DNA from: Daedaleopsis sinensis | Taxonomy: Eukaryota; Basidiomycota; Agaricomycetes; Polyporales; Polyporaceae | Reading direction: 5' to 3' | Length of the DNA stretch: 64,000 nt | Assembly (NCBI GenBank): GCA_033807695.1 | Contig: CM066307.1 | Coordinates: 2,418,001-2,482,000 of the forward strand | In this document: positions 1-64,000 of the stretch, piece by piece | Layout of the letters: the number at the start of each line of letters is the position of its first letter | Numbering within the stretch: position 1 is the first letter of the stretch | Position numbers and translations under genes: made by a program | The notes under the pieces: generated by a model | Seen by the model: only the letters and a program-made list of their open reading frames with translations | Databases searched by the model: none | Told to the model about the DNA's origin: nothing

Positions 1-1974
1 CAACGACCTAGATTGCGTATGCTGGCGATCAGCACCCTGTCGCAAATCAACGTCAGTTACATTTTTAAGCCCGATATCGAGAACATACTTCTCCGGATAG
101 TCGGCAGAATAACTGAATATTCGAGGATAGAACCGCCTCGACACTCCATCATAACAACGAATGACGAACCCATGTTCGTATGCGTGAACGAAGTCGTCGT
201 CGAGTAGGACCTCCCATTGGACGTGGAAAAGCTCACGATGGCAATGGGTAGCTAAGGAGTCAGTGAATTTCGTATCGGGGCCTAATTCACTTTTGAGTAT
301 ATCCTTGAATTTCGATGGCAGCTACAGCACAACATTCAGACATGTGCCAAGAGGATGAAGTCAAGCTTGAAGCACACTCACCGATCCGAAGTAGGCGATG
401 TGATCGAAAGCATGGGTAGATAGCTCAGCACGTCTGTACTTGGACTCGTTACCGAAGGCCATGTACAACGGCCAAAGTTTATCATGCCCGTAATCAGAGA
501 GGTGAGTCTGGTCAGATGCGAACATAAGGGCGACGATAACCCGGGGGAGATTGCACCCCGGTTCGCGAGGAGACCGCTGTAGTTCTTCATGCGCGTCGAT
601 AAAAGCTTGGGATGTATATGCCTCTCCGTACACCCTGTTGGGCCGAGAAGAATCGCCGGATTGCCAGAAGAGTCGGTGAGGTTCAAGATGGAAATGAGAA
701 AAGCCGTCGGGATCGGTAAGTCGGGCACGAATGACCGATAAGATTTTGCGATGCCAGAGAGAGGTAGCGTCGAATGTGTGAACACCAGAGCTTGCAGTAC
801 GTTTGTGTAGGGGAACAGACAATGTGATAGGCTTCTCGTACCATTCGTCCACCTCTGCGTCGACGCTGGTGACATCTTCTGTTGCCAGCCTCCGATTGAT
901 CCCTCTCCATCTCACCCCTTTCAACTCCGCTTGGTCGAACCCTGAATCGAGGAGTATCTCCATAAGCTCCTGGAAGCTAGACTCCGACTTCGTGGCCGAG
1001 CCTTCCCAGTACCACTTTCCAAGACGAAAAGAGGTCCAATTTGGGTACGGGTAGTAAGGATTGCTAGGGGCCTGAAATTGCGACGACGACACATTGTGAG
1101 GGATGAATGAGATACGGCCGGGATTATGGTCGGGAGGAGCTGCAGAGAAGTACTCGCGGTAGAGACCGAATATGTCGCATGTAATTGGGGGCCCGGGGAT
1201 AGGGGATTCTTGGATTGACTGCGAGTTCGGACTCGTTTCACATCCGGCAAGGTTTGACCCATTGGCTGTGCAAGTCGACTCAGGAAGTTCATTGGCGACT
1301 GGAGTCACCGTAGCATCCGTGGTCGACGCTGAGGGTTCAGTAGGGTGTTCCGAAACAGAGGGTACACCGAGAGGAGGATCCAACGTGGATGTCTGCGACT
1401 GATTATGATCATGCAGCATGACAATGCGCCGTCTTTTCGACAATGGTCTCTCCGTTTCCTCTGAACGGTTCTCCACGAAACGTTTGGGAATAGTAGCTCG
1501 TGTGCGTCGCGGACGTTCAACTCGATTGGATCCATCAGGCGTGCCTGCCACTGGGAGGTGTCCTGACTCGAGGTTAGACTCGACTGCAAGCGGGAGCGAA
1601 TGTGAGCTAGACGCAGTGGAGGTACTATCGTCACGGCGAGCCTCTATCGGCAGAGGAAGAGCATCAGTCGTAGATTGGGAAGGGGAGGTCAAGGGAGCCT
1701 CAGCGGAGTGATCCTCTGAAGCCGTCGTGGCTTGAAACTCGTCTCGCCGCCGCTTCGCGAACTTGCTGATATCGCAGAGTGCCTGATCCAACGTGCGTTT
1801 CACCTTCGCGCAAACACGTTGGTGAGTGGTAAGGGCATTACTCGTAGTGAATGTCCGATAACAAGATGCGCAGGCGTGAGCATGAGTCGTGGCGATGATG
1901 GGGATGGGTGGTGCTTCGAATATGGAGGAGTCTAAGTCCTCGGCCGGGCTGTTGTGATCGGGATGATTCGACAT
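1..1974 (-). CDS. Plavaka-type transposase, N-terminal part (runs off left edge)
   Basis: The first exon (1974 down to 382) starts at an ATG. Near residue 35 it has a zinc-finger-like motif, C-x2-C followed by H-x4-C (CASCYRTF...HQRVC), then a basic region (KFAKRRRDEF) and a Ser/Thr-rich linker. From about residue 270 the sequence resembles the transposase-associated domain of Agaricomycete Plavaka elements (CACTA-like DNA transposons), including FGLYREYF, YYPYPNWTSF, LMFASDQTHL and LWPLYMAFGNESKYRR. A 60-bp intron (381-322) and a 52-bp intron (88-37) restore the frame, giving LPSKFKD, then SYSADYPEKVLIASIRNLG. The catalytic core would lie beyond the left edge. No stop or frameshift is visible, so the copy could be intact. 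The family call rests on remembered sequence patterns. I did not identify the terminal inverted repeat that should lie beyond position 1974. Confidence 0.82.
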
Positions 1975-2926
1975 GTCACCGCGATTCTAGAAGTTCAGTG
2001 TCAGCCAACTCGGATAGTTTCTTGTTCGTAACACGGCCGCGTACATGCAAGTCTATGATTTGCGGTGGACCTACGAGAGGAAGGGCGAGGCCGCGAGAAC
2101 TATCCGGAGAAATGACTCGGATGCAGACAAGTGGTAAACCAGTCAAGATGAGGGAGGGGGATGAAGACGTCATAGTGGCGTACTGGGTGGAAAAGTCGAT
2201 ACGCAAGTCCCCGCACCGTTGTGGCAGTGGCCCGGTACGTACTAGTAGAAACTGGAGAAGTTACGCGCCCGGGCCCCAACGTTCAACGTTCACGTTCAAC
2301 GTTCAACCGTGACAGCCTCGGACAGTTGAGTCAACGGTTGACGGTAAGCGCCAACGAAATGGGCATACTTCCGAATCCTACTATGACAGCCTGCCAACGT
2401 CACCCGGTATAGCTATGACGCGGCGGAACCTTGACTCGGACTCGGAGCGCGACTCGGAAGCCCGTCCGAATCCGTGCTCGCCTTCAGGCTCAGGCTGTCC
2501 ATTCTGGAGACATCGACGCGTCGGAAGACTGTTCCCGTTGTCCAACTTGTGCGGCACGCAATTGTCTCATGCATGGTACTAGCTATAGTATGGGTGGCCG
2601 GAATGTGCTTGCTGTCATTGACAAACGGGCGGGTTCAAAACGCCGGGTGACGATGACACAGACCGAACACTGCACCGTCGCGCCCCAAAAGGGACAGTAT
2701 GTACTGCTAGGGACAACAAGCGGTCACCGTCACGACAGTGTTGCTACTCCGACTCCGAGTCGGAGTCGGGAACCTAGGAGTAAGAGATATATAGCTCTAG
2801 ACTGAAAGCAAGACGATGGTTTATGACCTAAACGAACGTGAGTCCGAGTCTCTCAATTTCAAGTTTGACGCCATGGAGCACTGGGAGTGTAATGATACGA
2901 CTCAGAGCAGCCACCTAACACATACC
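1975..2926. other. Gene-poor interval with short motif repeats
   Basis: No convincing gene. It is the upstream flank of the transposase gene and might contain its terminal inverted repeat. It holds alternating near-copies of GTTCAACG/GTTCACG (2279-2308) and clusters of the GACTCGGA/TCCGAGTC octamer (about 2430-2460 and 2750-2772), a motif that recurs through the repeat island further right. Confidence 0.5.
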
Positions 2927-5530
2927 TTATTCTAACAACACACCATCCTTCGGTGGGATCTTATAGCATGTCCCCAGTAAAGTCCAAAAACTAGCGACGT
3001 CGAGTTTCCTGTCCTTGCGCAACTTCGCTTCGAGGGCTCCTGTGCCATCGTAGATGTCTGGATGCCACGTTTTGCTAAAGCAAGCCATTTCGCTTGAGCG
3101 TCTTTCCGTAAACACGAATACGACGACTACTCACAGATGATCTAGCAATCCGCCCCGGTTGAACATCCCTAGACATACCGGATGGGGACAAGCGTAGATA
3201 CGACTGGGTGAATGCTTCCTGGGTCCGTATGCGGCCCTAACATGTGCAGCTCTGATTTTGGTGCGCTTGTGTAACTCCCGAGAATCGATGACCTACGATG
3301 CAAATCCCATGTGTCAGAGTCCAACTTGAACACGACATTCTGGCAGAATCTCCTAACCTCCTGCGAACCGCTCGATGTTTCGGTTGAATCCACAGTCTTG
3401 CGTGTGGTGTCTGACTTAGTCGACGGTACTAGTACTGCCGATGATCCAGAACATAGGCCTGCCAGTACTACGGCATCCGAATCCCCGTTGTTCAATACGT
3501 CTGCGGTCTCGTGATAGTATGCTGATATTAACGTGAGCATGATCAGTATCGGTAGTTTTTACGCGCACACTTACCTTCTAAGGAAGCAGTAGTTGAGGCC
3601 GATACAGAAAGCCACGTGTACCAGAGCAATAAATGGATGTGTAGTAGATCCTCAGGACCCTCGTTTTGGAGGCGGTGCCTTCTTTGTTCCTGGACAAGCG
3701 CCATTGTCCGTTCCAAATTGTGCAAAGAGACGAAGTCGCATGCAATCTTGATTGCATTCTGAATATTACGAACCTCAAAATCACGAATCAGTTGGGTATG
3801 AAGTAACTATTGCACCATTTTCATGCGCTTACTTGGTGAGGACATCCAGCGGGGATAAACACCATCTCTCCAACTCGTTGATACACCGTCCAAGGCTTGA
3901 TGTTGTGTTCCGTCGCCAAGTGATCCAGCATCGAATCCGATAAATAGAAACACTGAGCATTGATCGGATCCTTCGCCGCATATTCGCTGTAGATCCCGCG
4001 CAAATAAGAGCGCAGACCATCAACGGAGTCAGCAGGGAATATGTGCCATATCGCGGCTGGATGCGACTGATCGTAGCACCAAACCATCAGGTTAATGGCG
4101 TCGGTAACGTCGAGGTGGAGCGACGTAGTTCCAAGTATGTCATCGCGAGATGCGCAAGCGATGTACATTTTAGGTCCTAGAATGGGGGACACCTTCGTTG
4201 TTAGAGGGCACCGTGACTGCGGCGCATCCGCGAAATCTCAAGCAACTCACCCAAGTCCGGACGAATCGCATTACTGGGAAGATGAGCAGCTAAGTTCAAA
4301 ACGCCGTCGACGCTGACTATGTCTCGACAAGCACTCGGAATGCTATCATTGAAGGCACGGAATAGAACAGGATAGGCATCCTTGAAGTGCTTCTGCGGTG
4401 GCCAATCCTAAAGGAAATGTTCAACCGAGCTAGTACGAAAGCAAACGAGAAGTACAAACTTTCAGTTTCAGAGAATTTGCGTCACTACTATTCGGCTTCT
4501 TCAGAAAGGTGAAGAATGTCTCCACTGTCGAGGGGAACTTCACGGGCTTGCAGGTCGTGCAGTCAATTGGAGTGACCTTCTGCGGGCCGTAGTCCTTGAT
4601 GAAATCATCTGGGGTCCAACTCCCTTGCAGCCGTCGTTCTATACCTCCTACAACCACGGGGACCCCGAGTCGCCAAATTGAGGAGAACTCGGCGACATCG
4701 AAAGACCCATCATGTAACATAGGGTAAGTAGTAATTGATGGCGTGCACGAGAGAGGAAGCGCTGGTCTGACTCGCAAAGAGAAAGTTAGCTAATGAAATT
4801 ATTGTCGCTCCTATAAAGCCACTAACCTTGACACCGGCAATGCCAACTTGATATCTGAGACGCTTTCCTTTATGTGACTCAGCTCGAAGCGGCTTACTGG
4901 GATGAGTTCATGGCGTGTGGTCGCAGAGGCATGGCAAGCTGAGTTGAAGGCATCCTGTTGGGTAGGTCGCTGTGACAATATGGTCAGCCTTGTTCGAGTC
5001 AGAGACGATTTGCGCATGATGACAGATAACATACGATAGAAGGTCTATCAGAGCAACGAAGAAATTCTTCTCGACAAAGCTGGCATAACTCGATGCCACA
5101 ATGCTTGCAGAGCGAGACTTCGGTAAACAGACCGGTTCCGCAGAAGTCTGGAAGATATAGTACATATGTGTCATCCGAGCTATGCATGTACACAGGTGAA
5201 CGACAGTACCACATATCACTCGTGTGTCGAGTTCCTTCTCTCTTCGCACAACGTTTGCGCCCATAGCATGTTCTGCTTCTTGTTCTAACATAGGGAGTAA
5301 GAGTGGAGTCACCTTGTCCTGAGAACGAACGGTCGATGTCAAATTGTTATTGCTACATGCGAAACAATGGCAGCTGACCAGAATTGCTCGACTCGTGACA
5401 CGATCCAGACGGCGGTTGAAGACTCTATTGAACTTGGGCTCAACTTGAAGTACACCCGTGGAGCCGAAGGAAACTCGCGTCTCCAGCTCAGACTTGGAGG
5501 TGGGATTGATGTAGACTCGTCGAAAACCTG
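2927..5530 (-). CDS. JmjC-domain protein, KDM3-like (ends uncertain)
   Basis: Multi-exon minus-strand gene. Reading 5' to 3': an exon with LLPMLEQEAE; a Cys-rich zinc-binding stretch (FCGTGLFTEVSLCKHC...CQLC, about 5030-5130); RHELIPVSRFELSHIKE; then the JmjC fold. The fold starts with SIWRLGVPVVVGG and LQGSWTPDDFI (about 4690-4590) and continues across introns 4459-4408 and 4250-4177 into GTTSLHLDVTDAINLM and FIPAGCPHQ. The Fe(II)-binding HxD pair (H-L-D) and the distal His (PHQV) are both present, so the oxygenase centre looks complete. A further exon (IKIACDFVSLHNLE) follows the intron just below 3833. Known for the family: 2-oxoglutarate-dependent lysine demethylation in the nucleus. The 5' end lies at or above 5530. 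The last exon is unclear: one reading ends near 3050 after a basic RRRR tail, another near 2927. Confidence 0.78.
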
Positions 5531-6800
5531 CATTCAATGTGTGTCAAAGACGTCAGACCCGAGGTGCAACTGCCAAATCATGGCCTACCATTAAACAGGC
5601 AAGCTGTCTGTGCGTGTCCTCGGCGTCCGTGGCAGGATGAACACTTGGGTAAATTTTTGAAGGCGGATGGCAGATAGCGAGAGTTGCACGACACGTTCTG
5701 CTTGAGCCAGATATACTGGGGTGAACTCGGGGCCATGACGATGAGTCGAGAGCCTGCCAGCTCAGAGGGTGGCCGTGAACGCCTGGTGAACGCACGGAGT
5801 TGGACAATTGAATAGTAGTACAGAGAAGTCGGACGAGTGACTTGAAGGATGGCAGCCAGTGACCCGGGATGTCAATAGGAGACTATCTGGTTTACACCAA
5901 AGTAGTCGAAGATATGACAGTGAGCGACGAGGAGTAGTCGACACGGTGGGGAGTTCCAGTTGCACTAGTAAACTAGTTGGTTTCAAGTTTCCGACAGCTA
6001 CTACTAGTACTGTTGCCGGCGTGACGTCACTGCCACGTCGGAAGAATCAACAGACGCTCGCATTCGGACTCGGAGGGCTGGCCCGGACAAGCTCCTTTTG
6101 AAGGCTACAGCCAGCTAATATTCAGATATTAGTACTGCGAGTGGGTCCGAAATGACAAGTAGTAGGAGTTGTACATATAGATTACTGCAGCTGCTCCGAG
6201 TCGTTCAAGTTGTTACTATCCCAACCTAGTACTACTACCGCGGCTACTACACGGCGGTAGAGGTGCGGCACCCTGATGGTGCGACCACTGTGACCGCTAC
6301 TTGTACTAACCTGAACGGGCGATATTAACTTTCAATGTTTCGGGAGGAGGAGGAGGATGGTATTTCGGCTTTTACTCGATACAGGTTACACGCGGACGCC
6401 CACTTCATATCTACCGTGTGCATAACACTGAGAAAGCCACGAGCAACGGCTTAGATGCCCATTCGGGCGTCGGGGCACGAGTACTTATCATGATAACCAT
6501 GGGTAGCGAGACCGTCAACAGTAGACAGGGCCAAGTCCATCATTCCACACGAACTCTAGTATGTGTTACATCCAGACGTTAAGAACCGCGAGACTGATAC
6601 AACGAGCGAGTCTACGCATAGCGACATCGGTTCTCGTAACCGGGGACAGGAGGGAGACAACATTGATCACATCTGCTTGCGGGAGACGGAAGACGAAGCA
6701 GAGCGCTGGAAGTGGCTCGATTTATTGGCAGTGATGTCGCCGCTGCCGACGTGGCCGGCAGTCGCGGGCCTGCGCAGGTCACAACCGCAATGTAAGGATC
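5531..6800. other. Gene-poor interval
   Basis: No reading frame here looks like a gene. Some 5' exons of the JmjC gene may lie at 5550-5990. Short ACTAGTAG-like repeats and CTAGTA/TACTAG palindromes occur around 5960-6020 and 6150-6240. Confidence 0.45.
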
Positions 6801-7362
6801 TCAGGTGAAGGCACAAGTTGATAGACACTGGACGTACGTATCACCGTTGTAGCTGTGGGCGTCCTCTCCGCGGCTCTCCGAATCGTTGCCCTTGTCGACG
6901 CTACCAGTCACGATCCCAGTGGAGTGTTAGTAGTGATCCACCTCGCATAAGCATGAAGTACACATACCGCGACCGCTGCTCGCTGGTGCTGCTGCCAGTG
7001 GCGCAGTTGACACTGTCGTTGGCCGCGAAGCTACTACGAGTCACGAACATAAAGTTAGTTAACGATCCTACATCAGCGAGGAAACACAAAAGGGACTCAC
7101 GGAAACTTATGCAAACCTAAAGCGTAGAACGCCTCGATTTCGCGAAGAACGTTTATGTAGTCTTGGTACTCGTCATGGATCTTGACCATCTCGGGTAAGA
7201 TGACAGAGTCGGTGTTCATCCCTACACCTCCAGAGTGAGATCCTGCAACGGACGGGACGATGTGCGAGACTTACCACCATCTTTCTCATCAGAGTCCTGG
7301 AACAAGAACCCAGCCAAGGCCGGAGGAAAGACCTTCAACTGCGGCTGCTGAGCGAGCATCAT
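6801..7362 (-). CDS. R1 gene 2, copy A: short unknown protein with a variant C-terminus
   Basis: Four-exon model. The start is ATG ATG at 7362 after a pyrimidine-rich leader. Exon 1 gives MMLAQQPQLKVFPPALAGFL and ends after EKDG at GTAAGT. Exon 2 gives GMNTDSVILPEMVKIHDEYQ, then LREIEAFYALGLHK. Exon 3 is Ser/Asn-rich and ends QRSR. The last exon gives VDKGNDSESRGEDAHS and ends at TGA 6801-6803. Exons 1-3 match copies B and C. The last exon does not, apart from a shared KGND core. I see no signal peptide, membrane span or known domain; the tail is acidic and polar. I do not recognise the family. The gene is transcribed away from gene 1, with about 1.5 kb of conserved DNA between their starts. 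Confidence 0.5.
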
Positions 7363-7609
7363 GGCGGAGGGTACGGTCGGTAAAAGTTGAAAGGCTAGAG
7401 GCAGAGGGGTCGGTCGCGGTGGTGCTGGCAGTGGTAGGAGAGTGAAGTGAGGCGGCGTCTGAAAGAAGCCGCGAACGGTTATATGGTCCAATCATATAGA
7501 GTTGTAACTCCGATCCTGGCGCGATTAAGGCGGTACATGTTAGCCACTCCTGTAGTTCCACTCGCCGGAGGGAATTTGGAAAACACCGCCTGGCTCTGGC
7601 TGCGAGAGC

Positions 7610-7646
7610 CCCGGGGAAGAGCGTCTTTACTGCCTACTTCCCCGGG
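7610..7646. repeat. Perfect 10-bp stem hairpin in R1, copy A
   Basis: CCCGGGGAAG at 7610-7619 and its exact reverse complement at 7637-7646 enclose a 17-nt loop. The structure recurs at 17854-17890 (copy B) and 25664-25700 (copy C). It lies in the spacer upstream of gene 2. Confidence 0.75.
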
Positions 7647-8787
7647 AAGTACTCTCGGCCCGGGATGACGAGCAATACCCAGAAAGAACAAGTAGTCACT
7701 TACTCGCTTTCATGATGGGATGAAGGAACATTACGTGAATGCCAAGCGCGCGCCGCGAACGCGACATTTCGAGTTCAACCATTCGCGCCTGAATTGGAAG
7801 AACAATGTACGGTTTACTTGGCAGAAATGCACGCGATCGAGGGTAGCGAGGGGCTAGGGCTTGAACGTTCAAGCCTGGAGGCTGCCATTAATGACTCGGG
7901 CACACTCGCAGGACAAATAGAGCACAGGCCTACTAAGCTTCTCTGAGAGACAGCGATACTGTCACCATGGGCCCGAAATAGCACCGCCTGCTCCATAGCA
8001 GTGAGGGTCCCGCCGGGTCGTACGTTCGCCTGACCTTTAAGTTAGAGCGTTCGGCGAGAATTCTTCCGGGTGTTGCGCGGACGCACGGTGACTACGGCGG
8101 CTGACCCTCAGCTGGGCGACTGTCGCTTCCGAATTGCGAACCTGGAGGCCCGTGTGCTCGTGGGTGTCAATCAGATAACAACCCTGGTACTCCTTGATGT
8201 GCACATCGAGTCCTCGACGTGCGCATGTGTAAAGCGGCCGACTCGGTCGCTGACGGACGGAATACATCGTGACTCCTAGATCTGATATTATAAAGTCAGT
8301 ACCCTGGTAAATACGACAGGAATTCAACTACGGCGCACCGCACCGCAGCCGCAGTCCTCGAGAAATGCAGTATTGTACGTAATTCTCTGTGGTCCTCGCC
8401 GTGACACGCGGCAGTGCACGCCCCAACCGTTGGGTGCGCATCGTCGTCCGAACTCCGGAACGCACCGTCCGAACCCCAAGTTTTCAGCGACAGGTACGTG
8501 TGCAGCGTGAGTCGCCATCGAGGTAGTTCAATGACTAGGATGGCTTGTAGCCAGTCGGATGCCGCCTGACCTAATAATCGCAGGTTCGATTTGGGAACGG
8601 TCCACGTAAATGCGACTGAGTCTGACCTGAGGGTACTCACAGTAGGTGTCGAGATGGGGACCGTGCTTGCTCGAAGTGCTGCAAGTGCCGCGGCGAGATT
8701 CTAGGATACTAGACGCGGCAGTCACGCATGGAGGGCGGTCGTAAACGCGCCAACCTCCGAGTCGCCGCGCCAACCGTAGACGCCCCG

Positions 8788-8797
8788 TATACATATA
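8788..8797 (+). promoter_or_regulatory. TATA-like element upstream of gene 1 (copy A)
   Basis: TATACATATA about 85 bp before the gene 1 start codon, followed by a CATCTCCATCTCC pyrimidine tract. The same block precedes gene 1 in copies B and C although the coding sequence in B is different, so it is probably the core promoter and 5' leader. Confidence 0.45.
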
Positions 8798-8882
8798 CGC
8801 GCCCTCGCCATCCAGCGTAAGAGCCATCTCCATCTCCGTCTCCACCACTTCTTTCCCTCCGAGTCTTGCTACTGCGCCCAGC

Positions 8883-9403
8883 ATGGATCCAAACTTCCGC
8901 CCTCCCCTCGAAGATATCCCTCTCCCCACGGCAAAATACATTGACCAGGACTTCGGGCTCTCCGATAACACGCCGCGGCCATACGATGATCGCGCAAACG
9001 CCTATCCCCGCGTCGCAACCCGAGGCATTCTGGACTGGAAGGACGATGAGAGTGAGTCTTCCAATGCTGCTTTTTCAGTCACCCTCGATGGCGCTCATTG
9101 GGATGTCTGGTCAGAGATATATTCTTCTGCCCTCAGAAGTTCCTTCGGCGCGTTCGATCATTCGTCGCGCATGAAGTTCTCCTTCGTCCCTGAGCTGGAG
9201 AAGATGATCGAGAAGATGAACGTCATCGTATCCAACCTCACTTTCCTGCGGGTTACGGTGGCCAACGACATATGCGAGGCGGCGGAAATTACCAGCAGGG
9301 TGTTGCCGATGCTGTCGATGACCAGCGAGCAGTGAGTCACGATTACTCTGTTGTCATTCATGTCGGAAATTGACTTGTATCCCTCCCTAGGGAGAACGCG
9401 TGA
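8883..9403 (+). CDS. R1 gene 1, copy A: unknown variable protein
   Basis: Exon 1 (8883-9331) starts MDPNFRPPLEDIPLP. It has an acidic middle (WKDDESESS) and a helical second half with HWDVWSEIYSSALRSS and VPELEKMIEKMNVIVSNL. The GTGAGT donor at 9332 joined to the TAG acceptor at 9388-9390 adds only a few residues (ENA) before TGA, giving about 153 aa. An alternative acceptor four bases further on would give about 210 aa ending RRVGDDV at 9578. I see no recognised domain, signal peptide or membrane span. Copy C carries the same gene. Copy B has a different coding sequence at the same place, sharing little beyond an N-terminal NFxPP motif. Confidence 0.5.
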
Positions 9404-9579
9404 CATTACTCTGGCAACGCGCCTGCGCAGGTGCACCCGCTCAGGGCCCAACGGCGGGAAATGGGCACTAGTAGTAGGCGGTGCCACTGCGGGGTCAACG
9501 TCATCGCTGTACGTCTCGACCATCGTGCTGCGCGAATGTACCTTCAAACTTGCTCGTCGTGTTGGTGATGATGTATAGA

Positions 9580-9790
9580 TTGCATGCTCGCTTGTATGAT
9601 GTACTATCTTGAATGAATGCTTACCGCGATGACTCGGAGAGCCACCTGAAGTCCGAGTTGGCGCCGCACGTATTTGCGTCAGCTTCGCGACTTCTGTCTC
9701 GTTGACCACGGTAAACACCGCAGCCAACATCTCTCGGCTTGAAACCGAGCGCATAGAACGAGTGACTGCTGAGTCCGAGGCCGGTGATGA
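9580..9790 (-). pseudogene. Possible gene-2-like relic beyond gene 1 (copy A)
   Basis: Minus-strand frame with SHSFYALGFKPRDVGCG leading to an acidic, Ser-rich stretch (GADSDFRWLSESSR) and then a GT splice donor. It recalls gene 2, where FYALGLHK precedes a Ser-rich exon that also ends in SR at a donor. It may be the decayed 3' part of another gene 2. The similarity is short and this is a weak call. Confidence 0.25.
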
Positions 9791-9953
9791 CTCGGATGTC
9801 TAGGGAGGCAGACGGAAGACATCAGTACCTACAGAGCGACAGAAGAGATCAAGCCATGACACGCGTACTTGTAAGCGACACTCAGCATCCTGGTCCAGAT
9901 CGCAGCAGGTTCGGGCCACTTGAATGGCCTGTTAAAAGTGGGGTTCGGATCAC

Positions 9954-10558
9954 CTACTTCAGCCCCTGTGTGCCGCGGCCGTTCGCGATGCAGATGATGG
10001 GAATCTTCGTATTCTTGATCAGTTGTACCAGAGCGTCGACGCCTCCGCCGCCCCGGCCGACACGTCGTCGACCTCGTCCATGATGAGGCAAGACTTGTCG
10101 GTGACGGTCATGCCGACTGCGTTCGTTTTCTGCGGGATGAGCCTGTGAGTGACGCGCCTCTCTCGGAACAAGGCAAATCATCTCCTGCGTGGCGTTACGG
10201 ACCAGCGAAAGCACCTTCACGAGCTTCTTGGCTGCGCTGCTCAGGACGCTGTGAGCTACGACTCGGACTCCACCGCGGGGACAGGACGGCATACGCGCCG
10301 TTCGCAGCACTCTCTTTCGCCGCCGCTCCATCCCTTTTGCACTCTCCCGATCGTCTCCTGCTCCTTCTGCAATGTGTTGGGGTCCATCGTGCTCTTGTCC
10401 GTGACGCGCGTGCCGATCACGAAGCCGTCCTCATCGACCGTCTTCAGCTTGTACTTCTCGGTCGCTTTGAGCTCGCTCAGACCAGCGTCGGCGCCAACGA
10501 CGACGAACGAAGCGGCCGCCTTGCAGGATGAACGCACCTTGGAGGAGGGTTGCCCCAC
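9954..10558 (-). pseudogene. Replication factor C large subunit (RFC1) fragment, copy A
   Basis: The minus strand carries two RFC1-like pieces. First, the end of a BRCT domain (SFVVVGADAGLSELKATEKY, KLKTVDEDGFVIGT). Then part of the AAA+ clamp-loader domain (DKSCLIMDEVD with Walker B, then VQLIKNTKIPIICIANGRG). The two halves of the AAA+ piece are in different frames, so there is a small deletion right after VSAG, and the Walker A region expected between BRCT and Walker B is missing or scrambled. RFC1 loads PCNA at replication forks in the nucleus. This fragment cannot encode a working subunit. Confidence 0.72.
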
Positions 10559-10746
10559 TAGGCCGCATTCCGACTCGGAATAGGGGGCGGTTCGCCGCTA
10601 CGGTGCTTTCGAGTAGTTTGTATGCGTCTGGATAGATGTAAGTGCAGGACCTTCTGCACGCCGGGCTATCCCGTAGGCAGCTCTCGTTGCCACGTACTGT
10701 TGCCAAGATCATAGTCAGCGGACGAGTAGTAGTTCAACAAAGGTCA

Positions 10747-12383
10747 ACGACTCGAGTCGGACTTGGGAGTTGCTCCGGAGTGCCAGCCCAACGGTCACTC
10801 GGGCCGCGGCCCGGGACAGCGGATTCCAGCAACCTGAGCCTCCGGAGTCCAACTGCACACACTCAGGCTGGCCGGGCCCGAACAGGTCCCAAGAGTGAGT
10901 ACTTGAGTCCGAGTCCGGCCGCGGGTAGCTGCCGCCGCATACTCGTTGAACGTTCACTGAGTCATGTCCTAGTAGTATAACAATTCGGGGCCTTACTACT
11001 GACAGGGTAGTATCGACTTGATCTGTAAGATAGCCTTCTAGTACCCAACCATGCCGCCAGGAAGCATGAGGATCTTGATTCGGAGAGGGCGCGACTCAGC
11101 CGCCGGGTTGCGTTCCCTCCGCTGACCCAGCACGCATGCTCCAGATAACTTGGTCGGGGTAACCGCGACCTACGGGGCGGCCTGTCGCGCGACTGTGCGA
11201 GATTGGGGAGACCGTAGGGTATCGCTGACCTTCCCATTGATGGTCTACGAGAGCATCAGTGAATGATCGTAGCCGCAAGGCATACTACATACTAGCGTTC
11301 TGCATCGTGGCAATAATCAGATTCAGCTATCACTGACCTGACACAGAGCACAGCAAACGATCCTGACCAGTCGTTCACTCGACAACGAGGAATCCAGCCT
11401 GCGGACGCCATCTGAATGGCTTGGACCAAGGACTCGGAGCGGGTTCGCGGCATCGAGACCGTGGTACTCACCTTGGAAACGTTTCCATGATCACCGGTAT
11501 TATTCCAATCGTTCTTCGTGTCCATTCGATGTCCTGAGGCAGAAGATGATTGTGTACGAGTCGACCTAGACTTCTTCTTGAGATTGACTAATCGTGGTGG
11601 GGCTTGTTGGTAGGGGATCCGAGTCGGAGGCCACGACAGATCAGCGAACGCTCCCTCGTTTGAAGTCAGTGTTCAGCGCAGGAGGGCCCGCCGCCAGAGT
11701 TGTCTTGATCCGGGAGTATTAGCAACCACGGTAGACACCGCAGGCTCTCGGCCGTTAGCAAGAGAGAAGACAGCAGGAACAAAACCGGATTTTCGAGGCG
11801 TGCCACACCCGGGCCGCGGCGCCTCCTCCGAGTCGGAGTTAGTCGCTGTTATTCCAAGCGGAGTTCCCCCAAGGCTGGTACACTCATGACGCTCAGCGCC
11901 AGGTTCCGATGAACCTGCGGCCTTCTCCTCGCGAATATTTTGCGCCCCGCTGCCAAACCGCGGCTCACTCCGACGTTCAACCGTTTGAACCTGGCTTGAC
12001 AGATAGCGCTCAGTCCATCCTCACGACTTACCGTCACCATCCTCTCCCAGTGGCAGCGTACTGCTGGCAATAGTTTCTGTGGTGTACACCGCAAAACTCG
12101 CCTTGACTCCGACCCGTACTTGCCCTAGGCCTGGTATCGACTGCACGCTCGCGTAGCATTTTCCCATCAGTTTAAACTATCATCTGTCATCCTGGTGACT
12201 GCTCCGAGCCCTTGAACCCGTATTCCGCTTCTTCCTCTATCGGCATCGACAGTGAATTCAGGCACCAAATTGTGGCAGGTTATCCTCCTCGCGCCTCGCC
12301 TCCTATAGTAGACGCCCTCCTGGATTCCAATCCTGTGAGTAGGACTGCCCTCTTTCTCGAATTGTTCCCCACGCAAAGGTCCA
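10747..12383. other. Gene-poor interval with palindromes
   Basis: I see no gene. A perfect 14-bp GC palindrome (CGGGCCGCGGCCCG) lies at 10800-10813. TCCGAGTC octamers occur near 10755, 10910, 11430, 11623 and 11829. The last 200 bp before 12384 are probably the leader of the next gene. Confidence 0.4.
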
Positions 12384-15324
12384 ATGTGCTCACATTTACT
12401 CCAGTGGAGAATTCAAACCATCATGCGGCTTTGCACGTTCTTCCACAATGGTCGAATATATACCTCGCCGACCCGTTCCGAGTTTCCTCCGCAAGGGCTC
12501 CCTCCCCCAAGAGATTCACCATGGGCAATCCCTTCCCCCACAGATGCTTGGGAAAGATGCGGATGGGGCAAACAGTGGCACCCGGAGCTTGCGCTCTACC
12601 CTACCTCCCTGACACCGACTGGAACACTCTTCCGGACCTTACGTTTCTTCCCGAAGACCGAGATTCCTCTTGAAAAACGAACCTTCAAACATCTGACCGT
12701 GTACCGTTTCTCGGATGCCGAGGATTGGAATCGCCTCGAACACTTGCTGCTTCGAGTACGACAGATTCTCCAACATCCTGCCAATATCCTGGTTGGTATC
12801 GATGCAGTTGACATTCCCGGTCCTTCCTCCGAATCATACATGTCTTGGGCCTCCAATCCTGACGTGGTTCGTCATCGGGCGTTCTATGCGCGGAAAAAGT
12901 TTCTCTATAGCGTCGCCATGATTTCCTTCGCTATTGCAGTTCTCGCGCTTCGCCCCGGAGGCGAACATGGATGGTATAATCTTCTGCTCGAGAACGGTCT
13001 AGAGGCTCATCTTGTCGACCAACTATCATCCAGTGTTATCTCCGACTTTGGCCGCGATAATCCCCGAGCCGGAATCTTCCTTGACCCATCGTGCTGCCCG
13101 TGGCCCCAATGGATCCCCGCCCTCATGCATGCGGACGTTCCCCTCTTTATTGATTGGGGACCCGTGGGGTCATTGGAACGACCCCTTGCTGCGCAGCTGA
13201 AGCGCCTTTGTCCAGACGCCCTGCAAGTGGAACAGGCACTGGCTCCCCCGTCGCCTTCTAGCAATGAGAAACCACTATCCTGGCCATGGAGACTTCGGGA
13301 AGGGATGAATTGGCTGGCTGGTACCTCACGAGCCGAGACATCCGACTCCGATACCTCTCCCTCTTTGACAGCTCTCCAGAGGAGGAAGTTTACCTGGAAT
13401 GGTTTGGAGGTGCACGAAGGCGAGCACATACCCTTTCCCCCAAAGTTCGATGCGAAGGAGACACCCGGCACATTCTTCACTCGACGAGCGGCCTACAGAC
13501 AGCACTTCATTGACTATTTCGAGTCCCCTCGTCAGAGAAGCGTACGTCTGCAGCAGGAGAGAGACGCAGGGCGCTATCTGTTTCATCAGAAAAGTCATGC
13601 TGAGCTTTTTGAATGGGACTTTAATGATGAAACAATGTCTTGGCGTCGTCGCTCGGTACCCCGCGAGAATCGTCTGAGGGTCTGGAGGTTGTACGATCGA
13701 TCCTCGAAACGTTACGACTCTGTAGCTATTGAATGGGATCTCGCCCCCTTTCTCAAGAGCGCCCGGGAGTGTACGACACCTTCCATCGGCCCACTCCATC
13801 GGGATCTCACGGATGACAAGGATCCTGACTGCATCGCCAACGAATCAGGAACCGATGACACCCTCTTTCGCGACGAGGATTATTGCCTCAACCCGCCTCC
13901 CCCGGACCGGCGTGACGTTCCGAGTCAGTCTAACGAGGATAACTTTGACGAAACTATAATCGTCGACTCCCTCCCAGGTCCCACTCGAATCAATCGCTCT
14001 GCCGCCACCGCTGTCGAGCTCGAAGATGGGGAGTTGCCTTCTGAACCGCCGGTATACACTGATGACGACCAGGAGGTGCCGAATGTCATAGATCTCGTCG
14101 ACGTCGCAAGGACACGCCATGCTCTCACGTTGGAACCTATCTCTATCCCCACAAATACCGAGCCCCTCAACATCGTCGAAATATGCAGAGTCTTTGGCTA
14201 CTACGTCCCATTCCATGGCTCCAACGTTGTATCAGAAGATACTGCTCGCGGCTCCTTGTTCTCCACGTGGGTGACGAGCATGGGCCGCCGCATAGACTCG
14301 AATTCACCACTACCAGCGAGGACCTCGTGGCTACTGCACCCGCAGAACCATAGAATTCTCAGCGAAGAGGTCCAACTGTCCGGCATACGATTCTTCCGGA
14401 TGCGTGCACCGAGGGCAGACTCGACCCATGCAATGAGAGTGTGGGGGCTACGTAATAAGGAGAAGAGATGTGATAGCCGTGGGCCTACTATCATCGCTGT
14501 CGAGGATCCGACGACAGTGCTAGCAATAATTCGCAGTTTCAAGCGCCTCGGCGATGATGTTGTACGATGGTTGGCAGGCTCAGGTTGTTATCTTTAACCC
14601 AATGTTTAAGACGGTGTTGCTGATACTCCTATGATCAGGTATCGCCTTCTACCGCATGGTCTACGCTCGGTCAGAGTTGACAGCGACCGAATCGGGCGGG
14701 GTGTCAGCAAATATACGACTTCCTCCACTTCGGCTTATCTCACGCCCTCTCCGCCATGCATTTACCGCGGACGACTATCGTTCGTATGAGGAGGCTCGAG
14801 ATCATCTGCTCAGGAGCTCCAGTCGGGTGTCGAAAGCCGCACTGTTGGCTGGAGGGATTCTCTGGAGATTGGCCATAGAGGCGGTGGTGCCGGACGTTTT
14901 ACTGGAGGAACCGGACTGCGTTTCAGGAGCGCAAGCATATGGCCATCAGCTCCTTCAAGATGGTGACTTGTACATCGGCGATGCCCTCACCCGCGACGAG
15001 ATTCAGGTCCTCATTGGAATGTATGTCGTCACTGGCCACGATCGGAGCAATCCCGACAATTCAGCCTTCCCCATGTGGTGGCCCGATCCGGCGCGATATG
15101 ATGAGTCGTCTTTGGATTACGGATGTTGGACTCCCGTGGATGAACACTGGTATCGGGCACTGCGGGAGAAGTATCGACTTGGTCAAGCCCAGCCGAAGGT
15201 GGCGAGAGCATGGAGAACCTCACTGCGCAACCGGGACAAGAGGTCTCGATTCCTGATGACGCGATCCCGCTCCTTAGCCCAAGCGTTTCTAGATGGCTTC
15301 CTGGATTCCTCGTTGTCGAGTTAA
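12384..15324 (+). CDS. Large conserved hypothetical protein (about 960 aa, two exons)
   Basis: Exon 1 is one open frame of 737 codons. It joins in frame to a 222-codon exon through a short intron of about 57 bp with a GTTGTT donor (14583) and an ATCAG acceptor (14638), giving WLAGSGIAFYRMVY across the junction. Features: an N-terminal block RCGWGKQWHPELALYP; RFSDAEDWNRLEHLLLRVRQ; a hydrophobic segment after RKKFLYSVA (ISFAIAVLAL, about residues 180-200), possibly membrane-associated; a charged linker; and a C-terminal WWPDPARYDESS block. From memory it resembles a family expanded in Agaricomycetes with no assigned function. Codon use and the absence of stops contrast with the decayed DNA around it. 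The start could instead be the downstream ATG at 12423. It lies between inverted repeat copies A and B. Confidence 0.72.
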
Positions 15325-15733
15325 TGGCTGATCAGGATACTTTCCTTTGCTCTGTACCAAGGTAGATGATAGCTGTGTCCGAATATTCGAGTCGTCACGA
15401 TGTAAACTAATGTTCTGTGACAGATATGAGCTTCCGCGCATTGGCACGTGTGTACTAAACATGCCGCACTGAGGCTCCCGGGCCGTTAACTGAATGAGAA
15501 TGTTACAATAGTACCCGGTTAGTAATGATTGCATCGCTATGCATCTGACCTGACCGCACCACGGACACGGACAACTGTGACTATGTTTCGGGAAATTTCC
15601 AGTGTGCTGGCGGTATGGCTGAGTACAGGATAGGATTGTCACGGTATGCATCAAGTTGGTACTTAGTATTTGACCGTGGCATTCCGAGTCAGCGCGGTAG
15701 GCATTCATTCAAGATAGTACATCATACAAGCGT
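15325..15733. other. Non-coding interval ending in a short direct repeat
   Basis: No gene seen. The last 40 bp (about 15694-15733, GCATTCATTCAAGATA... to ATACAAGCG) duplicate 16010-16049 and correspond to the 3' flank of gene 1. The two copies bracket the RFC1 scrap in repeat B and mark a rearrangement junction at 15733/15734. Confidence 0.55.
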
Positions 15734-15795
15734 CTATCCAGACGCATACAAACTACTCGAAAGCACCGTAACGGCGAACCGCCCCCTATTCCGAG

Positions 15796-15960
15796 TCGGA
15801 ATGCGGCCTAGTGGGGTAACCCTCCTCCAAGGTGCGTTCATCCTGCAAGGCGGCCGCTTCGTTCGTCGTCGTTGGCGCCGACGCTGGTCTGAGCGAGCTC
15901 AAAGCGACCGAGAAGTACAAGCTGAAGACGGTCGATGAGGACGGCTTCGTGATCGGCACG
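15796..15960 (+). pseudogene. RFC1 BRCT scrap, copy B
   Basis: Only the BRCT end remains (SFVVVGADAGLSELKATEKY to DGFVIGT). After the codons for IGT the sequence jumps to what in copy C lies about 735 bp further on, removing the AAA+ part. Confidence 0.65.
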
Positions 15961-16151
15961 GCAAATACGTGCGGCGCCGACTCGGACTTCAGGTGGCTCT
16001 CCGAGTCATCGCGGTAAGCATTCATTCAAGATAATACATCATACAAGCGGGCATGCAATCTATACATCATCACCAACACGACGAGCAGGTTTGTGGGTAC
16101 ATTCGCGCAGCATGACGGTCGTGCTTCTCACCAACCCTCCCCTCAGCGACA

Positions 16152-16755
16152 TCAATGTTGTTGCATCCGGGCTTGGGTCTGAGCAGCGACATACTGCCTG
16201 ATTTGCGTCCGCAACTGGTTCACGGTCGTCCCCCTATGGACATGTAGTCAGCTCATCAAACATGCGCGCCAGCTCCCCATGCGAAATGCCACTCACGGTC
16301 TAGCCGCGGCGGCGGCGATCAGTTTCTGCTCCAAAGTATTGAAGGCAGTGTTCTTCAGGGCCTCGACGGGCTCGCGAATCGTAAGATAGAAGGACTCGAT
16401 AAGCCACGCTGCCCGGCCGTGCAACTGTGAGAGCGCCGCGAAGTACTTCTGGAGCAGATAGTTTGCGTGGCAAACTTGGTGGAAGGCTCCAGCGGAATTA
16501 TTATTGATGGACACGAGCATCTCTGCGGATGTTCAGTCGACACAGCGTGTAGTCACTCATAAGATACTCACCGCGCCCCGTCATCGACTCGCACTTCTCA
16601 ATCACAGGATATCCTTCGTCATGGGCGAACGTGTCTGATTCGGGCCTTTTTGTCTGATCGCCGGGCGACGTGATGACCAGCGCTACTGGCATGGGATGGG
16701 AGGGATCGGTGAGGCTGGGAGGCTCGAAGTTCTCGTTGGACGAAGGGGTGGCCAT
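16152..16755 (-). CDS. R1 gene 1, copy B: divergent version of the unknown protein
   Basis: Three-exon model: 16755-16572, 16522-16297 and 16233-16152, about 163 aa, all junctions GT-AG and in frame. It starts MATPSSNENFEPPSLTDP and then gives SPGDQTKRPESDTFAHDEGY. The middle exon is strongly helical (HANYLLQKYFAALSQLHG, EALKNTAFNTLEQKL) and the end is TTVNQLRTQIRQYV and RMQQH. No known domain, signal peptide or membrane segment is seen. The promoter block (TATACATATA and CATCTCCATCTCC) and the 3' flank are shared with copies A and C, but the coding DNA is not, apart from an NFxPP-like start. Either the gene diverged extremely far or the cassette was replaced. Function unknown. Confidence 0.5.
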
Positions 16756-17853
16756 TGTGACAAGCGGAGTGCGTCAGATCTCGAGGATGGAGATGGAGAT
16801 GGCTCTTACGCTGGATGGCGAGGGCGCGTATATGTATACGGGGCGTCTACGGTTGGCGCGGCGACTCGGAGGTTGACGCGTTTACGACCGCCCTCCATGC
16901 GTGACTGCCGCGTCTAGTATCCTAGAATCTCGCCGCGGCACTTGCAGCACTTCGAGCAAGCACGGTCCCCATCTCGACACCTACTGTGAGTACTCTCAGG
17001 TCAGACTCAGTCGCATTTACGTGGACCGTTCCCAAATCGAACCTGCGATTATTAGGTCAGGCGGCATCCGACTGGCTACAAGCCATCCTAGTCATTGAAC
17101 TACCTCGATGGCGACTCACGCTGCACACGTACCTGTCGCTGAAAACTTGGGGTTCGGACGGTGCGTTCCGGAGTTCGGACGACGATGCGCACCCAACGGT
17201 TGGGGCGTGCACTGCCGCGTGTCACGGCGAGGACCACAGAGAATTACGTACAATACTGCATTTCTCGAGGACTGCGGCTGCGGTGCGGTGCGCCGTAGTT
17301 GAATTCCTGTCGTATTTACCAGGGTACTGACTTTATAATATCAGATCTAGGAGTCACGATGTATTCCGTCCGTCAGCGACCGAGTCGGCCGCTTTACACA
17401 TGCGCACGTCGAGGACTCGATGTGCACATCAAGGAGTACCAGGGTTGTTATCTGATTGACACCCACGAGCACACGGGCCTCCAGGTTCGCAATTCGGAAG
17501 CGACGGTCGCTCAGCTGAGGGTCAGCCGCCGTAGTCACCGTGCGTCCGCGCAACACCCGGAAGAATTCTCGCCGAACGCTCTAACTGAAAGGTAGTGTGC
17601 CCGAGTCATTAATGGCAGCCTCCAGGCTTGAACGTTCAAGCCCTAGCCCCTCGCTACCCTCGATCGCGTGCATTTCTGCCAAGTAAACCGTACATTGTTC
17701 TTCCAATTCAGGCGCGAATGGTTGAACTCGAAATGTCGCGTTCGCGGCGCGCGCTTGGCATTCACGTAATGTTCCTTCATCCCATCATGAAAGCGAGTAA
17801 GTGACTACTTGTTCTTTCTGGGTATTGCTCGTCATCCCGGGCCGAGAGTACTT

Positions 17854-17890
17854 CCCGGGGAAGTAGGCAGTAAAGACGCTCTTCCCCGGG
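17854..17890. repeat. Perfect 10-bp stem hairpin in R1, copy B
   Basis: CCCGGGGAAG and its exact reverse complement around a 17-nt loop, as in copies A and C. Confidence 0.72.
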
Positions 17891-18137
17891 GCTCTCGCAG
17901 CCAGAGCCAGGCGGTGTTTTCCAAATTCCCTCCGGCGAGTGGAACTACAGGAGTGGCTAACATGTACCGCCTTAATCGCGCCAGGATCGGAGTTACAACT
18001 CTATATGATTGGACCATATAACCGTTCGCGGCTTCTTTCAGACGCCGCCTCACTTCACTCTCCTACCACTGCCAGCACCACCGCGACCGACCCCTCTGCC
18101 TCTAGCCTTTCAACTTTTACCGACCGTGCCCTCCGCC

Positions 18138-18705
18138 ATGATGCTCGCTCAGCAGCCGCAGTTGAAGGTCTTTCCTCCGGCCTTGGCTGGGTTCTTGTTC
18201 CAGGACTCTGATGAGAAAGATGGTGGTAAGTCTCGCACATCGTCCCGTCCGTTGCAGGATCTCACTCTGGAGGTGTAGGGATGAACACCGACTCTGTCAT
18301 CTTACCCGAGATGGTCAAGATCCATGACGAGTACCAAGACTACATAAACGTTCTTCGCGAAATCGAGGCGTTCTACGCTTTAGGTTTGCATAAGTTTCCG
18401 TGAGTCCCTTTTGTGTTTCCTCGCTGATGTAGGATCGTTAACTAACTTTATGTTCGTGACTCGTAGTAGCTTCGCGGCCAACGACAGTGTCAACTGCGCC
18501 ACTGGCAGCAGCACCAGCGAGCAGCGGTCGCGGTATGTGTACTTCATGCTTATGCGAGGTGGATCACTACTAACACTCCAGTAGCGACTCGGACAACGTG
18601 AACAAGGGCAACGACAACCACGGCAAAGCGGCTGCTCACAATAACGAGGTCGATGCATCGTCTTGCAAGCACGTCTCTCGGGCCACTGCGCGGCGTCAGA
18701 CGTAA
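18138..18705 (+). CDS. R1 gene 2, copy B
   Basis: Four exons: 18138-18225, 18279-18399, 18477-18532 and 18592-18705, with canonical splice sites. Exons 1-3 match copies A and C. The last exon gives SDSDNVNKGNDNHGKAAAH and ends ATARRQT at a TAA. It is identical to copy C and very different from copy A. The protein is small (about 125 aa) and Ser/Asn/Asp-rich towards the C-terminus, with no recognised domain. It follows a CT-rich leader typical of fungal promoters and is transcribed away from gene 1. Function unknown. Confidence 0.5.
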
Positions 18706-18918
18706 GCTCTACAGGACAGCCTGAGTGCCGCGAGGTTGTCGTGCGTAGAGAGAAGAGCAATCTGGTCCCAATGTATCAGCTCCGTCTTGGAAGCGTGTTC
18801 CGATGTGCATTACAGATGTAGTATCATATGCCATAGCGATGTGTATCCGTGTTGTACCATCAGCTTTTCATGTTCAAGTTCGCGAGATGTCTCCCGGGCC
18901 CGTCCTCCAGGATTCTAG

Positions 18919-19910
18919 TGTGCCGCGAGCTCTACCTTGTTGTGGTTATGCATACATGCCGTAAGGATATTGGTCACATAGGCCAGTTGGATTAATGTGA
19001 ACCGCATGGTCGGGTCTGTATGTTCGAATCCGGCCGTTGTTCATATATTTTGCTCGGGTCAGCGTTAATGTGTTATAGCCGCCGTATATATTTTAGCCGC
19101 CGGTTACGCCAGCGTTCTCAATCCCGGAGTCCTCCCCCTAGCCCTCCTCCGTCATCATCACCGTGCGGACAGTGAGCACACAGGTTAGCCCGGCGTGCAG
19201 AAATTTGGCAATTTGCCAAATGGACGCATGCAAAGCGCTGCGTGCTCGCTGAAACACGATCTCCAGTTGTCTTCTGGCCACTTCATTTTCGAACACGACA
19301 CCCGCTACGACCGTGACTGGACGCTTGCAATGCACATTGGGGCTATTACTCCTACTGCTGCCTCTCATATCGATTTCTACCACCCTGACTGCGGTGTAAC
19401 CGTGGTCGTTCGGGCCTCAAACACAAGTCTCTCCCGTCGCATGCCCAGGTGGTCACCGCTTCGCGAATGCCTCTGGAGGTTATGTGCTGCAAGTGTGTAT
19501 TGATCGTCTTCTCGCTCGCTGGTATGGTACCCATCACTCCACAGGAACTGCATGCTTCCTGTAGTAGATGCACGCGAGGTCTGGCCCTGTGGCGACGCTC
19601 TCAAGAGCGACACTGGCAGCTGGTAGGAGAGCGGTGAGTCCTCAAGGTGAATGCCGAATTGACAGTGTTCTGACTCTGCTCTGTCGATAGATGCCTGCGC
19701 ATCACGATGCTTGGACGCAAACACGATGCAGTGCGAAGGGTTGTAGGTTTCTGTGCCCATATGTGGTAATTCAGATCGACTCGGACAGGTGAGTTTTACC
19801 CGTCACGAGCTTCTTCACCCTGTGTCTCATCCGTTGTTGTCCTCGCTGGTGAGATTATCACTCGGAGAAGGTGGCATAGTCGTTTGGATATACCTGGGGT
19901 ACGTTCTAGC
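18919..19910 (+). repeat. Repeat R2, copy B
   Basis: About 1 kb, shared with 26729-27568 (copy C, cut short) and 36533-37521 (copy D, alone). It contains a near-palindrome, ATTTGGCAA-T-TTGCCAAAT (19203-19221), in all three copies. Just before it lies TAGCCCGGCGTGCAGAA, also present near the outer end of R1 in copy C (about 22642) with only one or two changes in copy A. Minus-strand open frames occur (for example 19377-19760) but I cannot assign a function. Copies differ by small indels, including a 6-bp one near 19381. Confidence 0.8.
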
Positions 19911-20002
19911 TCATCACTCGCTCCGAGTTCTCGCGGAAGCACCTGACATTGTTACATCAAGAATATCAATGCGACAAGAATACAACAACGACAGTCGTTA
20001 CT

Positions 20003-20991
20003 TCAGACCCCTCCGTTAGTGCAAGGACATTTGTGGCAAGTGAATGCAAATCGCGTCGTGATATCACCGCAACGTCTGCATCTCACGAATAGCTGATTAA
20101 AAGTCGATTCTGGTATGCCCGCATTATGTCTTGCGTCGAGCTTTTTGAGCGATTCGTGGTAACCAACGGGGCGAGGCAGTATTCCACGTCCGGGTCTTAC
20201 TCGTGCCAATCGAGTTTGGACTGTACATAGAACTCAGTGCGGACTGAAACTTAAGGTTATCACGTTCCTTACCGTTGTCTGAATCCCGTCCCAGTCCTAT
20301 GCATAGATATGAGACCTCTCGACCCCTCGCCTGGCAAATATACTCACCGCAGCAGTCCTGATGGGCGGAATAACCTTGGCCTAGCGAATCAGCCGTGACA
20401 GTTTCTGCTCCGACGTGAGTTGTAGTCCAACCACGTCGGTGTCCGCCCAACATGCAACTCACGTGGATCGAAGTGCTGCACCACTTCTTTGTCAAAGATG
20501 TTCTCTGTCTCCTCGGAGCGGTGGTAAATTGGTTGTGGTTGATCTTTGCTTCGGTCTGCCGAGGTGCATATCACTACTTGTCACTGTGAATGCTGTGTGA
20601 GCTCACTCACCACGTTCCGGGTAACACTTTAGCTCAAGCTTCGGGTTTTTGTAGATCCGGTCCAGAAACACTTCACGAGCACGCAGTGAGCTTGGAGTGT
20701 CTTACGCAACAACGCGTAGCACGCCTACCAATGTATCCGCAACGGCCCTTAGCGCACAAGGCGACACACTCCCCAGACCACGGGCCATCGCGAAGGATTA
20801 GCACGGCTGCCTCGACCAACTCTGATGTGCCTCGTAATACTCGCGGACACAAACAACACGGGTTGCTGATCCTGTGTGTCATCCGGTGACGCCGTAGTTC
20901 CTCTGGGGGAATAGCGACACCGTTGACTCTGGTTGGCCTGTTTGACGGTAAGAAATGTATTCATTGTTTGGGAAATATGAGAAAGTTTCAC
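20003..20991 (-). CDS. Hypothetical protein with two Cys-rich motifs (possibly broken)
   Basis: Minus-strand pieces resemble a short Agaricomycete family of unknown function. The upstream piece has LILRDGPWSGECVALCAKG followed by RCGYI. The middle piece has EETENIFDKEVVQHFDP before a GTGAGT donor. The C-terminal piece has SLKKLDARHNAGIPEST and a zinc-ribbon-like end, C-x2-C...H-x2-C (VRCRRCGDITTRFAFTCHKC). Splice joins between the pieces are uncertain and some frames do not connect cleanly, so the gene may be decayed. A DNA- or protein-binding zinc motif is inferred from the Cys/His spacing only. Confidence 0.42.
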
Positions 20992-22567
20992 TCACCAGAG
21001 CCATGCGCAGAGTATGTCTCTCTGAGAATCGTATTGAAGAACTTCGGTTTGAGTTCCTCGAGCAAGAGCTAGATAAGTTTGATGGCTGTTAAACGGCATA
21101 GCGGGTAGCGCATCCGGGATGTTGGCTCGAACGGAGACCCGATCTCAAGCAGCCTTATATGCGTTACGGTAGGTCTGTAGGGCCGAAGCCGTCCTTGGAC
21201 ATGTCGCAAGTACTTTGCTACTGTTTGGGGACCATCCGAGTCTCGGAGCATGTGCGTTGGCACTTACAAGCGTCTCCTCGAGCGAAGACACACGTAACCA
21301 TGACGTAGCCCTTCCGCAAGTTAAGGTATAATTTGGAGCTCTAACAATCCACATCCAGCATGTTGTCTCCACAAACATATGCCAGCCTTACATAGTTCCG
21401 ACAGAGTCGACCGTGTTCCTGTTAGTGAGCTCCACTACACATGGGAGGTGACAATGTCGTAAGTGCAACGCGCAGCCTTGGCACCAAGTGGGCGCATTGC
21501 AAATTGTCGACAGCTGCATTATGCGCGCGTCCCTCGGTGAACCGTTCTCGACTCGAAGAATGCACTCTTCCTGAAACTCGATGCCTTTCGGCGACTCAGT
21601 TGTGGATACCAGTGCCTCACCCTGGAGATCGAGGGCGATGACGTGACCGGGCTACCACTTGCAAGATGGTTGATATAGAGGCGGAGCGATGTCAATTGCT
21701 CTAGTTAGCCCAAAGGAGGACCGCAACCTGTAGAATCAAACACACTTTCCAAGCGTACAGCTGCTTCCGCCTACGGTTCTGTCCCGTCACGCTGATTCTA
21801 TTTTATGTGACAGACCCATCATACGATCTATACTACTCCATGTCGACTCATCCACGACCTGAGGACAACGAGCGTTTGACCGGTCCACTGTCCCCGACGG
21901 TGTATCCTCTCAACATCGACAGCACGGCGATAGCACGTTCAGATGGTGCTACTGTAACGTATGTAAAGCATTGTGAAAGCTGGCTGCGTAGGTTATCGAT
22001 GACTAACGATTGTCCCCAAGTCCTACTAGAAACTTCGACCTGATGGTTATACCGGTCATATACTATACGTCCAGCGACCTCGAAGAACAAGCGACATATA
22101 TGCGGAGAGACAAACGTGACCGGGCGCGCGGTTGTCACATCTGCAGGAGATGACATGCTCGATCGGGGTGAACTAAATGTAACGTGACGACGACATATTG
22201 TACTTGACAAACACCTGCTCCTCGGCTACCACTGTTCGTTCCTTGCAGCAGCATAGAATACACGCGATCGGAACCGTTGTAGATGTTTGGGTGCCGGCTC
22301 TACTTAAATCGATATCGAGGAACGCTCTGCAAACTCCACGCCATTTTGCATATCCGTATTTCTTCGCGCATCTTTCACAAGCATCCGAAGCGCAAGAGGA
22401 TGGCCAATGGTGAATCCCTTGGCGGAGAAAAATCGGAACGGGTCAGTGCGATGTGACAGTATCAGACATCTGCGTCGTGGTCACGTACCAGAAAATGCTA
22501 GTTCCAGATTCCAGTCACAGTACTGACGGTCAACGATGTCGTCTACGGCAATTCGCTTGAGAGTAAG
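20992..22567. other. Gene-poor interval
   Basis: No supported gene. Minus-strand frames at 21069-21378 might be 5' exons of the Cys-rich gene to the left. The stretch just before 22568 ends in what may be an exon with a GTAAGT donor (22563) running into repeat C. Confidence 0.35.
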
Positions 22568-22751
22568 TGACCTTTGTTGAAATACTAGCGTCTGACTATG
22601 ATCTTGGCAACAGTACGTGGCAACGAGAGCTGCCTACGGAATAGCCCGGCGTGCAGAAGGTCCTGCACTTACATCTATCCAGACGCATACAAACTACTCG
22701 AAAGCACCGTAGCGGCGAACCGCCCCCTATTCCGAGTCGGAATGCGGCCTA

Positions 22752-23356
22752 GTGGGGCAACCCTCCTCCAAGGTGCGTTCATCCTGCAAGGCGGCCGCTT
22801 CGTTCGTCGTCGTTGGCGCCGACGCTGGTCTGAGCGAGCTCAAAGCGACCGAGAAGTACAAGCTGAAGACGGTCGATGAGGACGGCTTCGTGATCGGCAC
22901 GCGCGTCACGGACAAGAGCACGATGGACCCCAACACATTGCAGAAGGAGCAGGAGACGATCGGGAGAGTGCAAAAGGGATGGAGCGGCGGCGAAAGAGAG
23001 TGCTGCGAACGGCGCGTATGCCGTCCTGTCCCCGCGGTGGAGTCCGAGTCGTAGCTCACAGCGTCCTGAGCAGCGCAGCCAAGAAGCTCGTGAAGGTGCT
23101 TTCGCTGGTCCGTAACGCCACGCAGGAGATGATTTGCCTTGTTCCGAGAGAGGCGCGTCACTCACAGGCTCATCCCGCAGAAAACGAACGCAGTCGGCAT
23201 GACCGTCACCGACAAGTCTTGCCTCATCATGGACGAGGTCGACGACGTGTCGGCCGGGGCGGCGGAGGCGTCGACGCTCTGGTACAACTGATCAAGAATA
23301 CGAAGATTCCCATCATCTGCATCGCGAACGGCCGCGGCACACAGGGGCTGAAGTAG
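22752..23356 (+). pseudogene. RFC1 fragment, copy C
   Basis: Same content as copy A: a BRCT tail (SFVVVGADAGLSELKATEKY), then an AAA+ piece with LIMDEVD (Walker B). After a frameshift near 23257 comes VQLIKNTKIPIICIANGRG. The Walker A segment is lacking. Copies A and C share the same frameshift, so the damage predates their duplication or was spread by conversion. Confidence 0.72.
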
Positions 23357-23519
23357 GTGATCCGAACCCCACTTTTAACAGGCCATTCAAGTGGCCCGAA
23401 CCTGCTGCGATCTGGACCAGGATGCTGAGTGTCGCTTACAAGTACGCGTGTCATGGCTTGATCTCTTCTGTCGCTCTGTAGGTACTGATGTCTTCCGTCT
23501 GCCTCCCTAGACATCCGAG

Positions 23520-23690
23520 TCATCACCGGCCTCGGACTCAGCAGTCACTCGTTCTATGCGCTCGGTTTCAAGCCGAGAGATGTTGGCTGCGGTGTTTACC
23601 GTGGTCAACGAGACAGAAGTCGCGAAGCTGACGCAAATACGTGCGGCGCCGACTCGGACTTCAGGTGGCTCTCCGAGTCATCGCGGTAAG
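23520..23690 (+). pseudogene. Possible gene-2-like relic, copy C
   Basis: Same segment as in copy A (SHSFYALGFKPRDVGCG to LSESSR, then GTAAGC). It points towards the 3' end of gene 1, as the tail of a neighbouring gene 2 would if the units had once been in tandem. Weak evidence. Confidence 0.25.
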
Positions 23691-23906
23691 CATTCATTCA
23701 AGATAGTACATCATACAAGCGAGCATGCAATCTATACATCATCACCAACACGACGAGCAAGTTTGAAGGTACATTCGCGCAGCACGATGGTCGAGACGTA
23801 CAGCGATGACGTTGACCCCGCAGTGGCACCGCCTACTACTAGTGCCCATTTCCCGCCGTTGGGCCCTGAGCGGGTGCACCTGCGCAGGCGCGTTGCCAGA
23901 GTAATG

Positions 23907-24427
23907 TCACGCGTTCTCCCTAGGGAGGGATACAAGTCAATTTCCGACATGAATGACAACAGAGTAATCGTGACTCACTGCTCGCTGGTCATCGACAGCA
24001 TCGGCAACACCCTGCTGGTAATTTCCGCCGCCTCGCATATGTCGTTGGCCACCGTAACCCGCAGGAAAGTGAGGTTGGATACGATGACGTTCATCTTCTC
24101 GATCATCTTCTCCAGCTCAGGGACGAAGGAGAACTTCATGCGCGACGAATGATCGAACGCGCCGAAGGAACTTCTGAGGGCAGAAGAATATATCTCTGAC
24201 CAGACATCCCAATGAGCGCCATCGAGGGTGACTGAAAAAGCAGCATTGGAAGACTCACTCTCATCGTCCTTCCAGTCCAGAATGCCTCGGGTTGCGACGC
24301 GGGGATAGGCGTTTGCGCGATCATCGTATGGCCGCGGCGTGTTATCGGAGAGCCCGAAGTCCTGGTCAATGTATTTTGCCGTGGGGAGAGGGATATCTTC
24401 GAGGGGAGGGCGGAAGTTTGGATCCAT
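23907..24427 (-). CDS. R1 gene 1, copy C
   Basis: Same sequence and gene model as copy A: start MDPNFRPPLEDIPLP, one intron, about 153 aa, with the alternative end at 23732 giving about 210 aa. No known domain. The retained open frame in both copies may only reflect very recent duplication or gene conversion. Confidence 0.5.
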
Positions 24428-25663
24428 GCTGGGCGCAGTAGCAAGACTCGGAGGGAAAGAAGTGGTGGAGACGGAGATGGAGATGGCTCTTACGCTGGAT
24501 GGCGAGGGCGCGTATATGTATACGGGGCGTCTACGGTTGGCGCGGCGACTCGGAGGTTGGCGCGTTTACGACCGCCCTCCATGCGTGACTGCCGCGTCTA
24601 GTATCCTAGAATCTCGCCGCGGCACTTGCAGCACTTCGAGCAAGCACGGTCCCCATCTCGACACCTACTGTGAGTACCCTCAGGTCAGACTCAGTCGCAT
24701 TTACGTGGACCGTTCCCAAATCGAACCTGCGATTATTAGGTCAGGCGGCATCCGACTGGCTACAAGCCATCCTAGTCATTGAACTACCTCGATGGCGACT
24801 CACGCTGCACACGTACCTGTCGCTGAAAACTTGGGGTTCGGACGGTGCGTTCCGGAGTTCGGACGACGATGCGCACCCAACGGTTGGGGCGTGCACTGCC
24901 GCGTGTCACGGCGAGGACCACAGAGAATTACGTACAATACTGCATTTCTCGAGGACTGCGGCTGCGGTGCGGTGCGCCGTAGTTGAATTCCTGTCGTATT
25001 TACCAGGGTACTGACTTTATAATATCAGATCTAGGAGTCACGATGTATTCCGTCCGTCAGCGACCGAGTCGGCCGCTTTACACATGCGCACGTCGAGGAC
25101 TCGATGTGCACATCAAGGAGTACCAGGGTTGTTATCTGATTGACACCCACGAGCACACGGGCCTCCAGGTTCGCAATTCGGAAGCGACGGTCGCCCAGCT
25201 GAGGGTCAGCCGCCGTAGTCACCGTGCGTCCGCGCAACACCCGGAAGAATTCTCGCCGAACGCTCTAACTTAAAGGTCAGGCGAACGTACGACCCGGCGG
25301 GACCCTCACTGCTATGGAGCAGGCGGTGCTATTTCGGGCCCATGGTGACAGTATTGCTGTCTCTCAGAGAAGCTTAGTAGGCCTGTGCTCTATTTGTCCT
25401 GCGAGTGTGCCCGAGTCATTAATGGCAGCCTCCAGGCTTGAACGTTCAAGCCCTAGCCCCTCGCTACCCTCGATCGCGTGCATTTCTGCCAAGTAAACCG
25501 TACATTGTTCTTCCAATTCAGGCGCGAATGGTTGAACTCGAAATGTCGCGTTCGCGGCGCGCGCTTGGCATTCACGTAATGTTCCTTCATCCCATCATGA
25601 AAGCGAGTAAGTGACTACTTGTTCTTTCTGGGTATTGCTCGTCATCCCGGGCCGAGAGTACTT

Positions 25664-25700
25664 CCCGGGGAAGTAGGCAGTAAAGACGCTCTTCCCCGGG
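25664..25700. repeat. Perfect 10-bp stem hairpin in R1, copy C
   Basis: CCCGGGGAAG and its reverse complement with a 17-nt loop, as in copies A and B. Confidence 0.72.
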
Positions 25701-25947
25701 GCTCTCGCAGCCAGAGCCAGGCGGTGTTTTCCAAATTCCCTCCGGCGAGTGGAACTACAGGAGTGGCTAACATGTACCGCCTTAATCGCGCCAGGATCGG
25801 AGTTACAACTCTATATGATTGGACCATATAACCGTTCGCGGCTTCTTTCAGACGCCGCCTCACTTCACTCTCCTACCACTGCCAGCACCACCGCGACCGA
25901 CCCCTCTGCCTCTAGCCTTTCAACTTTTACCGACCGTACCCTCCGCC

Positions 25948-26515
25948 ATGATGCTCGCTCAGCAGCCGCAGTTGAAGGTCTTTCCTCCGGCCTTGGCTGG
26001 GTTCTTGTTCCAGGACTCTGATGAGAAAGATGGTGGTAAGTCTCGCACATCGTCCCGTCCGTTGCAGGATCTCACTCTGGAGGTGTAGGGATGAACACCG
26101 ACTCTGTCATCTTACCCGAGATGGTCAAGATCCATGACGAGTACCAAGACTACATAAACGTTCTTCGCGAAATCGAGGCGTTCTACGCTTTAGGTTTGCA
26201 TAAGTTTCCGTGAGTCCCTTTTGTGTTTCCTCGCTGATGTAGGATCGTTAACTAACTTTATGTTCGTGACTCGTAGTAGCTTCGCGGCCAACGACAGTGT
26301 CAACTGCGCCACTGGCAGCAGCACCAGCGAGCAGCGGTCGCGGTATGTGTACTTCATGCTTATGCGAGGTGGATCACTACTAACACTCCAGTAGCGACTC
26401 GGACAACGTGAACAAGGGCAACGACAACCACGGCAAAGCGGCTGCTCACAATAACGAGGTCGATGCATCGTCTTGCAAGCACGTCTCTCGGGCCACTGCG
26501 CGGCGTCAGACGTAA
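25948..26515 (+). CDS. R1 gene 2, copy C
   Basis: Same four-exon model as copy B shifted by 7810 bp, with the same last exon (NVNKGNDNHGKAAAH, ending ATARRQT). Unknown function. Confidence 0.5.
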
Positions 26516-26728
26516 GCTCTACAGGACAGCCTGAGTGCCGCGAGGTTGTCGTGCGTAGAGAGAAGAGCAATCTGGTCCCAATGTATCAGCTCCGTCTTGG
26601 AAGCGTGTTCCGATGTGCATTACAGATGTAGTATCATATGCCATAGCGATGTGTATCCGTGTTGTACCATCAGCTTTTCATGTTCAAGTTCGCGAGATGT
26701 CTCCCGGGCCCGTCCTCCAGGATTCTAG

Positions 26729-27568
26729 TGTGCCGCGAGCTCTACCTTGTTGTGGTTATGCATACATGCCGTAAGGATATTGGTCACATAGGCCAGTTGG
26801 ATTAATGTGAACCGCATGGTCGGGTCTGTATGTTCGAATCCGGCCGTTGTTCATATATTTTGCTCGGGTCAGCGTTAATGTGTTATAGCCGCCGTATATA
26901 TTTTAGCCGCCGGTTACGCCAGCGTTCTCAATCCCGGAGTCCTCCCCCTAGCCCTCCTCCGTCATCATCACCGTGCGGACAGTGAGCACACAGGTTAGCC
27001 CGGCGTGCAGAAATTTGGCAATTTGCCAAATGGACGCATGCAAAGCGCTGCGTGCTCGCTGAAACACGATCTCCAGTTGTCTTCTGGCCACTTCATTTTC
27101 GAACACGACACCCGCTACGACCGTGACTGGACGCTTGCAATGCACATTGGGGCTATTACTCCTACTGCTGCCTCTCATATCGATTTCTACCACCCTGACT
27201 GCGGTGTAACCGTGGTCGTTCGGGCCTCAAACACAAGTCTCTCCCGTCGCATGCCCAGGTGGTCACCGCTTCGCGAATGCCTCTGGAGGTTATGTGCTGC
27301 AAGTGTGTATTGATCGTCTTCTCGCTCGCTGGTATGGTACCCATCACTCCACAGGAACTGCATGCTTCCTGTAGTAGATGCACGCGAGGTCTGGCCCTGT
27401 GGCGACGCTCTCAAGAGCGACACTGGCAGCTGGTAGGAGAGCGGTGAGTCCTCAAGGTGAATGCCGAATTGACAGTGTTCTGACTCTGCTCTGTCGATAG
27501 ATGCCTGCGCATCACGATGCTTGGACGCAAACACGATGCAGTGCGAAGGGTCGTAGGTTGTTGTGCCC
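26729..27568 (+). repeat. Repeat R2, copy C (right end lost)
   Basis: Collinear with copy B until TGTGCCC at about 27568, where it departs; about 150 bp present in copies B and D are missing. The ATTTGGCAA palindrome is at 27013-27031. Confidence 0.8.
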
Positions 27569-28709
27569 GTTTTTCAGGGGGTGTTAGGTATGTCGCCCAC
27601 ATTTGGACACCCCGTTGGACGGAGGAGGGATCGAAGGTACTTCTCCTCAACACAATAAGCGCGTCTTGAACTCATACATTGTCTCAGCCCTACATGTCAC
27701 CATGGCCTTGCTCCCACACAGCAGGCGTGGACTCGATACACAGACCTTATTTGCTGGCGCAGTATAACCGATGTTTGTCAATAGTATGTGATGAACTATC
27801 CTTGTGTGTTTTGTTCCCCTTCCCGCATTTGTGCATGCTCCTGCGTCTCAGTCAGTCAATCTGCTACGCTATGTTCCAAGACTATCGTCACGCCATGTAT
27901 GAACAAACAACCATGACCTCACGTCCCGACACCCTCCCTATTACACCCAAATGCTCCCACATCTAGCTGAGCCGGTTGACACAGCGACCCGCTGTCGTGA
28001 TAATTTGAGGGGATACAGGTACATGCATACATGATGCGTGTCTGCGTCTTTCAAGTACCACGTCGATACGGACAGCACGCGCGTTTTCCGAATCCTATCC
28101 TCCATGAATTACCACTGAGATCGCCCATTTTTGTCAGCGTCTGTACCGCCGGGACTTGCCAAATTCAGCATTTGTTTGTCGGCCCGCGTAGCGCACGCAA
28201 TTGAGTACCGCCACAGAAGCTCTCCACGCCCCGGCAAAGCCCGGTCCGCGCACCCGCCCGTCTCAGGGCCGAAACCCTGACCACGATGGATGAGCGACGA
28301 CGAGCAGAATTAGTCGGTCCACTGCTCGTACTCGCTGGATCGCAGGCCTCAGTAAAATAATGCTGTTTGGGGCCACCGGCCACCGATAGGGTGCAAACAG
28401 TAGAGTGTGAAACAAGACAGCAGACAGAGTATTGGAATGGGACGGTGAGATATCTCTCTACAATCTATACAAAGGGTCTCGATCGACGAGAGGATCTACA
28501 GCCGTCGAGCTTTGACTAGTATAATTTATGGTAGGCCTACGGGTTTGTTAGTTACGCATACAGAGTAAACCTCATCGGACTCTGGCTCGAGTACGATTGC
28601 GTTGTGCTTTTCATCCAGGGCCACTCTCGTGCTCATTCACGTCTATTCACCGATACCTCTTTCTGCGTAAGACGTCGCCTAAGACGTCGCTACCTTGCAC
28701 GACTTCGTC
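27569..28709. other. Interval without a supported gene
   Basis: No gene recognised. The last 100 bp contain a tandem AAGACGTCGCCT/AAGACGTCGCTA pair (about 28668-28691) just ahead of the next gene. Confidence 0.4.
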
Positions 28710-29625
28710 ATGGCACGATGCAGCGGCACGACGTACCAGGACCGTCGCTGTAGACGCAATGTCTCGACCAAGGACGACCTTCTATATCCCAACGGCAGCA
28801 GACTACCGCATTACTGCCACAGTCACACCGCGGTGAGCCTCCGCGCCAACCAGTTCCGATCACCGCGACACGGTAACGTCTATGTGGACTTTTCGAGTAA
28901 GTATTCACGAATTGGTAATCGATTTCCTTACTGAATAATTGTCGCAGAGTTCGTCATGAACTACCTGGATCGCCGAACGCAGATTCTCTTGCGCGAGGAG
29001 ATGCTCAAGGGGGTGTCTGACATGGGGCCTGGCTATGTGTATGCATATGAAGTTCTCGGTACGTTACACTTTCTATCCTACGTGGTAGTACTCATGCTAT
29101 GCAGATCACAACGACCCGGGCATCTTCAAGGTCAAGATCGGGTACGCGAAGAAGGTAACTCGACGGCTGGCACAGTGGTGGGGTCAATGCCCGACGACCG
29201 AGCCGAACCTCCTCGGGATTTGGCCGGGTTCGTCAAGCGACACGTTCAACACCGCACACATCCGCTTGAGCAAGCCTCCGGTTGCGCATTGCGACAAACT
29301 CGAACGGCTCGTACATCTCGAGATGACCGACCTTTCAGCGAATGCGCCGTACTTGGATGTGAATTTCCGCGCGACGGTAAACAGCGGACGCGGCTCACGG
29401 AACGGATCCGCTGTCTCCAGAAAGCGTTGTCACGACTGTAAGCAGTATATTTCAATGCTGCTGGTCGTGATTACTATTGACATGTCTCGCACTGTAGGCA
29501 ATACCGTCCACCAAGAAATATTCACATTGAAACGACTGGAATGTGCCGATCGCGGACGCGAGTGGGAGAAGATAGTCCGTCCGGTCATTGAAAGGTGGGG
29601 TCACTACGTTAGCACATACCTATAG
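28710..29625 (+). CDS. MUG113/T5orf172-like protein with GIY-YIG-type nuclease fold
   Basis: Four exons: 28710-28896, 28948-29058, 29105-29437 and 29498-29625, all GT-AG and in frame, about 252 aa. The N-terminus has a small Cys/His motif (RCSGTTYQDRRCRRN ... YCHSH) seen in this family. The core has GPGYVYAYEVL, matching the GIY-like strand, and FKVKIGYAKKVTRRLAQWW, matching the YIG-like strand plus the conserved Arg helix. Then come KLERLVHLEMTDLSANAP, a Cys/His motif (CHDC...VHQEIF) and a family-typical end (VIERWGHYV). Known for the family: a putative nuclease-fold domain, common in many copies in mushroom genomes, function unproven. The ATG at 28710 gives a shorter N-terminus than I expect, so an upstream exon may exist. 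Confidence 0.75.
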
Positions 29626-32125
29626 TGCGGAGAAAGAAGCGATGTCAGTGTAGCTCTTTCAAGCTACAAGCGTTCTACTCTGCCAAGTTGTAGTCCCTTC
29701 GCTCGACTGAGTAGGACAACTCTGAGATAATGACATAGGCTTACCGCACATACTGGAAGGCTGTAAAACACTGGTTATTTACACCATGTCACTCGGACCT
29801 GTACTCGCAGATGATCAGGTCAGCGCTGGATCCCTGGCTGTCGCACGTACGTATTCTTCGCTCCCTCATCTCCGAGTCCTACTATCGGCGCTCACTAGTG
29901 ACTGCAGGGCACGACGGCCAGCGATCAGGCCAAGATCCCGTTCATCCTGACGACGGTTTCGACGCTGCTACTCACTTCTGCCCGGTAAGTTCACATCTTG
30001 TGCCACCCGTCTTCCATCTAAGTGGGATACTTCGATCAGATCTCTGCTTCCAAAAGGCTAATCGCAAGGTCCAGAGTTCCGACTTGTACCGTTGAGATGG
30101 GGCCGCACACGTCGCACCCGTGATCAGGCACGCCGTCAATCACTCGAGGTATGGTGGCAGTTGTAGAGACCTTGCTCACGGCCTTCTCGTGTCTCTCTCA
30201 AGCGCGTCTTCTCCTCGCAATGGAATCTCCCAGCGTGGAGCGAAGAACACCAACGCCCAGGTGAGCATGATGTGCAAGTTGGATCTGCACGAGTCTGACG
30301 GCTTGTAGAACATCATCTAGGGGCTTACGCAACCGAACGTGCAATCAGATAGGTACGACCCGCTGACCCCTAATCACGCACTTGCGCTGAATAATGCAGT
30401 GTGAAGGATAGTGTACTACTACTAGTGAACTGTGGACAAGTATTGTCTCGTCCCACACAGGTTCGTCCCGAAGGGGCTTCGGTTCTGGCCGGTGAGCGCA
30501 TCATCTCGCAAGTCTGAGAACGTCGATTGACCTACACAGCTCTGCCGCCATACTGAGACGTTGCGAGGTTTGAGCCCCTCGGATACGGCTCGAGCAGTGC
30601 ACACACGATAGTTCGTCAAACCCGGGCACGAAGACGGGCCGTGCAGGCCTCGAGGTCAGTTACACGCGCACACGTTAGATTCGCGGTGTGTATGGATGCA
30701 GGTAGTCGCACTGATGAACGATGCGATCGAGCGGCGGACGACGGATGTCGTGCCTGACGGCGGAAATGGTATGTGCACAAGTTGAGCTGCCCACCGCTCA
30801 CATCCGTTCCGACGCTCACTCACGCGTCGTGTTCCTGCCGCTCGCTCCCGCGCCGCGTGTACTGGGTGTCGTTCTCAGGAGTTTCGTTCATGGGCGATCT
30901 TGACAGATCACACCGATGGGTCCCGGTAAGAGGCTTCTCTACCTCAGATCCACTAGCTGCTCACGATTAGCGCGTTCTAGGATGTGACCTGGGGGATGCG
31001 AAGTTGCGGAACAACCACGCAGGTTGCGACATAGCTTCGTATGATCTACGACCGTGGGTTCACAGCACGACTAGCTCGGTCTGTTTGTTGTCCGTTGTCC
31101 ACCAACGCGTAGAATGTTCTTTTCAAGCGCGTTGGCGTGCTCTCGTCGTATCAATTGGTCACTGTCACAGTGACCTGGCAGCACTAATAATTGCTCGAGA
31201 TATTTGCAGAAATACGTATCCCAGTCTGATCACTCGCGGGATTGACTAAGACACAAGAACATAACGCTGTACGTCGCACTCTTCCGAAGAGCCTCAGGAG
31301 CGCGAAGACGACGCACACCCTCGCGGGTCCGTTTTGGGGGAGTGTCATCACAAGCCATGCATGATGACTCGCAAGCAATCCAAGATCATCCTCTGCTCGC
31401 GCGCGAGGATAGCACCTGTGCGTTTCTTCTAAACGAGACGAGGAACCATGTTGAACGGGATCTTGGCAGAGATCTAGAGCATGATGAGCCGCGCTGTGTG
31501 CGAAACTTTGGTTCAACGTCACCCGTATGACCCGTTGAGCGCACTCGGACAGGCGCCATCACATCGTGGAAGCCACGAAGACAAGGGCGGGCTTTCACAG
31601 TAAGAGCGAAGCAGGAAATACTTCCATAGTTTCGGGACCTGGGGCGAGGTTCAAAAGATCTGAAAAGAACTCAAAGCTGAAGAAAGTCAAGAGCATGTGC
31701 GTCGCCTCATGATCACAAGACACAGAAGTACTAGTCTGCGAGATGTAGGTCATACAGACTCCCCCTCTCCTCCGAAGTGCGACGCGGCGTACCGTTGGAC
31801 TTGAGCCGCTGGGCGCTGGGTCCGACTGTTCGAACCTTATTCAACGGCGAGCGCGCAACCCCGCAGTGTAGAAGTCTCCATCTTGTACATCTCATCCGTC
31901 CTCACACTGAACGGGCAGCTTATACTGTCTATCTTCCCTCGTGCTCCCCATCTCTGACATCGCGTACGTCTTGGCCTATCACCCGCATCCATTCATTCTC
32001 CACAACACCCGCATTACCTGCATCTTCACTCACACACCGCCCCCATCCTTCAGTTAGGACCGTCATCTGCATCTCCTTGTGCTCCCTATCGCCCTCATTC
32101 TCGGTGTCTGGACTCACACCACCCA
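29626..32125. other. Degraded interval, no supported gene
   Basis: Short splice-like fragments occur on the plus strand (29.8-30.3 kb and 30.6-30.9 kb), but no domain or continuous model can be read. The last 200 bp (31925-32125) are a CT/CA-rich stretch typical of a fungal promoter or leader for the next gene. Confidence 0.4.
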
Positions 32126-32503
32126 TGGCCCGCTTCAACCCCCGGAACCGAACACACTCGCGCGAGCAGGCCGACCTTCAAGGCATTATGCGCAAGCTAT
32201 TGAGGCGAAGGGAGAATGCAAGCCGTCGTATGATGAACACGGGTGTGGACGAAGCGGAGGACCTCATGGCCGTCGATTCAAATTCAAGTGACGAGTCCCA
32301 CCCGAACGCCTTCAGGCAACGTGGCAATGACTCGGAGTGGCAGCACGAAGAGGCCATGGACTTGGGTATGTAGTGCACTAAGGTACGTTGTCACGCAAGA
32401 GGCGATATGTTACCACGCACTGAGGTCGCTCGCGCAGAACGCGAGCGTGGAGAAGAGAGGAGGGGGATAGGCCCGAGGACGGCAATACGTCTAGTAGAAA
32501 CAG
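32126..32503 (+). CDS. Short unknown protein, 5' exons only
   Basis: The ATG at 32126 opens a basic N-terminus (MARFNPRNRTHSREQADLQ, IMRKLLRRRENASRR) followed by an acidic stretch ending QHEEAMDLG at a GTATGT donor (about 32367). A second exon (32437-32503) fits in frame (ERERGEERRGIGPRT) and ends at GTGAGT. I could not follow it further. The charge pattern suggests a nuclear protein, but no domain is recognised. Confidence 0.38.
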
Positions 32504-35185
32504 GTGAGTCGTTACCCTATCGTCTATGCTCATCGCCCGGAATTGATCAAGCTTCAACGTCCTGGCTAGAAGCCGCATGATCGAGATCATTTTGGCACAT
32601 CTTGGCAGAATAAAATTTTGTACATTCGATGAGGATGCATCGTTAGACCTATCTCCGTAGACGCTGGTATGTGAACATCAGCAATCTCTATCCCAAACCC
32701 TAGCGCGGTATCGACTTACATTTCAGGGCCTGGCATCTGTCACACTTGCACCCCTGCGTGGGAGGACTGTACTTCGTATTGTATAAAACGCATGTTACCG
32801 AGTCTTACCTATGGGCAGTCACAGCGGCTTCTATCTCATACTACAACTTTACTCTGGCGCGGATATCGGCGCCCTCGAGAAACACATCGATCGACGACCT
32901 ATCCGCAAGATGTCTTCGGGCGGTCTGATCAGAACACCGAACAAACCTTGCGTGTGTCCCGGGCTCTCAATCTTTGACCATGTCAAACGGCGGGTAAGCG
33001 AATTTGCACCGTTTTCAAGTCGAACCGCGATAATCCCAACTCTGGCCTTCATGAATACCCCCCACGCAATTGCATTCTATCAATCGTCTACAACTTGCAT
33101 CACGATAACGATGACCGAGACGTGACATGCTCTCGTCCGGGCTGTCAATATCGCAGGTCAACGAGGGCGCGCACACTCGCGCTCCGTCCGAACGACAGTT
33201 CAAGATCGCCCCGGGCTGCATGGTCTCCAAGTGTGCCCTCCGCGCGATTATCGCATTCACATCGACGGACCGGAGGACAGGGAGCCGGCTCAGCTGGGCT
33301 TCCATAGCTTCCATACGCATCACTAGCTACCATGGTCGCCTCTCTCACAAGCGAGGACTAGTCATGACCAAACCCAAACCGAACCCTAAGCGCGTTTGAC
33401 TGCACTGCACACCACTCGGGGCACGCCTCCCACTACTGATCGTGTGTTCACTTTCTTATCCGACCAACTCTTTCTACGGCGTGATGCCCGTTGGGGCTGC
33501 AGCTCCGGCAGCTCCGGGTATACGCCCTTCGACGTCCGCGTTTCCCTTTTAGCCCCACCACGGCACCCCAGACCCAATCCGATCCCTAGCATAGGTCGCC
33601 GCACATCTAACGAGAGCTTGCGGGCCAGAGAGGTTGCGCATCAGCGTTCTCCTCCCTCGCCCGACCTCTCCTTATTGGATGCAACAGCAGCAGTGAATCT
33701 GCGCGAACCATTTCGGCTACGCGGTCGTCGCTATGGTCGCCGTCCGCCTTCGTACTCGTATCCGCCGCCGGCACTGCGTCGCACACCACCCCTCAGCTCC
33801 GAAGGCGAAGCTTACGGCTGAAGCTGTCGTCGCGGCCGTCACATGTTGATGTTGTCACATATAAGCTCCAAGGAGGACAGCGCGACTACCGTGACCGCGG
33901 GTCGGGTTGGCTCACGTTCTTCATGATGTGGCTCCGCATCGGGGGCGCGGGCGTGCTGTGCTTATTCAGCTGGCAGATTCGTCGAGCTCCACACGACGTA
34001 GTACGGCAGGCCCCGATTTTCTGCAGAAGAGAAGGCGCTTCTTGTATAGGTAACTACAACTCGCGGCTTTCCACTGACTTTTCTTTGGCAGATATCTGGG
34101 GATTGCCTGCCGTGACATGGATCATCATGATGGTGCTCGAGGAGAGCTTCCACACCCTCGACCTTGGCAGGACGCGCAAGGCTTCGGGATGGCGACCACG
34201 TCGAGCGACAACCTCTCCGCACAGAACGGGGAGCTGTACATCATCGCATAGTTCTTTCCGTTTCGTCGGGCAGTTTACCGTTGGTATTAGCCGCTTGCTG
34301 ACCGGGCGCCGACAGCCAGTGCGTGCTCCTCGAACGCGGGCACGGGTGCGACCCTCCAGCCGGTCATGACGAGGAACCCGGTGACGATCTCCCCCGCCGG
34401 GATTAGCTGAAGCCCGGCATTTGGACGTTGCCCCACGACGTGCACTGGGACTGGCTGCTCAACGGACGTGCGGAGAGTGGATCGACCCGGACCTCCAGCA
34501 CGTCCCCGGCCGGCCGTGGATCGATAAGATGCTGGGCTGCCGTACCTGCTCCAGATGGTCTGCGACATCCTCGCCATACGAGCCGCTAGGTGCTCCTTGG
34601 CGGGCACGCGGCGGCGGAGGTGCTGAGCGGTCTGATTCTGACCTCGACGTTATGGTATGGTTCGTGTGCTGTCAGCGTTCGGATTCATTCGTGCACAGAG
34701 TGTTCGAGCAGGTGCTCCGGGCAGTTAATCCACATCGTGAGTGATCATTAGTATGTCGGCGCAAGCTTCATGTGGAGTGGGCAACGACGAGTGTCACTCG
34801 TATCGGGATATTAGTCTCGGTGTGTGCATTACAGATTGGACACGGACACAGATTCGGAGCTGATTCCAGCCAGAGTGCGACAAAGCACGCGAAAGTGCTC
34901 GAACGCCAAATGACGGCACAAACCATCGTTTCTGGGGTGGTGTAGTGACGTGGCCAGTCTCGCGCTCGAATCCACACTGTCAACCGCTAAGGTAGGCTGA
35001 TCCATTCTGGGTGGCATTGGCCACGCCCGTCTGCTCTTCTGCTATCCATCCATGTTTCGTTTCCCTGGCGGGCGTCCGATGAGTTCGGCGGTGCACCTCG
35101 CAGCTCGGGCACGAGGCTCTCGAGCTCGGCGATTATGTTCCCGGCCCAATCACCTCCGCCCCGTTTGAGCCGGCTTTGACCGCAA
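32504..35185. other. Degraded interval, no supported gene
   Basis: Several frames of 60-150 codons occur on both strands, including a Pro/Arg-rich one at 33396-33821 that lacks an ATG. None shows a domain. Part of it (33.9-35.1 kb) may be further remains of the ABC transporter that follows, but I could not confirm this. Confidence 0.35.
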
Positions 35186-35189
35186 CCAT

Positions 35190-36473
35190 TGCTAACCCAT
35201 TTGGTCATAATACAGCTACAAACCGCCACAGATACTAAGTCAGTCGACGCAGACGCACTCGTCCGCAGTCTCTCTCGGCCGCTTGCTCTACTCTGTCGCA
35301 CACCGGCTATTAGGGTCGCGCCCTCACGAAGATGCGGATGCTCTCTCAAGACGTCTCAAGGCGGCGTACTCCCTCCACTACTTCCATGCCCGCACACGGC
35401 TCGACCTCCCAACCGTTGAGGACCCTATGGCACAGCGCCAGCTCGAGGAGGCGTCATCGCGTCCGAAAGTATCGCATACGACACAGTGATCATGGGCCGG
35501 CAGCATCACAACCCTCCTCCAGGGACGGGACTTGCACTGCTGAGCTTGGAACGTTGACGAGCGACTGGGTCCAATGTGCTCGGGGACGATCAAGGTAGGC
35601 TCATGCCGATTCACGTGCTGACTATGCATAGCATGGGCAGCGGCGACGAAGAACAAGGACTACATCTAAATGGTCGATCATGAACAACATGGAGCATCGC
35701 AAGGAATTTTCATGACCTACGGTGAGCGCGGCGTGTACTGAATACATATAATCTTCATACTCATGCGGTCCCAGAGTTCAAGGAGGTCTCGGAACGCATC
35801 GGGCCCGAATCTATGCCCGTGTTTCTCGCAGTTCTCATCATGGACTGTTTGGCGCCTGTTTGACCCAGACAATCTGAAGGTAGCTCTCAGCGGTGCGCAA
35901 GTTGCGAGTATTTCAAACTGCATGCGCATCGTAGATCAGACGCGCCGTTCCCTGAAGACGCACATAAAATCACACACAGCATCTCGCCCGAGTTCTGGTG
36001 AAGATTAAGCGAGCAGTGCACGAAACGTCTGTACGTGACTGACCGTACAGGAATAGGTACGCTTCGTTCCGGTACCCCGGCTCTGGCCAATATGTGCCTC
36101 GATACGTCTCGTTCAAATTGTCAAGGTTCACAATTCTCAGGCTCGTCGTGCGACTGTACGACGTCGATGAGGGGCAAATCCTGAGTCTTTCATGGCCGCA
36201 ACATCCGGACATCCGTCCTTTTCGAAGACTATGCACACTGTTCCGTGGGTTCTCCTGTTTATTGCCTCGCTGGCTCGTTCTAACCGTCTGTTGCAGATTC
36301 GGGACAACATCGCGCTTCCGGGGGACCCGGCCAACTTCCGTAAGGACGAGCAGGTCCGCACGGTGGCGCAGCTGGGAGGCGCGACGGGGTTCGTTGAGAA
36401 GCTGCCTGAGCAGTTTGAGACATTAATTTCCTGGTTCGGCCGGCGCACGACCACTTCTCGTCTGGCCCGATAG
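35190..36473 (+). pseudogene. ABC transporter remnant
   Basis: Scattered pieces in changing frames recall a basidiomycete ABC exporter. These are ARTRLDLPTVEDPMAQRQLE (about 35400-35450), RLVVRLYDVDEGQIL followed by NIRT (ATP-binding domain after Walker A, about 36130-36210), and IRDNIALPGDPANF then VAQLGGATGFVEKLPEQF (about 36300-36420), the segment that normally follows the Q-loop. The Q-loop region itself is shifted out of frame and no signature motif or Walker B follows, because the sequence ends at 36473. Not functional. Confidence 0.55.
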
Positions 36474-36532
36474 TATGCATTTACCATGCTCCTCCCGGTC
36501 CGAGTCCTGTCTCCGCCAGATTGCTACTACTA

Positions 36533-37521
36533 GTGTGCCGCGAGCACTATTATGTTATGTTTATGTACAGGTACCGGTCACATACTTAGATAGGTCAGTT
36601 GGATTAATGTGAGCCGCATGGTCGGGTCTGTATGTTCGAATCCGGCCGTTGTTGCTCGGGTCAGCGTTAATGTGTTATAGCCGCCGTATATATTTTAGCC
36701 GCCGGTTACGCCAGCGTTCTCAATCCCGGAGTCCTCCCCCTAGCTACCCTCCTCCATCATCATCACCGTGCGGACAGTGAGCACACAGGTTAGCCCGGCG
36801 TGCAGAAATTTGGCAATTTGCCAAATGGACGCATGCAAAGCGCTGCGTGCTCGCTGAAACACGATCTCCAGTTGTCTTCTGGCCACTTCATTTTCGAACA
36901 CGACACCCGCTACGACCGTGACTGGACGCTTGCAATGCACATTGGGGCTACTACTCCTACTGCTGCCTCTCATATCGATTTCTACCGTGACCACCCTGAC
37001 TGCGGTGTAACCGTGGTCGTTCGGGCCTCAAACACAAGTCTCTCCCGTCGCATGCCCAGGTGGTCACCGCTTCGCGAATGCCTCTGGAGGTTATGTGCTG
37101 CAAGTGTGTATTGATCGTCTTCTCGCTCGCTGGTATGGTACCCATCACTCCACAGGAACTGCATGCTTCCTGTAGTAGATGCACGCGAGGTCTGGCCCTG
37201 TGGCGACGCTCTCAAGAGCGACACTGGCAGCTGGTATGAGAGCGGTGAGTCCTCAAGGTGAATGCCGAATTGACAGTGTTCTGACTCTGCTCTGTCGATA
37301 GATGCCTGCGCATCACGATGCTTGGACGCAAACACGATGCAGTGCGAAGGGTTGTAGGTTTCTGTGCCCATATGTGGTAATTCAGATCGACTCGGACAGG
37401 TGAGTTTTACCCGTCACGAGCTTCTTCACCTTGTGTCTCATCCGTTGTTGTCCTCGCTGGTGAGATTATCACTCGGAGAAGGTGGCATAGTCGTTTGGAT
37501 ATACCTAGGGTACGTTCTAGC
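36533..37521 (+). repeat. Repeat R2, copy D (alone, no R1)
   Basis: Full-length match to 18919-19910, with small indels (4 bp near 36745, 6 bp near 36988) and a shorter AT-rich part at the left. The palindrome is at 36808-36826. It shows that R2 moves or is duplicated without R1. A minus-strand frame from the ATG at 37371 (MGTETYNPSHCIVFASKHRD, to 36982) is open in copies B and D. I do not recognise it. Confidence 0.8.
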
Positions 37522-38113
37522 AGGGCATGTCCCAATCCATGGAGCATCTCCGCCTAGTTGGCCAGTGCATTTGTGATTGCGAACCAGTAGTCCTTGTGCA
37601 GGCGCAGACGCGTCCTGAAGCTCGATGCGCAACCGTCGGGCCCGCCGAAGATGGAGCTGCGTTCGTCAACGCTTGGCTCAGGCATGCGGTGATCTCCACA
37701 TACATATGACCGTCTCCACAGTGCGGCGTCGGAGTATTGCTCGACCCTTTCGAGTCTGACAGCTGCAGCACGCCTTCGGCTTGAGCTCCACACAACATGG
37801 GTGGTGGCAATATCACAACGGCGAGGCGCAGTCCTTCCATGCTGAATGGACCTCGCAGCGCCCCGACCATATTTGACAGCTACATGGCGTGGTCTCGCCA
37901 CGCAGAATGCACTCTTCCTGAAGCGCAATGACCCTGAAAAAGTTCTCGTGGGTACTGCACACGTGTAGTAGGGTCATTTCATGTCACCGAAAGACATCTC
38001 CCGGGCTCTCAGCTCCATTGTTCGGCCGAGAGGACGCCGTACAACTACTAATACAGTGGTGTTTCCGCAGTACTCGTCCCTCCCCATTGTCTGCTCTCAT
38101 AGTTTCGTTCACC
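37522..38113. other. Interval upstream of the DUF6698 gene
   Basis: No supported gene. The final 60 bp before 38114 include a CT-rich stretch likely to be the leader of the following gene. Confidence 0.35.
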
Positions 38114-39601
38114 ATGGACCACCGTGGCGATGAGAATTCTCCCCCCTCCCTTATGCAACTCTCGTCCACCCACTCGCAATCTTCCACTCACAAACGTAAA
38201 GCTGCTCCAGCCATTGGTCTACCACCCCGAAAGCGACCGCAGTGAGTATCGTGATACTCAGATTTCCCGTTGCGCTGAGCGATATGACTACAGGAAGGCA
38301 GCAGCCGATGTATACCACTGGCGGGGTCGCCACTTCGGTCGAACCATTCACGCATTCATGAATATCAACACGTTGATTACCAACGGCGCCGTGTTCATGG
38401 CTGATATAGCGAACGGCGACCGTATCGAAGACAGGTCTCAAGAGTCAGTGACACTTTCCTCAATTCCGTTACCCTCTCTGATGACACTGCTTCAAATCAG
38501 AGAGCGTCTCGAGTTTGATGTCTTCCAGCAGCTGCTCGTGCTCATGCCTGACATCAAGATGGCACTCGACGAAGGCACGCTCGACGCTCAACGAATCCTT
38601 CAGATCGGCAACAGTGTAAGCTGAGTCTCGAACGTGCAGTGTCTATCGCTAACCCAATGGCAGGTCCAAACCGGCGCATCCAGTGCTCGTAGCGATGACA
38701 TCAAGACGCTTAAAATCGCTATCCTCGACTGGATCACCCCCGACCAATCCAAAGGACTGGTTCCTCACATTCCGAGGAACCAAATGACGTGCCGTGGGTT
38801 CAACCATGAGGCGACTGGGAGACCCCTGTGTCCTGCCGGATTAAATTACCAACTGTACGTTTCTATCGTTGTGCTTCAAGTCCATGCTCCTCTGACCGCC
38901 TTTCGCCCAGGGTCAAAGACGCTCTTCGCAACAATAAGCTGGTAGTGGCGGGAGACCAATGGCCCATCTTCCTCTATCGGGGCTACACTTACAACCCGGA
39001 CGCTCCCTGGGATGGCCTTCTACAGGGTCAGCTCCTTCTGAACGTACGTGTCGCGCTTTGTTATTATCGCGGACGGTCCTCACGTATCTGCAGGGGATGC
39101 GACATGTGTTCTGCTCTCCTAGCTCCGTGACACAAGACACCAAAGCCACGAAGGCCGGTAATGCACAGCTCCATGGCATGAAGGCAGTGACTCCTGCCTC
39201 GTTATGTTACGTCGCTATGTTGGTGAGTACGGAAGTCTTGATTGGATGCTAGGTATACTGAATGCCCGCTCAGGTGCGCTTCGTCCTTAGCTCAGCATCA
39301 AGCTTTAACCGCGGGGATGCACAGACCGACTCTGAGCTGTTCTACAACAGCCTGTTCAACTTCATCATTGACCCTGCCGAACGCGAGAACCTCAATCGAC
39401 TCCTCATCTGGTGGAACCGGTAGGTCCCCTGACACCTACTCGCACTAGAATTGGTCGGCAGTCAGCTCAAGTCACTACTTTTCTAGCGCGTTGTTCCCGC
39501 ATGCCGTTACATCCATGCGTGCACCTACAGAGAACAGCGCTCTGGCCAGACTTCTCAAGGCTCGGGAAGCGCGTATGAGACAGGCAGACCATAGTCGTTG
39601 A
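38114..39601 (+). CDS. DUF6698 family protein
   Basis: Seven exons connect in frame: 38114-38241, 38294-38615, 38664-38854, 38911-39043, 39094-39222, 39274-39419 and 39487-39601 (TGA). The N-terminus is Ser-rich with a basic patch (PPRKRPQKAA). The domain follows: IHAFMNINTLITNG; KTLKIAILDWITPD; GDQWPIFLYRGYTYNPDAPW; HVFCSPSSV; GNAQLHGMKAVTPASLCYVA; VRFVLSSASSFNRGDAQTDS; ELFYNSLFNFIIDP; ending LLIWWNRALFPH. The order GNAxxHGMxxVTPxSxxYxA, RFxLSS, FYN, WWNRxxFP is what I recall for DUF6698, a fungal domain of unknown function abundant in Agaricomycetes. No stop or frameshift is seen, so the gene looks intact. A nuclear role is only a guess from the basic N-terminus. Confidence 0.75.
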
Positions 39602-40945
39602 TCACTGCTTGGATGCCGTGTCATATTAGCTAGAAGCCCTCACGATACGTTGACGCTTGTTTTGTACTACATCGATGAATTCGATGTTTCTTGCCTGTCC
39701 CGTCAGTGCAACCCGATGTGTCCCGTGATGTTGTTCACCGGTGAAATCCTTCGTATGAATCATCTCCGTCACCATCCCCAGCTATATGGAGCTACAACGT
39801 AGGACAGGGATTCCCGCTGCTGAGTAACAACGCCCCCAGTCTCACACGAGCTTTCTCCCATGGTATATCTCTTCGTTTGCCCTTCCTATCCACCACGCGT
39901 GCTATGCTCATGGTCGGATGACTTCTGCCTCAGGTTTTGTCTCCGATACGTTGTTAACACTCTCACTTGTCGAGAGGCGTCACACAAGGCCTGCTATCAC
40001 GATCATGTACCAATGCAGTTCTGACTCAATTTTACATATGTGGACTCCTTAACACAGCTGCGTAGACTGCACTAGCTGATGAGACTGATGCGTCTCATGA
40101 AGTACAGCACGATGTACAGGCGAGCAAGACACCCCATTTCAATACTACAGAAACACAGCATCCGATGGGTGAAAGGCCTAAGGAAAGGCGAATAGACCCA
40201 TGTCGTCCGACGATGCACGTCCGCCTCCTCAAGCACATCACTCAACTGCGACGCATATGAGCGAAAGACCAGTTTAGACAGTTGCTGCGAGGATAAAGCA
40301 ATTGTAGCGTTCTCATGACTAGCTTCAGGTAGCCCCTCAAGCATCAACATATATTTCCTCACGAGACGTTAAGGGGTTTCGAGGACTCAACTCTTCTCAA
40401 GATGATGGGGTTACCGCAAATTGTTACTCGGACAATATTCCCCAAACTAGAAATGCATGCTACGAGTAAGCGTCTAGCTTGATCTTGCCGTGGGTGCCAT
40501 ATTGCTAATCCCTCCATGCCGCAGACTATGGCGTTGGAAGAACTAGTGATACCATCTGAGATGCGAGGCCGAGTTTTTGCCGCCGGAATGCATTGGAGCT
40601 GAATTGCACAGACCGCAAATAGGCACACTGAGACCATGGAAGCAGACAGCTCCTTCATGACTCTATCATCCTGCAAGGCACGCACGAGCCGAGTTTGACA
40701 GCTTTCTCCCCTTTGATACAATGCTCACCCAAGAAATTTGGGCAGGCGTTAGGCGTGAGAACTATCTTCCAGGGTCTACTCAAGATCACTAACTGTCGTC
40801 AGTGACAATGAGACTCCAAAATCACGGTACGGGATCTGCTCCCTAAATTGATATGATTGTCAATAGCTTCTAGTATGTATGGAAGACCATGCTTGACTGT
40901 GCTCAGGATGCCGTGGGGTGACACGGAAGTGGGATCTGGTTCCCC
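39602..40945. other. Interval with two adjoining minus-strand frames of unknown nature
   Basis: Minus-strand frames at 40359-40721 (120 codons) and 40072-40362 (96 codons) adjoin in the same direction. They might be exons of one gene, but neither shows a domain and no clear splice join was found. The rest is non-coding as far as I can see. Confidence 0.3.
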
Positions 40946-41360
40946 GGGAGCCGTCATGGGGCGTTAGAGCGAGCGCCACGCTCCGTTGTAAGATGGCTGC
41001 GCAGGACTGTGGTGGATCGCTGATGGAGTTGTTCTGCTGCGGAAGTGAGAGGAGGCTGCGCATGGACGTCCGGACGGCGCACGCGGGGAAGCGGGGTCGC
41101 GCAGACGTCTCCAGCTCGACGCTGACTGTATTGGGTCCATCGCCAGGTCTTGCGGCGCAGTAGGGTTGGCACCGGGGCCCTTGGGAGCCGTCGCGGTGCG
41201 TTGGAGCGGACGCGGCGCGCCGGGGAGGGAAGGTCGTGGTGAGCAGTCCGGCGCGCGGTGACAGCTGGGTACCGCGCCGATGGAGTTGCTCCGCTGCGGA
41301 AGTGAGAGGAGGATGGGCATGGACGTCCGGACGGTGCGCGCAGGCAAGCGGGGTCGCGAC
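40946..41360. repeat. Diverged tandem duplication, GC-rich
   Basis: Two units, about 40946-41100 and 41183-41360, begin with GGGAGCCGTC. They share GATGGAGTTG...GCTGCGGAAGTGAGAGGAGG and ATGGACGTCCGGACG, ending GCGGGGTCGC, with an offset of 237-257 bp. The GC-rich composition leaves all six frames largely open, so the long minus-strand frames here are not taken as genes. Confidence 0.6.
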
Positions 41361-42059
41361 GGCGTGTCCGACAGGTCGACCCCACTGGTCGGGACTTGGG
41401 AAGGCCTCACGGAAGGGGGCGCTTCGCCACCGCTCCCTACGCGTCGGTTCAGCGCTTGCGACCGCGAGCTGGCAAATACGACTCGGTCGCGCATCCATCC
41501 TTCCCCGCGAGGGGCATCCCGGTCTGAGGCAGTTGGCCTCGGTAGGGTCATAGGTAGCGTCCCTCCCCCGACGCCCCTCCCTCTCCGCATGCCGCGCGCG
41601 CTCTCCCTCTGCCGTTCGCGGCGCGTGCTCACCCCCGCCACTTCGCCCTCTCGCCTCACTGTCGGAATGCCTAGCGAGGTTTGGATTGCATTGTAAACTC
41701 GCGTGTCATAATGATATAAACTACACCACGTATGTGCATGTCCATGACAAACACTTCATTATATTGTCTTGTACAAGTCCCATGGGGGGTCCGATGGTGG
41801 CACATGGTACGCCACCTTCTCCTGGTATTGCTTGCATGCCATTGACCATGTTTCCGAAGGTCAATCAATGTAAGTCATCGATCGAGTCCCTTGGGTGTTC
41901 CGTACTTAACTTGTCGCCGGAAGTTATTTCCCCTCGTATCCGTGAGTATTCGATGCTTCATCTTCTAGCGAGGCAACACTAACTTATACTTAGGGCATTG
42001 TCATGACTGCGAGCCAGAGGTTAGCAAAATACCTATGAGTGATTCGTCACCGAGCTTAG
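41361..42059. other. Interval upstream of a DUF6534 gene
   Basis: The N-terminal half expected for the DUF6534 gene to the right cannot be found here. It may have been deleted or be too diverged to read. Confidence 0.35.
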
Positions 42060-43484
42060 CAATATCGACTCTAGCTTCTTCGCTCGTCGCGTATGGGTTC
42101 GTGAGTACTAATTCTATATACATCACCTCTGAACACACTTACAGTCGCTTGTAGTTGGACCTCGCTATAGGCTCCTCGTTGCCTTCGCGGTCGGTAGTCC
42201 TCCCTCACTCACACGATGGCGACTAACGAGAAGTAAATCCAGGCTGCTCTATGCATCCTCGAAATGGGTGAGTACGCTATATAACAAGCTACTTCCATCT
42301 TGATCTTCAAACACGTTGGCACTTGCACTAGGGTTCTTTGCGGGTATGTGCAAGCATTGCGCTATGCCAATGATGGCCATTGCTGACAATCTGTATTAGC
42401 GGCTACGGCTGAAGCGTCAGTATACCTCTAAGTTGATAATCAGTGACTAACGTGAATTGCCTCTCAGCTTTATCATACCGACATTCGAGGGCTTTAAACG
42501 GGTCACAGTAAGTGGTACGGAGGCTCGGCAATGACTTCCCAGTTTCCTTACATATGTCACAGTGGCTCGTTTCCACTGGATCAACAATGGCAGTGACGGC
42601 TGATATCCTATTGACCGCTGCCCTCATTTACATCCTCAAACGAAGTCGCACCGGTGTAAGACGGTCAGTAGCTGCATTATATGTGTCGTTACTTCGAAAT
42701 CCTCATGTATATCTCCAGAACCGACTCGATGTTAGATGTCATGGTCATGTATTCGATCAACACCGGTGAGACGCTCCACTTAACCATGACCTCCGCCTTC
42801 TGATTGATGCCCGCCAGGTCTCTTTACTGGGTAAGCGACATGCGTGAAGAGATTCTTGGTAACTAACGAGGACAAAACATAGCATCTTCAACCTGCTCTC
42901 TCTATTGTTTGTGCGTGTCATCTCGGCCGATAGCGGAGGTATGCTCACGAAAGCGGCCCGCTTGCAGGCATTTGTTCGCCCTGGGGACCTCATATACATT
43001 GGCATCGGTATTCCCGGAACAAAGAGTATGTTTGCCTTGATCGTCTCGCTATAGCTAACGTGTTTCTATAGTGTATGCAAACACACTACTCGCTGCGTAA
43101 GTTCGTATTTTCGGGAGATCACTATATGCTGACCTCCTTGGTCAAGATTGAATTCGCGGAAGTTCCTCAAGGAGAAATGCTCCGGTCCATTCATTGACAC
43201 GTCGCCTTTCGGATTAAGCAATCTACCAGCTACCCAACAAAGGTCGGAGGAGCTCAGCGCTCCACATCCAGTGCGCCGTGTACAGGGCCCTGTGAGCAAT
43301 ATCAAACAACTTGCTCATACCAGTATCTCTACTAACACCTTCGTTCAACCAGTTTGATCCTACCCTCACAACCGAGTCAGAGGTTCTTGAGCTTACAACA
43401 AAGCCAAAGCCTCTCTGCGTCCAGTCAGACCTCTACGTGAACGAGCTATCTGAATACCAGAACCGAGTTGCTCACGCGTTCTGA
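42060..43484 (+). CDS. DUF6534 membrane protein, 5' part missing
   Basis: Many small exons. SSFFARRVW ends near 42101. GPRYRLLVAFA follows an acceptor near 42150. Then come two very short exons (ALCILEMG; AATAEAS), then the conserved block WLVSTGSTMAVTADILLTAA-LIYILKRSRTGVRR (about 42563-42664). Next are DVMVMYSINTG, SIFNLLSLLFV, GDLIYIGIGIPG and VYANTLLAAL-NSRKFLKEK across introns, and a final exon FDPTLTTESEVLELTTKP ending TGA at 43484. DUF6534 proteins are predicted seven-helix membrane proteins, very numerous in basidiomycetes, of unknown function. The region before SFFARRV normally supplies the first helices and is not recognisable, so this copy may be truncated. Two related copies occur at 46.1-47.4 kb and 61.9-64 kb. 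Confidence 0.65.
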
Positions 43485-44099
43485 CTCTAATTCGTACACA
43501 CAGGCTTCTGGGTACTGTGTGTATCTCGTATGTCCTGGCTTATGTTGCGCCGATACTGCTTACTTTCTAAGTACCGGCCATAACAACTTCTCTCCGTTTG
43601 ACTTATATGTTTGTAATCTAGCCAATTTGACTGCCGAACTTGTTGTACACATTGAGTAACCTATAATAGTCATCGTAAAAGATTAACCCAGCGCCGGTAT
43701 CGTTTCATTTCTCACTGTCTCGCAGCGAATCTAGTGAAACGCGGACTAACCCGTTCGACGGTCAGTGGAATTGACCCAAGTGCAAATTGAAGTACTCGTA
43801 CTACCTCTGTAGCAGTCAAGCCTAGGAGGAGGATGCATAGGAGGGATCAGTAGGGCGGACGCCCTGCAAGAGCCGCTCGGCAAATGCCGGTTATCCGCCA
43901 GCACATCGGACTTGCATCGGACATCTCTTTCAACTTTTCAACTTACTCTTGGTCTCGTACCATGATTAATCCTCTACTGGGAGTCGACTGTAAGCTGTAG
44001 CTACTCCTCTCACGCACCTGCGGCAGAGCTTCCTCCTGGCGCCTGAACGTTACATTGAAACGCTTCTGGATCGGTAAGAATCTCGCACTGACCTGAACA
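43485..44099. other. Interval upstream of the MFS remnant
   Basis: The N-terminal helices of the MFS transporter would be expected here but are not readable. No other gene seen. Confidence 0.35.
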
Positions 44100-45275
44100 G
44101 TGGTATCACAATCATAGTCGGTAGTACCATTTCGCTGCTGATCGCGATGACTTGGGGTGGTCTTCGTCTCCCTTGGGGCTCGGCGCATGTTCTCGCACCT
44201 CTCATCGTTGGTGCCATCGGCCTTGTTGCGTTCTTTGTGTACGACTCGAAGATCTGGTCCTGACCTTCCTGCACAGGTCACGAGTTATCTCTTCATCAAT
44301 CGCACAACTCTGAGAGGGTTAGTCACCATTTCATTCCTGGGAGGTCTAGTCACTGAGTATATACCGCAGGTACTATATCTGGGAAAGTTATGTCACGGTA
44401 TTGTGAGCCTTGGTGTTATTTGTGAGTATCGTCGCAGACTATTCTGCGGGGCAGCTGCTGACGATATCCATGTGTGCATCCCTTAGACTACCTTCCCGTC
44501 TACTTCCAGGCTGTGCGCGACGTGTCGCCCATTGGGTCGGGCGTCGACATCTTCCCCTTCACGCTCACTATCCCGGTCGCGGCCATCATCGCCGGCAGGT
44601 CTGTGAAGTCTTGGCTGGATCTGCTGTCTCATCGGCTTCGGCGTGCTCTCGACGGTGACCGAGAAAAGCTTGCGCGCGCAATACATCGCGACGCAGATCC
44701 CTGCGGGCATCGGCATTGGCATGAATTGGGTCGCAAGGCAGTTCCCAATCCTCGTCCCGCTTTCGGTCTCGAACAGCGCACACGCGCTCGGCTTCCACGT
44801 CTTCACCAGGCGGTTCGCGCAGGTACGTCGTCCGCCGCTCGTCGTCGACGGCACTTTGTTCTGCGCATGGCAGCATGTATCTGACGTCCGTTGTGCGCAA
44901 CCCCACACAGCTTCGGCATCGCGATCGGAGAACGTACTGCTGCGGGAGCTGCCGCCCGACTTTGTGTGCACGCTCCCGCAGGGCGTCGAGATCGCGTACG
45001 CGCTCATCCCACAGATCCCGGGGCTCGAGCAGCCGTTCAAGGACGAGGTGCGGCACACGTTCGCGCGCGCGACGCAGCTCGTGTGGCGCGTCATGATCGG
45101 CGTATCCGCCGCGGGCCTGCTCTCGTGCCTGCTCATGCGCGAGGAGGAGCTCCGGACGGACATGGACGAGAAGTGGGGCTTGCAGGAGCGCGAGCGCGAG
45201 CGCGAACGGAACAAGTCTGCTGGTCAGCTCGAGGCGGGCTCAAAGGAGGCCGACGCCGACTCCTCGTCAAAGTGA
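44100..45275 (+). pseudogene. MFS transporter (DHA2/DHA14-like) remnant, C-terminal half
   Basis: Clear pieces of a drug:H+ antiporter-type permease: GITIIVGSTISLLIAMTWGG and VLAPLIVGAIGLVAFFVY; SYLFINRTTLRG; YLPVYFQAVRDVSPIGSGVD and IPVAAIIAG; GFGVLSTVTEKSLRAQYIAT and IPAGIGIGMNW; SFGIAIGER; LPPDFVCTLPQGVEIAYALI; and a C-terminal tail ending EADADSSSK at 45275. They lie in different frames, with breaks near 44262 (in-frame stop), near 44605 and near 44930, none of which a normal intron explains. The first six or so helices are not found upstream. It is probably dead. Its position near the oxidoreductase and PKS suggests it once served that locus as an exporter; this is inference only. Confidence 0.68.
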
Positions 45276-46051
45276 AGACTGTTGCAGCGGACGAACTTCG
45301 TTACCATGTCTAGGTTGGGCCGACACTCTTACGCTTAGCCTTCGTTTCAAGGCACGAACGCTTCGACACGGAAGCTAAGCATACGTCTACGATTCGTCTA
45401 TGTCGCAGATTGGGTTCGTGCTCAGAAAGGTCGTCGTACTCTGTCTGCTCGTCTTGCATGTCCCTAATTATTCGTCCTCCGTTCCATCGTTGTCGAATCC
45501 TGTCGCTGTCGATGCTTTTTCGTTTCCATCTCTCGTCAACTTCTGCAAGCAATACCATCACGTCGCTCCTCATGTCTACGCTGCCTGACTGAGAGGAATG
45601 TTTATGATGTCGGCCTTGTCGAAGGTATTCGCTGCAGGTAGGCTGTGCGTTTCGATTACCGGGTGGCGGACATGTAAGCCTATGGAGCAGGCGTTGCGGT
45701 ATAAACATCAATATTCGATTAAAGGTATGAGCCAAGGGCCTGGACGATAACTTCCGGGACGTCTGTTCTGCGACAGGTGCCAAAGTCGAGATGAGACGGC
45801 AATCGATGCCGGCTCTATGAGGTTCTCAGACCATTTAATCCGTTTCTATCTACCAAATACATAGGTCGAGATTCAGATCATTGACGCTGCATTCAGCGAT
45901 CCACTTCATCGTCCAGGCTACACTTGTAGCGATCTTCTGTACGCAGTACGCGGACGCTCAACTTTTCCTGCGTCAATGTCCTGTTCGAGCTGCCCGTCCA
46001 TCTTGATGTCGATGACCAAGGCAGGGCGTGGGTCCTCCTGGAAATATCCGC
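45276..46051. other. Interval without a supported gene
   Basis: A minus-strand frame of 157 codons (45310-45783) has no recognisable feature. I see nothing else. Confidence 0.35.
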
Positions 46052-47440
46052 TCATCTATCCCATTCGAAAGAGAAAGGATAGGAGAAAACACTCACCATG
46101 GACCTGACACTATTCCAGTGGGAGGAGGATGCGCCTGTGGTCGACCGTCGCGGCATATTGAAAGCGATCGTCGGAACAGCTGTAGGCTCCGTCTGACCGA
46201 AAGTCAGCATGCCGCGCGATGCAAGGGACTGTCGCGCATTCAACCTAGAGGTCTTTCAGTAGGATCTCGCCTAGAGGATACGGGGTCGCATAAGCGGCTA
46301 CGCACGCTGCTAGCAAGGTATTGGCATACACTGCAGAGAATAGGGTTAGCCGATTATCCCGAGCACCAGCGTAACGGCTGCGTACACTTCGTTCCTACGA
46401 TCCCGAATGCCGAGTACACCAGATTGTCGGGCATCACGCGTGTCTGAAATCCTCATGAGCCCACCTTCTGGAAGCCAAGTGAGTTAAGCGAGCACGTACG
46501 AAGAGAAATGAGAGGACGTTGAATGATCTGCAAACAATCAGGTATGTTGAGTCAGAAGACACACTAGGATGCTTGCGAGACTCTACCCTGTGACCAGCCC
46601 TACAGCATCACAAGTAGAATTATGAGCGACAGCACGTATGTACACGCGCTTAGATACTCACCTGTATTGATGGAGTAGAGAATGATAACATCGATCATGG
46701 AATCCGTCCTGGTAGGCGCGAGGATGTCAGACCACGAGGGAAGCATAGTACATCATGCATTACTGGCTTTTTCAACCCGGTGCGACTTTGGCGCAGGGAT
46801 ATGATGAGGACTGTCGTGAGCAGGAAATCCGCCGAGACAGCCATCGCGGAGCCAGCCGATATGAACCACTAGGATAGACATGAGCATATTCTATCAGGAT
46901 ACTCCGACCGGAATCGGCACTCACGGTAACTTGGCGGAACTGGCTGAACGTCGGCAGAATAAAGCTGGATGCGACGATTGTATAACTGCTACTTTAGAGA
47001 AGCTGAAGTCACTTACGCCATAGCGGTAGCGGCTGCATTAAGGGAGACATGTCAGCAAGACCACTCTCTTTGTGACGCGTGCAAGCCATACCGCTGAACA
47101 TTCCTGCAAGTGCGCGCGATACAGGTGAGTACCGAGGAGTAGATCGCACTAACTAGTAGCGCTAACCTATTTCGCCCAAGAAGAGGAGTATCTATGTGAT
47201 TTGTCAGTTCGATACCGCTAGTAGAACTAAAGCCTTGAGCGGATGCCAACGTACCGCTAGCGCTGCAACAGGACGGTACTTGGCTCCCACTAGGGTTTTC
47301 ATATGTGAACAGTAGGCCGTGTGAGAAGAGACACTTATGCGTACCAAGGATGACCCGACGAGCAAAAAAGCTGTCCCAAGGAACGAATAGTAGTCAACAT
47401 CCGATAGTGTCGCGGTAATAGAAGTAGTACCTTTGGGACG
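46052..47440 (-). pseudogene. DUF6534 membrane protein, broken copy
   Basis: Minus-strand exons read RYYFYYRDT, SFFARRV, GAKYRPVAALA, LLFLGEIG, GMFSG and AATAMA, then WFISAGSAMAVSADFLLTTV-LIISLRQSRTGLKK (about 46865-46765), DSMIDVIILYSINT, VMPDNLVYSAFGIVGTK and VYANTLLAA, and a tail ALNARQSLASRGMLTFGQ to 46052. This is the same exon pattern as the other two DUF6534 genes. The link between YYFYYRDT and SFFARRV, which should carry two or three helices, is missing and a stop follows YYRDT, so there is an internal deletion. Exons further on are separated by intron-like spacers but some joins are poor. Confidence 0.58.
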
Positions 47441-50134
47441 CTATGATCACTACACCCTATACCAAACGAGCACGACGTCTTCAGATTGGGTAATTCTCAG
47501 AGATTCGGGGTATGTCTTACCGAAGACAGAGGGAGAAGCTGACAGTGTCAATGGTCAGTATGACACTGGCAGGTGTAGAGATATATCATGAGACTGACAT
47601 TGATCGACCTGCAGAACATAGCCGAGATGACGATCAGAGACTAGAAGCGATGCTATCTATGGTAGATTTGCTCGTACCAGATCCCGTACAACAAGTTTTG
47701 CGGCTTGAAGAAAGAGACTGTGAGGTAATAGTAGCTGCGAGGAGCATTATAACATGCTACACACACACGAGCATAAATATGAGGGTTGGACTGACCAAAT
47801 GTGCGTGCTCAAGAGCGTGTTGAATGTTTCCAGGATACTACCCAAAGATCAGCCTGAGTATCTAGAGTTCTCGATGGCCGAGACTTGGACTCCGCTCAGT
47901 ACGCACAGTACAGATCCGACCTAGCTCTGTTTCGTCAGCGTCGCCTCAAGGTCGAGTACGTATGTCCCTACCAATACTTTGAGAATCAACGGATCTTTTG
48001 AGTACTGCCTAGCATATTGATACGACTGATGCAGAGTGAATCCATATAGCCTGGGCATGGAAAGAATACAGGGTCAGTACACCCTGTTCGGTCTCCAGAC
48101 CACGAGCGATACGTACACAAGCCCCACAAAGGTCCCTATCTGTAGGGCACCGAATGTGTCATTCAGCGACGGGACGCTTGGAAGCAGTGATGGAAGACTG
48201 TGGGATCCGTCGCCAGCAGTAGGAGCAGACATGGCGGAGACACCGAAGAGCTGCTCATCAAAATTGGGTCGCGGGCTCTTCATATACTCCCGAGCGATTG
48301 CAGATCATTGTGGCGGCGGGGAGAGGGCACTGCTGTACGTCACCGCTCAGGAAGTTCGGACTTGAAACAAGCTCCTTCGAGATCACGGGACGACGTTAGT
48401 GCGTGGCGGGAGCTGTGGCGATATGTGAGTAGTGTCTAGTAGTGTTCGTAAGATTGAATACTAATGTATTGAGTTCCTCATGATGGTCTATGCTGGTCTA
48501 TGATGGTCTATGAGCTAGACTCGAACAGACTCGAACGCAGTCTCAGTCTGTCAGGACGTGATGGCGGAGGACGAAACGAGAACACGTCCCTAGTGGCGTT
48601 GATGGACCCGGACGGTGGGGACGAGCCTAATGGTCTGCCGCCATCATCGTCGAAGACGCGATGCATCTGTGCCAATGTACACGTTGTGCATAAGTAGTCC
48701 TGTGCGTAGACGTAGACGTACGTCTAGTATGTGGTGTAGGTTTGGTTTTGTACACACACTCCCTGGCCAGGGACCGTAGGACCATTCCTAGTCTCGGCTG
48801 GCCTGGCAAGGTCGTCCCTAATGCCAATCCGTTCTCCGGGAGCTGCAGGGAGCGCGTTCTAACTTTAAACCGACCCCCTCACGCTGTTGTTTCGCATCCA
48901 TTCGCCCCCATATTTGGGCGGCCAGCTGTATTCTGTAAGTATTAGCTATTAGTCATGAAGGTCATTGAAATGGATTACTTGCCATATGCTGGGCCTAATA
49001 AGGCTTGTCCTGCCGTAAAGTCGTCGGAGGCGCGAGCGCCTCGGATGGACGCCATCAAGACGTAGCGCCATCAGACTCAAAGGCACCATCCGAAACGCGG
49101 GAAGGTTTTCCCCTTTTCCACCTTCTACCACTGCCCCTCTACCACCTCCAGTCGAATCCTCCCGGACCCCGCAGATTCCTTTGGATGTACAAGCTACACG
49201 CTTCTACACGCTTTTCGGATGCGTCAAGAGCGCAGTATGATAAGAAAAGATCGACTGTCATCTTTTCAGCATAGTCGGCAACGGAGACTAAGAGCGCAGC
49301 GCTCAGGACGCGATAGAAGATTTCCCCTTCGTCCTCGGAATGGCCGTCGATCCATCGTAACCTCGCGACCCGGTGCTCAGCCTTGTGGGACCCCCGTCAA
49401 CGCGTGCAGTGCATCGAGAAGGACGTCGGATAAGTTGTTGAATAGTACGTCTCCCCACTTGCTTCTTATTCGTACGATAGAGTGTCCCCCTGGTGTCCCC
49501 CTTTACATTCGTTCCACCCCAATTCCTTCATAACAAGACAGCTTGGTCCTCGTACCTTTAGACTGTGGTTCACCCCAGATCAAATACATCTTGTATACAT
49601 TACAGGAGATTGCGACAGGACATTCAGATATTCCATAGGTAATTGCCGCGATCACGCCCACGGCCACTCACTTCTCGCGCTCTTCAGTGACTCACACGTT
49701 GCATGTCCCTGCAAGTTCGTGATCTTCTGCAAGAGCAGTTCTAGAGGTATGAGCGCTGTGAGAGACCGCTCATACGACGCTTCTAATGAGAGCTGAGAAC
49801 GTTGCATGGGATTGCTGACTTATGACTTCAAGTGATGCTTCGACCGCCGATATCAGAGCTCCACAAGGACCATGTTGTGCCGTACCTTTTGTGGGCGTAT
49901 GTCAGGCGTATGTGCAATCTCGCTGAAAACCGTTGTGCGGCTAGGCTCGTTCGGAAGTATCAGGGAGTCCTCTGTCACCATCCGACGCACACACACATCC
50001 GCGGCTCCATCGATACGACAGTTTGTCGGATTGCGTACTGACCTCTTTTTCTAACGCAATAAGCCTCTTCTACAGCTCGTGCCCGGACATCATATCTATC
50101 CCCCATATCAGCCGTCTGCATCCCTCAAATCGAC
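47441..50134. other. Interval without a supported gene
   Basis: Several frames start with ATG (for example 47512-47823, 103 codons) and a possible exon GQYTLFGLQTTSDTYTSPT starts near 48073, but there is no domain or consistent model. A short tandem repeat of ATGGTCTATG occurs at about 48482-48513. The last 100 bp are the leader of the GMC gene. Confidence 0.35.
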
Positions 50135-53116
<2,982 letters not shown>

Positions 53117-53290
53117 ACGCGACAGAACAAGAAAGCTATATTATTTTGAGCATCTGAGTCGAAGTAGGAGCGTCCAGAGATGGTGATTACTACTATGCGG
53201 CAGGGGTCGTCCTGCGTATGTACAAATACACCTAAAGCCGCTACTGCTTGGCGATTAAGCTCTTGGCAACTATGCATTACTGTCTACTGC

Positions 53291-56200
53291 TCATGCCTCT
53301 GAAGCTCCAGCGTCGGCTTTCGCTTGGATGTCCTTGATAGTCACGTCCGCCAGGAGCTGAAGTTGCGATATGGCGAGAATGGGGCGCAGCGCATACGACA
53401 GTGCGACCGCCGACAGAGAGTCGAGGCCGTACGTCGTCAGCGGGACGTCGATGGAGACTTCGTTCTCCTTCAGGTCCAGGACGCGGCAGACAACTTGGGT
53501 GACAGTCACAGATTCATCATCGTCGGCGTGTTCTGCGTCGTCGTCGTCCTGCGGGACGAGGTGGTCGTAGGCTGTCGATGGACCGAGGCTGTCGCGAACA
53601 GCGCGCCAATCGAGGTCGGGGACGTATTGCGAGACAGTACCGCCGCTTCGCAGCTTTTGAATTCCGTCATCGAGATAGTCACAGAGCTCTAAAAGGGAAG
53701 TCAGCGATGACTCCGAGAAAGAGATGGGAGCAAGCTCGTACCCCTTGCGGTCATGCCCCACTTCATAACGTGTCGGAGACGGTTGATGTAATGCGAGTCG
53801 TCGCTCATGAGGAGAACACTGCTGTCGAGGATCAAAGGAGACACCATTGAGAACGCGTTTTTGTACTTCGCGGTCATACCCGCCAGTGCGGTGTTCGCCC
53901 TGATAGTGACGGTGAGCGTTGATAGCTAGGAATGAGTGTATCAGATACTCACGCTGCGTAATTCGTCTGCCCGGGGTTGCCGAGCAAGCCCGAGACGGAC
54001 GAGAACGAGACGAGGAACTCGAGGGTGTTCAAGTCGACCGCTTGCTCGAGAACCTTGAACCCTTGGAGTTTGGCCGGGAATGCGCCCTCAAAGCTGGCTT
54101 CGGTGTGAGAGGCAAATGCGCCGTCGGACAGCGTCGTGGTCAAGAGCATGCAGCCTCCAAGGGGCCGCTCCAGACCACGAATCAACGTAGACATTTCCTC
54201 TTGAGAGGTCGCGTCCACGGCCATCGAGCGCAGGATGAGGTCTTCACGACATTCCAGGTAAGCTAGAATGCGTAACGCGATGTAGTCGCCACGGCGCCGC
54301 AGGCTGTCGACTCCGGAACGGGAGGTGAGAAGAATATGGCGAGCTCCATTCTTATGCAGACGTCAGCGTTATAGTCAGAGGCAGTACGAAAACGGAACGC
54401 ACCTGGTACATCCACAAGGCTATGTGCAGTCCAAGACTGCCCATGCCTCCAACGAGAAGGTACGCCTTAGCCGGATCGAACAAGTAAAGAGAGTGCGGTA
54501 CCGTTTTCGTGGCGATGCCTTCGAGCAGCTTGGGAAGGGGAGTGTAGGGGATCTGGGCATCAGTCCGGTACCCGATGGCATGGCGCAGCGCGTCTCCGAG
54601 AGCCCACGGGTTCTTCTCCGCGATGAACGCCAATCCCTCTGCAGGTTGATTCCACAGCATCAACCGAGTATGCGTGGCGGCGACGTGACGCAGTGTGGCG
54701 ACTTGCTTGGGATCGCGAGCTCCGGAGAAGACGAACGACGGAGGGTGCAAGTAGCTCTTCTCGAGTTCGGCCCCAGCGAGGGCCGGGGTCGCAACCACGA
54801 ACATGCCCAGTCCCGCGCATACGTCTCGAAGTTGGGCGCGTAGGCCATCGTCCTCTTCGACTACCAGCACCGGCACGCCACGGAAGCGGCGAGGGTCGAG
54901 TGGGCCGACCGCCAGGGATACAAGGGTCGGAGCAAGGACACTCGGCCCACGAGTAATCTGATCTGATCTGAACCCTTGGGAATCGACCTCGATATAGGAC
55001 CCGATGTGTGCAGGAAGGACGCTTCTGATAGGGCCAGTGGATACTCCAACGATCTGCTGTGACGTGCCCTCCACGCTGCCAACATACGTCCAGAGAGATC
55101 CGGGGAACGATGCGACACTCTCCACCCGCACGACGACGTGGTCCGCATCCGACGTCGGGGAGGAGATCTGGACCAGCTTGCCGTTATTAATCTCCCATGG
55201 CTTCGTGGTGTCGAAGGCAGCCTCCGAGGTCGGAGGCTCTGTGAGCTCGATCCGGGGAGCAGACAGTGTGCCGTCAGCATGGACACGGAGGTCGAGCTCC
55301 GAAGTCGTCATAGAGGATATGCGGCGCGCGAGCTGCTCTTTCTGAGGAGGGGTGCAGGATGCGTCGAACACAGCGACGCGTATGGTCCATGCGCGGTACT
55401 CCTTGCGCAGCGCCCTTGTGAACCCCCACGACGCATCACCGTGCAGTCCCTCGTCTGCGACGAAGAGGACGGAAAGGGGGCTGAGGAGGTCGTGCGCGGC
55501 GAGCTGCTTCTGTATCTTCATCTCCTCTCCCCGTACGTACGGGATGATGAGGGTCGCGGGGGTATTGGAGACGAGTTTGGCGTGACCATTGCCGACAATA
55601 TGTCCGTTCGCGTGTCCATTGGCGTGTTCGTTCGCGTGTCCATTGGCGTGTCCGTTCGCATGTCCATTCGCGTGCCCGTTCGCGTGCCCGTTCGCATGCC
55701 CGTTCATGGAGCCATGTGGTTGGCTTGGAGATGTCTCGTCCGTTAGGGATTGCTCAATGGGACGATAGACGACGTCGTAGCGTTTCTCGAGCGGCTTCGG
55801 CCGGCGGCCGTGCAGGGCGACCTCTAAGCCCTCAATGACGCACAGCGGAACTCCTTGAGGATTGGTGATCGTGTAGTTGTACGTGATTGTGTCTGGAATC
55901 AAGTCAACCTACCGCACCCGTTACGCGCGACGATGTGGCACATACCTGGGGTCCAGCTCACGAAGGTCGCGTGGGTCCAGACGGTCGAAGGGAAGGGCTC
56001 CTGATGGAATGCCGGGCAGAGGCGGATGGCAGCAATCTTAGATGGGAGGTGGTACAAGTTGGGGTCGTAGTTGCCGGTCATGCGGGGATTGATGAGGACG
56101 TGGATCGCAGCATCGAGTATGGCCGGGTGGAAGCGGTAGTCCGAGAAGCTGTCGGAAAGCAGGTGAGGCGTTGTGTATAGACAACAGCGAACCAACGTAC

Positions 56201-59200
56201 TTGGGTATGTCGTCGTCGCGAGCACGGACCTCGGTCAGTGCCTCGACAGCCCCGTTGGGACCAGTTGCGAGGTAGCACTGGCGGATGCGACAGTACATCC
56301 GGCCGAATTGTGCGAATGAAGCGATATCAGAGTAGAACGCTAGCAGGTATCAAGTTGTGTACAAACTGTGAGACAAGTAGTGATTCACTCACAGTTCATG
56401 TCCACAGGCTTCATCTGTTGTCGTATCGCCTCGAGATCCAGGGAGGCGACTCCGCGGTCCTGGATCGGGTCCAGAGAGAGGAAGCCTGTGGAATGGAGCC
56501 GGTTGTACTGCAACGCAGCACCTCAGTATCCGCCTCTGAATGGTAGCAAAGGCTGTCGGTACGTACATCGATCGGCCACGTCTTCGCGTAGTCGGAAGAG
56601 CTCGCACTCCGCACGCTCCACTTGGTCCCATCTAGCTTGACCTGTACAGGAACCGGACGGTCGGACGAGAGAGCAAGCAGCCCATGGAACTGCACATTAT
56701 ACACCTCGCTAGCCCCGAACTCCAACGCCTGAGGACACACAGGCAAGAAAAGCGCGTCAGCGAGCAAGAACTCGATCGTGAGAGACCAGAATCTGAGAGA
56801 CCGACCATCTCGATGAAGCCCGCGGCGGGCATGATCGGCTCGCCTTTGATGACATGGTCCGCGAGCCCCGGGTGCGTGCGCACGTTCATCTGCAGCTGCG
56901 GGTAGTTCATCGGCCCGTTCCGCGGCTGCCGCTGCCGCACGATCTCAGGGGTCGCGACGCACCACGGGACCGTCTTGGGCACGAACGGGTAGCGCGGCAG
57001 CGTTCCGGCGAACGCGTGCGTGCCCGCGCCGCCGTAAATCGCGTCGAAGTCGACGCAGTTGTGGCCCGCAGCGACGATCTTGCCGAGCGCGCTCACGAAC
57101 TCGAACGTCTCGACGCCTGGCTCGGGCGCGCGGGGGCGGCGGAGCGGGCAGGTGACGGTCGTGTGGTCGCGCCGCTCGGACATGGCCTGGAGGTAGCTCG
57201 CGAGCGCGGGGTGCGGGCCGATCTCGACGAACGTCGCGGACTTGTTCTTGTTCAAGATCGCGTGGATTGCCTCCTTGAAGCGGACGGGCCCGAGCGTGCC
57301 GTCCCAGTAGTACTGCACGTCGAACGCGCGCTCGTGCGCTTGGCCGGTGACGGTCGAGTACGTCGCGACTTTTGGGGCGGTCACAGAGTGGCGGGAGAAG
57401 ACCTCCGCGACAAGCTGCTCGAACTCCGTCTGGCAGAGCTTCATCATCTCAGAATGGACGGGCACGCGTGTTTTAAGTTTGCGTGCGAAGACCCCTGCGG
57501 CCGACGCCTTCGCGACTGCGAGGTCGATGTGCGACTCCGCGCCGGAGAGCGTGACCGCGCCCGAGGTATTGAAGCACCCGATCTCGAGCACGCCCTTACC
57601 TAGCTCTGCGTTCACCTCCTCGATAATCTTGACTGCATCTCTAGGCGAGCACGAAACCGCGGCCATCGTGCCCTTCGCGTCTTCGACGAGCGCTAGGGCG
57701 CGTCCACGCGCGATGGCGAGCTCGAGCGCAGCAGCCTTCGACGCCGCACCGGATGCAGAGAGAACCGCGGTCTCGCCAGCGGAATGGCCGACTACAACGT
57801 CCGGACGCACCCCCGCCGCCGCGAGCGCGTCGATGAGCGCGAGCTGGAGCATCGTGAGCGCGGGCAGCGTTACCGCGATCGGCCACGGGTCTCCGAGAGT
57901 GTCCTTCGCGTCGGGCGCGACGTCGTGTGTGAAGAGTTTCGTAGAGTTGATGAGCGATGCGCCGACGACGGACTCGTAAACCTTGTCGAGCTCCAGAACG
58001 CTCGCGCGGAATGGGGCGCATGCCTTGAATAGCTCTCTACCCACTAGGCAGCGCGCACGGGCACAAGTCAGGAACCCCGTGCCAGTTGGAGGGATTGTCG
58101 TGACTTACTTTGGAAGTGCTGCGTTCCTTGGCCGGAGAAGACAAAGACGATGGGCGGGCGCGTCTTCGGCGCGAGCAGCGGCTTGCTGAAACTCGGCTTC
58201 TTCGCGCCTCCTATGACCGCGAACGACCGCCATGTCATGGAACGTGCCCGACGTCCATAGATCCTAGAGAGCGCATCGACGTCCGTAGCGGCGCTCGCGA
58301 CAGTCAGCAGAGACTCCCCGAGCGCCGTGGACGACCGCGGAGACAGAGCTCCAGCGATAAGCAGGGAAGGAACTTGTGCCGTCTCGCTCCAGAACGCTGC
58401 GGTCTGGGCGCGCGGGGGAGGACCCTCGACCACCGCATGTCCGTTTGCGCCACCGATTCCTGAGCTAGTCATGGCGATCAACGGGAGTCCGCTCGCGGAG
58501 CGCACTTTGAGGGGCTCCGGTTCTAGTGGCACGCGCAGGCGGAACTGCGACCACCGAATGGACGGATTCGGCTTGGAGATGTTCACATTTGGAGGGATGA
58601 GGCCGCGCTCGAAGATGCCGCAAACTTTGCAGAGCGAGGCCAGGAAGGCAGTGATCTCGAGATGACTAGTGGAACAGTAAGCGAGAGTCGATTGCTGGAA
58701 CAAAGGTGCCACTTACCCAATGTTCCCTTTGACACTCCCTATAACAACCTCGTCGTCTCGCTTAAATTCCGCTCCTACCCAGTTTGCTTCAGTGGGGTCG
58801 CCTTGTGCCGTACCTAAACTGTGGTCAGACGTACGAACAGGCCTGAGAACATGTCAGAGGAGCGTACCTGTGGCGTGTAACTCTATAAAGTCTACGTCTT
58901 GTGGGGACCTCTCGGCCTGACCAAAGGCGCGAAGCATGGCATCACGTTGAGCCACGGCCGCAGGAGCATTTGCGGGAACTAGCGCGCCAGACGAGTTGAC
59001 TCCTGTCCCAAGTATCTATAAGTTTTTTGGGTATCCATAAGTATTATTTCAAATCTGCCGGAACGAAGGATAATCACCGTCGCATAGACATGGTCTTGGT
59101 CACGAATAGCAGCTTCGAGAGGCTTTAGGACGATCACTACTACTCCCTCTCCACGTCCGAACCTGCTCAGAAGAATGTAAACATCACAGTGATCACACAC

Positions 59201-60138
59201 TGAGCAAGCACGCACCCATTGGCAGAGACATCAAAGGGCTTGCACTTGCCGTCGGGAGACAGGATGCCCCCTTGAGTATAATTCAACCACTCCGCGAACC
59301 TTGGTCAAAAGGTGAAACGTTGTCGCAGTCAGCCACGGAGGGCGATACACTTACCTGTGGTTGATCTGTGCGCCACCTACAACAGCCGCTTCGCACTCTC
59401 CGGCACGGAGAGCTTGCATTGCGAGATGGGTCGCATACAAGCTGGAGCTGCAGGCAGTGTCAATAGGGACGGAGGGGCCGCGGAGATCAAGATGGTAGGA
59501 GACTCTGTTCGCGACCATCGCAGGGACGTGAGCAAACGAGCCGGCAGTTTCTGTGTCATCCTGTAGCAGTTGATCAGACATTGTGTGACAGGAGTATGGA
59601 TGTAGGGGGCGCGTACGTGGCCAGAGACGGAGACCATGTCATGGGCGACGGCCGACATGTAGCACCCTACATTTTTGCCGCGGTAGTCGATGCCGGAGTC
59701 AGAAAGACTGAGGAAGGCGACCTCGATCAGCTTGCGGACACCGACAGACATGAACCTGGCATCCTTCGCAGTAATGCCAAACTCTAAGTGGTCGAAGGAG
59801 TCGAGGTCCTTGAGGAATGCGCCCGTGTCGGTAAGAACCTGTCCGACAGCGCGACCACGGTTGCTACCCGGATTCTTAGATGGTGGGTAAGGATGACGAG
59901 ATAGAGCATGCACATACTACTGAGTATTGAGACGGGAGAGAGGGATCTTCTCGTAAGCTTCTCCTTTGTCGAGAAGGAAGTCGAAAAACGATTGGTAATC
60001 AAAGTCTTCATTCGCATGGAGGCCACTTGGCAATTGAGCAGCGACGCCGACCTGGAACAAGATAAATTGTCGGATTGTGTTACCGCGATGGGTTGGTGCG
60101 AGGTTACGTACGACGGCGATAGGAGTCATGGCGGTCAT
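53291..60138 (-). CDS. Highly reducing-type iterative type I polyketide synthase (KS-AT-DH-ER0-KR-ACP)
   Basis: Starts ATG at 60138 ([19 protein letters not shown] across an intron). KS: DTACSSS with the catalytic Cys near 59451, ELHATGTAQGD and GNIGHLEITA with both catalytic His. [13 protein letters not shown], then VVGHSAGE with Ser near 57782. [13 protein letters not shown] with the catalytic His (about 56860) and [11 protein letters not shown] with Asp (about 56110). After a NGHA-repeat linker comes a region resembling a structural KR half and an ER fold, but without any GGVG-type nucleotide-binding motif, so the ER is probably inactive. [19 protein letters not shown] and [34 protein letters not shown] with the phosphopantetheine Ser at 53417-53419. 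No methyltransferase motif and no thioesterase were seen. The chemistry predicted is ketoreduction and dehydration without enoyl reduction, which would favour a polyene; product unknown. About a dozen short introns and no stop seen. Confidence 0.88.
55597..55704 (-). repeat. 12-bp coding minisatellite (Asn-Gly-His-Ala repeat) in the PKS
   Basis: Nine consecutive four-codon units, six NGHA followed by NEHA, NGHA and NGHI, lie in the linker between the DH and KR/ER part. The synonymous sites vary little, pointing to recent slippage. It is in frame and probably an unstructured linker of variable length. Confidence 0.85.
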
Positions 60139-61869
60139 GACTGAGACAGTAGTAGCGAGCGACTGTTGAGTTCCACCGACAAAGAACGCTCGAAGGAGCA
60201 GGCAGAGTACTTATGTGCGTTTGAAGGGTTGGCATTCCGGGACCCCAGATACTGAGAGCAGAAATATAGGGCAGAAGCCGCAGTGGGCAAACACGTTGCG
60301 CCATGTTTGATACTTGGCGAGGGATGCATCTCCGCAAGGACCTTCTGTGTCATGGAATCCCAGGTCAGAACGTTGTTGCTATCAGGGGGGAATAAGGGCT
60401 GGCAGCATAATAATTGATGAGCCGCAAGGTTCCTTACAATGAGCAATTTACGAAGCTCATCAGCCTGATATATCTTTTGGAAGCGCAGCAGGTGAGATAG
60501 ATCTGTGATATCTGCTCGACAGTGCAGAGGTACGGCAGATGACTGAAAAGAAAGGGTCTGAGTCACTACCGTTCATCCGATCCTGACCCTCGGAGACCGA
60601 CACCCGCAAGTGTATGCGTAGCATTGAAACATCATCTATGGGCGTCCAGAGTTCAGAATAGCAATACTAGATGGTGCTCACTTGGACTATGACTCCGTAA
60701 GACTTGCCGCGCAACCAGCGTTGATGAAGGTTGAAAACATGTCAGAGGAACAAACCAGCGGTAACTTTGGATGGGCGCTCGGCACATTCCGGCTCACTGC
60801 ATCCGGGCGGTAGATCCTCGGGTATCGTGGTTGAGAACCTGGACTGATGCGCAAATCTTCCTTGACCAGCTACTAGTGTACTGGTACTATCGCGTCCGTG
60901 CACGTAACGACCACCGCGTAGAACTCTGCCTCTCATCATGCACACCTCAGTACCTCCATCACTGGTTCTGTCAAGGAGATGCCGTCATGAGCCACACATT
61001 CGGGTTTATCTGCGGATTCCAAGCGATCTCTATGGCAGGTTGGCATCTTTCTACTGGGCGACTACCCTTGTCCATGAGGACACCAGCAGATACCATACAT
61101 GTGGCCTTAAAAACAGCCTCAAGCGTCCAGAGTGTCAGCCTGAATGACGTTTACTCCGACGGTCTCAGGCTGCGGTGAAGCCTGTTGGGAATGATATTGC
61201 CCATCGGCGGCCACCGGGGACCGGGCTCCCCATCGGAGCTAGCGTTGGCAAGGCGCGCAACCACAATTGTATCCCTCCTTCTCTCCCGGCGCGAGTTATG
61301 ACAGAAGCTTGTGCTAAACACAGGTGGGCCGTGTATCGGATCCCGTACATCCTCGCGCGCATCCTGTTCATCAGAATCCCTGACAGTGATAGAGTTCAAC
61401 TACGCCGTCGATGACCAGTCTGACATGGTAGCTTCCAGGTATAGACCGAGGCCTGTGGTGCCAGCTACAACTTCCACCGCCGCACCGAGACGTCCGTGAC
61501 GGCGGTTCGCGTTTTGCTTCGCCAAATGAGTTCGCGCCCCTTCCTTGTTTCATAAACGTCGGACGTGCGTAGTCTCATCAGCTTCTCTGATCACGCCACC
61601 TGATACTACTTCACCTCGGACAGGGTCTCGAAAGAAGGATACTATACTCCGACAGAGCCCGACATTGCCAGTCAAACAGCGCATTCTCCATTCTATGCGT
61701 CTAGAGCAGCGCATGCACACTGCGCTGCTTCGAAATTTTCGGGCTCGAGCTATACATATACAAAGCGCCCCGAGAACCGTGGAAAGGTCGGATGCCGTGA
61801 GCGTGAGTGACACCCTGTCGACCTCTTCCTTTTCACCAGCACACCCGCACACGCTGTTCAACGACCACA
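60139..61869. other. Interval between PKS and DUF6534 genes
   Basis: This holds the PKS promoter and the leader of the gene to the right (CT/CA-rich, 61800-61869). A minus-strand frame at 60135-60566 (LRFQKIYQADELRKLLI; 143 codons, no ATG start) overlaps the PKS start in another frame and is of unknown nature. I could not support any other gene. Confidence 0.4.
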
Positions 61870-64000
61870 ATGGCCTCGCTCGATAACTCCTGGGGCGCGG
61901 TGCTCATCGGCACCTACTTCGGTATTATGTGCGGATGGCGGCAGCGCTTCTGATGCCGACTAGCGCGTATGCTCATCGATGTCTAGGTTGTACGGGCTCA
62001 CCATGCACCAGGCCTACCGCTACTTTCGCCTGTCGCCAAATGACAGTGTGTTCATTAAGAGTGTGGTAAGTTGACCCGCCTTACGGCTCTACTTCGATGC
62101 TATTGCTAACAGGTATTCAAGGTCTATTCAGTGCTGTACGTTGACCCCGAGTCTCGTCTGCACATTGTTATCTTCTCACCCCAGTCGCTGATTAGCGCGT
62201 TCGAGACGTTCCATACGGTGTTATGCATGCATATCGGGTGAGGCTCTCTGCTGGGAACACATTCCTAGACTTTGACTGATACCTGCTCGATAGGTACTGG
62301 TATCTAGCTACCAACTACGGCAACCCCGCCGAGCTCGGTAATGGCGTTTGGTCGGTGGATGTGAGTCTTCCAATGTATTCTCTGTCAGGGTTGGGACCCC
62401 GTGGCTCATCCGGTCTTCTTAGATGATCCCGCTTTCTGCTGTAAGGTCTTCGTTCGACGTGGGATGGAGAGCTGGACTCACGGGTATGATGTTGAATTGC
62501 AACTTAGGCTTCCGTGATCATGAGTTCCCAGCTGTGAGTTACTCCGGTCTTCATGGATTGTTGTACGCAGTTAATCTGTTGGATCAGGTTCTTCGTTCGA
62601 CGAGTGTACTTGTGTGAGTGCTGATTCTCATGCTCATGAGTGCGACATTGACCCGCCCTCACCCCAGTCGGTCCCAGGTACAAATGGGTAGTCTACGTTG
62701 CAGTGAGTATAGAGAGTCTACTCTCCTAGCCTTGCATGGCTCAATGCAGTTGTAGGTACTCCTGCTCGTCCTAGAATTGGGTGAGTCTTCAATACAGACT
62801 TTCGTGTCGCGTCAGCTAACGCTGCACTCCAGGGCTACTCGCAGCCGCTACAGCTGAGGCGTACATATCCCTCTCTGTCGTTAGTTGGTATATTTTATCT
62901 CACCCACTTCCTACACGATAGGTTCATCCAAAAGACGTTCCTCAAGTACAGGCACGTCACAGTGAGTCCCGCCTGTTCACTCAATCGTAGGGGTCGCTGC
63001 GCTAACCGCAAATGACACTAGTGGCTCATCTCAGCCGGATTCGGGACCGCTGCAGTTGCAGACATCATCCTCACCACTGCCCTCATCATCACTCTCCGCT
63101 CCAGTCGCACCGGATTCAGACGGTAGGCAGCATCGGCCTGAGCCAGAGCCAAAGCTCACAAGGTCTCTCAGGTCGGACGGAGTGATCGAGATCCTGATCT
63201 TGTATGCTGTCACGACTGGTAAGTCTGTCTTCTAGCGTCGGTTGCACCCAATCATTGACTATCCAATTTTTAGGACTCCTCACGACGTCAGTCATACCTT
63301 TATCGCTCTACATATGAACTGAACTGAGAGCATATCTGCAGCATCTTCAACATCCTCACATTCCTCTTCGTGAGTTTCGCTTCGAACCCATAATGGCGCG
63401 AATGTGATGATAACCTTGATCGTTGGTGTTCGCGTCCCTCACACAGGCACTCATCTACACCGACAACCTCATCTACATCGGCTTCGACATCGTCGCCTCG
63501 AAACGTGAGTGCCCCCTTGGCGCTCCCAGAATCGGACTCGTAGCTCACACTCCCGCCCGCTCGCAGTATACGCGACGTCACTTCTCGCCGCGTCAGTCCC
63601 GCACCCACTCACTCCTCGCCCTCCCCAGCCGCTGACGCACGCCCGTATAATTTGAATCCCTAGGCTCAACTCGCGCCACTCGCTCTCGGACAAGAGCAGC
63701 GGGGTCTCGACCGTCTACGGCGCAAACAGCAGCAGCAGCCCGCGCCACCCGACCGTGCTCTCGGACCGCTGGAGACCAGGCCAGGTGCGTCGCATCTCTC
63801 GTCTATCCTCTCTCGTCTGCTCGGCAGTCAGAGCCGTCGTCCGTGCGCACCGCTGACGCGCGCGCCCTGCAGAGCGCCGCCGGGCAGAACAACAGCATGC
63901 AGGTGCACGTCGAGACCGTGACGGACCTGGTGGAGTTCCCGCCGCGCAAGTCCGACCACCACCTCGACCGCTTCGCGAAGGGCGGGAGCGGCGGGGGCGT
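61870..64000 (+). CDS. DUF6534 membrane protein (runs off right edge)
   Basis: The ATG at 61870 begins MASLDNSWGAVLIGTYFGI; an intron then gives MLYGLTMHQAYRYFRLSPND. Further exons follow: VFKVYSVLYV, HTVLCMHIGYWYLATNYGNP, ELGNGVWSVD, VVYVA, LLLVLELG, AAATAEAY. Then come HWLISAGFGTAAVADIILTT-ALIITLRSSRTGFRR (about 63020-63123), GVIEILILYAVTTGLLTS, FNILTFLF, ALIYTDNLIYIGFDIVASK and LNSRHSLSDKSSGVSTVYG, and a Ser/Gln-rich tail ending VEFPPRKSDHHL at the edge. The exon pattern and sequence are those of DUF6534, predicted seven-helix proteins of unknown function. This is the best preserved of the three copies here. The exon around 62430-62620 is unclear, so small errors in the model are likely. 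Confidence 0.7.

Follow-up and report, generated by a model that had tools for sequence, protein, structure and literature searches.

A divergent gene pair of Daedaleopsis sinensis occurs in clusters within which gene 2 and the intergenic region are shared and which carry two, probably ancient, types of gene 1

RESULTS

Four copies of a divergent gene pair in and next to the window

We analyzed a 64,000-nt stretch of the Daedaleopsis sinensis genome (GCA_033807695.1, contig CM066307.1, positions 2,418,001 to 2,482,000), here referred to as the window. Based on exon models placed by eye from the sequence alone, the window contains three copies (A, B, and C) of a pair of small genes that are spliced and divergently oriented. 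Copy A spans ~6801-10746 and has gene 1 on the plus strand, while copies B (15676-19758 and further) and C (22568-27568) have gene 1 on the minus strand. In addition to these three, which had been noted in a preliminary description, a fourth copy (D) is located outside and just upstream of the window (C8:2405526-2412123) and contains an insertion of 130-131 bp. Inversion and lack of collinearity between copies A/C and B/D would not be expected from a doubled haplotype, and we therefore rejected such an artefact as the source of the copies. A piece of a Plavaka-type transposase and numerous inverted repeats are also present.

In copy A, gene 2 (6801-7362, minus strand) has an open spliced model with exons at 7362-7275, 7221-7101, 7033-6968, and 6900-6801, of which the first three were found by tblastn. 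It is separated by a spacer (7363-8882), presumably a bidirectional promoter region, from gene 1 (8883-9403, plus strand), which is either an open reading frame (ORF) at 8883-9335 or spliced with an intron at 9332-9390 and a short last exon. In copy B, gene 1 (16152-16755, minus strand; exons 16755-16572, 16522-16297, and 16233-16152) is followed by the spacer (16756-18137) and gene 2 (18138-18705, plus strand; exons 18138-18225, 18279-18399, 18467-18532, and 18582-18705), the latter being the copy C model offset by 7810. Copy C consists of gene 1 (23975-24427, minus strand), identical to that of copy A, the spacer (24428-25947), and gene 2 (25948-26515, plus strand; exons 25948-26035, 26089-26209, 26277-26342, and 26392-26515). 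The spacers of copies B and C were delimited by comparison of the copies.

Gene T (12384-15324, plus strand; ORFs of 737 and 222 aa) adjoins gene 1 of copy B. A family of 3' flanks past gene 2 is represented at 18915-20132 and 26725-27568; a further member, at 36530-37521, has no detected gene pair. Two further elements, the gene el3 (20003-21111, minus strand) and the segment el4 (38106-39593), are conserved in the two other clusters described below, el4 at 59-61% in tblastx.

Gene 2 and the spacer are nearly identical while gene 1 exists in two forms

A base-by-base comparison bore out that the promoter region and spacer are conserved among the three copies in the window. With the last exon and indels left out, copies A and B are ~99.6% identical in gene 2 and the 1.5-kb spacer. 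The region corresponding to A 6920-7906, which comprises gene 2 exons 1-3 and the neighboring spacer, has one variable site across the four copies, and A-B identity is 99.3% at A 8033-8840. Between these two regions, 126 bp (A 7907-8032) are missing from B and D. Overall, the A/C and B/D flanks are distinguished by three fixed sites and this deletion over ~1.9 kb.

By contrast with the flanks, gene 1 has two forms without DNA similarity, alpha in A and C and beta in B and D. The blocks at A 8841-9516 (676 bp) and B 16122-16785 (664 bp) gave no similarity in blastn, and there are no differences between A and C over 676 bp or between B and D over 664 bp; thus, the coding part of gene 1 in B does differ almost completely from that in A and C, as had been described. 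The distance from the start of the block, in the 5' UTR, to the ATG is 42 bp in A and 30 bp in B. On the other side, the block extends past the stop codons, and from there the alpha and beta units again have a common flank (161 bp; 9517-9677 in copy A) that is 95% identical.

Gene 2 of copy A ends in an exon (6801-6900) unlike that of B, C, and D. The difference is less complete than had been thought: 37 bp (6883-6919) can be aligned, at the cost of 12 mismatches and a single 3-bp gap, and V(D/N)KGND is encoded in either version. Judged by these remnants, the A-type exon looks like a diverged homologue of the B/C/D version, and its position looks like the border of a homogenized tract.

The preliminary description argued that neutral decay would strike spacer and coding DNA alike and, therefore, that cassette replacement, or diversifying selection combined with conversion of the flanks, had changed the coding parts. 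This argument overlooks that identity of the spacers is unsurprising after a recent duplication, as it is after gene conversion. The abrupt change in the 5' UTR, the return of a common flank 3' of gene 1, and the near-identity of the A/C and B/D flanks are what would be expected if a foreign gene 1 coding segment had been inserted between the common promoter and 3' flank of a recently duplicated unit.

Two other clusters have the same organization

A ~75-bp motif inside the gene 2 3' flank family led to two more clusters, one on contig C3 and one elsewhere on C8 (C8b). In both, gene 2 and the spacer are common to the units within the cluster, while the two gene 1s are dissimilar. In C3, gene 2 differs by 1 nt over 144 codons, and gene 2 with the spacer is 98.4% identical over 2.3 kb; in C8b, gene 2 with the spacer is 90.0% identical over 1366 columns and 86.2% over 421 columns. 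The similar stretch ends ~130 bp beyond the gene 2 stop codon on one side and ~170-220 bp short of the ATG of one type of gene 1 (X, see below) on the other. According to the models, gene 1 and gene 2 are transcribed divergently in copies A-D and in both units of each of the other clusters. Gene T has one close relative in each of these clusters, and 20 distant T-like matches are scattered across the genome. Between clusters, T is 60-69% identical vs at best 31-34% for gene 1.

As the alignments show, units of one cluster resemble each other in gene 2 and the spacer much more than units of different clusters do. BLAST gave no match between gene 2 of C3 and C8b, and a profile assigned gene 2 of the window -1.4 bits, a score equaled by 665 of 1000 shuffled sequences. 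The exon phases of gene 2 are 1,1,2 in C3 and C8b vs 1,2,2 in the window. Homology of gene 2 across clusters would rest on position and exon phases.

We saw no common 3' flank of gene 1 in C3 or C8b, which argues against a swap of flanked cassettes as the general mechanism.

When 5706 ORF pieces from the stretches analyzed were searched with profiles, clear matches were limited to the known gene 1 units. In genome searches, alpha and beta matched only the copies at the window locus, and the four gene 1 proteins of C3 and C8b matched themselves and the same-type member in the sister cluster. Weak matches to the latter four queries (E 0.1-5.6) lie on C2 (two), C5, C6, and C11.

Gene 1 sorts by type rather than by cluster

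In a tree of gene 1 proteins, built under a simple model from 6 rows and 163 of 241 columns and with a program warning that long branches meet, alpha and its relatives (type X) are separated from beta and its relatives (type Y) with support of 96/93. Pairing X with Y by cluster was rejected for C3 (p-AU 1.5e-4) and C8b (p-AU 5e-5), while the alpha-beta pairing in the window was not rejected, with a borderline p-AU of 0.052. An X profile built from C3 and C8b gave alpha 10.9 bits (reached by 0/500 shuffles) and beta 4.4 bits (2/500), and the corresponding Y profile gave beta 13.6 bits (0/500) and alpha -0.7 bits (49/500). Pairwise matches within a type were not always better (E-values of 0.004 for alpha and X of C3, 0.006 for beta and X of C8b, and 0.89 for beta and Y of C3). 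X and Y have intron phases in common: intron 1 is in phase 1 in all six models, alpha having a 27-bp in-frame candidate intron at this place, and intron 2 is in phase 2 in the five models that have it.

Together, these sequence comparisons support, firmly for C3 and C8b and moderately for the window, that gene 1 is closer between same-type members across clusters than within a cluster. The segments of a unit, therefore, have conflicting histories, in which gene 1 sorts by type while gene 2 and the spacer sort by cluster. We take X and Y to be probable ancient paralogues, both of which are represented in each of the three clusters. Because relatives of both recur in the other two clusters, both types would predate the supposed replacement, and we consider a recent cassette replacement unlikely.

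The proteins have no detected relatives outside the genome

Pfam scans of alpha, beta, the X and Y proteins of C3, gene 2 of the window and of C3, and the T ORFs gave nothing above the cut-off. The six pair proteins among these, thus, have no homeodomain, receptor, HET, NLR, or mating-type domain detectable by Pfam, in agreement with the earlier remark that no recognition-system domain is visible. A search of a protein collection, run without a positive control, gave no relatives outside the genome at E <= 1 (candidates: 8 for beta, 21 for gene 2, and 3292 for a six-protein gene 1 profile). The gene 1 profile gave seven matches among solved structures (E 0.037-0.91), which we take to be mostly helical or coiled-coil proteins and did not accept as homologues. 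Structure models were unusable (pLDDT of 33.9 for alpha alone and 30.1 for T with three sequences). A strongly hydrophobic stretch is absent, the top 19-residue mean hydropathy being 1.22. A canonical mating-type locus was rejected; the genome's one match to the homeodomain family searched (PF05920) is on C9 (C9:1414803), and STE3 matches are on C4 and C5. A limited literature search did not find an account of this gene pair.

DISCUSSION

We consider it reasonably probable that these loci are old clusters of a unit consisting of gene 2, a promoter region, and gene 1, in which conversion has spared the X and Y forms of gene 1. Such a unit would exist in at least three old clusters, each holding gene 1 as both ancient paralogous types. 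Non-allelic gene conversion, or unequal exchange, would keep transferring gene 2 and the common promoter between units of the same cluster; it would halt on reaching gene 1, where the DNA similarity of X and Y may have become too low. Homogenization within a cluster is most simply explained by non-allelic gene conversion; a similar picture would arise if gene 2 and the spacer had been duplicated repeatedly beside an older gene 1. Neither a recent cassette replacement nor new diversifying selection is needed to account for gene 1. Of the earlier interpretation, the part that stands is that flanks are homogenized with gene 1 spared, a pattern repeated in C3 and C8b; its explanation by replacement or fresh diversifying selection is probably wrong, given old X and Y types with one of each in both other clusters and a borderline placement in the window.

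With regard to function, our best guess is a partnership of putative, fast-evolving small proteins. X, Y, and gene 2 might act together. By staying uniform, gene 2 and the promoter could hold expression and fit matched. A tentative extension, which we regard as rather unlikely, is that the units form an undescribed three-part fungal system in which a uniform gene 2 and a shared two-way promoter serve both X and Y, with selection keeping both types in each cluster and conversion keeping gene 2 uniform, e.g., in self-recognition or as a killer-antidote system. A purely mutational pattern, i.e., orphan passenger genes without an organism-level role in repeat-rich, often inverted DNA, would fit the transposase piece, the many inverted repeats, and the scattered T-like matches; because the frames are open, the intron phases are conserved, and X and Y occur in every cluster despite the low identity of gene 1 between C3 and C8b, we find this reading doubtful.

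The divergent pair, its quick evolution, the two old types, and the homogenized flanks also suit balanced self/non-self specificities (mating-like or in heterokaryon incompatibility) that are kept by selection while recombination shuffles their flanks. The HD1/HD2 mating-type locus of mushrooms likewise has a divergently transcribed pair, additional gene copies, and strongly divergent proteins (PMC8305134). Here, however, the spacer is the conserved part, the proteins are small (124-198 aa) and contain no homeodomain that we found, and the homeodomain and STE3 matches of the genome are on other contigs. Moreover, X and Y coexist in one assembly and in each of the three clusters, which speaks against simple alternative mating idiomorphs. 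On balance, balanced specificities appear improbable. In the yeast HML/MAT/HMR cassettes, common flanks surround alternative segments at a divergent promoter. The units described here differ from these as follows: it is gene 2 with the promoter that is common, X and Y are paralogues related to each other, the clusters number at least three, and we saw no sign of silent vs active copies.

In the wtf killers of Schizosaccharomyces pombe, one gene yields both products, and a divergent partner is not known. A wtf-like, selfish poison-antidote family, with gene 2 as the antidote or partner common to two poisons, X and Y, and with duplication, inversion, and conversion as by-products, would account for inverted near-identical copies, adjacent segments with conflicting histories, and proteins without detected relatives. 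The single-gene organization of wtf and the absence here of a strongly hydrophobic stretch argue against it. Neither Pfam (six proteins) nor the protein collection (E <= 1) gave a relation to known killers, and a two-type structure repeated per cluster is not known from the wtf genes; we regard such a family as no more probable than balanced specificities. The process itself has a parallel: the multi-copy, rapidly evolving wtf genes undergo pervasive non-allelic gene conversion, promoters included, which fails between highly diverged members, and its absence is ascribed by the authors to high divergence (<55% DNA identity) (PMC6526906).

The clusters provide a natural case, with three instances in a single genome, of a gene pair with one homogenized and one spared half. 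They allow asking how sequence divergence stops gene conversion and whether selection retains two old partner types together. To our knowledge, recognition and killing genes beyond mating type are poorly known in this fungal group; the pairs would represent a new family in it if recognition or killing proves to be their role.

Four copies of the gene pair share gene 2 and the spacer and carry two kinds of gene 1

Using a repeat search and self-comparison of one genome (24 contigs, 51.6 Mb), we identified four copies of the divergent gene pair at the window locus. Copies A (6883-10746), B (15676-19758 and further) and C (22568-27568) lie in the window (C8:2418001-2482000), while copy D lies outside it at C8:2405526-2412123 on the same contig, with its gene pair ~7-10 kb before the window start. 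B and D are inverted copies (99.9% over 4 kb), as are A and C (99.4% over 3.9 kb). A 620-bp direct repeat (99.7%; 41156-41775 and, outside the window, C8:2388414-2389033) brackets the whole array.

Gene models were built manually from the sequence of this one genome with introns placed by eye. Gene 2 has four predicted exons and encodes 132 aa in B, C and D, based on DNA identity, and 124 aa in A. In the four-copy alignment of gene 2 and the spacer, the presumed bidirectional promoter, 987 bp from A 6920 contain one variable site. A/C and B/D are fixed for different bases at three sites and differ by a 126-bp deletion; 12 more sites are private to one copy (8 in D, 3 in B and 1 in A), and D carries a 131-bp insertion. 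Outside the last exon of gene 2, A and B match at all but 7 of 1795 aligned sites (99.6%), and the last exon of A is set apart by 12 differences and a 3-bp gap. The gene 1 blocks are identical within each type, with 0 of 676 positions differing for alpha (A and C; 153 aa) and 0 of 664 for beta (B and D; 163 aa), and blastn detected no similarity between alpha and beta blocks. Base-by-base alignment therefore bears out the preliminary description, which had reported nearly unchanged spacers and flanks next to differing gene 1 coding parts and a last gene 2 exon in A unlike that of the other copies. The alike stretch stops ~30-40 bp before the gene 1 ATG; on the gene 2 side, it stops inside the last exon in A and continues for >1 kb among B, C and D. 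The 161 bp after gene 1 contain 7 fixed differences. Downstream of gene 1 in A and C, a replication factor C subunit 1-like fragment (9957-10430, minus strand; 27 residues, E 0.017 to 6vvo_A) without a Pfam match looks degraded.

The same arrangement recurs in two other clusters

The 3' flank of gene 2 pointed to further genome sites, and we compared C3:3110001-3165000, C8:4055001-4085000, C1:1329001-1339000 and pieces of C8 between 4083815 and 4104987. There are at least three clusters: the window cluster, one on contig C3, and one elsewhere on C8 (C8b). All three have in common the segments T (12384..15324), el3 (20003..21111) and el4 (38106..39593) and a flank motif. Across the genome, T is closely matched by one relative in each of the other two clusters (60-61% to window T, 69% mutual) and distantly by 20 sequences elsewhere (26-36% identity). 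T is part of this larger dispersed family; the distant matches, five of them in frames of exactly 774 aa, suggest a mobile or repeated gene. In the 10 kb examined on C1, the shared DNA detected was limited to the flank motif and a second piece related to the C3 cluster, which together lie at C1:1334345-1335507. No gene pair was detected there, and this site is possibly the remnant of a fourth cluster. DNA related to the 620-bp repeat adjoins the C8b cluster, and a Plavaka transposase fragment that also weakly matches a C2H2 finger (361-1974, minus strand) has related DNA in the C3 cluster. Elsewhere, we observed a polyketide synthase-like combination of an acyltransferase domain and a weakly matching dehydratase (56632-58044, minus strand) and a ~2.5 kb tandem duplication (61817-64481 versus 64852-67218, partly past the right end of the window; pieces 70-88%).

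In C3, the gene 1s of the two units face each other and are completely different; gene 2 plus spacer is 98.4% identical over 2.3 kb, and the gene 2s differ by 1 nucleotide in 144 codons. In C8b, the two units have the same orientation, lie 17 kb apart and also have completely different gene 1s; gene 2 plus spacer is 90.0% identical (1366 columns), falling to 86.2% closer to gene 1 (421 columns), and the gene 2s have 32 differences in 135 codons (dN 0.076, dS 0.109). In both clusters, the alike stretch stops ~130 bp past the stop codon on the gene 2 side and, on the side of the X unit (see below), ~170-220 bp short of the start codon of gene 1. Between clusters, C3 and C8b gene 2 had no BLAST match to each other, and window gene 2 scored -1.4 bits with a C3 plus C8b profile, a score matched by 665 of 1000 shuffles. 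Exon phases are 1,1,2 in C3 and C8b and 1,2,2 in the window. We take the gene 2s of different clusters to be homologous from their position and exon arrangement.

Two gene 1 types probably predate the separation of the clusters

By BLAST, each gene 1 of C3 has a counterpart in C8b, giving type X (32.5% identity, E 3e-29), to which we assign alpha, and type Y (32%, E 3e-20), to which we assign beta. Beta matches C8b Y (E 8e-7) and barely C3 Y (0.89), and alpha weakly matches C3 X (E 0.004), a same-type pair no better than the best cross-type pair, C8b X-beta (E 0.006). Profiles built from the two C3 and C8b proteins of each type separate the types better. The X profile gave alpha 10.9 bits (above 500 of 500 shuffles) and beta 4.4 bits (reached by 2 of 500); the Y profile gave beta 13.6 bits (above 500 of 500) and alpha -0.7 bits (reached by 49 of 500). 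A tree (six rows, 163 of 241 columns, LG+G4) splits X from Y with support 96/93. Pairing X with Y by cluster was rejected for C3 (p 1.5e-4) and C8b (p 5e-5) and was borderline for the window (p 0.052), with a program warning that long branches, alpha and beta among them, meet. Intron 1 is in phase 1 in all six models, in alpha by a 27-bp in-frame candidate; intron 2 is in phase 2 in the five models that have it and is missing from C8b Y. Based on profile scores, tree and shared intron phases, X and Y probably derive from a common ancestral gene and both predate the separation of the three clusters, a conclusion we regard as firm in C3 and C8b and as moderately supported in the window.

Gene conversion may homogenise gene 2 and the promoter within clusters

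In these sequences, gene 2 and promoter are alike by cluster, and gene 1 by type. The simplest account is within-cluster gene conversion that copies gene 2 and promoter among units and is halted at gene 1 by the lost likeness of X and Y. On this account, the divergent last exon of gene 2 in A would be the edge of a converted tract, and the unequal homogenisation (99.6% in the window, 98.4% in C3 and 86-90% in C8b) is expected from conversion events of different age. The wtf family offers a likeness: PMC6526906 attributes the lack of conversion in wtf genes sharing <55% DNA identity with the others to their divergence. Repeated local duplication could yield the same pattern. We consider it reasonably likely that conversion homogenises gene 2 and promoter per cluster and spares old X and Y gene 1s; our confidence is slightly reduced by one pair of unlike type that BLAST scores on a par with the weakest pair of like type. 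Of the earlier proposals, conversion of the flanks stands as the simplest account, while the gene 1 difference probably does not stem from a recent replacement of the cassette or from recent diversifying selection, since X and Y probably predate the cluster split.

Possible roles of the two gene 1 types

The six gene 1 and three gene 2 proteins examined lack strongly hydrophobic segments, the highest 19-residue mean hydropathy being 1.22, and are probably soluble; N-terminal 10-residue hydropathy means reach 1.57 (beta) and 1.74 (window gene 2), making a signal sequence possible. Pfam profiles detected no domain over the cut-off in alpha, beta, C3 X, C3 Y, window gene 2 or C3 gene 2; the preliminary description had likewise seen no domain of a recognition system. 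Gene 1 and gene 2 queries found no relatives with E <= 1 in a protein collection, searched without a positive control, and structure prediction gave no usable model. A mating-type identity is not supported; homeodomain (PF05920) and STE3 matches lie on other contigs. The genome has 24 exon-level STE3 receptor matches, and these together with the Plavaka match point to a fungus, probably a basidiomycete of the mushroom type. The gene pair may have a killer-antidote role or a recognition role. The persistence of X and Y together suggests that neither type is dispensable, and the two may serve gene 2 as alternative partners.
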